Shown in pieces: positions 1 through 64,000 of a stretch of DNA of 64,000 nucleotides. Numbering within the stretch: position 1 is the stretch's first letter; each line of letters opens with the position of its first letter. The DNA is from Williamsia sp. 1138 (GTDB lineage Bacteria; Actinomycetota; Actinomycetes; Mycobacteriales; Mycobacteriaceae): the NCBI RefSeq assembly GCF_002095435.2, contig NZ_MJEJ02000038.1, positions 1-64,000 of the forward strand. The letters are read 5' to 3'. The position numbers were made by a program, and so were the translations under genes. The notes under the pieces were generated by a model that was not told the origin of the DNA, did not search any database, and saw only the letters and a list, made by a program, of their open reading frames with translations.

Positions 1-973
1 CGGCGGCGGCTTCTTGCTCCCGAAGTGCTTCGTCGAGTTGGTCTTTGGTCATGGTGATGATCAACTGCACCGGCAACCCGCGATGAGTCTTGCCGAGCTG
101 TCCGGACTCGAGCAGATACATGAGCATCGCCTTGAGAGCGTCATGATTACGCTGCGACTGCGTACGAAGATCATTGTCCGCCGCGGCCTGCAGAACCGCA
201 GGATCCAGTGCCGGGTCATCGGCAGCCCCCGACGGGGACAACTCATCATCGGGATTGTTCATCCCCGGCGCCGCCCACACCCCCAACATCACTTCCATCA
301 ACGCCGTCGTCGTCGGATCCAGATGACCGGCCACCTTCGCCATGAAATCCGTCGCCGGCTTACCCAGATCGACACCCCGCTTCTTCGCGCGATCAACATC
401 GTCAGCGAGTTTGCCGTCGGGATCCAAGTAGTCGACGATCCGCTCACCGATCGTCTTGACCTGCCCCGGCGGATACTTGCGGCACAGATCGGCCAACGCG
501 ACCTCGGTGTTCGCGCGCTGCTCGGCATCGATCTTGTGCGGGATATCCGCCATCACCTCGATCACCACCCCGACATGATCGAGGTCGATCACACCCGCGG
601 CCAACAACTGCGCTGTTTCCGGGAACCGCGGACCGATCACCTCACCACTCGGAGTCACCGACGGCGTCAACGCATCCATCGCCTCCACCCGCGCCTTCGC
701 AGCACCCGGGCGCATCCGCGTCATCAACGTCAACACCGCCGCCGGAGACGAACACCCCGCCGTCGAATATGCCCGCCGCACAGCAACTTCCCGCAACACC
801 GGCAACGAGGCTGACTGCAACCGCCGCGCCGCGATCTCCAACCGCTCAGTCAACCGAACACAATCAGAATCAGAGAACGCCGTCAGATCCAACTCAGCCA
901 ACTGTGCGATAGCCGCATCAAGCCCTGCCACCGCGCCGACAACCGGCGAATCAACAACAACACCCTCCGACAC
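1..973 (-). CDS. DUF222 / 13E12-repeat family protein, N-terminal part (runs off the left edge)
   Basis: The minus strand is open for 324 codons from a GTG at 971-973 and continues past position 1. The protein is helical and Arg/Leu/Ala rich, with a conserved R-L-Q-x-A-S-x-x-V-L-R-E-V-A segment at about residues 51-64, as in the DUF222 (13E12 repeat) family common in Gordonia and Mycobacterium. Members usually carry a C-terminal HNH nuclease domain; that part would lie outside the window, so nuclease activity cannot be judged. The GTG was chosen because GGGGAGGGGG sits at 979-988, five bases upstream. These genes are often multicopy and mobile-like. It shows no functional link to the catabolic genes to its right. 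Confidence 0.8.
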   Translation of the reverse strand, partial: MSEGVVVDSPVVGAVAGLDAAIAQLAELDLTAFSDSDCVRLTERLEIAARRLQSASLPVLREVAVRRAYSTAGCSSPAAVLTLMTRMRPGAAKARVEAMDALTPSVTPSGEVIGPRFPETAQLLAAGVIDLDHVGVVIEVMADIPHKIDAEQRANTEVALADLCRKYPPGQVKTIGERIVDYLDPDGKLADDVDRAKKRGVDLGKPATDFMAKVAGHLDPTTTALMEVMLGVWAAPGMNNPDDELSPSGAADDPALDPAVLQAAADNDLRTQSQRNHDALKAMLMYLLESGQLGKTHRGLPVQLIITMTKDQLDEALREQEAAA

Positions 974-1301
974 GAAGACCCCCTCCCCAGGGAACCGAGA
1001 AACCAACGCAGACAACAACCACCACAAACAATGAATCGTCGTCAGGAAGTTTCTCTATCACTGATGGTACTCCGAAAAGTCTAATCTGTCGAACGTATGT
1101 TCCCCTCTTTTGCGACAAGTGTCGGACGGCGACAGGAAATCGGCCGAAGTCGCAGATCCGGAGACCCTGACTGCTGACATCGCGGCCAACAAGGGCAAGG
1201 TTCCCCGCCGCAACCCCCTGACAGTGAGTTGATTACTGCTCGTTCTGGCGAGGCGGCCGCAGTGACCGTTTCGCCAGAACGGGCTTCGTCACTCGAGGCG
1301 G
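974..1301. other. Intergenic spacer with a possible gene remnant
   Basis: No complete gene is convincing here. A 37-codon plus-strand frame (GTG 1119 to TGA 1232) has a coding-like composition and ends in K-V-P-R-R-N-P-L-T-V-S, nine bases before a strong stem-loop, so it looks like the tail of a decayed gene. It has no ribosome binding site. The AT-rich stretch at 1020-1110 may hold the promoter of the DUF222 gene. Confidence 0.35.
1241..1281. terminator. Stem-loop terminator candidate
   Basis: CGTTCTGGCGA (1241-1251) pairs perfectly with TCGCCAGAACG (1271-1281) around a 19-base loop. It lies just past the stop of the minus-strand binding protein ending at 1302. There is no clear U-run, so it may be a rho-independent-like terminator of the actinobacterial kind or an mRNA-stabilising hairpin. 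Confidence 0.6.
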
Positions 1302-2492
1302 CTATTGGACGAACAGCGGACTGAGGTCTTCGAACCCGCCGTCTTGCACGATCTTTCCGTCTTCGACGGTGGTGTAGACGACGTTGCGATTGAACACCCG
1401 GTTCAGCTCAGGCGCGGTGAACTCGACGGTGAAGTCGACCGGAGCCATCAGGCCGCCGGCGTTGATCTCCTTGGCGCCCTCCATCGCCTGCGTCACGGTG
1501 GCGGCGGTGATGTCGGTGTGGCCTCGCATGACGTCGGCAAGTACCTGATACGAAGCCCAGGTGTCCTGGTTGTAGACGCCGGTCCAGTCGACGTCATCGC
1601 TGGCCGACTTTGCGGCATCCCACGCGGGATCGCTCGCGACGACGAAATTGCTGGCCGAAGTCGCGCCGGCCATAGCCTCGCCGGCCTGGGACAACACCGT
1701 TTCGTTCAAGGCTCCGGTCAACGGGTAGTAGCGGGTGTCGACACCGACGCTCTCGCCGGCCTTGGCCACCGCGACCACCTGATCATTGGGGAGGCCGAGA
1801 ATGGCGCAATCCGATTCGCCCGCGGACTTGGCGACACTCGTGAAGTCCGTTGTGGTCGTCGGTACTTTGATGACGTTGGCGGGCTGCCCGCCGGCGTTTC
1901 TGATACCCAAGTTGATCAGATCTGTGGAGTGCCCCGTGGCCGGGCTGTCGTACTGCACCGTCGAGATCGTGGAGCAACCATCTTTGACAGCCTTCGCGGC
2001 GATACCCGCGAATGATGTTCCGCCGGCCAGCAGCAGGTAAGAGTTCTTGTCCCCGAGTTCATTTGCCGAGAACCCAGGGGCGCCGATCCAGGGAATCCCG
2101 GCGTCTTCGAGGATGGGATTGATCGTTGCACCATTGGTGGTGAAGCCACCGAGAACGGCAACAGCCTTTTCCGATACCGCCCGCCGCGCACAATCGGCAG
2201 CCTTGTTGGTGTCATTGCCGTCGTTGCAGGTGATCAGCTTCACCTCGTGCCCACCGAGTCCGCCGGCGGCGTTGATCGTGGCGACCGCGGCTTTCGCTGA
2301 TTCGTGGATCTCGGGCTGATTGATGGCAGCGGTATCGACGGGTGCGATCGTCATCACGGTGACGGGTACCCCCGTGAACGTCTGATCGGATGAGGATTCG
2401 CTGCTCGCGGTGTTGTCGTCGCCGCACGCGGTCAGCGCCAGCAGTAGGGCGGTGCCGGCGGCCAGCACAAAGGTTCCGGATTTCATGGACAT
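1302..2492 (-). CDS. Branched-chain amino-acid-type ABC transporter substrate-binding lipoprotein (paralog 1)
   Basis: A 396-residue periplasmic-type binding protein of the LivJ/LivK (peripheral-binding type I) family. It has a basic N-terminus, a hydrophobic segment (residues 8-20) and a lipobox L-T-A-C with Cys-23 as lipid anchor. The motif G-G-F-T-T-N-G-A-T-I-N-P follows. The ATG at 2490-2492 was chosen over an upstream ATG at 2543 because GAGGAG lies upstream of it and it gives exactly the length of its paralog at 22292-23482. The two proteins look about three-quarters identical by eye. No permease or ATPase is next to this copy, so it probably feeds the Liv transporter 16 kb away. A regulon operator lies 70 bases upstream of the start, the same distance as for the paralog. 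Confidence 0.92.
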   Translation of the reverse strand: MSMKSGTFVLAAGTALLLALTACGDDNTASSESSSDQTFTGVPVTVMTIAPVDTAAINQPEIHESAKAAVATINAAGGLGGHEVKLITCNDGNDTNKAADCARRAVSEKAVAVLGGFTTNGATINPILEDAGIPWIGAPGFSANELGDKNSYLLLAGGTSFAGIAAKAVKDGCSTISTVQYDSPATGHSTDLINLGIRNAGGQPANVIKVPTTTTDFTSVAKSAGESDCAILGLPNDQVVAVAKAGESVGVDTRYYPLTGALNETVLSQAGEAMAGATSASNFVVASDPAWDAAKSASDDVDWTGVYNQDTWASYQVLADVMRGHTDITAATVTQAMEGAKEINAGGLMAPVDFTVEFTAPELNRVFNRNVVYTTVEDGKIVQDGGFEDLSPLFVQ

Positions 2493-2561
2493 GGTTTCGC
2501 TCCTCGTGACGCGGACGGATCGTCCGACGTGAATGGGCGTCATCTGGTGACGAGTGCGAAG

Positions 2562-2583
2562 CCTATAGGCATTAGATAAAACC
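2562..2583. promoter_or_regulatory. Island operator, copy G (before binding protein 1)
   Basis: CCTATAGGCATTAGATAAAA and the following CC match the shared operator with core CTAYAGGCATTAG. It sits 70 bases upstream of the start at 2492, between that gene and the TetR gene. The flanking GCGAAG is also shared with the paralogous promoter at 23552. Confidence 0.7.
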
Positions 2584-2649
2584 GTGTGGCCGTTTTCGAA
2601 AAGCCCACCACGATATGGATTTACAACCGCCGGCAGCGACTACAAGAGG

Positions 2650-3279
2650 CTAGTGACCAGCCCGAGGGTTCTCGGCCTGACCCCGAGGGAGCAGGGCGGG
2701 AACGAAGAACTCTCTGAGCTTGGTCCGAAATCGATCGAGGTCGCCCGCCTCGTCGCCCTGGCTGATGTAAAGCATCTCGAGTTCGGAGATCCACTCGCAG
2801 AGCAGGGGTAGGTCCAGGTCGGCGCGAAGGTCGCCGCGCTCCTGCGCTGCGAGGAGAATCGGTTCCCAGAGTTCGCGGGTGAGCTCGACCGCTTTGCCGG
2901 ACGTCACCAGCAGCGAGTTCGCCAGCGCCATTGCCGCCGGTGAGACCAGCATGTGCACCATGGGGTCCCGGAACCCGCGAGTGACGTTGTGGCAGATGCC
3001 TTCTACGATCTGTTCGCCGATGGTCGGCCACGCGGCGATGTGGTCCCGCGCGGGTCCGAAGTTCATCCGGGCGCGCCGGGCAACCGATGCCATGATCAGG
3101 CTGTCGCGATCGGAGAAGTAGCGATAGACGGTGGCGCGCGACAGGGTGGCTGCTCGTGCGACATCCTCCATCGTGGTCTTGCCGATGCCGAATTGCTCGA
3201 AGCACGATTCGGCCGCCACCAAGATCGTCGTTCGGATCTCGGCCGTCGGGTCGTTCTCCGGCTCCTTGTCGATGGTCAC
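2650..3279 (-). CDS. TetR-family transcriptional regulator
   Basis: A 209-residue one-component repressor. The N-terminal helix-turn-helix spans about residues 18-60 with K-T-T-M-E-D-V-A-R-A-A and the recognition segment T-V-Y-R-Y-F. The C-terminal ligand domain contains W-E-P-I-L-L-A-A-Q-E-R-G-D, which recurs almost unchanged in the TetR at 33310-33915, so the two are close paralogs and may sense related acyl-CoA or acid ligands. The start is GTG at 3279 with a weak ribosome site. It is divergent from the Rieske oxygenase at 3390 across about 110 bases. The position suggests local control of that oxygenase. Whether it also binds the island-wide operator is unknown. Confidence 0.9.
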   Translation of the reverse strand: MTIDKEPENDPTAEIRTTILVAAESCFEQFGIGKTTMEDVARAATLSRATVYRYFSDRDSLIMASVARRARMNFGPARDHIAAWPTIGEQIVEGICHNVTRGFRDPMVHMLVSPAAMALANSLLVTSGKAVELTRELWEPILLAAQERGDLRADLDLPLLCEWISELEMLYISQGDEAGDLDRFRTKLREFFVPALLPRGQAENPRAGH

Positions 3280-3323
3280 GGCCCTACGGTATCGCGAGTC
3301 AGGTCGACGACCATGAGACGAAA

Positions 3324-3375
3324 CACGGAATATGTCTTATGTCGTGTGAAACAATAGACACCAGATGTCTTATGT
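3324..3375. promoter_or_regulatory. Divergent promoter region with repeats
   Basis: ATGTCTTATGT occurs twice (3332-3342 and 3365-3375), 33 bases apart. The first copy is framed by ACACG/CGTGT. AGACA-N5-TGTCT forms a short palindrome around 3356-3370. This differs from the ten-copy island operator and is a candidate site for the adjacent TetR regulator. Confidence 0.4.
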
Positions 3376-3389
3376 GCCACTCTCGATGT

Positions 3390-4574
3390 ATGCAACGGGA
3401 AGACAAGATCGAACTGACCCAGCGGCTGATCGCGCATGTTGACAACAACTCGACCGACTACGCGGACGACGTTCTGCGCGTGCCGTTCTCGGCGTTCAAC
3501 GATCCCGAACTCGCGGAGTCGGAACGCCAGGTCGTGCGGCGGTTTCCGCATATCGTCGCGCACCTGGACGAGTTGCAGAAGGCCGGCGACTTCATCACCA
3601 CCACTCTGATCGGCACTCCGCTGCTGGTTGTGCGGCAACCCGACGGCAGTGTGAAGGCCTTTTCGAATGTCTGCCGGCACCGCGGTGCGAAGGTCGAGTT
3701 CGCCGAATCCGGGTGTAAGCGCATCTTCGCGTGCCCGTATCACAACTGGTCATACGGCCGCGGCGGCGATCTTCGAGGAATGCCGCACGCCGAGGGCTTC
3801 GAGGGTATGGATCGAAGTGAGTACGGTCTGGTCGAGTTCCCCTGCGAGGTACGCCATGGGCTGGTGTGGGTGGTCCCGACGGTCGGTGCCGAGATGGATA
3901 TCGCGGCGGTACTTGGTGACAAGCACGACGCGGAGGTCATCGATACCGGAATGGCCGACTCCTACCAGGTGCGCAAGGAAACCTGGAAACTCGACATGAA
4001 CTGGAAGATCGCCGTCGACGGCGTCCAGGACTCGTATCACCTGTGCCAGCTGCACACCAAGACCGTCTGCAACTACCTCGAAGGCAACATCACAGCGCTC
4101 GATGTGGTGGACCGGTCATGGCGACTTGTGGTGGCACGCAAGTCGATCACCGAGGTGCGGGATGCCGATCCGGACAGTTTTGACGTCCGGGACTATTCGC
4201 TGGCGAACTACACCGTGTACCCCGGGACAATGCTGGTCACCGAGCCGAACCACTTCGAGATCTGGACCATCGTTCCTGACACCGACGATCCGAACGTCAG
4301 CTACTGCACCATTCGGCTGCTGTCCCCGAAGAAGCCGGAGACGCCTCGCGAGGTGCGAATCCTCGAGAAGAACTGGGAGCTGTTGATGGCGACCTTGCAC
4401 GACGAGGATTGGTTCGTGACCAAGACGATCACGGACAACGCGGCACACGGTCAGGTGAAAGAACTGATCTATGGCCGAAATGAACTGCCCGGGCAGCTGT
4501 TCCACAACATGGTTGCGAGCGATGTCGTGGAACTGGAACGAGAGCGTTCGGCGCAGACCGCGTCCACCGGGTAG
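3390..4574 (+). CDS. Rieske non-heme iron oxygenase, catalytic subunit (paralog 1)
   Basis: A 394-residue aromatic-ring-hydroxylating-dioxygenase-type alpha subunit. The Rieske 2Fe-2S ligands are C95-R-H97 and C115-P-Y-H118. The mononuclear iron site is visible as N-W-K followed by D214-S-Y-H217-x4-H222. The ATG at 3390 was chosen by alignment with the paralog at 28019; an in-frame ATG at 3372 would add six residues, and neither has a good ribosome site. No beta subunit is present, so it belongs to the single-subunit-type oxygenases (like KshA or phthalate-type enzymes) that need a separate reductase; the PDR-type protein at 45896 is the obvious partner. It heads an apparent operon with the crotonase, thioesterase and CoA-transferase that follow. 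Confidence 0.92.
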   Translation: MQREDKIELTQRLIAHVDNNSTDYADDVLRVPFSAFNDPELAESERQVVRRFPHIVAHLDELQKAGDFITTTLIGTPLLVVRQPDGSVKAFSNVCRHRGAKVEFAESGCKRIFACPYHNWSYGRGGDLRGMPHAEGFEGMDRSEYGLVEFPCEVRHGLVWVVPTVGAEMDIAAVLGDKHDAEVIDTGMADSYQVRKETWKLDMNWKIAVDGVQDSYHLCQLHTKTVCNYLEGNITALDVVDRSWRLVVARKSITEVRDADPDSFDVRDYSLANYTVYPGTMLVTEPNHFEIWTIVPDTDDPNVSYCTIRLLSPKKPETPREVRILEKNWELLMATLHDEDWFVTKTITDNAAHGQVKELIYGRNELPGQLFHNMVASDVVELERERSAQTASTG

Positions 4575-4578
4575 CGAG

Positions 4579-5346
4579 ATGGCTGTCGACGAACACGGTC
4601 CATCACTGCTTGCGGAACGCCCCGCATCGGGCGTGCTCCGCCTGACCCTGAATCGCCCACAGGTTCACAACGCGATCTCGGTTGCGCTGCAGCGAGATCT
4701 CGACGACTCACTCCTGGCCGCGGCGGACGACGATGACGTGCGCGCGGTGATCATCACCGGCGCGGGGACAGACACGTTTTCTGCGGGTTACGACCTCAAA
4801 GAACTCGCTGAGATGTCATCGGAGCAGGCCGCCTCCGCGATGCTGGAGCGGGATGAGCTGCTCTGGCGTTATCTGACCTTTCCCAAGCCGACTGTCGCAG
4901 CGATTGCCGGCGCCGCGTACGGCGCCGGGACCATCATCGCCGCGTGCTCCGACCTCCGGGTCGGTGGGCCCTCGACCCGACTCACCTTGTCGGGCGCGCG
5001 GTATGGCGGGGCGAGTCTGACCTGGCTGCTGGACGACCTCGTCGGTGCGGGTCGTGCCCGGGATCTGCTCATGACATCGCGCACCGTCGACGGAGAAGAG
5101 GCTCACCGGATCGGGTTGCTCAGCCGCTACGGCAGCGACATCGCCGCGAAGGCACTCCAGGCGGCCACGGAACTGGCCGCGCAGCCGGCAGATGGTCTCC
5201 GCGACCTCAAGGCCCTGCTGCTGGACCGGCACGGCCGCGACCTCCGGGCTCGATACGACAGAGAGAACGCTCTCGCACGCAGCGCCCTCGGTAACCGGTC
5301 CGTGGCCGAGATGTTTGCGGGCTTCTTCGCCGGAGGCAGGGCGTGA
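4579..5346 (+). CDS. Crotonase-fold (enoyl-CoA hydratase/isomerase) protein lacking both usual Glu
   Basis: A 255-residue crotonase-superfamily protein starting at ATG 4579, four bases after the Rieske stop. The oxyanion-hole regions are present (S-A-G-Y-D-L-K at 68-74 and G-A-A-Y-G-A-G at 111-117). At the positions of the two catalytic glutamates of enoyl-CoA hydratase I read Ile-119 and Gly-139. Ordinary hydratase chemistry is therefore unlikely. Other crotonase reactions (hydrolysis, decarboxylation, ring or C-C cleavage of a CoA ester) are possible; the true reaction cannot be read from the sequence. Its stop overlaps the next start (GTGA), so it is translationally coupled to the thioesterase. 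Confidence 0.88.
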   Translation: MAVDEHGPSLLAERPASGVLRLTLNRPQVHNAISVALQRDLDDSLLAAADDDDVRAVIITGAGTDTFSAGYDLKELAEMSSEQAASAMLERDELLWRYLTFPKPTVAAIAGAAYGAGTIIAACSDLRVGGPSTRLTLSGARYGGASLTWLLDDLVGAGRARDLLMTSRTVDGEEAHRIGLLSRYGSDIAAKALQAATELAAQPADGLRDLKALLLDRHGRDLRARYDRENALARSALGNRSVAEMFAGFFAGGRA

Positions 5347-5978
5347 ACACGCCTGGCTGGGACGATCCCCTTGTGCCGTCGACTCCGATCGATGACGAGT
5401 TCGCCCAGTTGATCGAGGCACTTCGTGACGTTCAGGAGGCCATCACCCGGTCTAACCCCACCGCGTCCGGTGCGGCGGCGGCCGCCGAGTCGCTGCGAAC
5501 GGTGGCCGCCGGCATGCGTGACTTCGAGGTCGGGGAGGACGAACAGGTATCGGGCAAGCGGTGGGACCTGCCGGGGAGTGGTCGTGCGTTGGGTCCACCT
5601 CTGTACCTCGACACCGTCACCGAGAACACTGCAGCGGGGCGAGTGACGGTCGGCCGCTTCCACTCGGGCCGCTATGCCCTCAACGGTGGTATCACGCCAC
5701 TTGTCTTCGACGAGATCATGGCGAGGCTCGCGAACAGCTCGGGTCGGCCGTGGGCGCGCACCGCGTACCTGAACGTGAACTTCCGGGCGCCGGCGCCGCT
5801 GCACGCCGAGCTCTCGGTGACCGCTGAGCTGGTGAGCCAAGAGGGACGCAAGCGTCTTGTGCGCGGTGCCATCCACCACGGCGATGTGCTGGTGGCGGAC
5901 GCCGAGGGGCTGTGGGTCGAGCTCAAACCTGAACAGACACACAATGTCTCGAACATCACGGAGGTAGGTGGACGATGA
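5343..5978 (+). CDS. PaaI-like hotdog-fold thioesterase
   Basis: A 211-residue protein. Residues about 85-195 form a single 4HBT/PaaI-type hotdog domain, recognisable by the N-G-G-I-T-P-L-V-F-D-E-I central-helix motif and a following N-V-N-F-R-A-P strand. The N-terminal 60 residues are Ala-rich and helical. It probably hydrolyses an acyl-CoA intermediate or an unproductive CoA ester made by the neighbouring enzymes. The start is GTG 5343, overlapping the upstream stop; its end overlaps the CoA-transferase start at 5975 (ATGA). Confidence 0.85.
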   Translation: MNTPGWDDPLVPSTPIDDEFAQLIEALRDVQEAITRSNPTASGAAAAAESLRTVAAGMRDFEVGEDEQVSGKRWDLPGSGRALGPPLYLDTVTENTAAGRVTVGRFHSGRYALNGGITPLVFDEIMARLANSSGRPWARTAYLNVNFRAPAPLHAELSVTAELVSQEGRKRLVRGAIHHGDVLVADAEGLWVELKPEQTHNVSNITEVGGR

Positions 5979-7189
5979 GCGGATTCTCGTTGCTCAACGG
6001 CGTGCGGATTCTTGAAGTGGCACAACTGGCGCCGGCGTCCCTGGGTGGCCATCTGGCCGATCTCGGGGCCGAGGTCATCAAGGTGGAGTCAGGGCCACTC
6101 GGTGATCCGGTCCGAGTGGGCGGAAGTCGTGCGGTCGGCGGGCCCGATGGCCCGGCATTCATGCATCTCCGGTGGAATCGGGGCAAGAAGTCGGTGGCTC
6201 TCGATCTGCGCACCCCCGAGGGTCGGCAGGCGTTCCTCGACATCGCCCGTCCTTGTGATGCCGTGATCGAGGGGATGCGCGGAGGCTATCTCGACTGGCT
6301 GGAGATCGGTTACGACGCTCTGCGGCAGGTCAATCCGAAGATCGTCCTGTGTACGGTGTCCGGGATGGGCACCGACGGGCCGTACCACGGTCTCGGCAGT
6401 GGAGGCCCCATGTTCGACGCATACGCGGGTCTTCGTGAGGTACGCACACCTGACGAACCCCCGACCGAGGGAATGGCCGGTTCGACAACTCCGCCGATTG
6501 CCATGTACGCACTCGGCGCGTATGGGGCGATGGGGCTACTCGCGGCGTTGCACAAGGCCGGAGCGACGGGGGAGGGGAGCCACGTCGAAGTCTCCGGAAT
6601 CGACGTTGCGGCCGCCTGGATGCCCGATGGTGTTGATGCCGAGCTGAACCGAGAGCGTTCGATCCCTCGGCCCACCTGGCTCCCCGACGGTCGCCTACCG
6701 GATTGGCCGAGGCTCGAGGCCTACCGGACCAGCGATGGCGAGGCGATTCTCTTCGGATCCCACGTCGAGAAGTTCTGGCATCATTTTCTGATCGCGGTCG
6801 ATCGAGAGGACCTCGCCGATGTCGACCTCTCGAGTGCCGACCGGGAGGCGCCGGGCCGGGCGAACCTGGTCTGGCGCGAGCTGACCGGCATTTTCGCTCA
6901 GCGGACCCGTGCCCAGTGGGTCGAGCTCTTCCTCGAACACGAGATAGCCGGGGGCCCGGTCAACAGCATCCCGGACATGCTCTCCGACCCGCACTTTCGG
7001 GCGCGGGACAACACCTATCGGGTCGACCACCCCGACGTCGGCGAGCTGGAGTTCGTCGTCAGTCCGGTGCGGGTCGATGGCGAGAAGTTCGATCCCGCTC
7101 TGCCGCCGACGATGGGTGCCGACACCGAAGAGGTACTGCGCACCGTCGCCGGCTACCGCCCGGCGGAAATTTTGTCCTTGGCTGACTGA
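5975..7189 (+). CDS. CaiB/BaiF (class III) CoA-transferase family protein
   Basis: A 404-residue formyl-CoA-transferase-type protein. It opens with L-L-N-G-V-R-I-L-E-V-A and has the L-G-A-E-V-I-K-V-E strand and the R-N-K-like region R-G-K-K-S-V-A-L-D-L. Family members move CoA between an acyl-CoA and a free acid through an aspartyl-CoA intermediate. By eye, a gapless alignment with formyl-CoA transferase puts Met rather than Asp in this position (segment P-P-I-A-M-Y-A-L-G), which may be an alignment artefact or a real loss. The ATG overlaps the thioesterase stop. A strong terminator follows, closing the operon that begins at 3390. Confidence 0.88.
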   Translation: MSGFSLLNGVRILEVAQLAPASLGGHLADLGAEVIKVESGPLGDPVRVGGSRAVGGPDGPAFMHLRWNRGKKSVALDLRTPEGRQAFLDIARPCDAVIEGMRGGYLDWLEIGYDALRQVNPKIVLCTVSGMGTDGPYHGLGSGGPMFDAYAGLREVRTPDEPPTEGMAGSTTPPIAMYALGAYGAMGLLAALHKAGATGEGSHVEVSGIDVAAAWMPDGVDAELNRERSIPRPTWLPDGRLPDWPRLEAYRTSDGEAILFGSHVEKFWHHFLIAVDREDLADVDLSSADREAPGRANLVWRELTGIFAQRTRAQWVELFLEHEIAGGPVNSIPDMLSDPHFRARDNTYRVDHPDVGELEFVVSPVRVDGEKFDPALPPTMGADTEEVLRTVAGYRPAEILSLAD

Positions 7190-7208
7190 CAGTCGCGCCG
7201 AAGCGAAG

Positions 7209-7245
7209 CACACCCACACGGAAATGACTGTGTGGGTGTGTTTTT
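7209..7245 (+). terminator. Intrinsic terminator
   Basis: CACACCCACAC (7209-7219) pairs with GTGTGGGTGTG (7230-7240) over a 10-base loop, followed directly by TTTTT. A textbook rho-independent terminator 20 bases after the CoA-transferase stop. Confidence 0.85.
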
Positions 7246-7303
7246 GGTGTTCGAGCCAGGAGCCTTGCGAGGCTTTCGAGTGTCTTGCCCCGGTTGCATC
7301 TCT

Positions 7304-7325
7304 TACCTACAGATGTTAGTTTTAC
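7304..7325. promoter_or_regulatory. Island operator, copy H (before acyl-CoA ligase 1)
   Basis: TACCTACAGATGTTAGTTTT followed by AC matches the shared operator. It is about 80 bases upstream of the ligase ATG at 7404, downstream of the terminator, and so in the expected promoter region of the 7404-18676 operon. Confidence 0.72.
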
Positions 7326-7403
7326 CGAAGTGGAAGTGAGCACGGTCACAACCGCAGACGGGACGGCCGGATTGGATCGGCCGATGACGAGGAGTGCGCA
7401 GAA

Positions 7404-8945
7404 ATGAACTTGGCAGACCTGACTCGGTTCTGGGGAAAGACGCGGTCTGCACAGCAGGCCATCGTGTTCGGAGACACTGCGCAGACCTGGGCCGAGGTCG
7501 ACGCGATCACCGACGCGCTGGCTCGTGGTCTGGCGGCGCGAGGTGTGTGCAAGGGCGATCGTGTCGCTGTGATGATGCTCAATCGACCGGAACTCGCTCA
7601 TGTCATCCTGGCAACTCTCAAGCTCGGTGCGATCAGTGTTCCGCTGAACTTCCGACTCACCGCAAGAGAACTCGCGCCGATGGTGGTCGATTCCGCGCCT
7701 CGGGTCGTGGTCATCGAAGACGAGTTCTCGCCCCTGCTCGAAGTCGCCGCGACGCAGACCGATTTCGAGATCTTTGCCATCGGCGGCAGTGCGCACCCGT
7801 CATACGACGTATTGATCGACCCCGGAACCGCGCCGGATGTTGCGATCGACGCCGATGACCCGGGCTTCATCTGCTACACCTCCGGAACCACCGGAGTCCA
7901 AAAAGGTGCCTTGATCACGCACCGGAACGCGATGACCCCGGGCCTGTCCCAAACCCTCACATTCGGATTCTCCTCCGCCGACCGGGTGCTGTGTTCCGCG
8001 CCTCTGGTGTACACCGGTTCGGTGCTGTCGGTCTTCATGCAGTTGGTCGTCGTGCCCGGCGCGACCATGGTGCTGCTGCGGGAGTACGACCCCCAGATCG
8101 CACTCGATACGCTCGAGCGCGAGCAGATCACCGCCGCCACAACCGTTCCGGTTATCTGGGAGCGGATGACCACCCTCCCGGGATTCGACGGGCGAAAGCT
8201 CGCCGACTTCACCTTCGCGGGAACGGGCGGCGCGCCGGTCAGTCTCGATCTCCTGGACTTTTACCGCTCCCACGGCATTCCTTTGACGCAGTGCTACGGC
8301 CTCACCGAGGCGTCGGGGATGGTGACCACCCTGCAGTACGAGGACGCTCGGTCTCGTCCCGGATTCGCCGGGTTGCCGATGGTCGGCACCCACGTCCGAA
8401 TCGGAGATCCCAGCGTGGACACTCCGTCCGGTGACGTCGGTGAGATCCTCGTTCGGGGTGAGCATGTGTTGCGCGAGTACTGGCGCAAGCCCGAAGCGAC
8501 CGCGTCCACCTTGGTCGACGGCTGGCTGCGCACCGGGGACCTGGGCCTGAAAGACGACGACGGCTTCCTCAGGATCGTGGACCGCAGCAAGGACATGCTC
8601 ATCTCAGGTGGACTCAATGTCTATCCGGCCGAGATCGAGAATGCGTTGCACGGGATAGAAGGTCTGGTCGACCTCGCGGTGATCGGTGTCCACGACGACC
8701 GGTGGGGCGAGGTGCCGATGGTGGTCTTCCACAGTGACCGCTCCGCCGATGACATCGTGGCCGACATCGCAAAGGTCGCCGGCGAGCATCTCGCAAAGTT
8801 CAAGCAGCCGAAGCATGCTGTGGCCCTGGACGAGCCATTGCCACGCACGTTCTCCGGAAAGCTCGCCAAGCCCAAGCTGCGGCAGCGTTTTCCATCGGTT
8901 CCGGGTGAGGCGCTCGCGGTCCAGGGTGTACCGACGCAGGCCTGA
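7404..8945 (+). CDS. Acyl-CoA synthetase (ANL superfamily, FadD-like), paralog 1
   Basis: A 513-residue AMP-forming ligase that activates a carboxylic acid to its CoA thioester. The P-loop Y-T-S-G-T-T-G-V-Q-K-G, the A5 motif Y-G-L-T-E-A, the hinge G-W-L-R-T-G-D-L and R-S-K-D-M-L-I-S-G-G, and the C-terminal catalytic lysine region S-G-K-L-A-K are all visible, so it looks functional. GAGGAG precedes the ATG. It heads a tightly packed operon with the three molybdopterin oxidoreductases. Two more ligases (17153 and 31592) are more similar to each other than to this one, suggesting different acid substrates along one pathway. Confidence 0.93.
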   Translation: MNLADLTRFWGKTRSAQQAIVFGDTAQTWAEVDAITDALARGLAARGVCKGDRVAVMMLNRPELAHVILATLKLGAISVPLNFRLTARELAPMVVDSAPRVVVIEDEFSPLLEVAATQTDFEIFAIGGSAHPSYDVLIDPGTAPDVAIDADDPGFICYTSGTTGVQKGALITHRNAMTPGLSQTLTFGFSSADRVLCSAPLVYTGSVLSVFMQLVVVPGATMVLLREYDPQIALDTLEREQITAATTVPVIWERMTTLPGFDGRKLADFTFAGTGGAPVSLDLLDFYRSHGIPLTQCYGLTEASGMVTTLQYEDARSRPGFAGLPMVGTHVRIGDPSVDTPSGDVGEILVRGEHVLREYWRKPEATASTLVDGWLRTGDLGLKDDDGFLRIVDRSKDMLISGGLNVYPAEIENALHGIEGLVDLAVIGVHDDRWGEVPMVVFHSDRSADDIVADIAKVAGEHLAKFKQPKHAVALDEPLPRTFSGKLAKPKLRQRFPSVPGEALAVQGVPTQA

Positions 8946-8966
8946 CGGCGTCGCCGAGAGGTCCGA

Positions 8967-11117
8967 ATGCTGCCCAACACATCTCGCCACGTCTCTTACT
9001 GCCGACTGTGCGCCTCCTCGTGCGGGGTCCTCGTCGATGTGGAGGACGGGCGGATCGGCCGAATCCTCGGCGACACCCATCACCCGATCTCCGGTGGGTA
9101 CACGTGTCCGAAAGGGCGCAGAGGCGGCGACCTGACCCACGGCCCAGGCCGTTTGACCACCTCGATGCGCCGAACTGACGGGACATCCTCCGACGGCGGC
9201 AGGCACGTTCCGGTTGCAGCGGCCGAGGCGGTCCGCGACATCGCGGCACGCCTCGGCGAGGTAGTCGCCCGGCACGGACCGGAGTCGGTGGCCATGTTCA
9301 CCGGGACACAGCACAACTTCGCGGCACTCACCCCGTTGATGGCCCGAGCGTGGTTTCGCGGCACCGGATCCCACAAGCTGTTTTCCACGATGACGATCGA
9401 CCAATCCGCGAAATGGGTTGTTGCCGAAAGAATGGGAACCTACCTGGGCGGCAGGCAACAATTCGAGGACGCTGACGTCTGGCTGCTTGCCGGGACCAAC
9501 CCGGTCGTCTCGGCCAACGGAGGCGACGGGGATGGCGCTGTGGTCCAGAACCCGTCGTGGACCCTGCGATCGGCCCGGGCGCGCGGGCTCCGGCTCATCG
9601 TCATCGATCCGCGGCGCACCGAGACTGCCGCACTGGCCGATATCCATCTGGCCCCACGCCCCGGGACCGATGCGGTTCTCTTCGCAGGATTGTTGCACGT
9701 GATTCTCGCGGAGGGGCTGCACGACAAAGACTTCACTGCGCGGTATGTCTCGGACTTTCCTCAGCTGACCGGAACCGTCTCCCCGGTGACGCCTGCTGTC
9801 GTCGAACGAATCTGCGCCGTACCCGCCGAGCAGGTCATCGAGACGGCGAGGGTTTTCGCCGGTGGGTCACGGGGGATGGCGACCAGCGGAACCGGAGTGT
9901 GCATGGGCCCGCACTCGAATGTGGCCGAGCACCTGCTCGCGGCACTGAACGTCGTCTGCGGTAGGTACCTGCGCGAAGGCGAACCGGCTGACGACCGTGC
10001 GGTGCTCACGCGGCAGGTACCGGCGCGCGCAGAGGTCGCCCCGGCCGACCGCGCCTATCGCCGCGGCTTCCGCAGCCGAATCGGCGGGCTGCGAGCGATT
10101 CGCGGGGAGCTACCGTCGGGCATTCTCGCCGACGAGATCCTCGAACCGGCCCCCGACCGGGTCCGCGCGCTGATCGTCTCGGGCGGCAACCCGGCTGCCG
10201 CACTGCCCGATCGAGACAAGACGCTGCGTGCCTTGCGGTCACTGGACCTGCTGGTGTGTATCGACCCCTGGATGTCTGACACTGCACGACTGGCGGGTTA
10301 CGTGATCGCTCCGACGACGATGTACGAGCGCGCAGACCACACCATGATCATGGAACCGTTCTTCCCGACTCCGTTTGCGCAGTTCACACCCGCCGTGCTG
10401 ACGCCGCCGGACGGCGTCGTGGACGACTGGCGCTTCTTCTTCGACCTCGCGGCCGCGTCGGGTCAACCGATCAAGTTCGCCGGTCGCCTGCTCGACCCCG
10501 ACAACCCGCCGACTGCCGAAGATCTGCTGGCGATGGCGGCCGAACGGGGCCGGGTTCCGATGAACGAGTTGGCGGCCGCGCCTCACGGGCGCCTCGCACC
10601 CCGCAGCGATTCGGTCGTCGGCCCTGCCGATCCGGAGCGGGCCGAACATCGCCTGACCCTGATGCCCGACGACGTCGCGGCTGAGCTGCGTTCGGCGTTG
10701 ACCGAAAACCCCGCCTCCGCGCGGTATCCACTTCTGCTGACCGTACGACGCATTCGCGAGGCGGTGAACTCCACCGGCACCAGAGTTCCCGGGTTGGTCC
10801 ATGGCGGGATCAATCCGATCTCCGTCCATCCCAGCGATCTGTCTTCCCTGGGGCTCCGCGACGGACAGCACGTCGAAGTCCGATCGTCGTCGGGGAAGCT
10901 ACGGACCCGCGCGCGGAGCGATTCCACTCTCACTCGGGGGACTGTCACGCTCACACATTGTTTCGGCAATCTCGACAGCGGGGAGTCCGGTGCGAACGTC
11001 AACGCTCTCACCGGAGCCAGCAACGGTGTGCAGACCATCAACGCGATGCCCGCTCTGACCGCCGTGCCGGTCGTGGTTGCGGCGGCGCCCCAGTCTCGAC
11101 GTCCGGAGACTCCGTGA
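8967..11117 (+). CDS. Molybdopterin (bis-MGD, DMSO-reductase superfamily) oxidoreductase, paralog 1
   Basis: A 716-residue cytoplasmic-type enzyme without a Tat signal. An N-terminal 4Fe-4S site is formed by C12, C15, C19 and C47. Large molybdopterin domains follow and the C-terminal MopB-binding barrel starts near residue 590 (P-L-L-L-T-V-R-R-I-R-E). There is no Cys or Sec in the usual metal-ligand region; instead S-x-x-T-x-D145-x3-K149 aligns with the same motif in the two paralogs downstream. The family includes formate dehydrogenases, acetylene hydratase and hydroxylating dehydrogenases, so the reaction is open. GAGAGG precedes the ATG at 8967. Its stop overlaps the next start (GTGA). Confidence 0.9.
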   Translation: MLPNTSRHVSYCRLCASSCGVLVDVEDGRIGRILGDTHHPISGGYTCPKGRRGGDLTHGPGRLTTSMRRTDGTSSDGGRHVPVAAAEAVRDIAARLGEVVARHGPESVAMFTGTQHNFAALTPLMARAWFRGTGSHKLFSTMTIDQSAKWVVAERMGTYLGGRQQFEDADVWLLAGTNPVVSANGGDGDGAVVQNPSWTLRSARARGLRLIVIDPRRTETAALADIHLAPRPGTDAVLFAGLLHVILAEGLHDKDFTARYVSDFPQLTGTVSPVTPAVVERICAVPAEQVIETARVFAGGSRGMATSGTGVCMGPHSNVAEHLLAALNVVCGRYLREGEPADDRAVLTRQVPARAEVAPADRAYRRGFRSRIGGLRAIRGELPSGILADEILEPAPDRVRALIVSGGNPAAALPDRDKTLRALRSLDLLVCIDPWMSDTARLAGYVIAPTTMYERADHTMIMEPFFPTPFAQFTPAVLTPPDGVVDDWRFFFDLAAASGQPIKFAGRLLDPDNPPTAEDLLAMAAERGRVPMNELAAAPHGRLAPRSDSVVGPADPERAEHRLTLMPDDVAAELRSALTENPASARYPLLLTVRRIREAVNSTGTRVPGLVHGGINPISVHPSDLSSLGLRDGQHVEVRSSSGKLRTRARSDSTLTRGTVTLTHCFGNLDSGESGANVNALTGASNGVQTINAMPALTAVPVVVAAAPQSRRPETP

Positions 11118-13351
11118 GCGCACTCACCGAAAACACTGTCGGGCACCGGATATGTCCACTCTGCGAATCCACCTGCGGGTTGCTGGTGGAACTCGAGGGC
11201 AGAAGGGTCGTCGGTGTGTCGCCGAACGACGATGACCTGCTGAGCGGCGGCCACAGTTGTGCGAAGGGTTTGGGTCTGGGCCGGATCGAGGGCGACCCGG
11301 ACCGGATCCGGTCGCCGCTGCTGCGCACTGATACCGGTGGGTTCCGGGAGGCCACCTGGGACGAAGCCTTCGCCGAGATCAACAGGCGCCTGCCTGAATT
11401 CGTTGCGGACGCCGGCAGTTGCGCCATCTATCACGGCAATCCCGCCGCGCACCACCTCGATGCCACCTTCTATCTGGGTGAACTGATCAGCGCGCTCGGT
11501 ACCCGAAACATCTATTCGCCGGCCAGCGTCGACACCTGGCCGAAGAACTTGGCGCACATGTTGCTGTACGGCGGCGGACTGGGTCTGAGCCTGCCCGACA
11601 TCGACCGCACCGACTACTTTCTGGTCTTGGGTTCGAATCCGATGGTGTCGAACGGCAGTACGGTGACCGCACCCGGCATGGAGCAGAGATTGCGTGTGCT
11701 CCGGGAACGGGGCGGCACACTTGTGGTGGTGGACCCGGTTCGCACCCGCACTGCAGAGGTCGCTGATCTGCACGTGCCGATCCGGCCGGGCACCGATGCC
11801 TTGTTCTTGCTGGGTGTGCTCTCTGCGATCGCGACCGAGGGGCTGACCCGGCGTGATCGGGTGCCGGAGGTGGTGGACGGTCTCGACGAGATGCTCACCC
11901 TCACTGCCGATTATGAACCGGATGTGGTCGCGACGGCGTGCGGCATCGACGCGGAGCTGATCCGTACGGTCGCGCGCGGTTTCGCCGGTGCACCTTCAGC
12001 TGTGGCACACAGCCGGATCGGTACGTGCATGCAGGAATTCGGAACCCTGGCCAACTGGCTTGTCGAAGTCCTGACCATCGTCACGGGGAACCTGGACCGA
12101 CCAGGCGGTGCGATGTTCTCGCTCCCGCCGGCAGGCGGTCAGAATACCTGGCCGGTGTCGAGACCACCGAAGCTCATGTTCGACCGGTGGCGTTCGCGGG
12201 TGCGTGATCTCCCGGAGGCGATGGGGGAGTTGCCGGGTGTCTGCTTCGCAGAGGAGATCCTGACCCCCGGGCCCGGCCGGACCCGAGCTCTGATCACCCT
12301 CGCAGGTAATCCCGCGCGTTCGCTCCCCAACAGCGCCGCGATCGAGCGGGCCCTCGGCGCCCTCGATTTCATGGTGTCGATCGACTGCTATGTGAACGAG
12401 ACGACGCGCTACGCCGACGTCATCTTGCCGCCGCCGCCGTTGGTGACCCGTGGGCACCACGATGTGACGCTGGCCCACTTCCAGATCCGGAATGTCGCCC
12501 GGTACACCCCGCCGTTGCTGGATCTCGCCGACGATGAACGCGCCGAGTGGCAGATCCTGCTGCGGCTGGCAGCGATAGCGAAGGGGACTCCGGAGCGGAC
12601 GGTCGAGGAGATCGATGACGACGTGGCTGTCATCGCCACCCGCCGGGCAGCGAAGCTCGCCGGCTGCGAACCGGCCGCGGCGGCGATTGCCACCGGCTCA
12701 CGCCGCGGTCCGCTTCGCCTCCTGGACCTTCGGCTCCGCAGCGGGCCCTACGGCGACCGGTTCGGGCTTGAACCTGCAGGCCTGACTCTCGAACTGCTGG
12801 AACAGAACCCGGACGGCATCGACCATGGTCCTCTGACTCCCCGGCTACCCGAGGTCCTGCGCACCCCGGATGGTCGGGTCAACCTGGTCCCGCCGATGAT
12901 CACCGCCGACCTGCCGAGGCTGCGTGCGTCGATGGCCCGCCCCGTCGACAACCTCTTGCTCATTAACCGTCGGCAGCGGCGGGGGATGAACTCGTGGTTG
13001 CACAACGCGCTTCCGCAGCCGGACGGTGGGCAGTGCGCGCTGATGATGGACCCGCACGACGCCGCGATGCGCGGCCTGGTGGACGGTGACCGGGTGGCCG
13101 TCACGTCTTCCACGAACACTGTGCACGCCGAACTGCGCGTCGACGCCGCGATGCGCACCGGCGTGGTGAGCATGCCGCACGGATGGGGACACAGCGCACC
13201 GGGCCTGCGGACGCCACGATCGGAGGCCGTTCCCGGAAGCAACTACAACGCGTTGGTGGATGACTCCACCGAACTCGAGGCGCTGACCTCATCACCCATC
13301 TTCAACGGAGTCCCGGTCAGCGTGACCCGACTGAGCGAGGAGCGATCCTGA
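11114..13351 (+). CDS. Molybdopterin oxidoreductase, paralog 2
   Basis: A 745-residue DMSO-reductase-superfamily protein starting at GTG 11114, overlapping the upstream stop. The 4Fe-4S ligands are C14, C17, C21 and C49. The putative metal-ligand segment reads S-P-A-S-V-D140-T-W-P-K144, matching the S/T-x-D-x3-K motif seen in paralogs 1 and 3. The C-terminal part contains the M-N-S-W-L-H-N motif and M-P-H-G-W-G-H of the cofactor-binding barrel, both shared with paralog 3. The TGA overlaps the ATG of the ferredoxin reductase at 13351, so all four genes are translationally coupled. It lacks a Tat signal and probably works in the cytoplasm with that reductase. Confidence 0.9.
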   Translation: MSALTENTVGHRICPLCESTCGLLVELEGRRVVGVSPNDDDLLSGGHSCAKGLGLGRIEGDPDRIRSPLLRTDTGGFREATWDEAFAEINRRLPEFVADAGSCAIYHGNPAAHHLDATFYLGELISALGTRNIYSPASVDTWPKNLAHMLLYGGGLGLSLPDIDRTDYFLVLGSNPMVSNGSTVTAPGMEQRLRVLRERGGTLVVVDPVRTRTAEVADLHVPIRPGTDALFLLGVLSAIATEGLTRRDRVPEVVDGLDEMLTLTADYEPDVVATACGIDAELIRTVARGFAGAPSAVAHSRIGTCMQEFGTLANWLVEVLTIVTGNLDRPGGAMFSLPPAGGQNTWPVSRPPKLMFDRWRSRVRDLPEAMGELPGVCFAEEILTPGPGRTRALITLAGNPARSLPNSAAIERALGALDFMVSIDCYVNETTRYADVILPPPPLVTRGHHDVTLAHFQIRNVARYTPPLLDLADDERAEWQILLRLAAIAKGTPERTVEEIDDDVAVIATRRAAKLAGCEPAAAAIATGSRRGPLRLLDLRLRSGPYGDRFGLEPAGLTLELLEQNPDGIDHGPLTPRLPEVLRTPDGRVNLVPPMITADLPRLRASMARPVDNLLLINRRQRRGMNSWLHNALPQPDGGQCALMMDPHDAAMRGLVDGDRVAVTSSTNTVHAELRVDAAMRTGVVSMPHGWGHSAPGLRTPRSEAVPGSNYNALVDDSTELEALTSSPIFNGVPVSVTRLSEERS

Positions 13352-15000
13352 TGGCCTACGTCGTCACCCAGAACTGCTGCAACGACGCCACCTGCGCCGC
13401 GGTGTGTCCGGTCGACTGCATTCACCCCACGCCCGCGGAACGGGACTATTCGCGTACCGAGATGCTCTACATCGACCCGGCCACGTGCATCGACTGCGGA
13501 GCCTGCGCAGACGTGTGTCCGGTGGATGCGATCGTGCCCGGGGACGCGATCGCTCCCGACGTCGACCGATACCGGGAGATGAATGCCGATTACTTCCAAC
13601 GAAACCCACGAGCGACGGGGTCGGGCGCGCATGTGCAACCGCTACCCCTGACGCTCGCGACAGCGGTTGTCGCTGATCCACCCGCACTGCGGGTTGCGAT
13701 CGTCGGGTCGGGACCGTCCGCGTTCTACGCGGCCGAAGAGTTGCTGGCCAGACGCGACATCGCCGCAGAGGTCACGATGTTCGAGCGGCTCCCGGTGGCC
13801 GGCGGGTTGGTCCGATTCGGTGTCGCCCCGGATCACTGGCACACCAAGACCGTGGACAAGGTGTTCAACCGCACCGCGAGGCGAGCCGGCTTCACGTTCC
13901 ACCTTGGCGTCGACGTCGGACGGGACCTCAGCCTCGACGAGGTCTTGGCCCATCACCACGCGGTGATCCACGCATCCGGAGCATCGGGTGACCGACGGCT
14001 CGGCATCTCAGGCGAGGATCTTCCGGGCAGCGGCTCGGCGCGTGAGTTCGTCGCCTGGTACAACGGTCATCCCGACCAGGCCAACGCCTCTTTCGACCTG
14101 TCGACGAGGCGGGTGGTCGTCGTCGGTAACGGCAACGTGGCCCTCGACGTCGCGCGAATCCTGGTGTCCGACGTGGACGTTTTGCGGCGGACGGATATCG
14201 CCGACCACGCGCTGGCGACGTTGGCCGACAGCGCGGTCGAAGAAGTGATCGTTCTCGGCCGCCGAGGTCCCGAGTTCGCCGCCTGCACCACCCCGGAGCT
14301 CCTTGCTCTGGGCTCGCTGCCCGGGATCGACGTCCTCGTCGAGGGGCCGGTGACGGCAGAACCGGACTCGTCGATCAAGATGCAGATTCTCGCCGAGTAC
14401 GCACAGCGGGAGCCAACACCGGGGAATCGGCGCATCATCATGCGTTTCGGGTCCACGCCGGAGGCCGTGATCGGCTCACAACACATCGAGGCGCTGGAGG
14501 TGAGAGCCACCGAGGATGGGTCCTTCGCCCGAATCGATTGCGGATTGCTGTTGCGGGCAGTCGGATACCGCGGGCGCCCGATCGAAGGGTTGCCCTTCGA
14601 CTCTGCAACCGGCACTGTCGCCAACGTCGCGGGTCGCGTGGTCGAGCCGCTCACCGACAAGGCCGTCACCGGGCATTACACCGCGGGCTGGATCAAACGG
14701 GGCGCGACCGGGGTGATCGGCACCAATCGATACTGCGCAGCGGAGACGGTGGCCACCTTGCTCGATGATCACCGCCGGGGACTCCTCGAAACGCCGGAGG
14801 GATCCGAGGCTGACCTGGAAGAGCTGGTGCGGCAACGCTGTCCGGACGCACTCAGCGGTACGGATTGGCGAAGCATCGACCGGTACGAGCGAGCGCGCGG
14901 CCGGGAGGTGGATCGACCACGTATCAAGATCGTCGATGCGCGCGAGGCGGCAGCGGTCGCCTCTGCAAGCCGATCGTCGTGTCCGTCAGTCGCCGGATGA
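13351..15000 (+). CDS. Ferredoxin / ferredoxin-NADP(H) reductase fusion (FprB-like)
   Basis: A 549-residue fusion. Residues 1-70 form a bacterial two-cluster ferredoxin (C9, C15, C19 and C46, C49, C52, C56). From about residue 112 (V-A-I-V-G-S-G-P-S-A) there is an adrenodoxin-reductase-type FAD/NADPH oxidoreductase with R-F-G-V-A-P-D-H and the second nucleotide site V-V-V-G-N-G-N-V-A-L-D. The architecture matches mycobacterial FprB. It lies between molybdopterin genes 2 and 3 with overlapping stops and starts, so it is the likely electron path between those enzymes and NADP(H), probably as an electron acceptor for oxidation or a donor for reduction. Confidence 0.92.
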   Translation: MAYVVTQNCCNDATCAAVCPVDCIHPTPAERDYSRTEMLYIDPATCIDCGACADVCPVDAIVPGDAIAPDVDRYREMNADYFQRNPRATGSGAHVQPLPLTLATAVVADPPALRVAIVGSGPSAFYAAEELLARRDIAAEVTMFERLPVAGGLVRFGVAPDHWHTKTVDKVFNRTARRAGFTFHLGVDVGRDLSLDEVLAHHHAVIHASGASGDRRLGISGEDLPGSGSAREFVAWYNGHPDQANASFDLSTRRVVVVGNGNVALDVARILVSDVDVLRRTDIADHALATLADSAVEEVIVLGRRGPEFAACTTPELLALGSLPGIDVLVEGPVTAEPDSSIKMQILAEYAQREPTPGNRRIIMRFGSTPEAVIGSQHIEALEVRATEDGSFARIDCGLLLRAVGYRGRPIEGLPFDSATGTVANVAGRVVEPLTDKAVTGHYTAGWIKRGATGVIGTNRYCAAETVATLLDDHRRGLLETPEGSEADLEELVRQRCPDALSGTDWRSIDRYERARGREVDRPRIKIVDAREAAAVASASRSSCPSVAG

Positions 15001-17156
15001 GCGTGTCCGACCCGGCGCAGGTGCACACCTTTTGCCGCATCTGCGAGCCGGGATGTGGACTGCTCGCCGAGGTGGCCGACGGTGCCGTCGTACGCCTGCA
15101 ACCGGACTCCGATCACCCTGTGCACAAGGGATTTGCCTGCCACAAGGGTGTGCACTACCTGCAGGTTCACGACGACCCGGACCGGATCGACAGACCCCTC
15201 AAGCGAATGAATCCGCGCAGCGAGGAGCGCGGTGTCTTCGAGCCCATCGAATGGGACGATGCCGTGAGGGAGATCGCCGAGAAGCTGTTGCAACTGCGTG
15301 GTGATCACGGCCGAAACTCGGTTGGCATCTATCAGGGCAACCCGTCGGCGTTCAATGGCGCCTACTACGCGAACGCGGCGTCGATCGCCCGCGGATTCGA
15401 CACCCGGATGCGTTTCAGCGCCGGAACGCAGGACACATCCGCCAAGTACGCGGCAAGCGAGGCGATCTACGGGGCGTCGATGGCCCATCCGATCCCTGAT
15501 CTGCTCCACACCGACTACTTTCTGTGCCTCGGGAGCAACCCTGCGGTGTCGCACATGACGCTGATCCACATCTCGGACCCGATGGCGAAGATTCGGAACG
15601 TGAAAAAGCGAGGTGGCACAACCCTGTTCGTCAATCCGCGTCAGATCGAGTCGGCGGGCCCCGAGACCGGTGAGGTGCTGCTGATCAAGCCGGACACCGA
15701 CTTCTACTTCCTTGCCGGGATCGTGCACGAGATCGCCTTCGGTATCGGTTTCGACCGGGAAGAGGTGCAGCGGCATGCGAAGGGCATCGACGAACTCCTT
15801 GATTTCGTGGCGCACTACCCGGTCGAGCGAGTCGCCGAGGTCACCGGAATCCAGGCCGCCCGGATCAGGCAGGTCGCCGCCGAGTTCTGCGCGGCGCCGA
15901 GCGCGAGTGTCTACATGGCCACCGGCGTCAACCAGGGACGCCAAGGTGCGCTGGCCTATTGGATGCTGAACATGGTGAGTCTGCTGTCGGGCAACCTCGG
16001 ACGTCGCGGAGGCAACATCTATTCTCGTGGGGTCGCGGACGTGGTCCAGAACTCGAAACGCAGGCGGGCCGATCCGTTCTTCACCGGACCACTGGGCACG
16101 ATGCGTACGGTGAGCGGCGATCTGCCGGCAGCTCTGCTGCCTGACTTCATCGACAACGCCGACGACCCGATCCGCGCGTTGATCGTGGTGTCGGGAAATC
16201 CGCTGTTGTCGGTGGGCGGGGGAGCGCGTCTGCGCGAGGCCTTCGGCAAGCTCGAACTGATCGTCACCATCGATCTGTACCGCACGGTCACCGGTGAGAT
16301 GGCGGATTACGTGCTGCCCGCGACCGATTGGCTGGAACGCGAGGACATCAACTTCCTCAACACCATGGGTGTAGCGATAGAACCGTATGTGCAGTACACA
16401 CCGGCGGTGGTAGTGCCCGCGGGTGAGCGTCGCGACGACTGGTGGATCCTCTCGCGCATACTGCAGGAGATGGGGGTGGCCACACTCCTCGACGATCCGC
16501 ACCCCGACCCCTTCGCGATCGTCGACGCCGTGATGAATGATTCCGGTCTGTCGGTCGATCTGTTGAAGAAGATGCCTTGCCAGACTGCAGTGTTGCCCGA
16601 AGCTGTTCCTTCCCAGGTGTTCAGCATCGCCGTGCAACACGACGACGGTCTGATCGACTGTTTCCCGGCCGTCTTCGAGAGTGCGTGCCGGACTGCAGCA
16701 GATATCTACGACGAGCTGGTCGCTGAACCCCTCGGCCAGCTCAAACTCATCACGCGGCGCACCAACTTCATGGTCAACAGCTGGCTACACAACCTGCCGG
16801 TACTCAAACAAGGTGTTCATCAGGACAATCCGCTGTGGATCAATCCTGACGATGCGCGCCGGCTGTCGCTGGTCGACGGGGACACGGTCCACGTCAGCAA
16901 CCGGTACGGGAAAGTCGACGCCGTCTTGGTGTGCGACGACACCCTGAGAACCGGTGTTGTGGCAATGACACACGGTTGGGGGCAAGGCGCCGCTCGGGGT
17001 CTGGACGTCGCCCGCCGACACCCGGGTGTGAACGCCAACCAGCTTTCGCCGACCGGTGCCGGGGCGTTCGATCCGCTCAGCAATCAATCGCACCTCACCG
17101 GAATCAACGTCGAAGTGTCCCGGGACACTCGTACAGCAGCAGGAGGAAACTTATGA
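14997..17156 (+). CDS. Molybdopterin oxidoreductase, paralog 3
   Basis: A 719-residue DMSO-reductase-superfamily protein with ATG 14997 overlapping the reductase stop (ATGA). The 4Fe-4S ligands are C13, C16, C20 and C48. The ligand-region motif reads S-A-G-T-Q-D146-T-S-A-K150. The C-terminal domain has F-M-V-N-S-W-L-H-N-L-P and M-T-H-G-W-G-Q. Paralogs 2 and 3 appear closer to each other than to paralog 1. A run of three tandem copies with one dedicated reductase suggests distinct substrates or a heteromeric complex; the sequence does not decide between these. Its stop overlaps the next ligase gene start. Confidence 0.9.
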   Translation: MSVSDPAQVHTFCRICEPGCGLLAEVADGAVVRLQPDSDHPVHKGFACHKGVHYLQVHDDPDRIDRPLKRMNPRSEERGVFEPIEWDDAVREIAEKLLQLRGDHGRNSVGIYQGNPSAFNGAYYANAASIARGFDTRMRFSAGTQDTSAKYAASEAIYGASMAHPIPDLLHTDYFLCLGSNPAVSHMTLIHISDPMAKIRNVKKRGGTTLFVNPRQIESAGPETGEVLLIKPDTDFYFLAGIVHEIAFGIGFDREEVQRHAKGIDELLDFVAHYPVERVAEVTGIQAARIRQVAAEFCAAPSASVYMATGVNQGRQGALAYWMLNMVSLLSGNLGRRGGNIYSRGVADVVQNSKRRRADPFFTGPLGTMRTVSGDLPAALLPDFIDNADDPIRALIVVSGNPLLSVGGGARLREAFGKLELIVTIDLYRTVTGEMADYVLPATDWLEREDINFLNTMGVAIEPYVQYTPAVVVPAGERRDDWWILSRILQEMGVATLLDDPHPDPFAIVDAVMNDSGLSVDLLKKMPCQTAVLPEAVPSQVFSIAVQHDDGLIDCFPAVFESACRTAADIYDELVAEPLGQLKLITRRTNFMVNSWLHNLPVLKQGVHQDNPLWINPDDARRLSLVDGDTVHVSNRYGKVDAVLVCDDTLRTGVVAMTHGWGQGAARGLDVARRHPGVNANQLSPTGAGAFDPLSNQSHLTGINVEVSRDTRTAAGGNL

Positions 17157-18676
17157 GTGGCACCGTGAACGATGCGCTGACCTATTGGGCGCGGGCCGTG
17201 CCCGAACAGGTGGCGATCGACTTCGCCGGCGACGAGGTCACCTACCACGAGCTGGGCAGTTGGATCGACGCAGTGGCACACGACCTCACATCGAGAGGAG
17301 TCCGGGTTGGAGACCGCGTCGGTCTCCTCGGGAAGAACTCGCTGGAGTGGTGTGTCGCAGCGTTGGGGGCGATGAGGGTGGGCGCGATCGCGGCGCCTTT
17401 CAACCAACGCTTTCTCCCACGCGAACTCGAAGCCCTCGTAGACACGTGTGAACCGGTGGTGGTGTATTGCGACTCAGAATTGCGCACACGGCTCGACGAG
17501 GTGCGCACCGTTGGACAGACCTTCGCGGTCGCGGAGTTCGAGCGGGATGTACGGCCGTTCCGGTGGACAATCACTGTCCCATTTCTCACCCCGATGGTCG
17601 AGTTGTCGGATCCCACCGCGATCGTGTTCACCAGCGGCACCACCGGCGCTCCGAAAGGTGTCATCTTCACCCACGCCACCATCGCCGGGATGATGCATCA
17701 GTGGGCAATGCAGGAACCGATAGAACACAACGCCCTTCGACCGCTGATGGCGATCCCTCTGTTCACGGCCGGTGGGATCATCTGGGGTATCGCTCGCACG
17801 GTGCTGCACGGCGGCACGTTACTTCTGCAACCAGGTTTCGATCCTGCTGCTGCCCTGCGCGTGTTGATCGACAGCCACGCGACCACATTCACCGGACCGC
17901 CGATCCTCTGGGAGCAGATCTCCCGGGTTCCGGGATTCGACGACGCAGACCTGAGCCACCTGACCACCGCTCACGTCGGGGGTGCGCGTGTGTCGCCGGC
18001 GTTGGTCGGCACCTGGTTGGCCAGAGGTGTGCAGTTGCGGCAGCTGTACGGGCAGACGGAGATCGGCGGGTCGGCGACGGTGATGCCGCGTGACGAGGCC
18101 GCCGAACACCCGGACAAGTGCGGTTGGGGCGGGATCTTCACGAAGATCCGGGTTGTGGATGCCGACGGCAAGGATTGTGCGCCGCACGAGTCCGGGGAAA
18201 TCTTGCTGCGAGGTCCGGGCATGATGCCGGGTTACTGGCGCAACGACGAGGCCACGCGCGCCGCGTTCGTCGACGGTTGGCTGCGCACCGGTGACCTCGG
18301 AAAGTTGGACGAGAACGGATATCTCACGTTTGTCGATCGCCTCAAGGACCTGATCATCTCCGGTGGACTCAACATCTCACCTGCAGAGATCGAGCACGTG
18401 ATCAGCCTGCTGCCGGGTGTCGAGGAGGTCGCCGTCATCAGTGTGGACGACGAGAAGTTCGGGGAGACACCGGCCGCGATAGTCAAGCGGGTCGACGGTC
18501 TGACCGAGGCCGACGTGGTCGCCCACTGCAACGAGAATCTCGCCGACTACAAGGTGCCCAGATACGTGGTGTTCACCGATGGTCCGTTGCCGCGGATGGC
18601 CAGCGGCAAGATCTCGAAGCCGAACCTGCGGAACACGTACTCCAATGTGCCGCAGCTGTACTCGAAGGTGCGGTGA
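17153..18676 (+). CDS. Acyl-CoA synthetase (ANL superfamily), paralog 2
   Basis: A 507-residue AMP-forming acyl-CoA ligase with a perfect AGGAGGAAAC ribosome site at 17141-17150 before ATG 17153. Motifs: F-T-S-G-T-T-G-A-P-K-G, Y-G-Q-T-E-I, D-G-W-L-R-T-G-D-L-G, L-K-D-L-I-I-S-G-G-L-N-I-S-P-A-E and the C-terminal S-G-K-I. It is very like the ligase at 31592 (the same D-K-C/R-C-G and L-K-D-L-I-I-S-G-G segments), so the two may handle the same acid class. It is the last gene of the 7404-18676 operon and is followed by a large inverted repeat. Confidence 0.93.
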   Translation: MSGTVNDALTYWARAVPEQVAIDFAGDEVTYHELGSWIDAVAHDLTSRGVRVGDRVGLLGKNSLEWCVAALGAMRVGAIAAPFNQRFLPRELEALVDTCEPVVVYCDSELRTRLDEVRTVGQTFAVAEFERDVRPFRWTITVPFLTPMVELSDPTAIVFTSGTTGAPKGVIFTHATIAGMMHQWAMQEPIEHNALRPLMAIPLFTAGGIIWGIARTVLHGGTLLLQPGFDPAAALRVLIDSHATTFTGPPILWEQISRVPGFDDADLSHLTTAHVGGARVSPALVGTWLARGVQLRQLYGQTEIGGSATVMPRDEAAEHPDKCGWGGIFTKIRVVDADGKDCAPHESGEILLRGPGMMPGYWRNDEATRAAFVDGWLRTGDLGKLDENGYLTFVDRLKDLIISGGLNISPAEIEHVISLLPGVEEVAVISVDDEKFGETPAAIVKRVDGLTEADVVAHCNENLADYKVPRYVVFTDGPLPRMASGKISKPNLRNTYSNVPQLYSKVR

Positions 18677-18700
18677 CAGTGACGCCGCGTTCCATCCCGT

Positions 18701-18766
18701 AAACCCATGCGTTCCAGGGACACCCAGGTGTTGGAACACCTGGGTGTACCCGGAACGAGTGGGTTT
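18701..18766. repeat. Composite palindromic (REP-like) element between convergent genes
   Basis: The outer arms AAACCCATGCGTTCC (18701-18715) and GGAACGAGTGGGTTT (18752-18766) pair at 13 of 15 positions. Inside them ACACCCAGGTGTT (18720-18732) pairs perfectly with AACACCTGGGTGT (18735-18747) over two bases. It lies between the plus-strand ligase stop and the minus-strand Liv gene stop and probably acts as a bidirectional terminator. The outer arm closely matches the element at 48431-48503. Confidence 0.75.
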
Positions 18767-18775
18767 GTCCGGGAA

Positions 18776-21514
18776 CTACTGGCGGATGACTTCGGCCGTG
18801 TCCTCCGCCGCCGCCACCGGCTCCCCGAGATACGCGGCGCGAACCGCTTCGTCACTGCGGATCTCATCAGGTGTGCCCGCGGCGATCGTCCGACCGAAGT
18901 CGAGGACGTGCACCCGGTCGGCGGTCCGGAGCACCATCGGCACATCGTGTTCGATGAGCAGTACCCCGATACCCCAATCATCGGCCAGGCGCCGGATGAG
19001 ATGTCCGACCTCGCGGCTTTCCTCCTCGTCGAGCCCGGCGGCGGGCTCGTCGAGGAGCAGGATCGACGGCCTCGTCGCCACCGCACGGGCGATGGCGACC
19101 AACCGCCGCCGCCCATAGGACAGTTCCTCGGCCCGGACGTCCAACACATCACTGAGGCCGAGCTCCTCGATGGCTGCCAGCACGGTGTCGGTGGGACGCG
19201 ACGGTCCCGGATAGAACAGATTGGTGACGTACGCCAACAGGTCTCGGGAATCCGAGGCCGCCAAGAGATTCTCGCGAACGGTCAAGTCGTTGAACAGCTC
19301 CAGGGACTGGAACGACCGCGACAGGCCGGCGCGGGCGCGCCGGTGCGGCGACCAGGACGTCATGTCCTGCTGATCCCATCGGACGGATCCGTCAGAGATC
19401 CGGTTGTAGCCGGTTACGGCGTCGATCAGCGTTGTCTTGCCGGCGCCGTTGGGACCGAGCAACCCGACGACCTGGCCGGGGCTGACGGTCATCGACACCT
19501 CTGAGAGCGCGGTGAAGCCTCCGAAACGTTGTGTGACACCGATGATGTCGAGGGTGTGCGGCGTGACCTCCGCTTTGACCCCCATCGACCGCACAGGAAC
19601 TGCTTGCGCCTCAGTTCCACGTCGCCGGGACGGCACTTTCTGCCAGAGTTCGGTGAGCAGGGTCTGCGCCCTATCGACGATGCCGTTCTGACTGCCGATC
19701 AAGGTCGCGAGCAGCAGGAATCCGGTGATCAACGGTAGGTACTTGACGAAGCTCGAATCGGCGCTGGTGGTGGCGTCGCCGAAGAAGAGGACACCGACTC
19801 CGCCGGTGGCCAACGTTGCTCCGACCATCGGTCCGAGCACGTACCCGGCGCCTCCGATCACGGTGAGGACCAGGACGTTGATCGACATGTCGGACGGGAA
19901 CAGTTGCTGGTAGAGGATGGTGGAGTAGCTGAATCCGTAGAGGGCGCCACCGAGTCCGGCGATACCCGCGGAGATGGTGAAGGCGTACAACTTCGATTGG
20001 AAGACGTTGACACCGACGGCTGCCGCCGCCCGTTCATTGGTGCGGACGGCGAGCAGTCGCCGCCCGACACGGCTGCGGCGCAGGTTTGCGACGACGAGGG
20101 CTACCACCACCAGAGCGACAAGGCAGATGGTGCTGTAATTGGCCGGATGCGTCACCGGGTCGACGTCCAGACCGAGGAAGGTCGGGGAGTCGATCTTGGT
20201 CTGGGCATCGCGGCCTGTGTAGTCACTGTTGGCGAAGACGAGTTGGTAGATGACGAAGCCGAGGCCGAAGGTGATCACCGCGAGATTGACACCGCGGGTG
20301 CGCAGGGCCGGTAGTCCGATGACGAACCCGACGATCATGGCCACCAGGACGCCGGCGATCAGCGCCGGTTCCATCGGCCAACCCTGGGCTGCGGCCAATC
20401 GGCCTGCAGCATAGGCGCCCACACCACCGAGCGCGAACTGTGCCAGTGAGAGTTGGCCGGCGTATCCGGTGATGACCACCACCGACAGTCCGACGATGGC
20501 AAAGGTGATCGAAACGATGATTGCCGGCTGCCAATCGTCCGGCACGGCAAAACGCACGACGACGAAGGCGAGGACGGCGGCGATCAGAACCGGCACCGGG
20601 CGGATCCGGCCGGTGCCGACGCGGGGTAGCCGGTCGGTGATCATGCCGCGCACGGGCAGTCCGCGGCCGCGAACCACCAACACCAGAATGATCACGATGA
20701 ACGGCACTGCGTCGGCGACGCCGGTCTGGTCGATGTAGCGGGTGGCGAGCGCTTGCCCCATCCCGATCAGCAGACCGCCCACCACCGCGAGTCCGTACGA
20801 CCTGAATTCGGCGAGGAGCGCCGTGGCGAGCGCCCCGATGATGAGGGCGCTCATCTGGGTCACCGAGATGAAACCGGAGGACGTCGCCGGGAAGAAGGCG
20901 CCTGCGACGGCGGCGAGTGCGCCGGCCAGACCCCAGGTGAGGCAGGCGAGCAGGTCCGGCGACCAGCCGAGGGCTGCTGCGGCCCTGGGGTTCTCCGCCG
21001 ATGCGGACAGGGCCCGGCCGACCTTGGTGCGATTACTGATGGCAGCGAGGGCGAGAGCGCAGACGATCGTGATGAGCAGAAGGTAGATGTTCTGTTTACC
21101 GATGAGGACATCGTCGGTGAGGCTGATCGAGTCGGTGGATACCGGCACGTCGACGGTGCGCTGCTCGGCCCCGTACTTCAGCAAGACCCCTTGCGTCACG
21201 ATCGTGAGGACGCCGAGTGTGGCGATGACCCTGGCGAGTGGGCTCGCCGAGCGCAGGGGACGCATGACGAGGAAGTGCACCAGTATCGCCGCCGCAGCAA
21301 CGACGACCATGGCCACCACCAGCGCGATATAGAACGGCAACTCGGCCTCGGTGCGCAACTGGAAGACGGTGTACGCACCCAGGAGTGCGAATGCTCCGTG
21401 CGCAAAGTTGATCACGCCGGAGCCGCGATAGATCAGGACCAAGCCCATCGCCAGCAGCGCGTAGATGGAGCCGGTCCCCAGTCCGAGAAAGGCAAAAGTG
21501 AGTGTGTCCATCAT
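18776..21514 (-). CDS. LivH-LivM-LivG triple-domain fusion (branched-chain amino-acid-type ABC permease/permease/ATPase)
   Basis: A single 912-residue protein replaces three usual subunits. Residues 1-290 are a LivH-type permease (G-S-I-Y-A-L-L-A-M-G, N-F-A-H-G). Residues 300-615 are a LivM-type permease (G-Y-A-G-Q-L-S-L-A-Q, I-G-G-A-G-Y-V-L-G-P). After a short hydrophilic linker, 653-900 form a LivG-type ATPase with Walker A G-P-N-G-A-G-K-T (687-694), S-Y-G-R-R-R in the signature position and L-L-L-D-E-P in Walker B. No frameshift is needed to join the parts. The start ATG 21514 overlaps the livF stop. Given the surrounding genes it probably imports an organic acid or an acylated catabolite rather than an amino acid; this is an inference. 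Confidence 0.93.
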   Translation of the reverse strand: MMDTLTFAFLGLGTGSIYALLAMGLVLIYRGSGVINFAHGAFALLGAYTVFQLRTEAELPFYIALVVAMVVVAAAAILVHFLVMRPLRSASPLARVIATLGVLTIVTQGVLLKYGAEQRTVDVPVSTDSISLTDDVLIGKQNIYLLLITIVCALALAAISNRTKVGRALSASAENPRAAAALGWSPDLLACLTWGLAGALAAVAGAFFPATSSGFISVTQMSALIIGALATALLAEFRSYGLAVVGGLLIGMGQALATRYIDQTGVADAVPFIVIILVLVVRGRGLPVRGMITDRLPRVGTGRIRPVPVLIAAVLAFVVVRFAVPDDWQPAIIVSITFAIVGLSVVVITGYAGQLSLAQFALGGVGAYAAGRLAAAQGWPMEPALIAGVLVAMIVGFVIGLPALRTRGVNLAVITFGLGFVIYQLVFANSDYTGRDAQTKIDSPTFLGLDVDPVTHPANYSTICLVALVVVALVVANLRRSRVGRRLLAVRTNERAAAAVGVNVFQSKLYAFTISAGIAGLGGALYGFSYSTILYQQLFPSDMSINVLVLTVIGGAGYVLGPMVGATLATGGVGVLFFGDATTSADSSFVKYLPLITGFLLLATLIGSQNGIVDRAQTLLTELWQKVPSRRRGTEAQAVPVRSMGVKAEVTPHTLDIIGVTQRFGGFTALSEVSMTVSPGQVVGLLGPNGAGKTTLIDAVTGYNRISDGSVRWDQQDMTSWSPHRRARAGLSRSFQSLELFNDLTVRENLLAASDSRDLLAYVTNLFYPGPSRPTDTVLAAIEELGLSDVLDVRAEELSYGRRRLVAIARAVATRPSILLLDEPAAGLDEEESREVGHLIRRLADDWGIGVLLIEHDVPMVLRTADRVHVLDFGRTIAAGTPDEIRSDEAVRAAYLGEPVAAAEDTAEVIRQ

Positions 21515-22218
21515 GATTCCCCGGTCAGGTAGTGTTGGGCGATTTCGTCTGCTGAGCCGCGGAGGTCTGCGGCGGGTCCCTCGAGTACGATCCGGCCGCG
21601 CCGCAGAACGTACGCGTGGTCGGCGATCTCGAGTGCGTGTCGGACGTGCTGCTCGACCAGGACAACTGCGACGCCGCGGTCGGCGGCCTGCCGTAGGACC
21701 TTGAGTAGTCGCTGCACTATCAATGGCGCCAGACCGAGTGAGAGTTCATCGGCCAGCAGTACCTTCGGTTGCCCGGCCAGTACGCGGCCCAGGGCAAGCA
21801 TCTGTTGCTGCCCACCGGACATCAGACCGGCCTTCTTGCCCAGGTGCTCCCGCAATTCGGGAAAATACTCGAGAGCGGCGTCCACCGACCCTCGACCCAA
21901 CGAAAGATTCTCGCGCCCGGTCAGATTCATGAAGACACAGCGTTCTTCGGTGAGGTAGCCGAGACCGTGCCGGGCGCGGTGATCGAGACTGCGACGTTTC
22001 GAGTCTCCCAGCACCTGGACGTCTCCGCTCATCGGGGAGATCTCGCCGGCGATGGTCAGCAGTGTGGTGGTCTTGCCCGCGCCGTTGGCGCCGAGCAGCG
22101 ACACGATCTGCCCGGGTTCGACCCGGATATCGAGGTCGTGGACAGCGGGCGTCCCGCCATACCCGGCTGTCAGATGATCTAGATGTACCGCGGGTACTGC
22201 GGTGACGGTTGTGCTCAT
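21511..22218 (-). CDS. LivF-type ABC transporter ATP-binding protein
   Basis: A 235-residue ATPase that would pair with the LivG domain of the adjacent fusion. Walker A G-A-N-G-A-G-K-T, signature M-S-G-G-Q-Q-Q, Walker B V-L-L-A-D-E-L-S-L-G-L-A-P (typical LivF) and H-loop V-E-Q-H-V are present. The start is ATG 22218; a longer in-frame extension to 22350 would read through the hairpin after the binding-protein gene and has no ribosome site. Its TGA overlaps the start of the permease fusion. Confidence 0.92.
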   Translation of the reverse strand: MSTTVTAVPAVHLDHLTAGYGGTPAVHDLDIRVEPGQIVSLLGANGAGKTTTLLTIAGEISPMSGDVQVLGDSKRRSLDHRARHGLGYLTEERCVFMNLTGRENLSLGRGSVDAALEYFPELREHLGKKAGLMSGGQQQMLALGRVLAGQPKVLLADELSLGLAPLIVQRLLKVLRQAADRGVAVVLVEQHVRHALEIADHAYVLRRGRIVLEGPAADLRGSADEIAQHYLTGES

Positions 22219-22247
22219 TGGCTGTCTTTCTCTGCTGGAGACGGGAT

Positions 22248-22278
22248 GCGGCCCTGCCGAGATCGGAGGCAGGGCCGC
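22248..22278 (-). terminator. Intercistronic stem-loop after binding protein 2
   Basis: GCGGCCCTGCC (22248-22258) pairs perfectly with GGCAGGGCCGC (22268-22278), loop 9. It sits between the binding-protein stop (22292) and livF. Without a U-run it is probably a partial terminator or 3' stabiliser giving more binding protein than membrane components, as is usual for ABC importers. Confidence 0.65.
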
Positions 22279-22291
22279 ACCGCGGGAAGTA

Positions 22292-23482
22292 CTACTGGCC
22301 GAAGAACGGACCCAGGTCTTCGAAGCCGCCTTCTTGGACGACCTCTCCACCGTCGGCCGTGATGTAGACGACGTTGCGGTTGAAGACCCGGTTCAGGCCC
22401 GGAACAGCGAACTCGGTGGTGAAGTCGACCGGTGCCATGAGTCCGCCGGCGTCGATGTCTTTGGCGCCGTTCATCGCTGCGGTGACCGTTGCTGCTGTGA
22501 TGTCGGGTTGTCCTGCCATCACGTCCGCGAACACTCGATAGGAAGCCCAGGTGTCCTGGTTGTACGGACCGGTCCAGTCGACATCGTCAGTGGATGCCTT
22601 TGCTTCGTCCCAGACCGGGTTGCTGGCGACCACGAAGTTGCTCGCCGAGCCCGCGCCCTCGAATGCTTTGCCCGCCTGGGAGAGTACCGTGTCGTTCAGG
22701 CCTCCCGACAGGATGTAGTACCGGGTGTCGACACCGACGCTCTCGCCCGCTTTGGCGACGGCGACGGTCTGATCGTTGGGTAGTCCGATGATGGCGCAGT
22801 CGGCCTCACCTGCAGACTTCGCGACACTGCCGAAGTCGGTGGTTGTCGTGGGGACCTTGATGTTGGTCGCCGGCTGACCACCCGCCGCGGTCAGGCCGAG
22901 ATTGATCAGATCGACGGCCTTGCCTGTGGTCGGTGTGTCGTACAGGACGGTGGCGACGGACGTGCAGCCGTCCTTCACCGCTTTGGCTGCGATGCCGGCG
23001 AACGTGGGGGCGCCGGACAGCAGGGGGAAGGAGTTCTTGTCCGCCAGTTCATTCGGCGAGAATCCAGGAGCGCCGATCCAGGGGATACCGGCTTGATCGA
23101 GGATCGGGTTGATGGTGGCGCCGTTGGTGGTGAAACCACCCAGTACCGCGACAACATTCTCGGAGACGGCCTGGCGTGCACACTCGGCTGCCTTGTTCGT
23201 GTCATTGCCGTCGTTGCAATTGATGACCTTGACTTCATGGCCGTTCAGACCGCCGGCGTTGTTGATCGATGCCGCAGCAGCTTTCGCTGCGTCGTGGATC
23301 TCCGGCTGATTGATGGCGGCGGTGTCGACAGGGGCGATGGTCATCACCGTGACCGGGTCGCCGGTAAAGGATTGGTTGGACGATGTCTGATCGTCGCTCG
23401 AGCTGTCGTCTCCGCAGGCGGCCAGCGCCAGGACCAAGCTGGCACTGGCCGCGATGACGAGGGAACCGGATCTGATACGCAT
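22292..23482 (-). CDS. Branched-chain amino-acid-type ABC transporter substrate-binding lipoprotein (paralog 2)
   Basis: A 396-residue lipoprotein with hydrophobic leader and lipobox L-A-A-C (Cys-23), then the type I periplasmic-binding fold. It shares blocks such as N-D-G-N-D-T-N-K-A-A and P-W-I-G-A-P-G-F-S with paralog 1, at the same length. It is the first gene of the transporter operon (binding protein, livF, HMG fusion). Sequence similarity to paralog 1 extends through the promoter into the operator, which lies 70 bases upstream in both, so gene and promoter were duplicated together. GAAGAACATGC around the start shows an AGGAGCGAAGAAC-type ribosome site. Confidence 0.93.
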   Translation of the reverse strand: MRIRSGSLVIAASASLVLALAACGDDSSSDDQTSSNQSFTGDPVTVMTIAPVDTAAINQPEIHDAAKAAAASINNAGGLNGHEVKVINCNDGNDTNKAAECARQAVSENVVAVLGGFTTNGATINPILDQAGIPWIGAPGFSPNELADKNSFPLLSGAPTFAGIAAKAVKDGCTSVATVLYDTPTTGKAVDLINLGLTAAGGQPATNIKVPTTTTDFGSVAKSAGEADCAIIGLPNDQTVAVAKAGESVGVDTRYYILSGGLNDTVLSQAGKAFEGAGSASNFVVASNPVWDEAKASTDDVDWTGPYNQDTWASYRVFADVMAGQPDITAATVTAAMNGAKDIDAGGLMAPVDFTTEFAVPGLNRVFNRNVVYITADGGEVVQEGGFEDLGPFFGQ

Positions 23483-23551
23483 GTTCTTCGCTCCTGATCT
23501 TCGGACGATGATGTCCGGAGTGGTTTACGTCACCATGTGACGAGAGCGAAG

Positions 23552-23573
23552 CCTACAGCCATTAGTTTTAAAC
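23552..23573. promoter_or_regulatory. Island operator, copy F (before binding protein 2)
   Basis: CCTACAGCCATTAGTTTTAA followed by AC matches the shared operator. It is 70 bases upstream of ATG 23482 and preceded by GCGAAG, as at 2562. Confidence 0.75.
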
Positions 23574-23649
23574 AATCTAGGGTTTCGAAGAAATTGGCTT
23601 GAACTGGTTTTACGTGACTCACGACGATAGGTTTATGGCACTGAGTGCC

Positions 23650-25128
23650 TCAACCGATCGTCGCCACTCTGCCCTCACCCACTGTGACGCTCGTGCCTGC
23701 GGGTTCGGAGTCGAGCATGTGCCGGACCTGGTCTGGATCGACGATCGCGGCAAGGGTCCGGGCGCCCGCTGGAGTCCGCACCGCCACCAAGCCGGTCTTC
23801 GGAGAGCCCTCGCGGTCATAGGCGACGGTCCAGGATTCGATCGCGGCACTGCCGGTCCATGTGTGGTCGGCGACCACGGTCGGCAGTCGATCGACCTCGG
23901 ATTGAGTCTCCGCCCAACGGAATCCGTGTGCTGGTGGTTCAGTGCTGTAGATCCCGAAGGCGTGCTTGGTCAGGTAGCCGCCGTTTGCGGTCACCAAACC
24001 GCTGGTCCCAGGATTCTCACGGAGACGTTCTGCCATCGTCGCGATGGAGTGTGAGACGTAGTTGTTCCAGGGCCCGCCTGCGAAGCTGAGCCCGCCGGTG
24101 ACGGTCAAGGGACGATCCGATTCGTTCAGCGGCAGGCCCAACTCGGCGGCCGCGATCTGGACGGCAGACGGAAAACACGAGTAGACATCGACCAGATCGA
24201 CGTCGTCGATGCCCAGCCCGGCCAACTTCAGCACCGCTCGTCCCGCGATCCGGATCGCCGGCGACTGGTCCAGCCGCCGGCGCTCACTGATCGCGTACGT
24301 GTCGTGAGCATCGGTGCCTGCAACAGGGAAGATCCAGTCTTCCTGTGGCACACCGAGTGATCGCGCCGTCGCGACCGACGTGAGCACCAGGGCGGCAGCC
24401 TGCTCGACGGAGTTGTTCGAATTCATCAGCTTCGTGTACGGATCGCAGATGAGTCGATTGGCGGGGGACGGCGTCGCGATCTCCTCGGCGGTGAAGGGAG
24501 TGCGGACCCAGGCGTGGTCGTTGTCGACGGCGACCGCGTTGAACGTCGACCACAGCTCGGCGATCGCCCGGGAATGTTCGGCTCGGGTGCGGCCCGAGGA
24601 GAGCCTGATCGCCTGTTCGAACAGGGGATACACGTGCGCCGGCCGATCGAGACCGCTCTGCTCCTCGGCGGGACCGTTCATGGGCACCGTACCAACGGTG
24701 TTCTGCGCCTTGGGCAGATCGTCCGGTTGCTGTGTCCAATCCGGCCGCAGGCCCTGCTTCTTCAGGCGCATCCTGGTTCGCCAGGTCTCGGCGCCGCCGA
24801 TCAACACCACGTTCGTCTTGCCTGCGGAGATGTCCATGCAGGCGCGATTGAGGAGGGTCTGAGGCCCGTTGCCGCCGTCGCCGATGTACTCGGTGGTCGT
24901 GGGTGAGGCACCCAGTCGGTGGCCGAGAAGCAGACCGGGGTCGCGATAGCGCCATGACAGCATCCGGACGAGTCGGATGGAGTCGACGGATCGCAGCACG
25001 GAGTCGGAGGCGCCTGCACGCGCCGCTGCTGCGATGAGGTCGACCGGGTCGAGCAGCGGTGAGGCGTCATCGCGCTGATTCACCTGTCCGTAGCCGATCA
25101 GCACCGGGGTGGTGGGGTCGAGGGCCAT
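23650..25128 (-). CDS. Thiolase-like protein (actinobacterial acetyl-CoA acetyltransferase-like/Ltp family)
   Basis: A 492-residue protein with a thiolase fold: N-terminal P-V-L-I-G-Y-G-Q-V-N and C-terminal V-D-V-Y-S-C-F-P-S-A-V and V-T-G-G-L-S-F-A-G-G-P segments. The region that carries the nucleophilic Cys in degradative thiolases reads G-D-G-G-N-G-P-Q, so a conventional thiolysis mechanism is doubtful. Many actinobacterial annotations still call this family acetyl-CoA acetyltransferase. GGAGGT precedes ATG 25128. It is transcribed leftwards from a promoter bearing operator copy I and would act on a late CoA ester of the island pathway. Confidence 0.85.
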   Translation of the reverse strand: MALDPTTPVLIGYGQVNQRDDASPLLDPVDLIAAAARAGASDSVLRSVDSIRLVRMLSWRYRDPGLLLGHRLGASPTTTEYIGDGGNGPQTLLNRACMDISAGKTNVVLIGGAETWRTRMRLKKQGLRPDWTQQPDDLPKAQNTVGTVPMNGPAEEQSGLDRPAHVYPLFEQAIRLSSGRTRAEHSRAIAELWSTFNAVAVDNDHAWVRTPFTAEEIATPSPANRLICDPYTKLMNSNNSVEQAAALVLTSVATARSLGVPQEDWIFPVAGTDAHDTYAISERRRLDQSPAIRIAGRAVLKLAGLGIDDVDLVDVYSCFPSAVQIAAAELGLPLNESDRPLTVTGGLSFAGGPWNNYVSHSIATMAERLRENPGTSGLVTANGGYLTKHAFGIYSTEPPAHGFRWAETQSEVDRLPTVVADHTWTGSAAIESWTVAYDREGSPKTGLVAVRTPAGARTLAAIVDPDQVRHMLDSEPAGTSVTVGEGRVATIG

Positions 25129-25179
25129 CGGTCTACCTCCGAGGTCGTGTGACGGGGGATGGCCTGCGCTTGCCATCCG

Positions 25180-25202
25180 AAAAACTAACGTCATGAGTTT
25201 AC
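25180..25202. promoter_or_regulatory. Island operator, copy I (before thiolase-like gene)
   Basis: AAAACTAACGTCATGAGTTT (25181-25200) has the symmetric AAACT/AGTTT arms of the shared motif. It lies about 50 bases upstream of the minus-strand start at 25128. Confidence 0.6.
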
Positions 25203-25389
25203 TTCTGCCGGCGGCTATGGCCGCCGCAGCGCTGGCGCGCCGCGCTACGTTACGTAGAACGAAATATGTCTCGATGTTCGACCAAGTCGGGAGGAATCGC
25301 AATCAGCGGACGGGATGGAAGCGTTTGGAGGGCCTTGAACAGGCCATATAAGCAGAGTCGAGCACATGACAAATCGTGATTGACGTCTC

Positions 25390-25410
25390 AAACCTATGGG
25401 AGTAAGGTTT
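25390..25410. promoter_or_regulatory. Island operator, copy J (before SDR-P450 operon)
   Basis: AAACCTATGGGAGTAAGGTT plus T keeps the AAACC/AGGTTT arms at the same spacing as copy B, but its centre is the most divergent of the set. It lies about 140 bases before ATG 25549. Confidence 0.5.
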
Positions 25411-25548
25411 CTTGATGTCAGCCAAAAGTGACCTAGGCCACTCATCGCGGACAGTACTGGCGCAGACCACACGCCCCTCGGCGCCAGAAGTTTCGAAGAC
25501 CTGGCCCGCGTCGTCGTGGGCCCGTCCCAATGACGGAGGAAACACATC

Positions 25549-26418
25549 ATGAAGCTCGAAGGCAAGGTCGTACTCATCACCGGAGCCGGATCCGGACTCG
25601 GTCGGCAGGCGTCACAACTGTTCGCATCCGAAGGGGCGAAGATCGCGGTTGTCGACATCGACGCAGAGCGGGCCGAACACACCGCGAAGCTGGTTGAGCA
25701 GCAGGGCGGCGACGCCATCGCGCTAACCGCGGACGTGGCGCAGAAGAGCCAGATCGTCGCTGCTGTCGACAAGACGGTCGAGCACTTCGGAAAGCTGGAC
25801 GTCGCGTGGGCCAATGCCGGCATCGTTTCGCGTGGCGGTGTTCCCTCGGTTGCCGGTGGTGAGCAAGTCGAGTTCCAGGACCTCACCGAAGACGACTGGC
25901 ACGCAGTGTGTGGCGTGAACCTCAGCGGTGTCATCTACACGGCGCAGGCTGCGGTCCCGGCGTTGCGGGCCAATGGTGGTGGAACCATTCTGGCGACCTC
26001 GTCCGCTGCGTCGCTGTTGGCCTATCACAGCATCTCGATGTACTCGGCTACCAAAGCCGGCGTCAATGCTCTGGTGCGTGGCCTCAGTCTCGATCTCGGA
26101 AAGTACGGTATCCGGGTCAACGCGATCGCGCCGACCCACGGGATGTCGCCCAACTTCCTGATGGACGCCGGTGCGCCGGTGGTGGGCCAGTCCTACGAAG
26201 AGGTCTCGGGCCCTTGGGATCCCGTGGTATCGCCCATCTCGCTGCGGCTCAACCGTCCGCCATCACTGGTCGACAATGCCAAAGCCGCATTGTTCCTGAT
26301 CTCAGACGATTCCGCGTACATGTCGGGTGTGGTTCTGCCCGCAACCGATGGCGGGACCCTCGCCCGGGTCGGCATGTGGTTCGACGAGGATCTGCGGCCA
26401 GAACCCGTGGAGAACTAG
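25549..26418 (+). CDS. Short-chain dehydrogenase/reductase (SDR)
   Basis: A 289-residue classical SDR. The nucleotide motif is T-G-A-G-S-G-L-G (11-18), followed by N-A-G (89-91), Ser-151/152 and Y165-S-A-T-K169. D36 after the second strand favours NAD(H). It is about 25 residues longer than typical SDRs because of an insertion near residues 95-110 and a longer C-terminus. GGAGGAAACACATC precedes the ATG. It would oxidise an alcohol, possibly the one produced by the P450 encoded seven genes' length downstream in the same operon (ferredoxin and P450 follow directly). Confidence 0.92.
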   Translation: MKLEGKVVLITGAGSGLGRQASQLFASEGAKIAVVDIDAERAEHTAKLVEQQGGDAIALTADVAQKSQIVAAVDKTVEHFGKLDVAWANAGIVSRGGVPSVAGGEQVEFQDLTEDDWHAVCGVNLSGVIYTAQAAVPALRANGGGTILATSSAASLLAYHSISMYSATKAGVNALVRGLSLDLGKYGIRVNAIAPTHGMSPNFLMDAGAPVVGQSYEEVSGPWDPVVSPISLRLNRPPSLVDNAKAALFLISDDSAYMSGVVLPATDGGTLARVGMWFDEDLRPEPVEN

Positions 26419-26425
26419 GACGCCG

Positions 26426-26668
26426 ATGCCAGCCGACGATGGGGCGTTCACCCTCGAGGTCGATCGAACGGCGTGCGCAGGTCACGGAATGTGTTACGGC
26501 ACAAGGCCGGAGCTCATCGACTGTGACGACGAAGGCTATCCGGTGATCCCGGATCCGAACATTGGTCCGGACACCATCGACCCCGCCCGCGATGCCGTCG
26601 CGGTGTGCCCCGAGCGGGCGCTCGAACTCGTGCCGCGAAGCACGGCCACACCCCTGCACCGACAATGA
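26426..26668 (+). CDS. 3Fe-4S ferredoxin (P450 partner)
   Basis: An 80-residue acidic ferredoxin. The ligand pattern C-A-G-H-G-M-C (C17 and C23) and the later V-C-P-E (C61) give three cysteines, typical of 3Fe-4S ferredoxins that serve actinobacterial P450s. It lies seven bases after the SDR stop and seven bases before the P450 start. No dedicated ferredoxin reductase is adjacent; electrons may come from the FprB-like protein at 13351 or a chromosomal reductase. Confidence 0.9.
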   Translation: MPADDGAFTLEVDRTACAGHGMCYGTRPELIDCDDEGYPVIPDPNIGPDTIDPARDAVAVCPERALELVPRSTATPLHRQ

Positions 26669-26675
26669 GGAACAC

Positions 26676-27905
26676 ATGACAACAGTTGAACAAGCGCCGG
26701 CCGATCTGGTCGTCGACTTCGACATCTACGACCAGTCCATCGCTGCGCCCGTCGATACCGTGCAGGCTCAAGTCGCTGAGTTGGCAAGCAAAGGTCCTGT
26801 CGTGTACTCGACAGCCCACGGCGGCCACTGGATCGTGACGCAGTACCGGGAGATTCAAGAAGTGCTCCGCGACCCGGAGACCTTCTCGAGCTATCCCAAC
26901 AACCTCGTCACCGATGAGTCTTTCGGTAAGTTCATCCCGGTCGAGATCGATCCGCCTGATCACACCGGGTATCGACAGGCCATGCAGCCCCTGTTCAGCC
27001 CCGGCCGGATGAAGGAGCTCGAAGAGAGCATCCGCGTCGTGGTCAACGAACTGATCGACAAGTTCGAGTCCAGAGGTGAGGCCGAGTTCATCGGCGAATT
27101 CGCTCACGAGCTGCCGACTCGAGTCTTCCTCGCCCTCATGAACTGGCCGCTCGAGGATGCGGAGGTCTTCACCGAGGCCACCAACGTCATGTTGCTGGGC
27201 AAGCCTGGTGGAACTGAAGAGGAGTCGAATCAGGCACGGGCACTCGCGGGCATGGAGATGCTGGGATACTTCCAGAAGATGGTCACCGAGCGCCGGGAGA
27301 ACCCCAGCGACGACATCACGTCGACGCTTGTCCACACCGAGGTGAATCTCGAGGCCGGTCCGCGGCTGCTCACCGACGAAGAGCTGACCCGGATGTTCTT
27401 CTTGCTGCTCATCGGCGGTCTGCACACGGTGCAGGGGTCGTTGGCGTGGAGCATCATTCACCTTGTCAACAATCCTGAGCAACGCCAGGAGATCATCGCT
27501 GATTCCTCACTGATCCCTTCAGCGGTCGAGGAGATTCTTCGGATCGAGGCTGCGGTCATCCCGGGGCGGCGTGCCACGAAGGACACGACGCTTGGCGGAG
27601 TCAATATTGCCGAGGGGGATCAGGTCATCCTGATGCTGTGTGGCGCGAATCGGGACTCCGAGGAGTTCGACAGCCCGACCGAACTGGACATCCAGCGGCA
27701 CCCGAATCGGCATCTGTCGTTCGGAGGTGGGCCACACCGTTGCATCGGATCGCATCTCGCCCGCATCGAGCTCAAACTCGCACTCGAGGAGTTGCACCGG
27801 AGAATCCCGGACTATCGACTGGTGGACGGTGACCCGCCGATCCTGCACGCGAGCCAGGTCCGCGGGTGTGTTCGATTGCCGATCACGTTCACACCGAGTT
27901 CGTAG
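26676..27905 (+). CDS. Cytochrome P450 (CYP101-like features)
   Basis: A 409-residue soluble P450. Heme loop F-G-G-G-P-H-R-C356-I-G; K-helix E286-x-x-R289. The N-terminal block G-G-H-W-I-V and the I-P-V-E-I-D-P-P-D segment resemble camphor-type P450s, which hydroxylate terpenoids. In the I-helix the usual acid-Thr pair reads L-H250-T251-V, so the acidic residue is replaced by His. GAGG precedes ATG 26676. It is the last gene of the operon that begins with the SDR at 25549 and has its own ferredoxin upstream. The family resemblance suggests a cyclic or terpenoid substrate, but the substrate is not proven. Confidence 0.94.
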   Translation: MTTVEQAPADLVVDFDIYDQSIAAPVDTVQAQVAELASKGPVVYSTAHGGHWIVTQYREIQEVLRDPETFSSYPNNLVTDESFGKFIPVEIDPPDHTGYRQAMQPLFSPGRMKELEESIRVVVNELIDKFESRGEAEFIGEFAHELPTRVFLALMNWPLEDAEVFTEATNVMLLGKPGGTEEESNQARALAGMEMLGYFQKMVTERRENPSDDITSTLVHTEVNLEAGPRLLTDEELTRMFFLLLIGGLHTVQGSLAWSIIHLVNNPEQRQEIIADSSLIPSAVEEILRIEAAVIPGRRATKDTTLGGVNIAEGDQVILMLCGANRDSEEFDSPTELDIQRHPNRHLSFGGGPHRCIGSHLARIELKLALEELHRRIPDYRLVDGDPPILHASQVRGCVRLPITFTPSS

Positions 27906-27930
27906 TCGGACCGTCCGGAGACTTGTCCGC

Positions 27931-27956
27931 TTAAACTAAAGGCTGTAGATTTAAAG
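27931..27956. promoter_or_regulatory. Island operator, copy D (before Rieske oxygenase 2)
   Basis: TTAAACTAAAGGCTGTAGAT followed by TTAAAG reads, on the other strand, as CTACAGCCTTTAG with TTTAA flanks and matches the shared motif. It is about 65 bases before ATG 28019. Confidence 0.72.
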
Positions 27957-28018
27957 TTCGTCAGCCCAGCCGGCGCGTGCTGCTGCACTCGCTGCACCCC
28001 TGCGATCGGGAGGATCAC

Positions 28019-29197
28019 ATGACCACTTCACTACCGCGCCAGGACCGCATCCGTCGGGCTCTGGAGTTGTTGCGCAACGAGACGACCGACAAGTTCGACG
28101 ACATCGTCGACTTTGCGCCCGACGAGTTCACCGATCCACACCTCGCCAAGCAGGAGCGTGACCAGGTCTTCGGGCGGGTTCCGTCCATCGTCGCCCATTC
28201 GTCGGAGTTGGTGAAGGCCGGCGACTTCATGACCTTGCAGATGCCGCGGAACAACATCCTGGTGGTCCGGCAGAAGGATGGCAGTGTCCGCACTTTCGTC
28301 AATCTGTGCCGCCATCGTGGTGCGCTGCTCGAGGAGCAGGAGAAGGGGCGCTGCCGCATCTTTTCGTGCGCCTACCACCGGTGGTCGTACGACCCTGACG
28401 GATCTCTTCGGGCGATCACCAGGGATTCGACCTTCGGTGAGGTCGATCGGTCGGAGCACGGACTGATCGAGCTGCCCACGGAGGAGCGTCACGGCTTCGT
28501 CTGGATCGTCGACAACGCCGACGCGGAGATCGACGTGGCGGCCTGGCTCGGTGCGGAGATGGACGAGATCCTGGCGGGTTACGAACTCGACGAGCTGGTG
28601 TCGTTCCGATCGGCGGGATTCGACGAACCCGTCAACTGGAAGATCATGCAGGATGCCTTCCTGGACGGCTATCACATCCAGTACGCCCATCCCAACACCG
28701 CGGGAAAGATCATCCACACGAACGTGATGGCCTTCGAGGACTTCGGCAGGCACTGCCGCTTCATCGCACCCCGTAAAACCATCGACCGTTGGCTCGAAGA
28801 GGATCCCGGCGACGAGTTGCTCGACAAGTACGTCACCGAGACGCACTTCCTGCTTCCCAACAGCACCCTGCTGCGGCAGCCGGATCACTTTCAGCTCTTG
28901 ACTTTCCGGCCGCATCCGACAGATCCGGGTCGGTCGGTGATGGAACAGCGCCTGATGGTGCCCAAGGTCGAGGTGAGTGGTTTCACCGAAGAGCACTGGA
29001 ACAAGCGGTGGAACAAGAACTGGGACATCCTGCTGGCCGTTCTGCACCAAGAGGACTTCCCGTTGTTGCGGCAATCCCAGAAAGGCATGGGCAGCGCCAG
29101 TGCGGGCAAGATGATGCTGGGCCGGAACGAGGTGGCCAATCAGGTCTTCCGACGCGAGATCAAGAAGCTGATCGCCGACGGCGCCTCTGCGACGTGA
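28019..29197 (+). CDS. Rieske non-heme iron oxygenase, catalytic subunit (paralog 2)
   Basis: A 392-residue oxygenase alpha subunit with the same architecture as the one at 3390. Rieske ligands are C97-R-H99 and C117-A-Y-H120; the catalytic iron site is N-W-K followed by D217-G-Y-H219-x4-H224. GGGAGG precedes ATG 28019. It starts an operon with an acetyltransferase and an acyl-CoA dehydrogenase. The two paralogs probably hydroxylate successive or related intermediates and share the reductase at 45896, since no other Rieske-type reductase is seen. Confidence 0.92.
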   Translation: MTTSLPRQDRIRRALELLRNETTDKFDDIVDFAPDEFTDPHLAKQERDQVFGRVPSIVAHSSELVKAGDFMTLQMPRNNILVVRQKDGSVRTFVNLCRHRGALLEEQEKGRCRIFSCAYHRWSYDPDGSLRAITRDSTFGEVDRSEHGLIELPTEERHGFVWIVDNADAEIDVAAWLGAEMDEILAGYELDELVSFRSAGFDEPVNWKIMQDAFLDGYHIQYAHPNTAGKIIHTNVMAFEDFGRHCRFIAPRKTIDRWLEEDPGDELLDKYVTETHFLLPNSTLLRQPDHFQLLTFRPHPTDPGRSVMEQRLMVPKVEVSGFTEEHWNKRWNKNWDILLAVLHQEDFPLLRQSQKGMGSASAGKMMLGRNEVANQVFRREIKKLIADGASAT

Positions 29198-29228
29198 TGA
29201 ACGCTCCGAGATCCGAAGGTGTGCGGAG

Positions 29229-30176
29229 ATGATCAGATACCAGTGGCAGACCGAACTCAGCGACTCCGAAGCCGCCGAGGTGCGCAATCTGCTCGAGTCC
29301 GCCTCCGGATACGACGCCGAGCCCGAGTTCTCTGGAATCGACTTCGCTGACGTCGAACACGATCTTGCGCAAAGGGATCCCAACCGGCGGCTGCTACTGA
29401 TTCGTATGCTGGCACGACAAGTGCGGGCAGGCGAGGACGAAGAGCCCGAGTGCCTCGCCGGCGTGCTGCGGATGGTCATCGATCACCACGGCGTCGGCGA
29501 TGTCCAACTGGTGGTCGCACCGGAACTGCGCTCTCTGGGCATCGTCACACTCTTCGTGGAACAGGCCGGTCTCGATGTCGGGGTCGAGGGCGGCTGGCTC
29601 GGGAGCGGTGCGCGTTCGTTACGCGCGTGGGCACAGGGCAACCACCCAGCTGCGGGCCGGCTCTCGGACCGGCACCTCATTCCCCGGATCCAGCGGGTGT
29701 GGAAGCTGATTCGTCCGGTCGAGGAACCCGTCGATCAATCCCTTCCTCTCTCGCGGGTGAGCGCCGTCGGTGCCGATGGAGACCGCGCGGGATCCTTGGC
29801 TGCCTTCGTCGAACGCGCGGCGGAAACGGCCGTGCCCTGCCCAGGGTTGGTACGCGACCTGAACCACGATCACAAGACAGTGTTGATCGCCGAGGACGAT
29901 GGCGGCCACGTGGTCGGCGCACTGACGTTGAACACGAACCCGGTGGTGTCGGACGAGTTCGGTAAATGCGGTGTCGTGGAGTATCTCTCGCGAGACCCCG
30001 CCAACGATGAACCGGCTTTGACCAGGGCTCTGCTGACGTCGGCATTCACCCAGGCAGCCGAGGCCGGACTCGAAGGCGTCATCGTCTATGTCGACTCCGA
30101 AAACGCCGCCCTGGTCAATGCGTGCCGGCTGACCCGCTTCCAGCACGATCGAACCGACGTCCGCTTCGGTCTCTGA
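29229..30176 (+). CDS. GNAT acetyltransferase resembling mycothiol synthase (MshD-like)
   Basis: A 315-residue protein whose length and double-GNAT layout fit the MshD family: an N-terminal degenerate half (to about residue 150, with R-S-L-G-I-V-T-L-F) and a C-terminal half ending in V-Y-V-D-S-E-N-A-A-L-V-N-A, where MshD proteins have L-Y-V-x-x-x-N-x-x-A. MshD performs the last acetylation in mycothiol synthesis and is normally a lone housekeeping gene. Here it lies between a Rieske oxygenase and an acyl-CoA dehydrogenase in an apparent operon, so it is more likely a paralog with a pathway-linked role. Moderately sure of the family, unsure of the function. Confidence 0.7.
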   Translation: MIRYQWQTELSDSEAAEVRNLLESASGYDAEPEFSGIDFADVEHDLAQRDPNRRLLLIRMLARQVRAGEDEEPECLAGVLRMVIDHHGVGDVQLVVAPELRSLGIVTLFVEQAGLDVGVEGGWLGSGARSLRAWAQGNHPAAGRLSDRHLIPRIQRVWKLIRPVEEPVDQSLPLSRVSAVGADGDRAGSLAAFVERAAETAVPCPGLVRDLNHDHKTVLIAEDDGGHVVGALTLNTNPVVSDEFGKCGVVEYLSRDPANDEPALTRALLTSAFTQAAEAGLEGVIVYVDSENAALVNACRLTRFQHDRTDVRFGL

Positions 30177-30244
30177 ACCCACAACCTCCAGGCCGCAGCC
30201 CGCAGTCTGAGACAACTCATTTCAGTTTCATCGCAAGGAGAATG

Positions 30245-31408
30245 ATGCAGTCCGATCTGTTCGAAGCCGACCACGAGGCGTACCGCGAAACAGTGCGGGG
30301 ATTCGTCGACTGCGAGGTGGTGCCCAATCTGGAGCGCTGGGATGAACAACGGCTGATCGATCGCGACACGTGGCGTGCGGCAGGCAAGCTCGGGCTCCTC
30401 GGACTGTCGATACCCGAACAGTTCGGTGGCGCGGACGAGCAGGACTACCGATTCCGGGTGGTGGTGATCGAGGAACTCGCGCGGGTGGGAGCGGCCTCAC
30501 TGCAATCGGGGTTCTCAACCAACGACGACATCGTGCTCAACTACTTGCTGCGCCTGGCCGACGAGGAGCAGCGCGAGCGCTGGTTGCCGGGCTTCGCCTC
30601 GGGCGAATCGATCGGTGCGATCGCCATGAGTGAACCCGGTACCGGAAGCGACCTCCGGGGTATCACCACCTCCGCGATCAAGCGCGATGACGGTTGGCTT
30701 CTGAACGGAACGAAAACCTTCATCACGAGCGGAATACTCGCCGACCTGGTGATAGTCGTGGCCCGCACCGACCCTGATGCGGGTTCGCGTGGGTTCACAT
30801 TGCTGGTGGTCGAGGAAGGGATGGAGGGCTTCAGCCGCGGCAGGCAACTCGACAAGGTGGGGCTTGCTGCCCAGGACACCGCCGAGCTGATCTTCGAGGA
30901 CGTCTGTGTGCCGGCTCGTAACGTCCTCGGACAGATAGGTGGGGGATTCGGGCACCTGATGGACAGCCTTCCGCTCGAACGCTTGGGGATCGGACTGGCC
31001 GCGCAGATGTCGGCCGAGGCGGTACTGAAGTGGACGGTCGACTACGTCTCCGAGAGGTCCGCGTTCGGGAAGAAGATCTCGCAGTTCCAGAACACCGGCT
31101 TTGTTCTCGCCGATCTGGCGACCAGAATCGATCTGTCGCGAGCGTTCCTCGATCGGGCAGTGCGCCAACACAACCGAGGTGACCTGAGTGTCGTCGATGC
31201 GGCAAAAGCGAAGCTCGCGGCCACGGAGTTGCAGTGGGACGTCATCGACGCCGGTGTGCAACTGCACGGCGGATACGGCTACATGAAGGAATATCCGGTC
31301 GCCAAGGCGTTCGTCGATGCGCGGATTCAACGCATCTATGGCGGCACGAACGAGATCATGAAGGAGATCATCCAGCGTGATTTGTTTGCCGCTGCCGGCC
31401 GTGTCTGA
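30245..31408 (+). CDS. Acyl-CoA dehydrogenase
   Basis: A 387-residue FAD-dependent acyl-CoA dehydrogenase. A-M-S-E-P-G-T-G-S-D (127-136) and the C-terminal Q-L-H-G-G-Y-G-Y are standard. At the MCAD catalytic-Glu position it reads Y-G-G-T-N-E-I, with Gly, but Glu-245 in L-E-R-L matches the base used by isovaleryl/long-chain-type enzymes, so it should be active on branched or bulky acyl-CoA. AAGGAG at 30235-30240 suits ATG 30245; an immediately preceding ATG (30242) is also in frame. It closes the Rieske 2 operon. Confidence 0.93.
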   Translation: MQSDLFEADHEAYRETVRGFVDCEVVPNLERWDEQRLIDRDTWRAAGKLGLLGLSIPEQFGGADEQDYRFRVVVIEELARVGAASLQSGFSTNDDIVLNYLLRLADEEQRERWLPGFASGESIGAIAMSEPGTGSDLRGITTSAIKRDDGWLLNGTKTFITSGILADLVIVVARTDPDAGSRGFTLLVVEEGMEGFSRGRQLDKVGLAAQDTAELIFEDVCVPARNVLGQIGGGFGHLMDSLPLERLGIGLAAQMSAEAVLKWTVDYVSERSAFGKKISQFQNTGFVLADLATRIDLSRAFLDRAVRQHNRGDLSVVDAAKAKLAATELQWDVIDAGVQLHGGYGYMKEYPVAKAFVDARIQRIYGGTNEIMKEIIQRDLFAAAGRV

Positions 31409-31470
31409 CCCGGCAATCGGGCTGTTCACCAAAGCCTGACTCGCGCCTTGACAGTGATCTGGACCACTTT

Positions 31471-31494
31471 ATAAACTATTGACTGTAGTTAAAT
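31471..31494. promoter_or_regulatory. Island operator, copy E (before acyl-CoA ligase 3)
   Basis: ATAAACTATTGACTGTAGTT followed by AAAT matches the shared motif (reverse strand core CTACAGTCAATAG). It is about 100 bases before ATG 31592. Confidence 0.72.
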
Positions 31495-31591
31495 TCGGGC
31501 GCTTCCGGTTCCGGACCCCCGATCCGTGTCGGCCGAATTCGATTACGCACTCTGCGTCCGCGTCGCCGATGCACAACCCTGAGGAGAACAC

Positions 31592-33109
31592 ATGGCCGCC
31601 ACAATCGGATCGGCTCTGCACTGGTGGTCGCGCGCGGAAAGTGATCGGAGCGCGATCATCGTCGACGACGAGTCGGTGACGTACCGCGAGCTCGCGGGCT
31701 GGACCAGCCGGATCGCGCGCTCGCTGGTCGACCAGGGTGTCGCACCCGGTGACCGGGTCGGGCTTCTGGGAGCCAATTCACTGCAGTGGCCTGCAATGGC
31801 ATTGGGCATTCTCAAGTCCGGTGCGGTGCTGGTCCCACTCAACAGCCGACTCAAGCCAGCGGAGTTGCGTAAGGTCGCCGACGACGCGGGAATCACCAAA
31901 GTGGTTGCGGCCGAAGACTTGCATACGGAGGCATCCGCCGCCGGCTCGCTGGGGAAGCCGTACGACATCGTTGGATTCGGCGGACTCGCCGAGCTGCGCA
32001 CAGGCGACCATGATGACTTCCGGGTGGACCTACCCGAGGACGAGCCGACGACGATTCTGTTCACGAGCGGGTCGACGGGTACGTCCAAAGGCGTCATTCT
32101 CACCAACCGCACCTTGCTGAACATCGTGCTGGAGAACACCCTGACCGACGAAGGATTCCGGCCGCAGACCACCACGCTGCTGGTGCTGCCGCTGGCGTTC
32201 ACCCCGGGCCTGGTCTACGGACTGCTCATCACCACCGTCCTCGGCGGGACTCTGGTGGTGGAGAAGGAACTCAACCCGGCGCGGGCGGTCCAGCTCATCG
32301 AAAAGCACTCGGTCAAGGCGATCTTCGGGGTGCCGCTGATCTTCGAGGCAATCTCTCGCGCGCCCGAGTTCGCGGACGCAGATCTGAGCTCGCTGAGGAC
32401 GGCGATCGTGGGTGGAGCGGCGGTGCCCACGCCGTTGCTCAAGCGATGGGCCGACAAGGGTGTACTCCTACGGCAGATCTACGGGATGACCGAAGCCGGC
32501 GGCGTCGCCACTGCGACGCTGCGTGACGAGGCGATGGACTACCCGGATCGATGCGGTACCGGGAACATCTTCACCGAGGTGACGGTGATGCGACCCGATG
32601 GGACGCTCGCCGATGCAGACGAGCAGGGTGAGATCGTCGTTCGTGGGCCCCTGGTGACCCCAGGTTACTGGCAGGACGAGGAGACCACGGCGGAGGCCAT
32701 CAGGGACGGTTGGCTACACAGCGGTGACCTCGGTACCCGGGATTCCGAAGGTCGGGTGCAGTTCGTGGACAGGCTCAAAGATCTCATCATCTCTGGCGGC
32801 ATCAACATATCTCCCGTCGAACTCGAGCGGGTCATCTCGCAGATCGACGGAGTCGAAGAAGTCGCGGTGATCGCGGCGCCGGACGAACGTTTCGGTGAGA
32901 CCCCGGCGGCCATCGTCAGCGTCACCGGAGACGTGGACGAAGCGGCGATCATCGAACACTGCAACACCCTGGTGTCGGATTACAAGGTGCCGCGGTACGT
33001 CGTGATCAGAGACAATCCGCTACCGCGGCTTCCCAGCGGCAAGCTTGCGAAACTCGCAATCCGCAAGGAGTACAGCGACGTGAACACGCGTTTCGACAAG
33101 ATCAGGTGA
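31592..33109 (+). CDS. Acyl-CoA synthetase (ANL superfamily), paralog 3
   Basis: A 505-residue AMP-forming ligase with F-T-S-G-S-T-G-T-S-K-G, Y-G-M-T-E-A, D-G-W-L-H-S-G-D-L-G, L-K-D-L-I-I-S-G-G-I-N and the C-terminal S-G-K-L-A-K. GAGGAGAACAC precedes the ATG. It is monocistronic or nearly so: operator copy E is upstream and a strong hairpin follows. It is closest within the window to the ligase at 17153. Confidence 0.93.
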   Translation: MAATIGSALHWWSRAESDRSAIIVDDESVTYRELAGWTSRIARSLVDQGVAPGDRVGLLGANSLQWPAMALGILKSGAVLVPLNSRLKPAELRKVADDAGITKVVAAEDLHTEASAAGSLGKPYDIVGFGGLAELRTGDHDDFRVDLPEDEPTTILFTSGSTGTSKGVILTNRTLLNIVLENTLTDEGFRPQTTTLLVLPLAFTPGLVYGLLITTVLGGTLVVEKELNPARAVQLIEKHSVKAIFGVPLIFEAISRAPEFADADLSSLRTAIVGGAAVPTPLLKRWADKGVLLRQIYGMTEAGGVATATLRDEAMDYPDRCGTGNIFTEVTVMRPDGTLADADEQGEIVVRGPLVTPGYWQDEETTAEAIRDGWLHSGDLGTRDSEGRVQFVDRLKDLIISGGINISPVELERVISQIDGVEEVAVIAAPDERFGETPAAIVSVTGDVDEAAIIEHCNTLVSDYKVPRYVVIRDNPLPRLPSGKLAKLAIRKEYSDVNTRFDKIR

Positions 33110-33144
33110 TCTGAGCCCCTCGCGGGGGGCCCTGAGGAGATTCA

Positions 33145-33180
33145 GCAAACGGCGAGGCCCTGTCCGGTCTCGCCGTTTGC
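33145..33180 (+). terminator. Stem-loop terminator candidate
   Basis: GCAAACGGCGAG (33145-33156) pairs perfectly with CTCGCCGTTTGC (33169-33180) over a 12-base loop, about 35 bases after the ligase stop. There is no long U-run. Confidence 0.7.
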
Positions 33181-33309
33181 GTGTCCGCCGGCTGGTGAGG
33201 TGCCGGAAATCCGACCGACCAGCTGTCGCGGACCCTCGTGAGATGATGGACGAATTCTGACAGGTGTATTGGAGCGGTGCGAACGCCCGCAGCGAAAGAC
33301 AGGAGCGAC

Positions 33310-33915
33310 ATGGCTCGCCGCAAGACCGGAATCGTCTTGTCCGCTGACATCGATGAGGCCCGGTCGCAAATCCTCATGGCGGCCCAATCGGTATTTCTCC
33401 GCTACGGGATCAACAAGACGACGATGGACGACATCGCCCGCGAATCGGGCGTCTCCCGACCGACGGTGTACCGGTACTTCAAGGACCGCGATTCGCTGAT
33501 CTCGGCACTGATCGAGATGCGCTCGCGGCTCCTGTTCGCTCGCGCCCGGGAGTTCGTGCAGAGCCAGCCGACCTTCGACGACGTCATCGTCGAAGGGCTG
33601 ATCTTCCTCATCGACAACGGCCGACGCGATCCGATCGTGCGCATCCTGGTCAGCCCGGAGCGGATGGAGTTGGCCACGGCCCTGGTCGGGAGCTCCGACC
33701 TCGCGGCCAAGCTCACGCGGGAGATGTGGGAGCCCATTCTGCTCGCCGCTCAGGAGCGAGGTGACGTGCGGACCGACGTGAGTATCGACGAGATCAACGA
33801 GTGGTTCGCTCTGCTGCAGTTCATCCTGGTCGGCCGACTCGATTTCGCTCGTGCCGACGACCCTGCGCATCGCAAGCTCATCAGAACGTTTGTCCTTCCC
33901 TCACTTCGGCCCTGA
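33310..33915 (+). CDS. TetR-family transcriptional regulator (paralog of the one at 2650)
   Basis: A 201-residue repressor. The helix-turn-helix lies at about residues 18-60 (K-T-T-M-D-D-I-A-R-E-S-G-V-S-R-P-T-V-Y-R). The ligand domain carries W-E-P-I-L-L-A-A-Q-E-R-G-D-V-R, nearly the same as in the regulator at 2650. AGGAG precedes ATG 33310. It ends 15 bases before the convergent enoyl-CoA hydratase. Its location in the middle of the island makes it a leading candidate for the protein that binds the ten-copy operator, but its own promoter shows no clear copy. Confidence 0.92.
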   Translation: MARRKTGIVLSADIDEARSQILMAAQSVFLRYGINKTTMDDIARESGVSRPTVYRYFKDRDSLISALIEMRSRLLFARAREFVQSQPTFDDVIVEGLIFLIDNGRRDPIVRILVSPERMELATALVGSSDLAAKLTREMWEPILLAAQERGDVRTDVSIDEINEWFALLQFILVGRLDFARADDPAHRKLIRTFVLPSLRP

Positions 33916-33930
33916 GTGCGGTTGTCGGCG

Positions 33931-34734
33931 TCATCTCCCTGACCAGACCGGGTCGCGCTTTTCGGCGAAGGCGCGCGGCCCTTCGGCCGCGTCGGAGCTG
34001 CTGAACACCGTTCGGGCCTCGGCCTTGTTGGCGTCCCAGGCCGCACGCTCATCCGGGATGTCGCCGTCGATGATTCCGCGGGCGAGGCGCTTGGTCGCCT
34101 GAACGGCAACGGGGGCGTTGGCAGCGATCTGTTCTGCCAGCGTCGTCGCAGCGGAGAGCAGCTCGTCCGCCGCCACCACCCGGTTGATCAGGCCGAGCTC
34201 CGCCGCGCGTGCGGCGTCCATCGACTTTCCGGTCAGCAGGTACTCCATCGCGAGCTTGGGGGGTATCTGGCCGGCGAGTCGAAATGCACCGCCTGCGGCC
34301 GCGTAGATCCCCCGCTTGACCTCGGGGAGGCCGAACCGGGCGGTGTCGACTGCGATGGCAAGATCTGCAGCGAGGACCAGCTCTGTACCTCCACCCAACG
34401 CAAACCCGTTGACCGCAGCGATGATCGGCGTACTGACCGGATGTTCGACGACGCCGGCAAAGCCCCATCGCCGGGCGTCGCGATCGGTTGCATCTATTCG
34501 TTCTCCGGCGGCGAGCGCCTTGAGGTCGGCGCCTGCGCAGAAGGCTGCCGTTCCGGCGCCGGTCAACACGATGGCACGAATGTTGCTGTCGTTGTCGGCG
34601 TCATGTAGCGCATTCCCGAGGAGATCGGTGACTTCCCGATTGATCGCGTTGCGTGCCTGCGGGCGATTGATCGTGATGATCCGGACATGATCTCGGGACT
34701 CGACCAGTACCGCCTCGGACGACTCGGTGCTCAT
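33931..34734 (-). CDS. Enoyl-CoA hydratase (crotonase superfamily)
   Basis: A 267-residue crotonase with both catalytic glutamates in place: E118 in G-G-G-T-E-L and E138 in G-L-P-E-V. The oxyanion motif is C-A-G-A-D-L. It should add water to a 2-enoyl-CoA in beta-oxidation of the pathway acid. AAAGGAGCACCG precedes ATG 34734. It is divergent from the NTF2-like/DUF35/thiolase-like operon, and operator copy C lies between the two. Confidence 0.92.
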   Translation of the reverse strand: MSTESSEAVLVESRDHVRIITINRPQARNAINREVTDLLGNALHDADNDSNIRAIVLTGAGTAAFCAGADLKALAAGERIDATDRDARRWGFAGVVEHPVSTPIIAAVNGFALGGGTELVLAADLAIAVDTARFGLPEVKRGIYAAAGGAFRLAGQIPPKLAMEYLLTGKSMDAARAAELGLINRVVAADELLSAATTLAEQIAANAPVAVQATKRLARGIIDGDIPDERAAWDANKAEARTVFSSSDAAEGPRAFAEKRDPVWSGR

Positions 34735-34810
34735 CGGTGCTCCTTTCGTACAGGTTGTGGCGTTACCGCACTGTACTCAGAACATGCGGACCCCGGTGAG
34801 GCGTTGACCC

Positions 34811-34836
34811 ATTTAATCTACAGGCATAAGGTTATC
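34811..34836. promoter_or_regulatory. Island operator, copy C (divergent promoter)
   Basis: ATTTAATCTACAGGCATAAG followed by GTTATC matches the shared motif. It is about 77 bases from the minus-strand start at 34734 and 45 bases from the plus-strand start at 34881, so one site could control both. Confidence 0.72.
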
Positions 34837-34880
34837 GGAACGGCAATCGATCCGCGGGGCGGGTGCGAAGGAGTGAAGAG

Positions 34881-35204
34881 GTGAGCGTGCCAGAGTTCAA
34901 GGTGCTGTACGAGAAGCATGTCCAGAGTGTTGCGGCAGGTGACACGAAGGCTGCGTTGGCGGACATGGTGCAGGCGAACATCCCCGCTGTGTTCGACGGT
35001 GTGCAGGTACCCCGTGGACGTGTGCTCTCGTACGAGGTCGTGGACGCTCGGGCCGAGGGTGACCTCCGGATCGGAGAGGCGGTCTACGTGACGGCCGACG
35101 AAGGCACGATCGGTCTGCGGTCGACCTGGGAGCTCCACGATGGTGTCTGGAAGGCCGCGGGCCTGGCCAACTTCGCCGTGACGGGAGTCTCCGGCGATGA
35201 GTGA
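34881..35204 (+). CDS. Small NTF2-like/SnoaL-type protein
   Basis: A 107-residue protein. A helical start (Y-E-K-H-V-Q-S-V-A-A-G-D) is followed by strands around S-T-W-E-L-H-D-G-V-W-K, the cone-shaped NTF2/SnoaL pattern found in ketosteroid-isomerase-like and dehydratase-like proteins. AAGGAG at 34867-34872 supports GTG 34881. It overlaps the DUF35 gene start (ATGAGTGA) and precedes the thiolase-like gene, so it is probably a third component or small enzyme of that module. Family assignment is by pattern only. Confidence 0.6.
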   Translation: MSVPEFKVLYEKHVQSVAAGDTKAALADMVQANIPAVFDGVQVPRGRVLSYEVVDARAEGDLRIGEAVYVTADEGTIGLRSTWELHDGVWKAAGLANFAVTGVSGDE

Positions 35205-35628
35205 CGAACCCTGGGGGCCATCGGCAGACGGCCTCGATCAGCCGTATTGGGATGGCTTGCGGGAAGGCAAGCTGCTGTTGCAGCGCTGCGGGGCGTGCGC
35301 ACAGTGGATTTGGGGGCCGCAATGGCTGTGCGGAACGTGCCATACGTTCGACCCGCTGTGGGAGGAAGTCGACCCGGTGGGCACGGTCTACAGCTGGAGT
35401 CGCAGCTGGTACCCGTTCATCACCGAACTGGCCGACCAAACGCCGTACATCACGGTGCTCGTCGAACTGCCAGGGGCCGGGAACCGTCGAGTTCTGGGCA
35501 TCCTGCTCGGAGACGAGATGCAAAACGTCCGTATCGGCGACACCGTATCCGGCGAATTCGTTCGCGATGAGGGCTCGACCTGGCCGCTGTTGCGCTGGCG
35601 TCGGGCGAATGTGGGGGCAGCTGTATGA
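35197..35628 (+). CDS. DUF35 / OB-fold acyl-CoA-associated zinc-ribbon protein
   Basis: A 143-residue protein. The N-terminal rubredoxin-like zinc ribbon has C31-x2-C34 and C45-x2-C48, followed by an OB-fold (G-T-V-Y-S-W-S-R, V-x-V-E-L-P). Such proteins are obligate partners of thiolase-like enzymes; in steroid catabolism Ltp2 and its DUF35 partner form a retro-aldolase. It overlaps the next gene start (ATGA), the thiolase-like protein, exactly the expected partner. Confidence 0.9.
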   Translation: MSDEPWGPSADGLDQPYWDGLREGKLLLQRCGACAQWIWGPQWLCGTCHTFDPLWEEVDPVGTVYSWSRSWYPFITELADQTPYITVLVELPGAGNRRVLGILLGDEMQNVRIGDTVSGEFVRDEGSTWPLLRWRRANVGAAV

Positions 35629-36809
35629 GCGCGATTGAACTGCGCGGCGCCGCCGCGGTGGTCGGAATGTCTGAAATGCACTACAAGCGCGGACAATCAC
35701 CACACGGTGAGTTCCGCATGACCCTCGAGGCCATCGTCGGTGCATGCGCGGACGCGGGGATCTCGCCCCGGGAAGTCGACGGTTTCGTGTCGTACGCCGG
35801 GGGAGGCCAGGACGGCGCGATGCTCGGTGGCGCACTCATGGTCGATGACGTGAAGTGGTCGAACATGATGTGGGGCGGAGGTGGCGGCGGTGTCGCGGCA
35901 GCCCTGAACAACGCCTCGGTGGCAATCGCAACCGGTCAGGCCGACTGCGTGGTGGTCTACCGGGCCATGTCCCAGGCGGACACGGGCCGACTCGGATACG
36001 CCAAGTACTTCTACGGGTCGCACTACCTTGCGCACGGCGTCGGTTCACCGGCCCAGATCTGCGCCCTACGGACACAGCGACTGCTCGAGCATGACGGCGT
36101 CCCGCCAGAAGCCCTGCGGGCCTTGGTGTTGGCCGCATACCGCCACGCCCAGCAGAACCCGACAGCGCAGGGGTACGGAGCGCCACTCGACGTGGAGACC
36201 TACGAGTCCTCCCGGCTGATCGCCGAACCCTTTCACCTCTTCGACTGCTCGCGAGAGAGCGACGGTGCCGTGGCGCTGTTGGTGGTGTCGGCTGAGCGTG
36301 CGGCATCGATTCGTCCCGACGCGGCGTACCTGCTCGCCGGTGCGCAGGGCGCGCCCGGTGGCTATTCATCGATCATCGACAACGACGACCAGTATGTCTC
36401 GGCAGGCTTCGCCGGCGCAGGCGGTCGGCCAGGGGTTGCCGACAGGCTATGGCAGAGCGCGCGATTGGGTCCCGAAGACGTTGATGTCGTCCAGGTTTAC
36501 GAGAACTTCAGCGGACCCGCCGTAGCGGCGCTGATCGACCACGGCCTGGTGCCGAGTGGACCCGCGGCCGGGGACGTGCTGACTGTCGACAACCTGACGG
36601 CGGGCATCGGGAAGCTGCCGGTGAACACCAGCGGAGGCAACATCGCCGATTCGTTCGTGAACGGGATGGGCCTGGCAGTCGAGGCGGTCCGGCAGATTCG
36701 TGGAACGTCCACCAATCAGGTCGCGGGTGCGCAGACCTCACTCTTCATCGGGGGCCCGATGGCGCCGCTGGTCTCCTCGACCCTGTTCGCGCACCGCGAC
36801 GTCCTCTGA
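35625..36809 (+). CDS. Thiolase-like / lipid-transfer-protein (Ltp) family, putative acyl-CoA retro-aldolase
   Basis: A 394-residue SCP2-thiolase-family protein. Where thiolases have their nucleophilic Cys, the sequence is a glycine run (W-G-G-G-G-G-G-V, 83-90), so a thiolase mechanism is unlikely. The C-terminal V-Q-V-Y292-E-N-F block contains a Tyr of the kind used by Ltp2-type aldolases. Translational coupling with the DUF35 gene supports an Ltp-DUF35 complex that cleaves a beta-hydroxyacyl-CoA C-C bond. The substrate would be a branched or tertiary hydroxyacyl-CoA; this is inferred from the family. Confidence 0.85.
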   Translation: MSAIELRGAAAVVGMSEMHYKRGQSPHGEFRMTLEAIVGACADAGISPREVDGFVSYAGGGQDGAMLGGALMVDDVKWSNMMWGGGGGGVAAALNNASVAIATGQADCVVVYRAMSQADTGRLGYAKYFYGSHYLAHGVGSPAQICALRTQRLLEHDGVPPEALRALVLAAYRHAQQNPTAQGYGAPLDVETYESSRLIAEPFHLFDCSRESDGAVALLVVSAERAASIRPDAAYLLAGAQGAPGGYSSIIDNDDQYVSAGFAGAGGRPGVADRLWQSARLGPEDVDVVQVYENFSGPAVAALIDHGLVPSGPAAGDVLTVDNLTAGIGKLPVNTSGGNIADSFVNGMGLAVEAVRQIRGTSTNQVAGAQTSLFIGGPMAPLVSSTLFAHRDVL

Positions 36810-36862
36810 CTCCGATCGCCGAAGCAACGCCATCTCCCTCGCACACCCGAACGGAAGACACA

Positions 36863-38314
36863 TTGAGTAGCAACAGTCTCGACCGCAATCACCTGTTCAT
36901 CGGCGGCCGGTGGGTGCAGCCCGTACACAGGGTCCGCACCGATGTCGTCGAGGCGGCCACCGAGAAAGTGCTCGGCACGGTCGCGCTCGGCGGGGCCGCC
37001 GACATCGACGCAGCCGTCGGCGCCGCGCGGACGGCGCTGCAGGGGCCGTGGGCCACGCTGAGCAACGGCGAAAGGGCCGACGTGCTCGAGGGTTTCGCCG
37101 GAGCACTGAAGTCGCGGGCGAAGGCCACGGCCGCACTGGTCAGTCGCGAGAACGGCATGCCGATCTCGTTGTCGATCGGTGCCAACGGGTACAGCCCGGC
37201 GGCGATGCTCGACTACTACGCGGGGCTGATCAGAGGAACCGACGTCGAAGAGACCCGGGTAGGCCTGTTCGGTGACCGGACCGTCGTTCGGCGGGAGCCG
37301 GTCGGCGTCGTCGCGGCGATCACCCCGTGGAACTATCCGCAGCCGTTGGCGATGATGAAGATCGCTCCCGCGCTGGCCGCTGGTTGCACGGTGGTGCTCA
37401 AGCCCGCGCCAGAGACGTCGTTGGACGCCTACATCTTTGCCGATGCCGCGGAAGAGGCCGGATTGCCGCCGGGTGTGTTGAACGTCGTTCCCGCCGGGCG
37501 CGATGATGGTGCTCATCTGGTCGCGCATCCGGGCGTTAACAAAGTTGCCTTCACGGGATCGACAGCGGCGGGCCGAGCGATCGGGGAGACGTGCGGCCGG
37601 TTGTTGCGTCCGGTGACGCTGGAACTCGGTGGGAAGTCTGCCGCCATCGTCGCCGCGGATGCCGACCTGGCCGAGTTCGCAGCCGGGCTGGCCGAGGTCT
37701 CGTTGGTGAACAACGGGCAGACGTGCCACGCGAGCACGCGAATCCTGGCGCCACGCAGCAGGTATGACGAGGTCGTGGACGCGGTCACCGAAACCGTTCG
37801 CGCCTTGCGTGTTGGCGATCCACTCGAGAGGAACACCGATGTCGGACCGCTGGTGAGTGCGGCACAGCGCGAACGTGTCCTCGGATATGTCGAGGCCGGA
37901 CGCGCGGCCGGTTACCGGATCTCGGTGGGCGGCGGAGTACCCGCAGACCAACCGCAGGGTTGGTTTGTCGAGCCGACTGTGTTCGTGGACGTGGATAATT
38001 CGGCGACCATCGCGCAGGAGGAGATCTTCGGTCCGGTGCTGACCATCACCCCGTACGAGACCGAAGATGATGCCGTTGCGATCGCCAACGACTCCGAATA
38101 CGGCCTGGGCGGCACCATCTGGACCTCGGATGAAGCGCACGGTTACGAGTTGGCTGCCCGTGTCGAGACCGGCACAGTGGGCGTCAACCATTACGCACTC
38201 GAATTGGCCGCCCCGTTCGGCGGGGTCAAATCCTCCGGTCTGGGAAGGGAGTTGGGGCCCGAGGGGCTGGCTCCCTACTTCCGGTCCAAGTCGGTGTACT
38301 TCAAGGATCGCTGA
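36863..38314 (+). CDS. NAD(P)-dependent aldehyde dehydrogenase (paralog 1)
   Basis: A 483-residue ALDH. Catalytic Glu-254 in L-E-L-G-G-K and nucleophile Cys-288 in N-G-Q-T-C; N-rich P-W-N-Y-P (155-159) for cofactor binding. The start is TTG 36863 with GGAAG upstream, a weak initiation signal that may lower expression; no better in-frame start is nearby. It follows the thiolase-like gene by about 50 bases and precedes the double CoA-transferase by one base, so it is probably in the same operon (34881-40736). It would oxidise an aldehyde produced by retro-aldol cleavage or alcohol oxidation. Confidence 0.93.
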   Translation: MSSNSLDRNHLFIGGRWVQPVHRVRTDVVEAATEKVLGTVALGGAADIDAAVGAARTALQGPWATLSNGERADVLEGFAGALKSRAKATAALVSRENGMPISLSIGANGYSPAAMLDYYAGLIRGTDVEETRVGLFGDRTVVRREPVGVVAAITPWNYPQPLAMMKIAPALAAGCTVVLKPAPETSLDAYIFADAAEEAGLPPGVLNVVPAGRDDGAHLVAHPGVNKVAFTGSTAAGRAIGETCGRLLRPVTLELGGKSAAIVAADADLAEFAAGLAEVSLVNNGQTCHASTRILAPRSRYDEVVDAVTETVRALRVGDPLERNTDVGPLVSAAQRERVLGYVEAGRAAGYRISVGGGVPADQPQGWFVEPTVFVDVDNSATIAQEEIFGPVLTITPYETEDDAVAIANDSEYGLGGTIWTSDEAHGYELAARVETGTVGVNHYALELAAPFGGVKSSGLGRELGPEGLAPYFRSKSVYFKDR

Positions 38315-38315
38315 C

Positions 38316-40736
38316 ATGACCAACGGCAAGGATCTGCCATTGTCGGGAATCAGGGTGCTCGACCTCGTCGAGGGACTCGGTGAATCGTGTGGACGCTACC
38401 TGGCCGACCTCGGGGCCGAGGTCATCCGTGTCGAACCTCCGCGTGGTTCCCGCTCGCGCCGTGCGGGTCCCGTGATCGACGGCGTCAGCATCCCGTTTGC
38501 GCTGCGCAACGCGGGGAAGCTCGGGATCACTCTTGATCTGGCGGCGGTTGCCGATCGTGATCAGCTCCGTGACCTGGTCATCGACGCCGACATCCTGCTC
38601 GAATCGGCTGCGCCTGGCACGATGGCCGATCTGGGCCTGGGCCCCGATGATCTCCGAGCCCTCAATCCCGCTCTGGTGTACGTCTCTGTCACCGGGTTCG
38701 GGCAGACCGGGCCGTACCGTGAGTGGATTGCGACAGAACCAGTGCTCTACGCACTCGGCGGGGTGTTGTCTCGATCGGGCGCGCCGGGTGAGGTTCCGCT
38801 GTTGCCGCCCACCGGGCTCGTCGAGGGTGCCGTCGGCGTCCATGCTGCGTGGTCGGCACTGCTGGCGTACTACCGGGGTCTGGAGACCGGCGCCGGCGAC
38901 CTGGTGGACATCTCGGCGTACGAGGTCGTCGTACACGGTTTCGATCCGGGCTTTGGAACTCAGGGTTCGGCGGCCGCCGGACGGTCGGAAGACTATCCCC
39001 GAGGCCGTCCCGATGCCGCGAACTTCTACCCCGTCTTCCCCTGCGCCGACGGGCACGTACGCATCTGCCTTCTCGCAAAACGACAGTGGCGCGGGATGTT
39101 CGAGTGGCTGGGAGAACCAGCAGAGTTCGCGGACCCCAAATACGACACCATCCCGGCCAGATTCGCCGCGGCAGACCGGCTCGACCCGCTCATCGCCGAG
39201 CTGTTCGCGGCCCACACGCAGGCCGAACTCGTGTCCGAGGGGGCGCGTAGGGGTGTTCCGGTCGGAGGGGTCCACACCCTGGCCGAGGTGCTGGCCACCG
39301 AACACTTCGCGGAGGCCGGATCGCTGGTCGATGCCGAGATCGCTCCGGGGGTACGGACCAGGATTCCGTCGGGCTACGTCGGCATCGACGGGCGTCGGGC
39401 CGGGTTCGTCCGTCGCGCACCACTGGTGGGCGAGCACAATCGTGCCCTGCCGCCGGTGCCGGGCCTGCGGGTCGAATCGACTGTGTCGACGGATCGCTCG
39501 GCGCCGCCGCTGGCCGGACTGCGGGTTCTCGACCTCGGTGTGATCGTGTTCGGTGCCGAACTCAGTCGCCAGTTCGCGGACCAGGGTGCGGACGTCATCA
39601 AGGTCGAGAACGCGAATTTTCCGGACGGATTGCGGCAGTCCAAGCGTGGTTCCGCACTCGCGGCGTCGGTCGCGTGGGGGCACCGTAACAAGCGCAGTAT
39701 CGGACTGGACCTGCGCAACCAGGATGGGCTCGCGCTGTTCAAAGAACTTGCGGCGCAAGCCGACGTGGTGCTGGCCAACTTCAAGCCCGGGACGTTGAAC
39801 TCGATGGGTCTGTCGTATGACGAGCTGGCGGCCATCAATCCGCGCATTGTGGTTGCCGAAGGCAGCGCGTTCGGTAGCTCGGGACCCTGGCGGACCCGGC
39901 TCGGGTACGGACCGCTGGTGCGCGCTTCGTGCGGGGTGTCCGCGTTGTGGCGTTATCCCGACAACGCCGAACTTCTCTGTGACGGTTCGACCGTCTACCC
40001 CGATCACATTGCCGCGCAGGTGTCCGCCGTGGCGGTGCTGGCGACTTTGATCGAACGCACCACGTCGGGTCGCGGCCGAGCCATCGAGGTCGCTCAGGCG
40101 GACACTGCTCTTATGCAACTGGGCGTTCAACTGGTGACGCAGGCGCTGATCCCGGGCAGGGCGGGCGTGCCGGGCAACAGCGACCCTTACGCGGCCCCGT
40201 CCGGTGTGTACGCGTGTGCCGGGGATGATGAGTGGTGTGTGGTCTCGGTGACCGAAGACCTGCAGTGGGTCCGGTTGTGCGAGGTGGCCGGTCTGGCCGA
40301 TCTCGCGGAGGACAACGCCCTCGATTCGGTTGCCGGCAGAGTGGAGAACAGGCTCCGGATCGATGATGCTCTCGGACAGTGGATGTCAGCGCGATCGCCT
40401 GCAGAAGCGATGACGCAGTTGCAGTCCGCGGGCATCCCGGCAGGTGTGATGCGACGACTTCCGGAGCTGCTGGAGGACCCTCAGCTGGTGGCGCGAGACG
40501 CCTACCGCCGGCTGGACCACGACCTGTTGCCCTCGGGATTACCGGCGGCCACTCGGGTGGCAAAATTTCGCCACATACCCGATCCGCCGATGCGGCAGGC
40601 GCCGCTTGCCGGTCAGCAGAGCAGACAGATCTGTGCTGAGGTGCTCGGGCTCGATGACGGTGCCATCGATGACCTCATCGACAGCGGCGTTCTGCAGGTG
40701 TCCGTCGACATCACGTCGACGACACCGAGGTCCTGA
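38316..40736 (+). CDS. Tandem-domain CaiB/BaiF CoA-transferase
   Basis: An 806-residue protein made of two full class III CoA-transferase domains, about 1-385 and 398-800. Both begin with the G-I/L-R-V-L-D-L strand and repeat the L-G-A-E-V-I-R-V-E / Q-G-A-D-V-I-K-V-E motif. At the position of the aspartyl nucleophile of formyl-CoA transferase (Asp-169) the first domain has Glu-170 and the second has Asp-563, so the halves may have diverged into one catalytic and one structural or altered site. Class III transferases work as interlocked dimers, so a fused form could be a pseudo-dimer. ATG 38316 is one base after the ALDH stop. Confidence 0.9.
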   Translation: MTNGKDLPLSGIRVLDLVEGLGESCGRYLADLGAEVIRVEPPRGSRSRRAGPVIDGVSIPFALRNAGKLGITLDLAAVADRDQLRDLVIDADILLESAAPGTMADLGLGPDDLRALNPALVYVSVTGFGQTGPYREWIATEPVLYALGGVLSRSGAPGEVPLLPPTGLVEGAVGVHAAWSALLAYYRGLETGAGDLVDISAYEVVVHGFDPGFGTQGSAAAGRSEDYPRGRPDAANFYPVFPCADGHVRICLLAKRQWRGMFEWLGEPAEFADPKYDTIPARFAAADRLDPLIAELFAAHTQAELVSEGARRGVPVGGVHTLAEVLATEHFAEAGSLVDAEIAPGVRTRIPSGYVGIDGRRAGFVRRAPLVGEHNRALPPVPGLRVESTVSTDRSAPPLAGLRVLDLGVIVFGAELSRQFADQGADVIKVENANFPDGLRQSKRGSALAASVAWGHRNKRSIGLDLRNQDGLALFKELAAQADVVLANFKPGTLNSMGLSYDELAAINPRIVVAEGSAFGSSGPWRTRLGYGPLVRASCGVSALWRYPDNAELLCDGSTVYPDHIAAQVSAVAVLATLIERTTSGRGRAIEVAQADTALMQLGVQLVTQALIPGRAGVPGNSDPYAAPSGVYACAGDDEWCVVSVTEDLQWVRLCEVAGLADLAEDNALDSVAGRVENRLRIDDALGQWMSARSPAEAMTQLQSAGIPAGVMRRLPELLEDPQLVARDAYRRLDHDLLPSGLPAATRVAKFRHIPDPPMRQAPLAGQQSRQICAEVLGLDDGAIDDLIDSGVLQVSVDITSTTPRS

Positions 40737-40824
40737 CCGCTCGGCGCATCTGCGGCAGAAGTCAAGGGCCACATGCGGAGAACGGCTACGGCGACAAGGT
40801 GAGAACTTTTTCGGCGAATCGGTC

Positions 40825-40849
40825 GTAAACCGACAGGCAATAGGTTTAC
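40825..40849. promoter_or_regulatory. Island operator, copy B (before SDR-ALDH operon)
   Basis: GTAAACCGACAGGCAATAGG followed by TTTAC has perfect seven-base arms GTAAACC/GGTTTAC, one of the most symmetric copies. It is 80 bases before ATG 40929. Confidence 0.78.
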
Positions 40850-40928
40850 CATCGAAGGAGGCGGCCACGATGACGAGCGTGGACCGCCGGTGGCGACAGG
40901 CGCCTAAGCCAGCGAAAGAGGATTCCCC

Positions 40929-41753
40929 ATGACACGACTCGAGGGCAAGGTCGCCTTCATCACCGGTGCTGCCCGAGGGCAAGGCCGGTCGCACGCCATC
41001 AGGCTGGCGGAGGAGGGCGCGTCGATCATCGCGATGGACATCTGCGATCAGATCCCGACGGTCTTCTACTCGATGGCAACGACCGACGATCTGGCAGAAA
41101 CCGAACGGCTCGTGAAAGAGGCGGGTGGTTCGATCGTCACGTCGGTCGGCGACGTGCGCGACATCGCCGACGTGCGCCGCGCGTACGACGCGGGCATCGA
41201 ACAATTCGGCAAGGTCGACATCGTCCTGCCCAACGCCGGCATCATGCCCGTCATCGGAGACGGCGAGAAGCCGCAGGCGTGGCATGACTCGATCGACGTC
41301 ATGCTGACCGGTGTCTGGCATGTCCTCGAGGTCACCGTGCCCGGACTCATCGAGCGTGGCGAGGGCGGGTCCATCGTCATCACCAGCTCGGCCGCCGGCC
41401 TGACCAGTATCGGGCTGAACACTTTTCCCGGGCAGGCCGGCTATTCCGCCGCCAAGCACGGCGTGGTGGGACTCATGCGGTTGTACTCGAAGCAATTGGC
41501 GAAGCACTCCATTCGCGTCAACACGGTGCATCCGACCGGCGTCAACACCCCCATGGTGGCCAACGCCGAATACGGCGCGTTCGTCAATGCACACCCCGAG
41601 GTCGCGAACGACGAATCGTACAAGAATCCGATGCCTGTCGAGCTCATCGAATCCGTGGACATCAGCAACGCGATCGTCTTCCTGGTCTCCGACGAGGCCC
41701 GCTACGTCACCGGCGTGACCCTTCCCGTCGACGCCGGCTACAACAACCGCTGA
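40929..41753 (+). CDS. Mycofactocin-coupled-type SDR (carveol-dehydrogenase-like)
   Basis: A 274-residue SDR of the actinobacterial subfamily marked by T-G-A-A-R-G-Q-G-R-S-H-A (12-23) and D-I-C-D-Q-I after the second strand, with a characteristic insertion near residues 43-57. The catalytic Ser-153, Tyr-172 and Lys-176 are present. Family members hold NAD tightly and pass electrons to mycofactocin; carveol dehydrogenase of Rhodococcus belongs here. It therefore supports a terpenoid or cyclic alcohol substrate. AGAGGA precedes the ATG. The ALDH at 41767 follows after 13 bases, giving an alcohol-to-acid pair. Confidence 0.92.
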   Translation: MTRLEGKVAFITGAARGQGRSHAIRLAEEGASIIAMDICDQIPTVFYSMATTDDLAETERLVKEAGGSIVTSVGDVRDIADVRRAYDAGIEQFGKVDIVLPNAGIMPVIGDGEKPQAWHDSIDVMLTGVWHVLEVTVPGLIERGEGGSIVITSSAAGLTSIGLNTFPGQAGYSAAKHGVVGLMRLYSKQLAKHSIRVNTVHPTGVNTPMVANAEYGAFVNAHPEVANDESYKNPMPVELIESVDISNAIVFLVSDEARYVTGVTLPVDAGYNNR

Positions 41754-41766
41754 TCGAAGGAGCAAC

Positions 41767-43266
41767 ATGACCACCATCGAAACCCCCACCGACTCCATGC
41801 CCGGGATCGCTGACCGAGAGCAGGTCTTCATCGGTGGCGAGTGGGTGGAATCCACCGGCGACGAGTGGATCGACCTGGTCGATCCCTGGACAGAACGTAA
41901 CGTGGCCAGAATTCGCACGGCCACAGAGGAAGACGTGGCTCTCGCGGTGAATGCTGCCCGTACCTCGTTCGATTCGGGCGAGTGGGCTTCGAAGTCGATG
42001 GCCGAGCGCGCAGATGTCATCGACAAGATCGCCGATCGCCTCGAGGCGCGCGCCGAGGAGCTCGTCCCGATCGGGGTGGTCGAAGTCGGTATCCCTGTTG
42101 TGGTCAGCACCATGACCCAGCAGATGGTCGGTGGCCTGTTCCGCGCGGTTGCCGCCGAAGCGCGGAACTTCGAGACACGCGAGGACCGGACCCGTGGCGA
42201 CGGGGGAGTCTCCCGCATCCTCAAGGAGCCGACCGGCGTTGTCGCTGCCATCATTCCGTGGAACGGCCCGATCGGCACGGTGGCCTTCAAAGTCGCTCCC
42301 GCGCTTGCCGCAGGATGCTCCGTGGTTCTCAAGACGGCGCCCGAGGCTCCGTTGTCGACCTCGGTCTTCGCCGACATCCTCGGTGAGCTCACGGCCGAGG
42401 GATTGATTCCGCGCGGCGTGATCAGCGTCCTGTGCGCCGATCGCGAGGTGTCCGAGTCGTTGGTCACCAACCCCGAGGTCGACCACATCACGTTCACCGG
42501 CAGCACCCTTGCCGGCCGACGCATCATGGCTCTGGCCGCAGAACGGGTCGCCAAGGTCTCACTGGAGCTCGGCGGCAAATCAGCGGCGATCATTCTCGAC
42601 GACGCCGATATCAATGATGTGCTGCAGTCACTTCCGATGGGCGGGTGCATGCAGAGCGGCCAGGCGTGTATCGCTCTCACCCGAGTGCTGGTGTCGAGCA
42701 AGCGTCACGACGAGCTCGTCGACGCACTCAGGGCGGCCTACGGCGGCATCCCGATGGGCAATCCGTGGGAGCAGACCAACTTTCTCGGACCACTCGCGAT
42801 GGAACGTCAGCGCGACCGGGTGGAGAGCTACATCGCCTCGGCGAAAGAAGACGGCGCCACCGTGATCCTGGGTGGGGGTCGCCCGGCCGGCATCGATCAC
42901 GGGTACTTCATCGAGCCGACACTGATCGACGGTGTCCGCAACGACATGAAGGTGGCGCAGGAAGAGGTCTTCGGCCCTGTGATCTCGATCATCACCTACG
43001 AAGACGAGGCCGATGCCATTGCGATCGCGAATGATTCGATCTACGGACTCTCCGGAGCGGTGTACACCACCGACCTCGACCATGGATTCGAGGTGGCACA
43101 GAAGATCCGGACCGGAACCATCAGCGTGAATGCGGCGATCATCGACTTCACCCTGCCGTTCGGTGGCTACAAGCAGTCGGGTATCGGACGGGAAGGCGGC
43201 GTGGAGGGCCTCGAGGAGTTCTTCGAGATCAAGACCGTTCATATGCCGGCGCCTGCGGCCGACTGA
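41767..43266 (+). CDS. NAD(P)-dependent aldehyde dehydrogenase (paralog 2)
   Basis: A 499-residue ALDH with Glu-267 in L-E-L-G-G-K, Cys-301 in S-G-Q-A-C and I-P-W-N-G (163-167). AAGGAG precedes ATG 41767. It probably oxidises the aldehyde made by the upstream SDR. A strong bidirectional terminator follows. Confidence 0.94.
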   Translation: MTTIETPTDSMPGIADREQVFIGGEWVESTGDEWIDLVDPWTERNVARIRTATEEDVALAVNAARTSFDSGEWASKSMAERADVIDKIADRLEARAEELVPIGVVEVGIPVVVSTMTQQMVGGLFRAVAAEARNFETREDRTRGDGGVSRILKEPTGVVAAIIPWNGPIGTVAFKVAPALAAGCSVVLKTAPEAPLSTSVFADILGELTAEGLIPRGVISVLCADREVSESLVTNPEVDHITFTGSTLAGRRIMALAAERVAKVSLELGGKSAAIILDDADINDVLQSLPMGGCMQSGQACIALTRVLVSSKRHDELVDALRAAYGGIPMGNPWEQTNFLGPLAMERQRDRVESYIASAKEDGATVILGGGRPAGIDHGYFIEPTLIDGVRNDMKVAQEEVFGPVISIITYEDEADAIAIANDSIYGLSGAVYTTDLDHGFEVAQKIRTGTISVNAAIIDFTLPFGGYKQSGIGREGGVEGLEEFFEIKTVHMPAPAAD

Positions 43267-43278
43267 GATCCTCCACGC

Positions 43279-43321
43279 AAAGAGGCGGTATTCACCCTAT
43301 GTCGGTGAGTACCGCCTCTTT
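43279..43321. terminator. Bidirectional intrinsic terminator
   Basis: AAAGAGGCGGTA (43279-43290) pairs with TACCGCCTCTTT (43310-43321), followed by TT; CACC/GGTG extends pairing into the loop. It separates the ALDH (+) from the convergent TetR gene (-) and can serve both. Confidence 0.88.
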
Positions 43322-43338
43322 TGGTTGCGTGGTACCGG

Positions 43339-43983
43339 CTATGCGGATTCGACGATGTCGAGCTCGTGATCGCGCATGATGCCGTGCAGAAAACTGCGGA
43401 TCATTTCTTCGAAAAGCTGCTTGGAGTTGTATTCGTTGGCTGCCAGTGCCTCGGTCAGCAGCGGCTGGGAATGCTTGTCGACGTTGGTGAAGATCGTCGA
43501 GCGGGTGCTCTGCTTGCGTACGGCTTCCATCATCACCGCGCCGATGGAGATGGTCTCCATGCCGTCCAAGATCTGCACGTGCAGCTCGATCGGGACTCCG
43601 GAGTCGAGGAGGAACTGCGCCACCTCCTCGTAGCTTCCGGTGAGGACGTCCCGGGGGAGGTAGTTCAGCAGCAACGGCGCGGCATTACGATGCCGCAGGA
43701 TCGCGCGACGGAAGTTCAATCCGAGCTGGACGAAATACTCGGGCCAGTTGGGGCCTGGTTTTCGACGAGGCCGGGCGACATCAGCACCGGCGATATGGCG
43801 AGCAACAGCCGACAGTATCTCCGACTTGTCCGAGAAATGATGGTAGAGCGAAGGCGCCCGCACGCCGAGTTGCTTTGCGATGCGGGGGAGGCTCAGGGCG
43901 TCGAGTCCGTCGGCGTCGATGATCTGCAGCGAGGCTTCCACGACAGTGGCGCGGCTGATGAGCGGTGTTGATGGCCGGGGCAT
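43339..43983 (-). CDS. TetR-family regulator (tetracycline-repressor-like C-terminal domain)
   Basis: A 214-residue repressor of a different subgroup from the other two in the window. The HTH is at about residues 12-52 (L-S-L-P-R-I-A-K-Q-L-G-V, S-L-Y-H-H-F). The C-terminal all-helical domain resembles TetR_C (A-P-L-L-L-N-Y-L-P, G-V-P-I-E-L-H). It is transcribed leftwards and ends at the shared terminator. No copy of the island operator lies in its promoter, so it may serve the hydrolase/SDR pair to its right or an unrelated set. Confidence 0.88.
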   Translation of the reverse strand: MPRPSTPLISRATVVEASLQIIDADGLDALSLPRIAKQLGVRAPSLYHHFSDKSEILSAVARHIAGADVARPRRKPGPNWPEYFVQLGLNFRRAILRHRNAAPLLLNYLPRDVLTGSYEEVAQFLLDSGVPIELHVQILDGMETISIGAVMMEAVRKQSTRSTIFTNVDKHSQPLLTEALAANEYNSKQLFEEMIRSFLHGIMRDHELDIVESA

Positions 43984-44124
43984 GTCAGATCGATTCCCGC
44001 GAGGTGGCGGTGACGCGGACAGATTGCATGTGTACGGATACTAGTCCTCCTACCTCCCCGATCGCGGCAGGACAGTGCCGTGGGAGGGCGGTGAAAACCT
44101 TCAGCTGGTAGGTGCCTCGTGGGT

Positions 44125-44991
44125 TCACGGTCGTGCGGGCGGTACATCGGTGTCGAGGAACTCCACCAGCCCTTGGCTGAGTACGCCGTTGTCGTCGCCG
44201 CTGACCATGTGCCCCGCCCCGCCGACGTCGATGTGCTTCGATCCGGGGATGGCCTGGAGTAGATCCTCCGCACCGTCGGCACTCACCACATCGGATTGAG
44301 CGCCCCGGATCAAGAGCGTGGGTACCGTGATCGATCTCGCTGCGCCGCGTGCCCTGACCTCGCGTGCCGCGGCGACGTCCGGCCCGTTCTCGCTGTGTTC
44401 GAGCAGGCGTGGATCCCAATGCCAGTACCAACGGCCATCCCGGCGGCGGAGGTTCTTCTGTAACCCCTCTTCACGCGGGGGCCGGGAGCGTGTCGGGTTG
44501 TAGGCGACCACCGCATCGACGGCGTCTGCGAGCGTGTCGAAACCTCCGAGGCCGGATTCCATGAACTGTCGGATTCGCTCGATCCCGGCGGTCTCTGCCT
44601 TCGGGGTGATGTCGACGAGAACCAGAGCCCGGCCGAGCTGGTATTCCGCCTGGGCGGTGAGCGCTGCCATTCCGCCCATGGAGGCCCCGACAAGAACGGG
44701 ACTCGTATCGAGGGCTCCTGCTACGGCACGGATGTCGCGGGCTTGTGCGGAGCTGCTGTAGTCGCCGTCTTTCGCCCATTGACTGCCGCCGTGACCACGA
44801 GCATCGATCGAGTAGGCGGTCCAGCCGTGCTGGGCGAGCCGAATGCCGGTGCTCTGCCACGAGTGCCGCGTCTGACCGCCACCATGGAGCAGCAGGACGT
44901 CGCCTCGGCTGACTCCGGCCGGTACCCACCGGTCGGCAGCGAGGTCGACGCCGTCGCCGGGCAAACGCAAGTGGTCGCTTTCTGTCTGCAT
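44125..44991 (-). CDS. Alpha/beta hydrolase (paralog 1)
   Basis: A 288-residue alpha/beta-hydrolase-fold protein. The oxyanion motif is L-L-H-G-G-G, the nucleophile elbow G-A-S104-M-G-G, and a late G-A-G-H-M supplies the catalytic His. It may hydrolyse an ester, lactone or C-C bond of a ring-cleavage product. It sits 39 bases after the SDR at 45031, in the same direction, so the two are probably one operon controlled by operator copy A. Confidence 0.9.
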   Translation of the reverse strand: MQTESDHLRLPGDGVDLAADRWVPAGVSRGDVLLLHGGGQTRHSWQSTGIRLAQHGWTAYSIDARGHGGSQWAKDGDYSSSAQARDIRAVAGALDTSPVLVGASMGGMAALTAQAEYQLGRALVLVDITPKAETAGIERIRQFMESGLGGFDTLADAVDAVVAYNPTRSRPPREEGLQKNLRRRDGRWYWHWDPRLLEHSENGPDVAAAREVRARGAARSITVPTLLIRGAQSDVVSADGAEDLLQAIPGSKHIDVGGAGHMVSGDDNGVLSQGLVEFLDTDVPPARP

Positions 44992-45030
44992 GTGTTGATC
45001 CCCTTGTGTGTTGAGTCCGCGTGCGGTGGG

Positions 45031-45810
45031 TCAGTGTCCGGACGTGCCGCCGTCGACGGCGAGCGTCGAGCCGGTGATGTAACCGGCGCCGCGGCCCGCG
45101 AGAAACACCACTGCTGCGTCGATCTCTCGCTGCGTAGCGGTCCGGCCCAACGAGCAGCCTCGGAGGAACTCAGCGAGAGTGTCCGCATCCATGTCGCTGA
45201 TCATGTCGGTATCGACAAAGCCGGGCGCTATCGCGTTGACGCGAATGCCCTTGCGCTGCGCCCACTGGTTCGACAGATCGCGGGTCAATCCGATCAGGCC
45301 TGCCTTGCTGGACGCATAGGCGGCTTGCGGTAGCGCTGATTTGACCAGACCGAGCATGCTCGAGATGTTGACGATGCTCGATCCTGGTTTCATCACGCGA
45401 GCGCACGATTGGGCCATCCAGTACGCCCCGAACAGATTGACCTCCAGCACTTTACGGTAGTCGTCTGGGTTCTCTCGCGTCGCTGGGGCAGCATGTGTGA
45501 CGCCGGCATTGTTGACGAGGATGTCCAGTCGTCCGAACTCGGCCACAGCGGCGGCGGCGAGGTCGTCACACTGCGCAGGGTCGGTGACGTCGGTCGGGAC
45601 AACCAAGCACCGTCGTCCCTGTTCGGCAACCGACTTCGCAACCTCTTCGAGCAGATCTCTGCGCCGGGCAGCGACCACGACATCGGCGCCGGCATCGGCG
45701 AGTGCGCGTGCGAAACCTGCCCCGAGTCCGCTGCCCGCTCCGGTGATCACGGCGACCGAACCGTCGAGCCTGAACACATCGAGGATCGAACTGCTGCGTG
45801 AACTGTGCAC
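45031..45810 (-). CDS. Short-chain dehydrogenase/reductase (SDR)
   Basis: A 259-residue classical SDR with T-G-A-G-S-G-L-G (23-30), N-N-A-G (100-103), Ser-150/151 and Y165-x3-K169. The A-R-R-R after the second strand favours NADP(H). GTG 45810 was chosen because GGGAAGG lies eight bases upstream. It is divergent from the reductase at 45896 across 85 bases that contain operator copy A. Confidence 0.92.
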   Translation of the reverse strand: MHSSRSSSILDVFRLDGSVAVITGAGSGLGAGFARALADAGADVVVAARRRDLLEEVAKSVAEQGRRCLVVPTDVTDPAQCDDLAAAAVAEFGRLDILVNNAGVTHAAPATRENPDDYRKVLEVNLFGAYWMAQSCARVMKPGSSIVNISSMLGLVKSALPQAAYASSKAGLIGLTRDLSNQWAQRKGIRVNAIAPGFVDTDMISDMDADTLAEFLRGCSLGRTATQREIDAAVVFLAGRGAGYITGSTLAVDGGTSGH

Positions 45811-45840
45811 TGTGGCGACCTTCCCATCGGCTGCGCTACC

Positions 45841-45866
45841 ATTAAACTAATGACATAAGGTTTAAT
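45841..45866. promoter_or_regulatory. Island operator, copy A (divergent promoter)
   Basis: ATTAAACTAATGACATAAGG followed by TTTAAT, with ATTAAAC and GTTTAAT arms, is the clearest palindrome of the set. It is centred about 43 bases from both the minus-strand start at 45810 and the plus-strand start at 45896. Confidence 0.8.
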
Positions 45867-45895
45867 ACCAGACGCGAGGGAAGCGGGGTGAGCCG

Positions 45896-46855
45896 GTGGT
45901 CGACGAATCGAACACTATGCGTCCGATGAAGGTCATCGGCAAGCGTGAGGTGGCCGACGGGGTGGTCACCATCCAACTCGCCGACGCCGAAGGTGGGCAG
46001 GCGCCGAGCTGGTCGCCGGGATCGCATATCGATCTGGTGCTCGACGACGACGTGGTGCGCCAGTACTCACTGTGCGGAGACCGGTCGGACCCGGCGTCCC
46101 TGACCGTCGCCGTCCTCCGCGAGGCCGGCGGTCGGGGAGGTTCGATTCGCGTCCACGACAAAGTCGAGGTCGGCGACCTGATGACGGTCAAAGGTCCGCG
46201 CAATCATTTCGAACTCGTGCAGGCAGATTCGTACCTGTTCGTCGCCGGCGGGATCGGCATCACCCCGATGATTCCGATGGTGCGCGACGTCGAGACCTCC
46301 GGTACGCCGTGGAAACTGTTGTACGGCGGAAGGGCCCGCGGCAGCATGGCCTTTGCGACCGAACTGGCGCAGGAGTACGGCGATCGGGTGCAGTTGCGGC
46401 CGCAGGACGAGTTCGGGTTACTGGATCTGGTGTCCGAACTCGAGCAGGCGGTGCCGGGGACAGCGGTGTACTGCTGCGGGCCGGAACCCCTGCTGCAAGC
46501 GATCGAGGCCGCGTGCTCTGCTCGCTCCGACGTGACGTTGCACCTTGAACGCTTCTCGCCGAAAGCGCAGTCCGCAGACGCCGTCGACGGTGCCTTCGAC
46601 CTCGAGCTGCGCACTTCCGGCAAGACAATCGCCGTCAGGGCTGATCAAACCGTGTTGGACGCGGTGCTGGACGCCGGCGTGGACGCCGACTTCTCCTGTC
46701 GTGAGGGCACGTGCGGAACCTGCGAAGTCGCAGTGCTGGGCGGTCGGCCCGACCACCGGGATTCAGTGCTCGACGAGGATGAGCAAGAGGCCGGCGACGT
46801 GATGATGATCTGCGTCTCGCGAAGCCTCGATCCGACACTGGTCATCGACCTGTAG
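45896..46855 (+). CDS. PDR-type oxygenase reductase (flavin, NAD and 2Fe-2S domains)
   Basis: A 319-residue phthalate-dioxygenase-reductase-type protein. R-Q-Y-S-L (55-59) binds flavin, G-G-I-G-I-T-P (118-124) and C-G-P-E (194-197) form the pyridine-nucleotide domain, and the C-terminal plant-type 2Fe-2S ferredoxin has C268, C273, C276 and C306. It passes electrons from NADH to Rieske oxygenases. As the only such reductase in the window, and under the same operator as Rieske 2, it is the likely shared partner of the oxygenases at 3390 and 28019. The start is GTG 45896; an ATG at 45917 is also possible. Confidence 0.93.
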   Translation: MVDESNTMRPMKVIGKREVADGVVTIQLADAEGGQAPSWSPGSHIDLVLDDDVVRQYSLCGDRSDPASLTVAVLREAGGRGGSIRVHDKVEVGDLMTVKGPRNHFELVQADSYLFVAGGIGITPMIPMVRDVETSGTPWKLLYGGRARGSMAFATELAQEYGDRVQLRPQDEFGLLDLVSELEQAVPGTAVYCCGPEPLLQAIEAACSARSDVTLHLERFSPKAQSADAVDGAFDLELRTSGKTIAVRADQTVLDAVLDAGVDADFSCREGTCGTCEVAVLGGRPDHRDSVLDEDEQEAGDVMMICVSRSLDPTLVIDL

Positions 46856-46884
46856 CCAGGAGTTCACGACGTGAGAGGAATTTT

Positions 46885-47727
46885 GTGACCGAGACGAGCA
46901 CTGAGAGCGTTGTCGAACTGGAACGGCGGGGTGCTGTCGGGGTGGTGTGGCTCAACCGCCCGGACCGCCTCAACGCGTTCACCCTCGAGATGCGCACGCG
47001 CATCATCGAAGCGATCGATGAGTGCGATGCGGACGACTCGATTCGGGTGGTCGTTCTGACCGGTCGCGGGCGAGCCTTCTGCGCCGGAGCAGACCTGGAG
47101 GCGGGTGGCGACACCTTTGTCCTCGACGACGACCCCGAGACCGGAGGAACACCCGCAGATTCCGGTGGGGAAGTTGCCCTGCGTCTCTATCGGTCGACCA
47201 AGCCCGTGGTGGCCGCGATCAACGGACCTGCTGCCGGCGTCGGCGTGACGATGAGTCTGCCCGCTGACATCAGAATCGCCTCCGAGACTGCGAAGTTCGG
47301 CTTCGTATTCACCCGTAGGGGTCTGGTGCCGGAGGCGTGTTCGACATGGTTCCTCCCGCGGGTTGTCGGCATCTCCACCGCGCTGGAATGGGCTGTTGGC
47401 GGCAAGATGGTTTCGGCGTCCGAGGCTCTCGAACGAGGTCTTGTGCGGGAAGTGGTGCCTGTTGACCAGGTTCTCGACCGCGCGATCGCGGTGGCAATTG
47501 ACCTGATCTCGGGCACATCGCCGGTCTCGGTGGCTTTGACCAGGCAGATGATGTGGCGGATGCTCGGCGCCGAGAGTCCGGAAGTGGCCCACCGTGCGGA
47601 GTCCGAGGCCATCTACGTACGCGGAACGTCCGACGATGTTCCCGAAGGGGTCGCGGCGTTTCTCGAGAAGCGGGTTCCTGATTTTCCTCTACAGGTGTCG
47701 GCCGGACTGCCACGGGTCTTCGACTAG
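46885..47727 (+). CDS. Enoyl-CoA hydratase/isomerase (paralog of 54707)
   Basis: A 280-residue crotonase. The oxyanion motif is C-A-G-A-D-L. The first canonical Glu is replaced by Thr-122 (G-V-G-V-T-M) while R-R-G-L-V-P-E150 is present, the pattern of enoyl-CoA isomerases rather than hydratases. GAGAGGAA precedes GTG 46885. It follows the reductase by 29 bases, so it may be the last gene of that operon. The protein at 54707 is very similar along its whole length. Confidence 0.9.
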   Translation: MTETSTESVVELERRGAVGVVWLNRPDRLNAFTLEMRTRIIEAIDECDADDSIRVVVLTGRGRAFCAGADLEAGGDTFVLDDDPETGGTPADSGGEVALRLYRSTKPVVAAINGPAAGVGVTMSLPADIRIASETAKFGFVFTRRGLVPEACSTWFLPRVVGISTALEWAVGGKMVSASEALERGLVREVVPVDQVLDRAIAVAIDLISGTSPVSVALTRQMMWRMLGAESPEVAHRAESEAIYVRGTSDDVPEGVAAFLEKRVPDFPLQVSAGLPRVFD

Positions 47728-47751
47728 GCATCCCTTGTCGGACCCCCATCT

Positions 47752-47811
47752 CTACCGGCTTTTCGGCCGCACCGGCTCTGCAACACCGGCGCGTAAAGAG
47801 AAAGCCGGTAG
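47752..47811. terminator. Inverted repeat between crotonase and DHFR-like gene
   Basis: CTACCGGCTTT (47752-47762) and AAAGCCGGTAG (47801-47811) are perfect inverted copies separated by 38 bases. It could be a long-loop terminator of the reductase-crotonase operon or an operator for the gene at 47853. Confidence 0.4.
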
Positions 47812-47852
47812 GGTCGGCTGCACTGCAGCCCGCCCGAGGAGATCGGCACAGT

Positions 47853-48416
47853 ATGGGAACTCTGAGTTACGCCGCGACAGTGTCTCTCGACGGCTATGCC
47901 GCCGACGCTGATGGTGACTTCCAGTGGACCGGCCCGAGCGATGCGGTGTTCGCCGTCCATCTCGACCGCATCGCGACGGTGACGACCGAGGTGCTGGGCC
48001 GAAAGACATACGCGGGGATGGACTACTGGGAGACCTACCCTGACGACGCTGACGGTCCTGAGGCCGCGCGGGAGTTCGGCCGACGGTGGCGGGGTATCGA
48101 CAAGGTGGTGGTGTCGTCGACGCTGACGCCGGACGAACTCCAGTCGGACCGTGCACGTCTCGTCTCTAAGCTGAGCTTGGACGAGTTGCAGCGGATCGTC
48201 GACGACGCGGCTGGTGTGGTCGAGATCTTCGGCCCGACCACCGCGGCTGCGGCAATCCGTGCGGGTCTCATCGAAGACTTCCACTTCTTCGTGGTTCCGA
48301 AGACGGTGGGCGGCGGTCTGCGGGCCCTGCCTGATGGCGCTCGCCTTGACTTGGATCTTGTCGAGCACAGAATCTTCGACAACGGCATCGCATACCTGCA
48401 CTATCAGCCGCGCTGA
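47853..48416 (+). CDS. Dihydrofolate reductase / RibD C-terminal-like protein
   Basis: A 187-residue single-domain protein of the RibD_C/DHFR-like family that is widespread in actinobacteria. It starts Y-A-A-T-V-S-L-D-G-Y, has V-L-G-R-K-T-Y near residue 47 and I-F-G-P-T-T and V-V-P-K-T-V-G-G-G near the end. Such proteins bind NADPH; their substrates are generally unknown. It appears to be a separate transcription unit between an inverted repeat and a REP-like palindrome and has no obvious tie to the catabolic genes. Confidence 0.88.
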   Translation: MGTLSYAATVSLDGYAADADGDFQWTGPSDAVFAVHLDRIATVTTEVLGRKTYAGMDYWETYPDDADGPEAAREFGRRWRGIDKVVVSSTLTPDELQSDRARLVSKLSLDELQRIVDDAAGVVEIFGPTTAAAAIRAGLIEDFHFFVVPKTVGGGLRALPDGARLDLDLVEHRIFDNGIAYLHYQPR

Positions 48417-48430
48417 GGATCAACTCCTCG

Positions 48431-48503
48431 CGCAAACCCACCCGTTCCGGTCAAACCCACGGGGCCGTGACCCCTGGTTTTGACCGGAACGGGTGGATTT
48501 GCG
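48431..48503. repeat. Long REP-like inverted repeat between convergent genes
   Basis: The arm at 48431-48457 (starting CGCAAACCCACCCGTTCCGG) pairs almost perfectly with 48476-48503. It lies between the plus-strand DHFR-like stop and the minus-strand hydrolase stop. Its AAACCCACCCGTTCC block nearly equals the outer arm of the element at 18701 (AAACCCATGCGTTCC). It probably works as a bidirectional terminator. Confidence 0.78.
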
Positions 48504-48520
48504 GAAGCGACGGACTCGTT

Positions 48521-49339
48521 CTACAGTCCGTCGTCGAGGAAGTCGATGACCTGAGCCGACACAGAGTCGGCGAATTCGTCGAAGAACCCGTGCCGACCGC
48601 CGGTGGTGATCTCGACGTGAGAGTCGCGGATGGCGTCACCGAGGCGGTGCGCGTTGACAACCGGGGCCATGAGGTCGTCACTGCCATGCAGGATCAGTGT
48701 CGGCGAACGGATTTCGCAGAGTCGATCGACGGCGTCGTGGCCGCCACTGGTGCGCAGATGGAGTAGCTGCGCACGGGTCGTCATGTGGGGATCTCCGAGC
48801 AGGTGGCTGCGTCGCCCCGGGGCGAACCACGCCGGGGTGTACATGAACTCGAGTAGCGCATTGACCCTGGCATGCGAATCCTGTTGTGCCAGTGCGCGAC
48901 GCACGTCGTTGTCGCGCTCGACCGCGAGCGCCCCGCCTGTGGTTGTGCAGGCGAGGACGAGTTGATCCACAGTCAAGGGGTGGTCGATGGCGAGCATCTG
49001 CGCTACCCGGCCACCCATCGAGGTGCCGTATACGTGCGCGGAGTCGACTCCGAGGGTCGCCAGAACCCGAGCGGCGTCGTCGGCGAACAGGGTGGTCGAC
49101 CAAGTCGATGATTCCTCGGCGCGGGTGTCCCCGGCGCCTCGATAGTCGAAGCTGATCGTGCGAAATCGCTGCTCGAAGTGGTCCCGGATGCCGGTCCACC
49201 ACCGGTGTGAGTTGGCTTGGCCGGCAAGCAGCAGTAGTGCGGGTCCGGTGTCGGGCCCACCTTCCTGCACGGCGAGCAGGGCCCCGTCGGAGGTCTCGAC
49301 AGTGCTGCGGCGCAACCCAATTGTTCGGCTCATAGTCAT
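48521..49339 (-). CDS. Alpha/beta hydrolase (paralog 2)
   Basis: A 272-residue alpha/beta-hydrolase-fold protein with nucleophile elbow G-T-S107-M-G-G, the D-Y-R-G-x-G-D loop and G-R-H-G-F near the C-terminus for the catalytic His. The family includes 3-oxoadipate enol-lactonase-like and MhpC-like enzymes. Start sites at 49339 and 49333 are both plausible. It is divergent from the acyl-CoA dehydrogenase at 49533, and a GntR-type box lies about 20 bases upstream of its start, so it is probably co-controlled with the dicarboxylate genes. Confidence 0.88.
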   Translation of the reverse strand: MTMSRTIGLRRSTVETSDGALLAVQEGGPDTGPALLLLAGQANSHRWWTGIRDHFEQRFRTISFDYRGAGDTRAEESSTWSTTLFADDAARVLATLGVDSAHVYGTSMGGRVAQMLAIDHPLTVDQLVLACTTTGGALAVERDNDVRRALAQQDSHARVNALLEFMYTPAWFAPGRRSHLLGDPHMTTRAQLLHLRTSGGHDAVDRLCEIRSPTLILHGSDDLMAPVVNAHRLGDAIRDSHVEITTGGRHGFFDEFADSVSAQVIDFLDDGL

Positions 49340-49355
49340 CCGAGAATATCGTGAT

Positions 49356-49376
49356 CCAAATGTACGGCCAATCTGG
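49356..49376. promoter_or_regulatory. GntR-type box, copy 1
   Basis: CCAAATGTACGGCCAATCTG contains the core TGTACGGCCA repeated at 49494, 52685 and 52755. It lies just upstream of the minus-strand hydrolase. Confidence 0.65.
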
Positions 49377-49493
49377 CGTCGACGGCCCAATCCCACCTCC
49401 GATAGTGTGCCCTTTTGGTGGAGTTCACCTGGGGTTTCTTTCGCCAGAAGGGCACATCATCGGGGGTGGGTTGACTTCAGGGGCAGCGCCGAG

Positions 49494-49512
49494 CAATATG
49501 GCCGTACAAAGT
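49494..49512. promoter_or_regulatory. GntR-type box, copy 2
   Basis: CAATATGGCCGTACAAAGT is the inverted core (TGGCCGTACA), about 20 bases before GTG 49533, a repressor-like position. Confidence 0.68.
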
Positions 49513-49532
49513 TTCCCTTGCTGGAGGATCAC

Positions 49533-50687
49533 GTGAGCTACAACCTGAACGACGAAGAAACGATGCTGGTGCGGACTGTTCGCGACTTCGTCGACCGCGA
49601 GGTGAAGCCGTCGGTACGGGAGGTCGAGAAGGCCAACGAGTATCCGGAGAAGTGGATCGAGCAGATGAAGCAGATCGGCATCTATGGTCTTGCGATCGAC
49701 GAGGCCTACGGTGGGTCGCCGGTGTCGATGCCCTGCTACGTCGCGGTCACCGAGGAACTGGCACGGGGTTGGATGAGTCTGTCCGGTGCCATGGGCGGAC
49801 ACACGGTGGTGGCCAAGCTCATCGCGCTGTACGGCACCGAAGAGCAGAAGCAGAAGTACTTGCCCGTGATGGCCACCGGTGAGATGCGGGCGACGATGGC
49901 ATTGACCGAACCGGGCGGCGGATCGGATCTGCAAGCCCTCACAACGGTCGCCAAGACCGAAGGCGATGACCTCGTCATCAGTGGGTCGAAGACGTGGATC
50001 AGCAATGCCCGTCGGTCGGGGGTGATCGCGTTGCTGTGCAAGACCGATCCCACAGCCCAGCCCCGGCACTCGGGAATCTCGATCGTGCTGGCCGAACACG
50101 GACCGGGACTGACGGTGTCGCGGGATCTGCCCAAGCTGGGCTACAAGGGCGTCGAGTCGTGTGAGCTCTCCTTCGACAACTACCGCGTCCCGCAGACAGC
50201 CATCCTCGGTGGCACCCCGGGCAAGGGATTCGCGCAGATGATGAAGGGCCTGGAAACCGGTCGCATCCAGGTGGCTTCCCGTGCGCTCGGTGTTGCGACG
50301 GCAGCGCTGGAGGATTCGCTCGCCTATGCGCAGCAGCGCGAGAGCTTCGGAAAGCCGATCTGGAAGCACCAGTCGATCGGCAACTACCTGGCCGACATGG
50401 CGACGAAGCTGACCGCCGCACGACAGCTCACCCGTTATGCCGCAGAGAAGTACGACTCCGGCGAACGATGCGACATGGAAGCGGGCATGGCGAAGCTGTT
50501 CGCCTCCGAGATCGCCATGGAGATCGCGCTGAACGCGGTTCGTATTCACGGTGGCTACGGGTACTCGACCGAATACGATGTCGAACGCTACTTCCGGGAT
50601 GCGCCGTTGATGATCGTCGGCGAGGGCACGAACGAGATCCAGCGCAACGTGATCGCGGGCCAGTTGGTATCCCGTGGCGGAATCTGA
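49533..50687 (+). CDS. Acyl-CoA dehydrogenase (possible methylsuccinyl-CoA-type)
   Basis: A 384-residue FAD acyl-CoA dehydrogenase. A-L-T-E-P-G-G-G-S-D (123-132), I-H-G-G-Y-G-Y, and catalytic Glu-364 in V-G-E-G-T-N-E-I at the classic position. GGAGGATCAC precedes GTG 49533; a longer upstream frame exists but contains the operator. Together with the CoA-transferase, CitE-like lyase and MaoC-like hydratase next to it, it could oxidise methylsuccinyl-CoA to mesaconyl-CoA. The specific substrate is inferred from context only. Confidence 0.92.
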   Translation: MSYNLNDEETMLVRTVRDFVDREVKPSVREVEKANEYPEKWIEQMKQIGIYGLAIDEAYGGSPVSMPCYVAVTEELARGWMSLSGAMGGHTVVAKLIALYGTEEQKQKYLPVMATGEMRATMALTEPGGGSDLQALTTVAKTEGDDLVISGSKTWISNARRSGVIALLCKTDPTAQPRHSGISIVLAEHGPGLTVSRDLPKLGYKGVESCELSFDNYRVPQTAILGGTPGKGFAQMMKGLETGRIQVASRALGVATAALEDSLAYAQQRESFGKPIWKHQSIGNYLADMATKLTAARQLTRYAAEKYDSGERCDMEAGMAKLFASEIAMEIALNAVRIHGGYGYSTEYDVERYFRDAPLMIVGEGTNEIQRNVIAGQLVSRGGI

Positions 50688-50697
50688 CGATACCGCC

Positions 50698-51852
50698 ATG
50701 ACATCAGCGCAGCCGCTCGCCGGAATCACCGTCGTATCCCTCGAACATGCTGTTGCCGTGCCGTTTGCGACCCGTCAGCTCGCCGATCTCGGTGCTCGGG
50801 TCATCAAGATCGAGCGCCCCGGCGTCGGCGACTTCGCGCGCGGCTATGACCGCAGCGTGCACGGACAATCGAGCTACTTCGTGTGGCTCAATCGCGGCAA
50901 GGAAAGTCTCGAACTCGATGTGAAAAACGCCGACGACCGACGGGTCCTCGACGTCCTGATCGAGCGGGCAGATGTGTTCGTCAGCAATCTCGGGCCGGGT
51001 GCCATCGACCGCCTCGGGCTGGACGCGCGCACCCTGCGGGAGAGCCACCCGGATCTGGTGCACTGCAGTGTGTCCGGTTACGGGACCGAGGGACCGTATC
51101 AGTCGAAGAAGGCGTACGACCTGTTGATTCAATGCGAAACGGGGGTGTTGGCAGTCACCGGATCACCGGATGAACCTGCCAAGGCAGGCCTCTCCATCGC
51201 CGACATCGCCGCCGGGATGTACACCTACACAGGCATTCTGACCGCGCTCTACCATCGGCAGACGACGGGTGAGGGTGCATCGCTCGAGGTCGCCATGATC
51301 GACGCGCTCGGGGAGTGGATGAGTCAGCCGGCGCTGCTCGCGGGCTTCTCGGGGACGACTCCGCCGCGCACCGGCGCACGCCACCAGACGATCGCCCCAT
51401 ACGGCCCCTACGAGTGTGGTGACGGGCAGGCCGTGTTCTTGGCGGTGCAGAACGACAGGGAGTGGGCCTCGCTGTGCTCCACGGTGTTGGATCGCCCTGA
51501 ACTCGCCACCGATGGGCGGTTCATCCACAACCCGGACCGTGTCGAGAACACCGCGGCGTTGAATGTGCTCGTCTCCGAAGCGCTGCAGCGCAGTTCGTCG
51601 GCTGACGTGATCGAACAACTCGATCAGGCCGGTATCGCGAACGCCCGGATGCGCACGGCAGCCGAATTACTCGACCACCCGGCCCTCCGGGAGCGCGATA
51701 GATGGCGCGACGTCGACACCGAAACCGGAACTGCCCGCGGTCTGCGATCCCCGGTGAGTATCGCCGGGTCCGATGAGGTTCCGTTGGGGTCGGTACCCCG
51801 ACTGGGCGAACACAATGATTTGATCCGGCGGGAACTGGGTGTTCAGGTGTGA
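50698..51852 (+). CDS. CaiB/BaiF CoA-transferase
   Basis: A 384-residue class III CoA-transferase with L-A-G-I-T-V-V-S-L-E, L-G-A-R-V-I-K-I-E and R-G-K-E-S-L. The aspartyl nucleophile is kept in I-A-D-I-A-A-G-M-Y. ATG 50698 was preferred; a GTG at 50674 overlapping the dehydrogenase end is possible. Neither has a strong ribosome site, so coupling to the upstream gene is likely. It would move CoA from succinyl-CoA or acetyl-CoA onto a dicarboxylic acid. Confidence 0.9.
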   Translation: MTSAQPLAGITVVSLEHAVAVPFATRQLADLGARVIKIERPGVGDFARGYDRSVHGQSSYFVWLNRGKESLELDVKNADDRRVLDVLIERADVFVSNLGPGAIDRLGLDARTLRESHPDLVHCSVSGYGTEGPYQSKKAYDLLIQCETGVLAVTGSPDEPAKAGLSIADIAAGMYTYTGILTALYHRQTTGEGASLEVAMIDALGEWMSQPALLAGFSGTTPPRTGARHQTIAPYGPYECGDGQAVFLAVQNDREWASLCSTVLDRPELATDGRFIHNPDRVENTAALNVLVSEALQRSSSADVIEQLDQAGIANARMRTAAELLDHPALRERDRWRDVDTETGTARGLRSPVSIAGSDEVPLGSVPRLGEHNDLIRRELGVQV

Positions 51853-51856
51853 CCGC

Positions 51857-52597
51857 TCAAGCGCGTTGCAGCGTCACCCGGTAGGTGTAGTGCTCCGGTA
51901 GGTAGTGACTCACCGACAGTTCCCGGGCGACACCGGCCGCATCGGTGTAGAGACGATCGATACGCAAGACCGGGTGTCCTTCGGTGCAGCCGAGGTGCGC
52001 GGAATCCAGACCGTTCGCGGCATCGACCGTGATGGACTGCGCTGCTTCGGAAATCGGCGAATCGAGATGGGGTTCGAGCAGGCCGATCATGGTGTAGGTG
52101 CTGACTGCACCTGCGGCCACTTCCGGCGCATTCAGTACCAACCGTGCGGTGTCCTCGGGCAGGTGCACGGTGGTGAGGACAAACGGGATTTCATCGTGGA
52201 TGCGCCGGAAGACCATGGTGTAGACGACGTCGCTGTCGAGGCGGAGACGGCTCGCTGCTTCGACGTCGACGCGGCGCGTCAGCGCGCCGACCACTTCCAT
52301 CGTCGTGTCGGTCGACAGGTTCAGCAGGTCTTGGATCGAGCCTTGCTGACGGAGGTACCGGCCACCGGACTCGTTGACGAAGGTGCCGCGCCCCGGGACC
52401 CGGTAGACGATGCCCGCGGCAACGAGGTCTACGAATGCGCGCCGCACGGTTTGCCGGCTGACCCCGTAGCGTTCAGACAGCTCGGCTTCGGTGGGCAGTT
52501 TCGCACCGTTGTCGTACATCCCACCGGCGATGTCCTGTCGGAGCTGATTGGACAACACCTGATAGGCGGGTTCGGCCTCGCGCTTCTTACCGGTCAT
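51857..52597 (-). CDS. GntR-family regulator (HutC/UTRA subfamily)
   Basis: A 246-residue regulator. The N-terminal winged helix (residues about 10-80) has L-P-T-E-A-E-L-S-E-R-Y-G-V-S-R-Q-T-V-R-R and G-R-G-T-F-V; the C-terminal UTRA domain binds the effector. It is convergent with the CoA-transferase (4 bases apart) and divergent from the CitE-like gene across about 200 bases that hold two copies of the TGTACGGCCA box. It is the natural candidate for binding all four boxes and repressing both flanking gene sets. Confidence 0.92.
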   Translation of the reverse strand: MTGKKREAEPAYQVLSNQLRQDIAGGMYDNGAKLPTEAELSERYGVSRQTVRRAFVDLVAAGIVYRVPGRGTFVNESGGRYLRQQGSIQDLLNLSTDTTMEVVGALTRRVDVEAASRLRLDSDVVYTMVFRRIHDEIPFVLTTVHLPEDTARLVLNAPEVAAGAVSTYTMIGLLEPHLDSPISEAAQSITVDAANGLDSAHLGCTEGHPVLRIDRLYTDAAGVARELSVSHYLPEHYTYRVTLQRA

Positions 52598-52684
52598 GGT
52601 TCCTCAGATGCTATGCAGGTCATGCGCGTGCACCAACCTGATACACACCTCGTGTCGGATCTGGGGGTGATCGGCTGACCTTTG

Positions 52685-52703
52685 TATTGTACGGCCATAT
52701 CGG
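52685..52703. promoter_or_regulatory. GntR-type box, copy 3
   Basis: TATTGTACGGCCATATCGG carries the TGTACGGCCA core. It lies about 90 bases upstream of the GntR start at 52597 and may mediate autoregulation. Confidence 0.65.
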
Positions 52704-52754
52704 CGCGCGTGCTCCGATTCGAGTCGAAACCTTGACTTTGATGCAGAATCCCGC

Positions 52755-52775
52755 CAGTATTTGGCCGTACATATC
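52755..52775. promoter_or_regulatory. GntR-type box, copy 4
   Basis: CAGTATTTGGCCGTACATAT has the inverted core TGGCCGTACA, about 25 bases before ATG 52800. It lies opposite to copy 3 with about 70 bases between them. Confidence 0.68.
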
Positions 52776-52799
52776 TTTGTCGAAGTGAGGTAGTAGTCG

Positions 52800-53645
52800 A
52801 TGCAACGACGCAGATCGGTGTTGGTCGTACCCGGGTCCGACCAACGAAAGATCGACAAAGCTCTGATGCTCGAGGTCGATGAGGTGGTGCTCGACCTCGA
52901 GGATGCCGTGGTTCCGGCGCAGAAGGACACAGCGCGGGCACTGGTGATCGAGACGCTGGCGGGCGATGCGTCGCCCAGCGGTCCGTTGCTGTCGGTCAGG
53001 ATCAACAGCATCGATTCTCCCTGGGCACTTGATGATCTGGCTGCGCTGTCGACGACAGGCTCTGGGCTGACGAGTGTGGTCGTGCCGAAGGTCGAGAGCG
53101 CCGAGCATCTCACCGCGGCCGTCCAGGAGTTGGGCACGCACCCGGCCGAACTGCAGGCACTGATCGAAACGCCGGCCGGCCTCACCTATCTCGACGACAT
53201 CTGCGGCGCTACCGAGCGCCTGGCTGCGATAGTCATCGGTTATGCCGATCTCGCGGCAGCGCTCGGGCGCGAGCGCAACCTTCCGCCGCATCGATGGTCG
53301 GCCGTTCAGGACCGAATATTGATCGCCGCCCGTACCGCCGGTATCGCAGCCATCGACGGACCACACCTGTCGGTCGCTGACGACGCGGACTTCCAGGCTG
53401 CGACCCGTTGGACGCGCGAGCTCGGGTTCGACGGCAAATGGGTCATCCACCCGGCCCAGATCGCCTTCACAGCGCAGGAATTCACTCCGACAGCCGGTGC
53501 TGTCGCCGAGGCAAGACAAATCTTGGGTGCTCTCGCGGAGGCCGAGACCAAGGGCGCGGGAGCCGCGTCGCTCGATGGTCAGATGCTCGATGAGGCCGTC
53601 GCGGTGTCCGCGCGGCGGGTGCTGGCGCTGGCGGAAGGGCGCTGA
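52800..53645 (+). CDS. HpcH/HpaI-CitE family lyase (citramalyl-CoA or related)
   Basis: A 281-residue TIM-barrel CitE-like protein. R67 in V-R-I-N-S, D32-L-E-D-A-V, E123 in L-I-E-T-P and D150 in G-Y-A-D-L supply the magnesium and CoA-ester site seen in malyl-CoA/citramalyl-CoA lyases. It would cleave citramalyl-CoA to acetyl-CoA and pyruvate, or a homologous hydroxyacyl-CoA. It starts the right-hand operon of the GntR locus and is followed after five bases by the MaoC-like hydratase. Confidence 0.9.
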   Translation: MQRRRSVLVVPGSDQRKIDKALMLEVDEVVLDLEDAVVPAQKDTARALVIETLAGDASPSGPLLSVRINSIDSPWALDDLAALSTTGSGLTSVVVPKVESAEHLTAAVQELGTHPAELQALIETPAGLTYLDDICGATERLAAIVIGYADLAAALGRERNLPPHRWSAVQDRILIAARTAGIAAIDGPHLSVADDADFQAATRWTRELGFDGKWVIHPAQIAFTAQEFTPTAGAVAEARQILGALAEAETKGAGAASLDGQMLDEAVAVSARRVLALAEGR

Positions 53646-53650
53646 GGACC

Positions 53651-54649
53651 ATGACCGAACCAAACCCCATCGACGTGGGCGGTCCGTACTTCGACGAGCT
53701 GGCAGTGGGTCAGGTGTTCGACACCGCGCCGTCGATGACCCTCACGGACGGCGCCGCCGCGATGCATCAGGCCATTCTCGGAGATCGCCTGCGGCTGCCG
53801 CTCGATGCGCACCTGTCCGCAGCCGTCACCGGAGGGTCCACCGCGCTGGCTCACCCCGGGCTGGTCTGCGACATAGCCATCGGGCAGTCCACCCTGGCAA
53901 CCCATCACGTCAAAGCAAATCTGTTCTACCGCGGCCTGCGGTTTCACGCCTTTCCGCACCTCGGAGACTCCCTCTACACCCGTACCGAAGTCGTCGGTCT
54001 CAAGGCGAACACCGTCAAGCAGGGTAGGCGCCCGACCGGGTTGGCCGCGCTACGGATGGAGACCGTCGACCAGACCGGCCGCAAGATCTTGGACTTCTAC
54101 CGGTGCGCCATGATCCCGTTCTCGGATTCACCGCGCGATGTCGGCGAACCGGCGTCCGACGATCTGTCGGCCATCGGACCGGCCGACGAACCTGCGTATG
54201 GGATCCCGGAGGGCTGGGATCTCTCGGGGATGCCGGCGACCAGCACCGACCTTGCCGGGGCCACATTTCTCAGCAGCGCCGATGTTGTCTCGAGCGCACC
54301 GGAACTCGCCCGGTTGTCGCTGAACATCGCCGCAACACACCATGATTCACGAGTCAACGGGGGCGCCCGATTGGTCTACGGCGGCCACACCATCGGAATC
54401 GCGCTGTCACAGGCGACCCGGGCGTTGCCGAACCTCGTCACCGTCCTCGGCTGGCAGTCGTGCGACCACCTCGGTCCGGTGCGTGAGGGCGACACCATCA
54501 CGAGTCGGCTTCATGTCGACTCCGCCGAAACGATCGACGGCGGAGCAACGCTGCTGCGACTCCGGTCGATTGCCGAGGTCGTGGGCGGCGAAGATGGGCC
54601 GATTCCTGTCCTGGACTGGCGGTTCACAGCACTTGCGGCCGGTGGGTAG
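53651..54649 (+). CDS. MaoC-like double-hotdog hydratase (mesaconyl/itaconyl-CoA hydratase type)
   Basis: A 332-residue MaoC-superfamily protein with two hotdog halves (about 10-165 and 185-330). The N-terminal Y-F-D-E-L-A-V-G-Q-V-F-D, L-T-D-G, H-Q-A-I-L-G-D-R-L and H-P-G-L-V blocks resemble mesaconyl-CoA hydratases. It would hydrate an enoyl-CoA dicarboxylate to citramalyl-CoA for the lyase upstream. GGACC is the only Shine-Dalgarno-like sequence; translation is probably coupled to the lyase. Confidence 0.88.
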   Translation: MTEPNPIDVGGPYFDELAVGQVFDTAPSMTLTDGAAAMHQAILGDRLRLPLDAHLSAAVTGGSTALAHPGLVCDIAIGQSTLATHHVKANLFYRGLRFHAFPHLGDSLYTRTEVVGLKANTVKQGRRPTGLAALRMETVDQTGRKILDFYRCAMIPFSDSPRDVGEPASDDLSAIGPADEPAYGIPEGWDLSGMPATSTDLAGATFLSSADVVSSAPELARLSLNIAATHHDSRVNGGARLVYGGHTIGIALSQATRALPNLVTVLGWQSCDHLGPVREGDTITSRLHVDSAETIDGGATLLRLRSIAEVVGGEDGPIPVLDWRFTALAAGG

Positions 54650-54706
54650 CGGCGGCGGGTCTACCGTGTGATCTCGAGAGCACGTGGGACCCGAGGAGGA
54701 GACATT

Positions 54707-55543
54707 GTGACCGCATGGAACTCAGGCGTGGTGGAACTGGAGCGCCGGGGGCCGATCGCGATCGTCCGGCTGAATCGGCCGGAGCGCCTGAATGCGTTCA
54801 CCAGCGAGATGCACGACCGGATCATCGATGCGTTCGACGAGTGCGACGCCGACGACGCGGTTCGGGCCGTGGTGATCACCGGTACGGGTCGGGCGTTTTG
54901 TGCGGGCGCGGACCTCGGCGGAGGTGGCGACACCTTCGTACTCGATGACAAAGGATCCGGCGAAGCGCCTCCCGACGAGGGTGGCCAGGTCAGTCTGCGC
55001 ATCTATCGGTCACTCAAACCCGTGATCGCGGCCATCAACGGTCCGGCGGCAGGTGTCGGGGTCACGATGACGCTTCCCGCCGACATCCGCATCGCCGCGG
55101 ACAATGCGAAGTTCGGATTCGTCTTCACCCGCAGAGGCTTGGTGCCAGAAGCCTGCTCCAACTGGTTCTTGCCCCGCCTCGTCGGCATCTCCACGGCACT
55201 CGAGTGGACGATTGGCGGCAAGATGGTCATGGCCGACGAAGCGCTCGAGCGGGGCTTGGTTCGTGAGCTGGTGCCGGCAGATCAGGTGGTGGATCGCGCC
55301 ATCGCTGTAGCAACCGAGTTGACAGCAGGTGTGTCACCGGTGTCGGCCGCGCTTACCCGCCAGCTGATGTGGCAGATGCTCGGCGCCGAGAGTCCTGAGG
55401 TGTCGCATCGGGCCGAATCCAAGGCCATCTACATCCGCGGCACCTCCGACGATGTGCGAGAAGGAGTTACCGCGTTTCTCGACAAGCGTGTGCCGGAGTT
55501 CCCGCAGCGAGTATCCGAGGGACTGCCACCGATCTTCGGGTAA
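54707..55543 (+). CDS. Enoyl-CoA hydratase/isomerase (paralog of 46885)
   Basis: A 278-residue crotonase with C-A-G-A-D-L, G-V-G-V-T-M-T and R-R-G-L-V-P-E, the same isomerase-like pattern as the protein at 46885. GAGGAGGAGACATT precedes GTG 54707. It follows the MaoC-like gene by 57 bases and may be co-transcribed. The paralogs bracket the 47-54 kb region, suggesting a duplication of about this gene's length. Confidence 0.9.
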   Translation: MTAWNSGVVELERRGPIAIVRLNRPERLNAFTSEMHDRIIDAFDECDADDAVRAVVITGTGRAFCAGADLGGGGDTFVLDDKGSGEAPPDEGGQVSLRIYRSLKPVIAAINGPAAGVGVTMTLPADIRIAADNAKFGFVFTRRGLVPEACSNWFLPRLVGISTALEWTIGGKMVMADEALERGLVRELVPADQVVDRAIAVATELTAGVSPVSAALTRQLMWQMLGAESPEVSHRAESKAIYIRGTSDDVREGVTAFLDKRVPEFPQRVSEGLPPIFG

Positions 55544-55562
55544 CGACTGCGGAGCGCGCGGC

Positions 55563-56834
55563 TCAACCGCGGTCGTCGAGCAACCGGGTGACGACAACTC
55601 CGGCGACCAGCCCCCAGAAGGGGGCTCCGAGCCCTGCGACCTGAATACTCGAAATCGTCACCAGCAGTGTGATCAGCGGGCCCAGCGGTGGACGTTTCGA
55701 TGTGTCCTCTGGTGAGTCCCTGAACGCTCCGACGAAGGCCCCGCGCAGGGCTTCGAGCATCGCCAGTCCGGCCAGTGCCGCGACGAAACCTGTTGGCACA
55801 ACGGTGAGCAGTCTGACCAACATCGGGGCACTCAATCCGACGCCGATGGCCAGGACTCCGCACGTGATCCCTGCTGTGTACTGGCGGTGCCGTTCGCCGA
55901 CCGCGGTGAGCAGGGCGTTGGTCGGCCCGGCCAAACATGTGGAGATCGCGCCAAGGGGAGCCGCGAGCACCGACCAGATACCGCACAGGACCGTGACCAC
56001 CTTCATCGGTGGGTGGTGACCCGCGGCAGTCAAGACGGCTGCGCCCTGCCCGTTCTGCACAGCGATGACGGTGATCGACAGCGGAACCACCAGCTGTGCG
56101 CACGCCGGCCAACTCCACACCGGTGCAACGAATTCTGGAGCGGCGACCAGCGGTAGCGATGACGCCGCCGCCCCGAGTGGTTCGAATCCGCCGGTCGCTG
56201 CCAACGCGCCGAGACCGACGACAAGCGCGATGAGCACCGCGGGGACTTTGGCCGCCAACGCGGAGGATCTCGTCACCAGCAGCCATGCCACAACCATCAG
56301 TCCGGCGACAAGAACGTCAGAGGTGACCGCGCGGACCAGGCCGGTTCCGAAAGAGAGAAACGCCCCGGCGACCATCGCCATCACGACTCGGTGGGGGATC
56401 AGGGCCATGAGTCTCGCGACCAGGCCAGTCGCCCCGAGGACAGTGATCAGGATGCCGGTCGCGATGTAGGCACCGACCACCTCGGGCCACGTCAACGACC
56501 CCAGTGCCTGACCCACGAGAACAGTGCCGGGGATTGTCCAGAAGAAGCTCAGCGGCATCCGGTACACCCAGCTCGCGACGATCGTCAGAAGCCCGTTGAG
56601 AACGAAGACGCCGAAGATCCACGATGCCGTCTGGGACGCGGTCAGAGAACCGGCCGACGCCGCACCCATTATCACCGCGACGGGTCCGGTGGCGGAGAAC
56701 AGCACACCGGTCGCGCCCGCCCCGACGTATCGGCCGCCGAAATCGGCGACCAGCTGCCGACGACTTGGCGGTCGTTGCGCCGGACGCTCGAATCCGCCTT
56801 CTGTGGGGCGGAGTTCAGCTTCAGTAGAGCTCAT
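55563..56834 (-). CDS. benE: Benzoate/H+ symporter, BenE family
   Basis: A 423-residue integral membrane protein with about 11-12 hydrophobic segments. The G-A-T-G-V-L-F-S-A-T-G-P start of the first transmembrane block, S-F-F-W-T-I-P-G-T and S-T-C-L-A-G-P-T-N-A are typical of BenE benzoate carriers. The 30-residue N-terminus is hydrophilic. Benzoate uptake fits the benA start at 63676, though the iron-uptake genes lie between. Confidence 0.9.
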   Translation of the reverse strand: MSSTEAELRPTEGGFERPAQRPPSRRQLVADFGGRYVGAGATGVLFSATGPVAVIMGAASAGSLTASQTASWIFGVFVLNGLLTIVASWVYRMPLSFFWTIPGTVLVGQALGSLTWPEVVGAYIATGILITVLGATGLVARLMALIPHRVVMAMVAGAFLSFGTGLVRAVTSDVLVAGLMVVAWLLVTRSSALAAKVPAVLIALVVGLGALAATGGFEPLGAAASSLPLVAAPEFVAPVWSWPACAQLVVPLSITVIAVQNGQGAAVLTAAGHHPPMKVVTVLCGIWSVLAAPLGAISTCLAGPTNALLTAVGERHRQYTAGITCGVLAIGVGLSAPMLVRLLTVVPTGFVAALAGLAMLEALRGAFVGAFRDSPEDTSKRPPLGPLITLLVTISSIQVAGLGAPFWGLVAGVVVTRLLDDRG

Positions 56835-56968
56835 GGGTCGTCACCGGTCGTGTGCCAATTCTGTTCTGTCGCTGTAGTAGTGAGGCCCGGGGATGGCTGT
56901 GGACCCCGTCGCAAGGGTGTACGCGACGGCTTCGATCGTCGCCGAGTGTGCTCCACATCACATCAGGG

Positions 56969-56990
56969 TTATGCCTAGGGCTGACCTAGG
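56969..56990. promoter_or_regulatory. Possible partial DtxR/IdeR box
   Basis: GCCTAGGGCTGACCTAGG matches the right half of the iron-box consensus (AGGCTAACCTAA) well and the left half poorly. It lies about 100 bases before the siderophore-interacting gene. Confidence 0.4.
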
Positions 56991-57045
56991 GGCGAGGCAC
57001 CCGCGCGGCGCTGTCGTCAGCGGCATTGGGACGCCGCCGATCTGG

Positions 57046-57064
57046 TTAGCTCAGGCTAACTTTG
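57046..57064. promoter_or_regulatory. DtxR/IdeR-type iron box
   Basis: TTAGCTCAGGCTAACTTTG matches the consensus TTAGGTTAGGCTAACCTAA at 14 of 19 positions by my count. It lies 23 bases before GTG 57088, so iron-dependent repression of the siderophore gene is likely. Confidence 0.72.
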
Positions 57065-57087
57065 TACTTCGAAAGGAAAGGTGCCAC

Positions 57088-57978
57088 GTGGCGATCAAAG
57101 GAAAGCAGCGCTTCTTCTATGCCGAGGTGGTGAGGACTGCGCGTATCTCGCCCTCGCTCGTGCGTGTCGTATTCGGCGGTGATGGATTGGCCGACTACGC
57201 GTCGAACGGCGCCGCTGACGAGTGCGTCTCGCTGTACTTCCCCGGCGAGGGCGAAGACAAGCCGCCGTCGATGATCGAGAAGGACGGCGAATGGGCCTAC
57301 CGCGACATAGATGAACCCGAGCATCGCAACTACACGGTTCGGAGCTGGGATGCGGCCGCCAAAGAAATGTCGATCGACTTCGTTGCGCACAAGGGCGGAA
57401 TTGCGGCGACGTGGGCACTGACAGCGGCACCCGGTGACGTCATCGGACTGTGGGGACCGCGCGGTTGGTATGACCCGCCCAGCGGCACGGCATGGCAACT
57501 CCTCGTTGCCGACCTCACCGGGCTTCCCGGTCTGTCTCGAGCTGTCGAAGAGCTGCCGGCCGGGTTTTCCGTTCGGGCGATCGTAGAAGTCCTCGACAAC
57601 GCAGACAAGGTCGCGATCGAGACGAATGCGGACCTGAGCATCACGTGGCTCATCGGCGGAAACGGGCGAGGGCCGTCGGGGCTGGGCGAAGCCCTCCGTG
57701 CCGAACCCCTTCCGGATGGGCCTGGCTACGTGTGGTTCGCCGGAGAGGCAGCCACGAGCCGGGACGCGCGCAAATACCTGCGCAACGAGCGTGGCTTCGC
57801 CAGCGCGCAGATCGAGATAATCGGCTACTGGCGCGTTCGCGCCGAAGAGTGGCTCCAGAAGTACGAAGCGGTCGAAGATCGGCTCCACAGCGAGTACCAG
57901 CGGTTGATCGACGCCGGAATCGAGGAGGCAGAGGCCGAGAACCGGTGGGAGGACATGCTCGAAGAGGCCGGGCTGTAG
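57088..57978 (+). CDS. Siderophore-interacting protein (ferric-siderophore reductase family)
   Basis: A 296-residue SIP-family FAD/NADPH protein (ViuB type). R-N-Y-T-V-R in the FAD domain, V-A-H-K-G-G and G-P-R-G for flavin phosphate contacts, and the C-terminal W-F-A-G-E-A and I-G-Y-W-R motifs of the SIP domain. It would release iron from an imported siderophore by reduction in the cytoplasm. GAAAGGAAAGG precedes GTG 57088. Confidence 0.92.
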   Translation: MAIKGKQRFFYAEVVRTARISPSLVRVVFGGDGLADYASNGAADECVSLYFPGEGEDKPPSMIEKDGEWAYRDIDEPEHRNYTVRSWDAAAKEMSIDFVAHKGGIAATWALTAAPGDVIGLWGPRGWYDPPSGTAWQLLVADLTGLPGLSRAVEELPAGFSVRAIVEVLDNADKVAIETNADLSITWLIGGNGRGPSGLGEALRAEPLPDGPGYVWFAGEAATSRDARKYLRNERGFASAQIEIIGYWRVRAEEWLQKYEAVEDRLHSEYQRLIDAGIEEAEAENRWEDMLEEAGL

Positions 57979-58043
57979 TTGTGCCCCTCGGCGGGCTGCA
58001 GATGTGCGTATCAGGCACCTGCGGCGAGTGGGCTGTTCTGAAG

Positions 58044-58077
58044 ATAGCCTAGCCTTAGCCAGGTTGTGCTAACTTTC
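58044..58077. promoter_or_regulatory. Tandem overlapping DtxR/IdeR-type iron boxes
   Basis: ATAGCCTAGCCTTAGCCAG (58044-58062) and CCAGGTTGTGCTAACTTTC (58059-58077) each match the consensus at about 12 of 19 positions. They lie about 155 bases before the binding-protein gene at 58232. A hairpin GCTGCGCGA/TCGCGCAGC (58133-58155) follows in the leader. Confidence 0.6.
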
Positions 58078-58085
58078 TGAGCGGT

Positions 58086-58193
58086 ATGTCCGCCGTGCGA
58101 GCAAACCGACCGGTGACTGTCCGTCTCAAGTCGCTGCGCGACGATATCGCGCAGCGTGTGTCCGTCACTTCACGGCTTTTCGCGAACGTCTGA
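58086..58193 (+). other. Short open frame in the leader of the siderophore-binding gene
   Basis: ATG 58086 to TGA 58193 encodes 35 basic residues, without a clear ribosome site. It spans the leader hairpin at 58133-58155. It may be a leader peptide or chance; composition alone does not settle it. Confidence 0.25.
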
Positions 58194-58231
58194 CCGACCC
58201 GAAACTGTTGAAGTAGACGAGAGGAATATCA

Positions 58232-59272
58232 ATGAATCGGCTTTCCGCGCGTAGGCGCGCGACAGCACTGCTTGCCGGGGCGGTCAGCGTCGGCTTGATG
58301 CTCGCAGGTTGCGCGAGCGACTCGTCCGACGACGCCACCAACGGGGCGTCGAGTACCGGTGCGTTTCCGGTCACGGTCGACTCCGCCTACGGTGACGTCA
58401 CCGTTGACGAAAAGCCTGAGCGAATCGTCGCCATGAGTCTGGACTGGGTCGGGTTGTTGGACATTCTCGGCGAGAAGCCCGTCGTGGTTTCGGGGGAGAA
58501 GTCCGATCTCGACGACTACCCGTGGTTGCAGGGGGTATACGACGGTGACTTCAACCCGGACCTCGTCACCGCGGAATACACGGACTCGCCGGAGGCGATC
58601 GCCGCACTGGAGCCAGACCTGATTTTGACGAGTGTCTGGGGCGTCGACGAGCAGCTCTACAAGCAGCTTTCGGCCATTGCGCCAACCTATGTGGGTCTGA
58701 AGACGCAGGAGGAAGGCGGCGATACCAGCTGGCAGGAAAGTCTGACGTCTCTTGCGGCGCTCACCGGGCATGACGAGAAGATCGTCGAGGAGACCGAAGC
58801 CAAGTACGACGCCGCCCTGTCGGAGGCCGCCGCGAAGCTACCTGGGTTGCAGGGCAAGACATTTCAGCTCGGTGTCCTCAGCGCTGAAGATCAGCAGCTG
58901 TGGCTCACCGAGTATGCGAACGAGCCCCTCGAGGCCTTGGGCTTGACGCCCGGAGCCGGGCAGCCGACAGGTGAGGGCGACAGTATCGGGGCGAACGCGC
59001 CCAAGTACTCGCTGGAGAACATCGACAAATTCACCGCTGACGTCGTGTTCATCGTCACTCACGAGTACGCAGATCCGGGCAACAAGTTCAGGACGGCGTT
59101 CGAGGCTGATCCCCGAGTCCCCGAGCTACTCGCCGCGAAGAATGAGACGCTTGTCTACCTCTATGGTCCGCAGTGGCTTGCGGTCAATCCCCCCACTCCA
59201 TCGAGCGTTCAGTGGTGGGTCGACGAGATCGTTCCGCAGCTGGAGGCTTCAGCGCTCAACACGGGCGCCTAG
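58232..59272 (+). CDS. Iron-siderophore ABC transporter substrate-binding lipoprotein (FecB/FepB type)
   Basis: A 346-residue lipoprotein with leader and lipobox L-A-G-C (Cys-27) followed by a class III (helical-backbone) binding fold. K-P-E-R-I-V-A-M-S near residue 62 and L-E-P-D-L-I-L-T (about 130) are typical. GAGAGGAATATCA precedes the ATG. It is under the iron boxes upstream and delivers a ferric siderophore to the permeases at 59350 and 60417. Confidence 0.93.
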   Translation: MNRLSARRRATALLAGAVSVGLMLAGCASDSSDDATNGASSTGAFPVTVDSAYGDVTVDEKPERIVAMSLDWVGLLDILGEKPVVVSGEKSDLDDYPWLQGVYDGDFNPDLVTAEYTDSPEAIAALEPDLILTSVWGVDEQLYKQLSAIAPTYVGLKTQEEGGDTSWQESLTSLAALTGHDEKIVEETEAKYDAALSEAAAKLPGLQGKTFQLGVLSAEDQQLWLTEYANEPLEALGLTPGAGQPTGEGDSIGANAPKYSLENIDKFTADVVFIVTHEYADPGNKFRTAFEADPRVPELLAAKNETLVYLYGPQWLAVNPPTPSSVQWWVDEIVPQLEASALNTGA

Positions 59273-59285
59273 GTCAGACCTATCG

Positions 59286-59324
59286 ACATCCAGCCGCCTC
59301 GTGGCGAACGAGGCGGCTGGATGT
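59286..59324 (+). terminator. Perfect 17-bp stem-loop between binding protein and permease
   Basis: ACATCCAGCCGCCTCGT (59286-59302) pairs with ACGAGGCGGCTGGATGT (59308-59324) over a 5-base loop, 13 bases after the binding-protein stop. There is no U-run. It is probably a partial terminator or 3' stabiliser, as at 22248. Confidence 0.75.
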
Positions 59325-59349
59325 GCGTCCGCCACCAGGAGACAGTCGA

Positions 59350-60420
59350 GTGACAACACGAACCGGTCATGCTCCTCCGCCCGCTGAGACGCCGGAGGGG
59401 GTCCGCCGCGCAACAGCAACGACAAGCCTGGGACGACGCGCGCTCGGATTGCTCATCGCGATGGCTTCGCTGATCGCCTTGGTGCTCCTGAGCATCGCCG
59501 TCGGATCGAAGGACATCCCGCTGTCGGTCGTGTTCGACGCACTCTTGCACAACACCGGCAAGGGCGACGCGTATGTCGTGTGGGACATGCGTATTCCGCG
59601 AACGGCAGTGGGTCTCGCAGTTGGTGTCGCGCTCGGGGTGTCCGGCGCGCTCATCCAGGCGTTGACCCGAAATCCGCTTGCCGATCCCGGCATTCTCGGG
59701 GTCAACGCCGGCGCCGAGTTCTTTGTCGTGGTCGGCATTGCGGCGTTCAGTGTGACCACCGCCGGTGGATATGTGTGGTTCGCGTTCTTCGGCGCATTGG
59801 TCGTCACGGTCGTCGTCTACGTGCTCGGTTCGATGGGGCGCGGTGGAGCCGATCCCGTCCAATTGACGCTGGTGGGCGTCGCATTCGGAGCGGTGCTGTC
59901 GGGCATTGTGACCGGTTGGGTGTTGACCGATCCAGAGATGTTCGATCAGATGCGCGGCTGGTACGCAGGCAGTCTCGTCGATCGAGGTTGGGAGGTACTG
60001 CTGCCGGTGCTTCCCTTTCTGATCATAGGAGTGGTGCTGGCCGCGATCGCGGCGAGTTCGCTGAACACCATCGCACTCGGGGACGACCTGGCGAACGCAC
60101 TTGGTGCGAACGTTGTTCGAACGCGGGCGATCGTGATCATCGCGGTGACGCTGCTGGCCGGCGGCGCGACGGCGATCGCCGGTCCGATCGGATTCGTGGG
60201 CCTCATGGTTCCACACGTCGCGCGGTGGATCGTCGGCCCGGATCAGCGCTGGATTCTCGGCTATACGCTCGTTCTCGCACCGTCGCTGGTGCTGGCCGCC
60301 GACCTCGTCGGACGCGTCGTCATCCGCCCGGGCGAGTTGCCGGTCGGCGTCGTGACTCCGTTCGTCGGCGCCCCAGTGCTCATCTATCTGGTCCGCCGCG
60401 CAAAAGTGAGTGGCCTGTGA
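59350..60420 (+). CDS. Iron-siderophore ABC transporter permease (FecCD family), subunit 1
   Basis: A 356-residue membrane protein with about nine to ten helices. L-P-L/R-I-P-R-T at the start of the core, R-N-P-L-A-D-P-G-I-L-G and the cytoplasmic G-P-I-G-F-V-G-L-M-V-P-H coupling motif are diagnostic. AGGAG lies eight bases before GTG 59350. The end overlaps the next permease start (GTGA). No ATPase gene follows, so a chromosomal FecE-type ATPase must be shared. Confidence 0.93.
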   Translation: MTTRTGHAPPPAETPEGVRRATATTSLGRRALGLLIAMASLIALVLLSIAVGSKDIPLSVVFDALLHNTGKGDAYVVWDMRIPRTAVGLAVGVALGVSGALIQALTRNPLADPGILGVNAGAEFFVVVGIAAFSVTTAGGYVWFAFFGALVVTVVVYVLGSMGRGGADPVQLTLVGVAFGAVLSGIVTGWVLTDPEMFDQMRGWYAGSLVDRGWEVLLPVLPFLIIGVVLAAIAASSLNTIALGDDLANALGANVVRTRAIVIIAVTLLAGGATAIAGPIGFVGLMVPHVARWIVGPDQRWILGYTLVLAPSLVLAADLVGRVVIRPGELPVGVVTPFVGAPVLIYLVRRAKVSGL

Positions 60421-61547
60421 GCTGGCGGGGTGGCATCCGGAATGACGAGTCTGAGAGTGACGAGTCTGAGAGTTCAGTTGGCCTCGTGAGTGTTGACGAA
60501 CGGCGGGTAGATTTCGGACACCGCACGCTCGTGATGCGCAAGGGCGGATGCGCATTACGATGGCACGGCCGCAGCGTCGTCGTATGCGCCGTGCTGGCGG
60601 TGGCGACGCTCGTGGTGACGGTGTGGGCCCTGACCCTCGGCGATTATCCCTTGAGCCTCGCGAAGGTGTGGGCAGCACTCACTGGAGACCCTGAGGCCGC
60701 TTTCGCTCGCACTGTCGTCGTCGAATGGCGGGCACCGCGGGCAGTCGCGGCGGTCGTATTCGGTGCTGCGCTGGGGGTATCCGGCGCGGCTTTCCAGTCG
60801 CTGATTCGCAACCCGCTGGCTTCACCGGACGTCATCGGTTTCACCGCAGGTTCGTATTCCGGCGCGCTGGTCGTGATCATCTTGATTCACGGTTCTTACC
60901 TGCAGTTGGCCGCGGGAGCGCTGGTCGGCGGTATCGCGACCGCGGCCGTCGTCTACCTCCTCGCGTGGCGGCAGGGGGTGCAGGGATTTCGCCTGATCAT
61001 CGTCGGCATCGCGATTTCTGCGATGTTGACCTCGTTGAACACGTGGTTGATGCTCAACGCAAAGCTCAAGGTCGCCTTGAGTGCCGCAGCATGGGGCGCC
61101 GGATCGCTCACCGGTACGAGCTGGGATCAAGTGCTGATCGGCAGTGCGGTCATCGTCGTACTCCTCGGCGTCATGGCCGTGTTTTCGCCTGCCCTCAGGC
61201 AGCTCGAACTCGGTGACGACGCAGCGAAGGCAACGGGTGCGCGCGCGGAACGTGTCCGCCTCGTCGTGCTCGTGGTTGGTGTCGCGCTCACCGCGACCGT
61301 AACGGCTGCGGCAGGCCCGATCGTATTCGTCGCGCTAGCGGCCCCGCAGATCGCCCGTCGCCTGACTTGCAGCCCGGGCATAACTCTCGTGCCTGCGGCT
61401 TTCACGGGAGCGTTCTTGCTGGCCGGGGCCGACGTCACGGCGCAGCACCTACTTCCGGTTGCGCTGCCTGTCGGTGTCGTGACCGTGGTCGCGGGAGGCG
61501 GATATCTCGTGTGGTTGCTCATCCGAGAGGCGCGTCGTCGACGCTGA
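60417..61547 (+). CDS. Iron-siderophore ABC transporter permease (FecCD family), subunit 2
   Basis: A 376-residue permease with R-A-P-R-A-V, R-N-P-L-A-S-P-D-V-I-G and A-A-G-P-I-V-F-V-A-L-A-A-P-Q. Residues 10-19 contain a perfect duplication, D-E-S-E-S-D-E-S-E-S, encoded by a tandem 15-base repeat GACGAGTCTGAGAGT at 60442-60471, giving an acidic cytoplasmic tail. The GTG at 60417 may not be the only start; GTG 60486 lies after the repeat. It forms a heterodimer with subunit 1. Confidence 0.9.
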   Translation: MSWRGGIRNDESESDESESSVGLVSVDERRVDFGHRTLVMRKGGCALRWHGRSVVVCAVLAVATLVVTVWALTLGDYPLSLAKVWAALTGDPEAAFARTVVVEWRAPRAVAAVVFGAALGVSGAAFQSLIRNPLASPDVIGFTAGSYSGALVVIILIHGSYLQLAAGALVGGIATAAVVYLLAWRQGVQGFRLIIVGIAISAMLTSLNTWLMLNAKLKVALSAAAWGAGSLTGTSWDQVLIGSAVIVVLLGVMAVFSPALRQLELGDDAAKATGARAERVRLVVLVVGVALTATVTAAAGPIVFVALAAPQIARRLTCSPGITLVPAAFTGAFLLAGADVTAQHLLPVALPVGVVTVVAGGGYLVWLLIREARRRR

Positions 61548-61585
61548 GATCTGTGTCCTCTGAGGTGTCGACTCGTCGGTTCCGC

Positions 61586-62092
61586 CTACTGCGGCCGGTG
61601 GAACGCCGCCAACTGAGCACCGGCGGCCATCAGTCCCACCCCGGCCGCGACCGCGGTCGCCTGGCCTGAGCTGAGTTTGGCGTCGACTCCGAGCGCTCGG
61701 TCGACGCTGAAGCGTCCCGGTCCAATCGCCGCCAGAGCGATGGCCGCCACGGACAGGTTGGCGACGTACTCCCAGCCTTCGGAAGTGATGAAGAAGCCGT
61801 TCGGCTGGTGGACCGACCGCGCTGCGACAGCCATGGTTCCGACAACAGCGGCCGCAGCCAACGGAGTGCCGGCTCCGGCGACGATGGCAGTGCCTGCGCC
61901 GACTTCGACGACGGCGGATGCTTGGGCCTGCAGTTTGGGTTGCTTGAATCCGATGGAGCCGAACCAACCGGCGGTGCCTTCGAGGCTGCGACCGTGTTTG
62001 ACGCCGTGCGCGATCATGGTGCCGCCGATGGCAGCGCGGAGCAGGAGTTGAACCGCGGTGTGGTCGGAAGTCTTCGTGAACAAGCGTGTCAT
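61586..62092 (-). CDS. DoxX-family membrane protein
   Basis: A 168-residue protein with four hydrophobic segments. L-L-L-R-A-A-I-G-G-T-M-I-A-H-G near the N-terminus and the W-F-G-S-I-G-F block are typical of actinobacterial DoxX proteins, which are linked to redox balance or quinone-related functions. GAAGGG precedes ATG 62092. It is convergent with the permease and divergent from the MFS carrier; no specific role can be given. Confidence 0.88.
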   Translation of the reverse strand: MTRLFTKTSDHTAVQLLLRAAIGGTMIAHGVKHGRSLEGTAGWFGSIGFKQPKLQAQASAVVEVGAGTAIVAGAGTPLAAAAVVGTMAVAARSVHQPNGFFITSEGWEYVANLSVAAIALAAIGPGRFSVDRALGVDAKLSSGQATAVAAGVGLMAAGAQLAAFHRPQ

Positions 62093-62221
62093 CTTGGAAC
62101 CCTTCGCTGTGTCTGATGGCCCGTTGCAGAACCCCAGGTCGACACTAGGCAAGACCCTGGTGTGACGGGCAACACATCCCTCCATGATTCGTGAAGCAGC
62201 CCACCACAATCAGGAGATCCC

Positions 62222-63577
62222 GTGATGACCTCACCACCGACTTGGTCCGGACCGGAGCACCGCAAGAGTGTTCTGTGGATCGTCTTCCTCGCCACCGCGG
62301 CCATCGTGTTCGACGGATACGACCTCGTCGTCTACGGCACCGTTCTGCCCACTCTGCTCGATGACCAAACGCAACTGGGCAATCTCAGCCCCGGAACAGC
62401 CGGCGCGCTCGGTTCGTACGCGCTCGTCGGCGTGATGGTCGGAGCCCTCGCAGCCGGCACTTTCGGAGACCGGATCGGCCGCCGTCGGATGATGCTCATC
62501 AACATCGTCTGGTTCTCGGTCGGAATGGCGGTGACGGCCACTGCGCAGAGCATCCTGTCGTTCGGCATCCTGCGCTTCCTGACCGGAATCGGCGTCGGCG
62601 GACTCGTGGCCACGGTGGGCGCGATGATCGCCGAGTTCGCTCCGCAGGGAAAGCGAAACCTGTACAACGCGATCGTCTACAGCGGCATCCCGGTGGGTGG
62701 CGTTCTCGCCGCGACGCTCGCGATTCTGCTGGAGGACCACATCGGCTGGCGCGGTCTGTTCTGGATCGGCGCTCTCCCGCTCGTCGTTCTGCTCCCGCTG
62801 GCGGTGCGCAAGATGCCAGAGTCACCTCGTTGGCTGATCTCACGAGGACGGGTGGACGAAGCGCGAAAGGTCTGCAACGCCACGGGTATTCCGTTCCCTG
62901 ACGGTACATCCGCAGCACCTGCCACCGACGGTGTCGGATTCGCAGTCCTGGCGACCAAGAAGTACATCACACCAACCGCCCTGTTGGGATTGATGAGCTT
63001 TTCCGGTTTGCTACTCACCTACGGGCTCAACACATGGCTACCGCAAATCATGAAGAATGCAGGCTTCAATGCCAAAGGTTCGCTCGCCTTTCTCCTCGTC
63101 CTGAACGGTGGCGCAATCGTGGGTGGTCTCATCGCTTCCCGGCTGGCCGACAAACGCGGCCCACAACGGATAGTGGCCACCAGCTTCTGCCTCGCGACGT
63201 TCGCGCTGATCTGCCTGACGCTCGGATTTCCGTTGCCCATCTTGCTTGCCGCTGTTGCCGTGGCCGGAACGGGAACGATCGGCACGCAGGTCCTGATCTA
63301 CGGGTATGTCTCGAATTACTACCCGACCAATGCCCGGGCGGCCGGGGTGGCCTGGTGTGCCGGTTTCGGACGCCTCGGTGGCATCGTCGGTCCGATGATC
63401 GGCGGGCTGCTCTTGGGTGCGGGCATCAGCTCAGCCAGCGCGTTCTACATTTTCGCCGGTGTCGCTCTGGTCGGTGCCGGGGTCACCCTGTTGGTGCCCG
63501 GCCGGGCCGAGGACAACGTCTCCACCGATGAATCGCGCCCGACGACGTCGTCCCTGACCCCCCTGGGTAGTGACTAG
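62222..63577 (+). CDS. benK: MFS transporter, aromatic acid:H+ symporter (AAHS) family, BenK/PcaK-like
   Basis: A 451-residue 12-helix carrier. D31-G-Y-D-L-V-V-Y-G in helix 1 is the signature of aromatic-acid symporters, and G-D-R-I-G-R-R-R in loop 2-3 is the MFS motif. AGGAG at 62211-62215 fits GTG 62222 or the adjacent in-frame ATG 62225. The next gene is benA, so benzoate is the likely substrate; 4-hydroxybenzoate or a related acid cannot be excluded. Confidence 0.85.
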   Translation: MMTSPPTWSGPEHRKSVLWIVFLATAAIVFDGYDLVVYGTVLPTLLDDQTQLGNLSPGTAGALGSYALVGVMVGALAAGTFGDRIGRRRMMLINIVWFSVGMAVTATAQSILSFGILRFLTGIGVGGLVATVGAMIAEFAPQGKRNLYNAIVYSGIPVGGVLAATLAILLEDHIGWRGLFWIGALPLVVLLPLAVRKMPESPRWLISRGRVDEARKVCNATGIPFPDGTSAAPATDGVGFAVLATKKYITPTALLGLMSFSGLLLTYGLNTWLPQIMKNAGFNAKGSLAFLLVLNGGAIVGGLIASRLADKRGPQRIVATSFCLATFALICLTLGFPLPILLAAVAVAGTGTIGTQVLIYGYVSNYYPTNARAAGVAWCAGFGRLGGIVGPMIGGLLLGAGISSASAFYIFAGVALVGAGVTLLVPGRAEDNVSTDESRPTTSSLTPLGSD

Positions 63578-63599
63578 GCATCTGCCTAGTGTGACCCAG
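63563..63599 (+). terminator. Composite hairpin over the MFS stop codon
   Basis: ACTAGGCA (63573-63580) pairs with TGCCTAGT (63583-63590); CTGGGT (63563-63568) and ACCCAG (63594-63599) extend it. The stop TAG at 63575-63577 is inside the stem. It may attenuate between the carrier and benA. Confidence 0.5.
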
Positions 63600-63675
63600 G
63601 ACACTCACTGCCAATCTGGCAAAAGCCCACTTTCTCCCGCTGGCGACGGCGCCAGACCTTTTCAGGAGGTACATC

Positions 63676-64000
63676 ATGAGCGCTCCTACCGCAGACAATC
63701 TCAGCCACATCGCGACGGTACTGTCCGACGCAGTCATCGACGACCACGACGCCGGTATCTTCCGCGCGAACCGCCGAATCTTCACCGACGAAGACGTCTT
63801 CGAACTGGAGATGAAGCACATCTTCGAGGGCAACTGGATCTACCTGGCGCACGAAAGCCAGCTCCCCAACCCGGGGGACTACTTCACGACCTACATCGGC
63901 AGGCAGCCGGTCGTCATCACCCGCGCCAAAGACGGCGAGATCCACTGCTTGATCAACGCGTGCGCACATCGCGGCGCCATGCTGTGCCGACGCAAGACCG
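63676..64000 (+). CDS. benA: Benzoate 1,2-dioxygenase large subunit, N-terminal part (right edge)
   Basis: AGGAGGT at 63664-63670 precedes ATG 63676. The 108 visible residues contain F-E-L-E-M-K-H-I-F-E-G-N-W-I-Y and C96-A-H98-R-G, the first half of the Rieske site, with the length and wording of BenA. The second Rieske pair and catalytic domain lie beyond 64000. The enzyme converts benzoate to its cis-diol; BenB, BenC and BenD are expected downstream. Confidence 0.92.
   Translation, partial: MSAPTADNLSHIATVLSDAVIDDHDAGIFRANRRIFTDEDVFELEMKHIFEGNWIYLAHESQLPNPGDYFTTYIGRQPVVITRAKDGEIHCLINACAHRGAMLCRRKT

Follow-up and report, generated by a model that had tools for sequence, protein, structure and literature searches.

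Ten palindromic sites across a Williamsia catabolic island are probable operators of one TetR-family repressor

We describe an imperfect palindrome that recurs ten times in a catabolic island of Williamsia sp. 1138, within a 64,000-nucleotide stretch of DNA (hereafter the window). Sequence comparison suggests that the ten copies are probably the operators of a single TetR-family repressor, TetR3, governing a regulon of transport and catabolic operons. That there is one operator and essentially one regulon, as a sequence-only reading of the window had proposed, is well supported, since the same orthologous operons carry the upstream site in many genomes of the Mycobacteriales. The two TetR-family proteins that had first been suspected, TetR1 and TetR2, are probably not the binders of this site.

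All ten sites are present in the window, and a heuristic gene call puts 10/10 between genes; the island's intergenic fraction is 8.5% (Table 1). Palindromic sites in the promoter regions of target genes are thus found as in a TetR-family regulon. Each of the seven 16-mers quoted by the sequence-only reading has one exact occurrence in the window (2562, 23552, 7306, 34817 and 40830, with 27934 and 31474 on the minus strand), at most 6 nt from the quoted position, and the arms that it described, GTAAACC/GGTTTAC and ATTAAAC/GTTTAAT, lie at 40825/40843 and 45841/45860. Its claim that every copy is close to a start codon (30-140 bases) also stood: the distance to the nearest called start is 24-138 nt, and with ATG 2543 as the LivK1 start codon the gap there would be 15 nt. 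The sites at 2562 and 23552 occupy promoters of paralogous LivK genes and are therefore not independent. In the orthologue-locus scan the site precedes Rieske2 in 10/10 Rieske2-containing loci, and an orthologous copy of the 7302 site precedes AMPlig1 in L170-L175. The exception in the island is the Rieske1-ECH-thioesterase-CaiB operon, where a different element is found.

Table 1. Features of the island (window coordinates).
Feature	Position	Strand	Context
Operator copy	2558..2580	+	Upstream of LivK1 (1302-2543 or 2468, -)
TetR1	2650..3279	-	Proposed to act locally, on its own gene and the Rieske1 operon
GACA/TGTC-type element	3346..3379	-	TetR1-Rieske1 intergenic region; candidate operator of TetR1
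Rieske1-ECH-4HBT-CaiB operon	3390..7189	+	Without the ten-copy site in this genome
Operator copy	7302..7324	+	Upstream of acyl-CoA ligase 1 and genes behind it, 7404-18676 (predicted operon extent)
Operator copy	23548..23570	+	Upstream of LivK2-LivF-LivHMG (23482-18776, -; predicted operon)
Operator copy	25180..25202	-	Upstream of thiolase-like Thiolase1 (23650-25128, -)
Operator copy (weakest)	25389..25411	+	Upstream of SDR1-P450 (25549-27905)
Operator copy	27931..27953	-	Upstream of Rieske2-MshD-like-ACAD (27977-31408)
Operator copy	31471..31493	-	Upstream of acyl-CoA ligase 3-TetR2 (31592-33915)
TetR2	33310..33915	+	TetR1 paralogue (48% identity)
Operator copy	34813..34835	+	Between ECH2 (33931-34734, -) and DUF35-like-Thiolase2-ALDH1-CaiBx2 (34881-40736, +)
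Operator copy	40826..40848	+	Upstream of SDR2-ALDH2 (40929-43266)
TetR3	43339..43983	-	Tetracycline-repressor/ActR-class regulator; proposed binder of all ten sites
Operator copy	45842..45864		Divergent promoter: FdRed (45896/45926, +) and SDR3-hydrolase-TetR3 (45810-43339, -)

The site is an odd-centred 23-bp palindrome, roughly taAaYCTAmnGnYnTTAGdTTwa. Among 159 distinct sites, which were picked by the matrix itself, complementarity is 99% at +-6, 84% at +-8, 81% at +-5, 66% at +-4 and 28-49% at the other pairs; given this unevenness the palindrome is imperfect. A stricter palindrome search of twelve TetR3 loci found nothing, even in loci with matrix matches, and so carries no information.

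We regard it as extremely improbable that the sites reflect chance or the composition of A/T-rich promoters rather than an operator. The site is indeed A/T-rich within 64% G+C sequence, promoters are A/T-rich as well, and the first pattern, AMCTACAGNCATTAGKT, gave 36 matches in the whole genome at up to 3 mismatches (10 in the window) while its reversed control gave more, 74. This pattern therefore shows clustering, not a genome-wide excess; at up to 2 mismatches, 6 of its 10 places lie in the window, which is 1% of the genome. Against a chance origin, a matrix retrained on window and orthologue sites found 10 matches of at least 14 bits in the window, where 60 column-permuted matrices averaged 0.22 and never exceeded 2. 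Four sets each gave 10-17 matches, with permuted-matrix means of 0.10-0.60 (maxima 1-3), 45 control loci of distant TetRs (726 kb) contained 0 matches of at least 14 bits, and placement before orthologous genes recurs. In a genome scan of the kind that the sequence-only reading had suggested, WWAYCTAMNGNYNTTAGDTTWA, a pattern tuned on window and orthologue sites, at up to 3 mismatches matched 10 distinct places in the 6.08-Mb genome, 9 of them in the island, with 5 matches for the reversed control; it missed the 25389 site. A matrix built from the seven quoted sites scored the other three, untrained, at 22.7 (45839), 16.9 (25177) and 10.6 bits (25387), and one in-gene position (28771, 11.4 bits) exceeds the last. 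On leave-one-out, 6/7 sites scored 19.8-26.8 bits, with 6-9 window positions higher; 2562, left out together with its twin 23552, scored 10.5 bits, with 16 higher.

The distribution of the regulators was examined in 401 genomes of the family, 44 of which carry TetR1 and/or TetR2 (close-homologue cut-offs E<=1e-30 and E<=1e-40, respectively). TetR3 (65-100% identity) is present in 44/44 of these carriers, TetR2 in 43 and a complete TetR1 in 30, with a partial copy in one more. A Rhodococcus jostii strain (locus L031) is among those with TetR1/TetR2. Counting both strands, the carriers have a median of 17 sites, compared with 1 in the 344 genomes that lack all three regulators. Matches exceed the reversed-pattern control in 44/44 carriers and in 53/344 of the regulator-free genomes, with counts 4 or more above control in 6/344. 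Seven genomes have the site and TetR3 and no close TetR1 or TetR2. In one of these, G290, whose best TetR2 match at E<=1e-8 is 33% identical, all 16 pattern matches fall within a single homologous island of 60 kb that has TetR3 but neither of the other two; the others (G361, G281, G097, G083, G221 and G164) have local sites beside TetR3. G097 and G083 seem to be near-duplicates, as do G221 and G164. No site was found in the stretch around TetR3 in 6/13 TetR3-only genomes of the family (G375, G223, G359, G081, G395 and G182). The presence of TetR3 is therefore not enough to predict the site, although these six keep its conserved helix; whole-genome counts exceed the control in only 3/13 TetR3-only genomes. 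Beyond the family, 6/6 TetR3 stretches from five genomes of three other families (45-57% identity) contain sites: 16 matches reach 14 bits over 110 kb, where 60 permuted matrices average 0.10. In 4/6 loci the site lies directly before TetR3, 26-103 nt upstream. TetR1 and TetR2 are absent from the stretches fetched around TetR3 in these five genomes.

TetR1 and TetR2 (2650 and 33310) were the candidates named by the sequence-only reading, and the comparison does not support them as the binders. TetR1 was favoured at first, its orthologue loci L030-L048 being rich in sites (45 of at least 16 bits in 363 kb, compared with 3 in 726 kb), and in many of these loci a site lies 60-90 nt upstream of TetR1. 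It was rejected because the TetR1-Rieske1 intergenic alignment contains a separate shared element, TGnCACATGAGACAn5TGTCTAGnGTCTTAT, in the window and 19 examined loci with TetR1 and Rieske1, and because the site occurs in genomes, G290 and the six others, where neither regulator does. This GACA/TGTC element is absent at the ten sites. A plasmid collection yielded one 35% relative of TetR1 and no Rieske1 match. We think it quite unlikely that TetR3 is a passenger and that the ten-copy site is the target of TetR2, by itself or together with TetR1. TetR2 does occur in all but one of the carriers and lies behind site 31471; the thirteen carriers without a close TetR1, nine with a single match to the TetR1/TetR2 pair, are all still above control; and several Nocardia and Gordonia loci have the site between TetR1 and Rieske1. 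Moreover, by eye a suggestive GACA...TTGTATC is seen among 35 TetR2 upstream stretches, in the Gordonia-type and some others, but is not evident upstream of the window's own TetR2 (L098) or in several others, and a gapped-palindrome count found nothing common to more than 8 of the 35. As TetR2 has no clear element of its own, the ten-copy site may be bound by TetR2 or TetR1 too. However, a close TetR2 is missing from the seven site-bearing genomes and from the other-family stretches, and its paralogue TetR1 has its own conserved element.

It is also unlikely, in our view, that TetR3 binds but is an activator, or that the site is shared by competing TetR3 and TetR1/TetR2 so that two signals are integrated at each site. 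Such sharing is consistent with each of the three regulators lying under or beside such sites in some genomes, and with two or three of them being kept in the 44 carriers, whereas the TetR1 element is unlike the ten-copy site in sequence. Candidate promoter-like pairs at 31471, 34813 and 25389 would have the site lying at or across the -10, an arrangement that fits occlusion; at 31471 it overlaps the end of a TTGACA-16-TATAAA pair.

TetR3, the binder that we favour, has an N-terminal TetR_N helix-turn-helix (PF00440, 1.8e-11, 44.1 bits against a cut-off of 24) and aligns with Tet repressors over residues 10-201, including 1qpi (phmmer 3e-18), the TetR-operator complex. It is not a TetR equivalog (NCBIfam PRK13756, 96.5 bits against a cut-off of 265) and shares about 24% identity with the tetracycline repressor/ActR class (PF02909; PDB 1qpi, 2opt). 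With its AlphaFold monomer model (pLDDT 86), Foldseek recovered 2opt (rank 1), 3fk6, 6rbl and 1qpi (rank 10) at probability 1.00; the top matches are ActR and Tet repressors, with query TM of 0.59-0.73 among the 50 listed. By its predicted whole-chain fold, then, TetR3 belongs to the TetR/ActR structural class. The segment V-x-A-P-S/A-L/I-Y-H/Y-H-F is kept in the window's TetR3 and all 28 homologues compared. Relevant to autoregulation, a site lies at the start of the SDR3-Abhyd-TetR3 operon in the window. In 27/30 family loci no site of at least 14 bits lies within 1.5 kb upstream of TetR3 (3/30 have one); with the SDR3-Abhyd-TetR3 order in 18/30, the operon start is beyond that reach.

According to PMC11686294, tetO2 is TCCCTATCAGTGATAGAGA, and it has C-6 T-5 A-4 / T+4 A+5 G+6 in common, in register, with the ten-copy site. 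Only these outer CTA/TAG triplets are common to the site and the tetO-type operator CTATCAnTGATAG; positions +-1 to +-3 differ. The proposed target of TetR3 is a catabolic regulon with ten sites rather than an efflux pump. The KstR2 and KstR sterol regulons, according to PMC3068626, also combine TetR-family regulators, a catabolic island, palindromes in several promoters and autoregulation. However, the KstR2 motif given there, AnCAAGnnCTTGnT, is an even 14-bp palindrome at three promoters, and ours is an odd 23-bp palindrome at ten places. The sequence-only reading was right to set the site apart from this motif, which is absent from the base counts of the 159 distinct sites. No KstR chain is among the 51 PDB matches of TetR3, and KstR2 is among those of TetR2. 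The mycofactocin regulator MftR is another actinobacterial TetR-family repressor, whose site, T-N2-GGCA-N5-TGCC-N2-A in PMC8728441, differs from the ten-copy site; the island's SDR2 is mycofactocin-coupled (above the NCBIfam cut-off).

The enzymes offer hints of the substrate. In the PDB the P450 is nearest to a CYP125-type reconstruction, followed by CYP101D1/camphor and cineole P450s. The best match of Thiolase2, 6ok1, is recorded as a lipid-transfer protein and is presumably Ltp2, the aldolase of steroid side chains. Rieske1 most resembles aromatic oxygenases, among them those for phenylpropionate and phthalate. Molybdopterin oxidoreductases are among the genes behind acyl-CoA ligase 1 (7404-18676), and resemble formate dehydrogenase alpha below cut-off. 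The P450, Thiolase2 and Rieske1 matches and the mycofactocin-coupled SDR2 point towards an alicyclic acid bearing a side chain without settling the substrate, and on our best reading the TetR3 regulon would serve the pathway of an alicyclic, terpenoid- or steroid-like acid.

The site, its conservation, its operon placement and its co-occurrence with TetR3 were computed, and from them we infer binding, repression, ligand and substrate. A TetR3 dimer would bind the odd-centred palindrome CTAnnGnCnnTAG with its A/T-rich arms; bound sites would overlap or adjoin promoters and keep off operons for transport, CoA-ligase, Rieske, P450, thiolase/aldolase, ALDH, SDR and reductase functions, and at the 45842 site TetR3 would regulate its own operon. 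Release would come from a pathway intermediate, most likely an alicyclic acid or the corresponding CoA thioester. A second, local layer acting through different GACA/TGTC elements would be formed by TetR1 and perhaps by TetR2, whose gene itself lies under one of the ten sites. Tentatively, and at somewhat less than even confidence, we suggest that TetR3 represents an undescribed tetracycline-repressor-class lineage in at least four Mycobacteriales families, which has kept the tetO-register CTA...TAG and re-specified the inner bases, and which is the master switch of alicyclic terpenoid-/steroid-like degradation in a two-tier circuit, with two TetR paralogues under it that use at least one other operator type. 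Neither operator nor island is named in the best-ranked matches of the open-licence PMC literature searched, which is weak evidence of absence.

Taken together, these data match a candidate regulator to an operator for a gene set whose markers, TetR1/TetR2, occur in 44 of the 401 family genomes. The regulon can be drawn by computation for each genome and distant members detected, with one candidate here, an enoyl-CoA hydratase-like gene on contig C6. The nearest TetR is not a safe guide to operator assignment: of the three here, the pair suspected at the outset fits less well than TetR3. TetR3 provides a natural comparison for operator change in a Tet-repressor-class protein. It would also be an inducible switch, and its ligand would point to the substrate of the pathway.

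All ten sites that the sequence-only reading had claimed for the catabolic island are real. Each of the seven 16-mers quoted occurs once in the window and both pairs of seven-base arms were found at the positions given, while some of the site coordinates were off by 2-6 nt. Placed in one register, all are imperfect 23-bp palindromes with an odd centre, and 10/10 lie between genes by a heuristic gene call, as had been proposed, 24-138 nt away from the called start (15 nt for the binding-protein gene LivK1 if its start is at 2543). A matrix built from seven sites scored the three remaining ones at 22.7, 16.9 and 10.6 bits, the lowest falling just under one genic position of the window (11.4). 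Leave-one-out was good for 6/7 matrix sites and weak for that quoted at 2562; this site and that at 23552 are promoters of paralogous LivK genes and are not independent. At ≥14 bits there were 10 matches in the window against a mean of 0.22 for 60 column-permuted matrices. The two LivK promoters (2530-2590 and 23520-23580) have sequence in common beyond the operator, as if duplicated along with the gene.

In the whole genome of the strain (6,080,935 bases, 54 contigs), where the window is C39:1-64000, 6/10 places matching AMCTACAGNCATTAGKT at ≤2 mismatches were inside the window. At ≤3 mismatches the window had 10 of 36 matches; since the reversed control gave 74, only the clustering is informative there. 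WWAYCTAMNGNYNTTAGDTTWA at ≤3 mismatches matched ten distinct places (reversed control, 5 matches). Because nine are in the island and the tenth, G000 C6:34257-34279 (L186:9258-9280), precedes an enoyl-CoA hydratase-like ORF by approximately 28 nt (start read by eye), the genome lacks the pattern that had been named as speaking against a regulon, a matrix equally common in genes or before unrelated genes. The ORF is possibly a distal regulon member.

A search for related loci with TetR1 returned 64, of which 19 (L030-L048; TetR1 52-97%) come from Williamsia, Rhodococcus, Aldersonia, Nocardia, Gordonia and Amycolatopsis, the nearest named relative being Williamsia soli (TetR1 97%). Trained on nothing but the window, the seven-site matrix found 45 matches ≥16 bits in these loci (363 kb) and 3 in the remaining 45 loci (726 kb); retrained on the window plus L030-L048, it found none ≥14 in those 726 kb. 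In further genomes the site stands in front of Rieske2 in 10/10 of the compared loci that contain the gene, and in various loci it precedes orthologues of ALDH2, FdRed/SDR3, AMPlig1, Thiolase1/DUF35, SDR1 and SDR2.

One set of 401 genomes served for the pattern search and for three protein searches over whole genomes. TetR1 and/or TetR2 was carried by 44 (TetR2 in 43, full TetR1 in 30, partial TetR1 in one more), and TetR3 (window 43339-43983, reverse strand) was found in 44/44 of these at 65-100%. Pattern counts, which span both strands so that one palindrome may count twice, had a median of 17 (range 4-25) in these carriers and 1 (range 0-34) in 344 genomes without any of the three regulators; the reversed-pattern control had a median of 4 in both. 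Matches exceeded the control in 44/44 carriers versus 53/344 regulator-less genomes (Mann-Whitney p = 4e-27 on matches minus control, uncorrected for relatedness), six of the 344 having counts ≥4 above it. Thirteen genomes carry TetR3 only, with counts above the control in just three. In G290 all 16 matches fall inside one 60-kb homologous island that has TetR3 at 51% and is without TetR1 and TetR2; local sites near TetR3 also occur in G361, G281, G097, G083, G221 and G164. Twelve TetR3-only stretches held 12 sites ≥14 (permuted mean 0.60, maximum 3). No site was present in the stretches fetched around TetR3 of six TetR3-only genomes (G375, G223, G359, G081, G395 and G182), which argues against a simple one-to-one rule. 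G223 has three pattern matches in 6.3 kb (C1:5198770-5205047), far from its own TetR3 at C1:1627297.

Of 298 genomes of the order searched for TetR3, 8 matched; five of these belong to three other families. Six stretches around the homologues from these five genomes (identity 45-57%; second copy in L245, 43%) contained 16 sites ≥14 bits in 110 kb (permuted matrices: mean 0.10, maximum 1) and no TetR1 or TetR2 homologue. In L245, L247, L248 and L249, TetR3 itself has a site 26-103 nt upstream. At the mapping threshold (E 1e-12), L249 and the window have no further gene in common, and thus site and TetR3 travel alone there. At L245:6681-13092, operator copies precede each of two TetR3 homologues (43%, 82 nt; 57%, 26 and 67 nt).

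We reassign the ten-copy site from TetR1 and TetR2, the regulators originally nominated, to TetR3 as its probable regulator. TetR1 likely has a separate operator of its own, as predicted from the element TGnCACATGAGACAn5TGTCTAGnGTCTTAT, found between TetR1 and the oxygenase gene Rieske1 in the window and in 19/19 loci holding both genes (25 loci examined; three are species repeats). A model built from these sequences gave no match ≥14 elsewhere in 61 loci scanned and 0 in the 726 kb control. Since the element also spans the region of the Rieske1 promoter, promoter function may account for some of its conservation. Upstream of TetR2, a GACA...TTGTATC pattern was seen by eye in some of 35 stretches; it was not evident before the window's TetR2, and no shared palindrome emerged from the set.

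TetR3 is distant from TetR2 (24% over 136 columns) and near Tet repressors and ActR, both by sequence and by predicted monomer fold (pLDDT 86). The core from 159 distinct matrix-picked sites is CTA-nnG-n-Cnn-TAG with A/T arms, complementarity in this matrix-picked set being 99% at the ±6 pair and 28-47% at the inner three pairs. In tetO2 (TCCCTATCAGTGATAGAGA, PMC11686294), CTA and TAG are equally far from the centre as in the ten-copy site, which differs from tetO2 at the inner three positions. The segment around VRAPSLYHHF is near-constant in 28 TetR3 homologues compared, local site present or absent.

Most proteins of the island were scanned against Pfam and NCBIfam. They include LivK-type binding proteins and a fused LivHMG; three TetR genes; acyl-CoA ligases, enoyl-CoA hydratases and an acyl-CoA dehydrogenase; one CaiB protein and a fused double CaiB; two thiolase-like proteins; SDRs (SDR2 of mycofactocin-coupled type, over cut-off) and two ALDHs; and a P450, two Rieske oxygenases and a reductase, and molybdopterin oxidoreductases accompanied by an Fe-S/FAD reductase. 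LivF, LivK2 and two of the acyl-CoA ligases, the second and the third, take their names from sequence resemblance.

Coordinates of features in the window
Feature	Position	Strand	Remark
Ten-copy site (starts, common register)	2558, 7302, 23548, 25180, 25389, 27931, 31471, 34813, 40826, 45842
Reverse-strand conserved GACA/TGTC-type element with weaker neighbour copy at 3313	3313-3379		only other window match is 3313
Three tandem molybdopterin oxidoreductases, formate-dehydrogenase-alpha-like, with one Fe-S/FAD reductase	8967-17156		between acyl-CoA ligases
LivHMG	18776-21514		single ORF: two permease domains + ABC ATPase
Tandem double CaiB	38316-40736		single ORF, two CaiB domains
DUF222 protein fragment	2-736	-	left window edge

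A TTGACA-16-TATAAA pair runs into site 31471, behind which TetR2 sits, and the best -10 elements lie inside sites 34813 and 25389, scored with no chance control; such overlap would fit repression by occlusion. The SDR3-hydrolase-TetR3 operon starts at site 45842, which may place TetR3 under negative feedback; this gene order recurs in 18/30 TetR3 loci, the operon start there being past the 1.5 kb examined. TetR-family catabolic regulons are common, and we regard the novelty of this one as moderate; the best-ranked matches in the open-licence PMC literature held no description of it. The single local regulon originally proposed is genuine, well conserved and of a known kind. Computation shows the operator, how it is conserved and placed, and that it co-occurs with TetR3; in the model drawn from this, a TetR3 dimer would bind the site and repress, with induction releasing the site-bearing operons.
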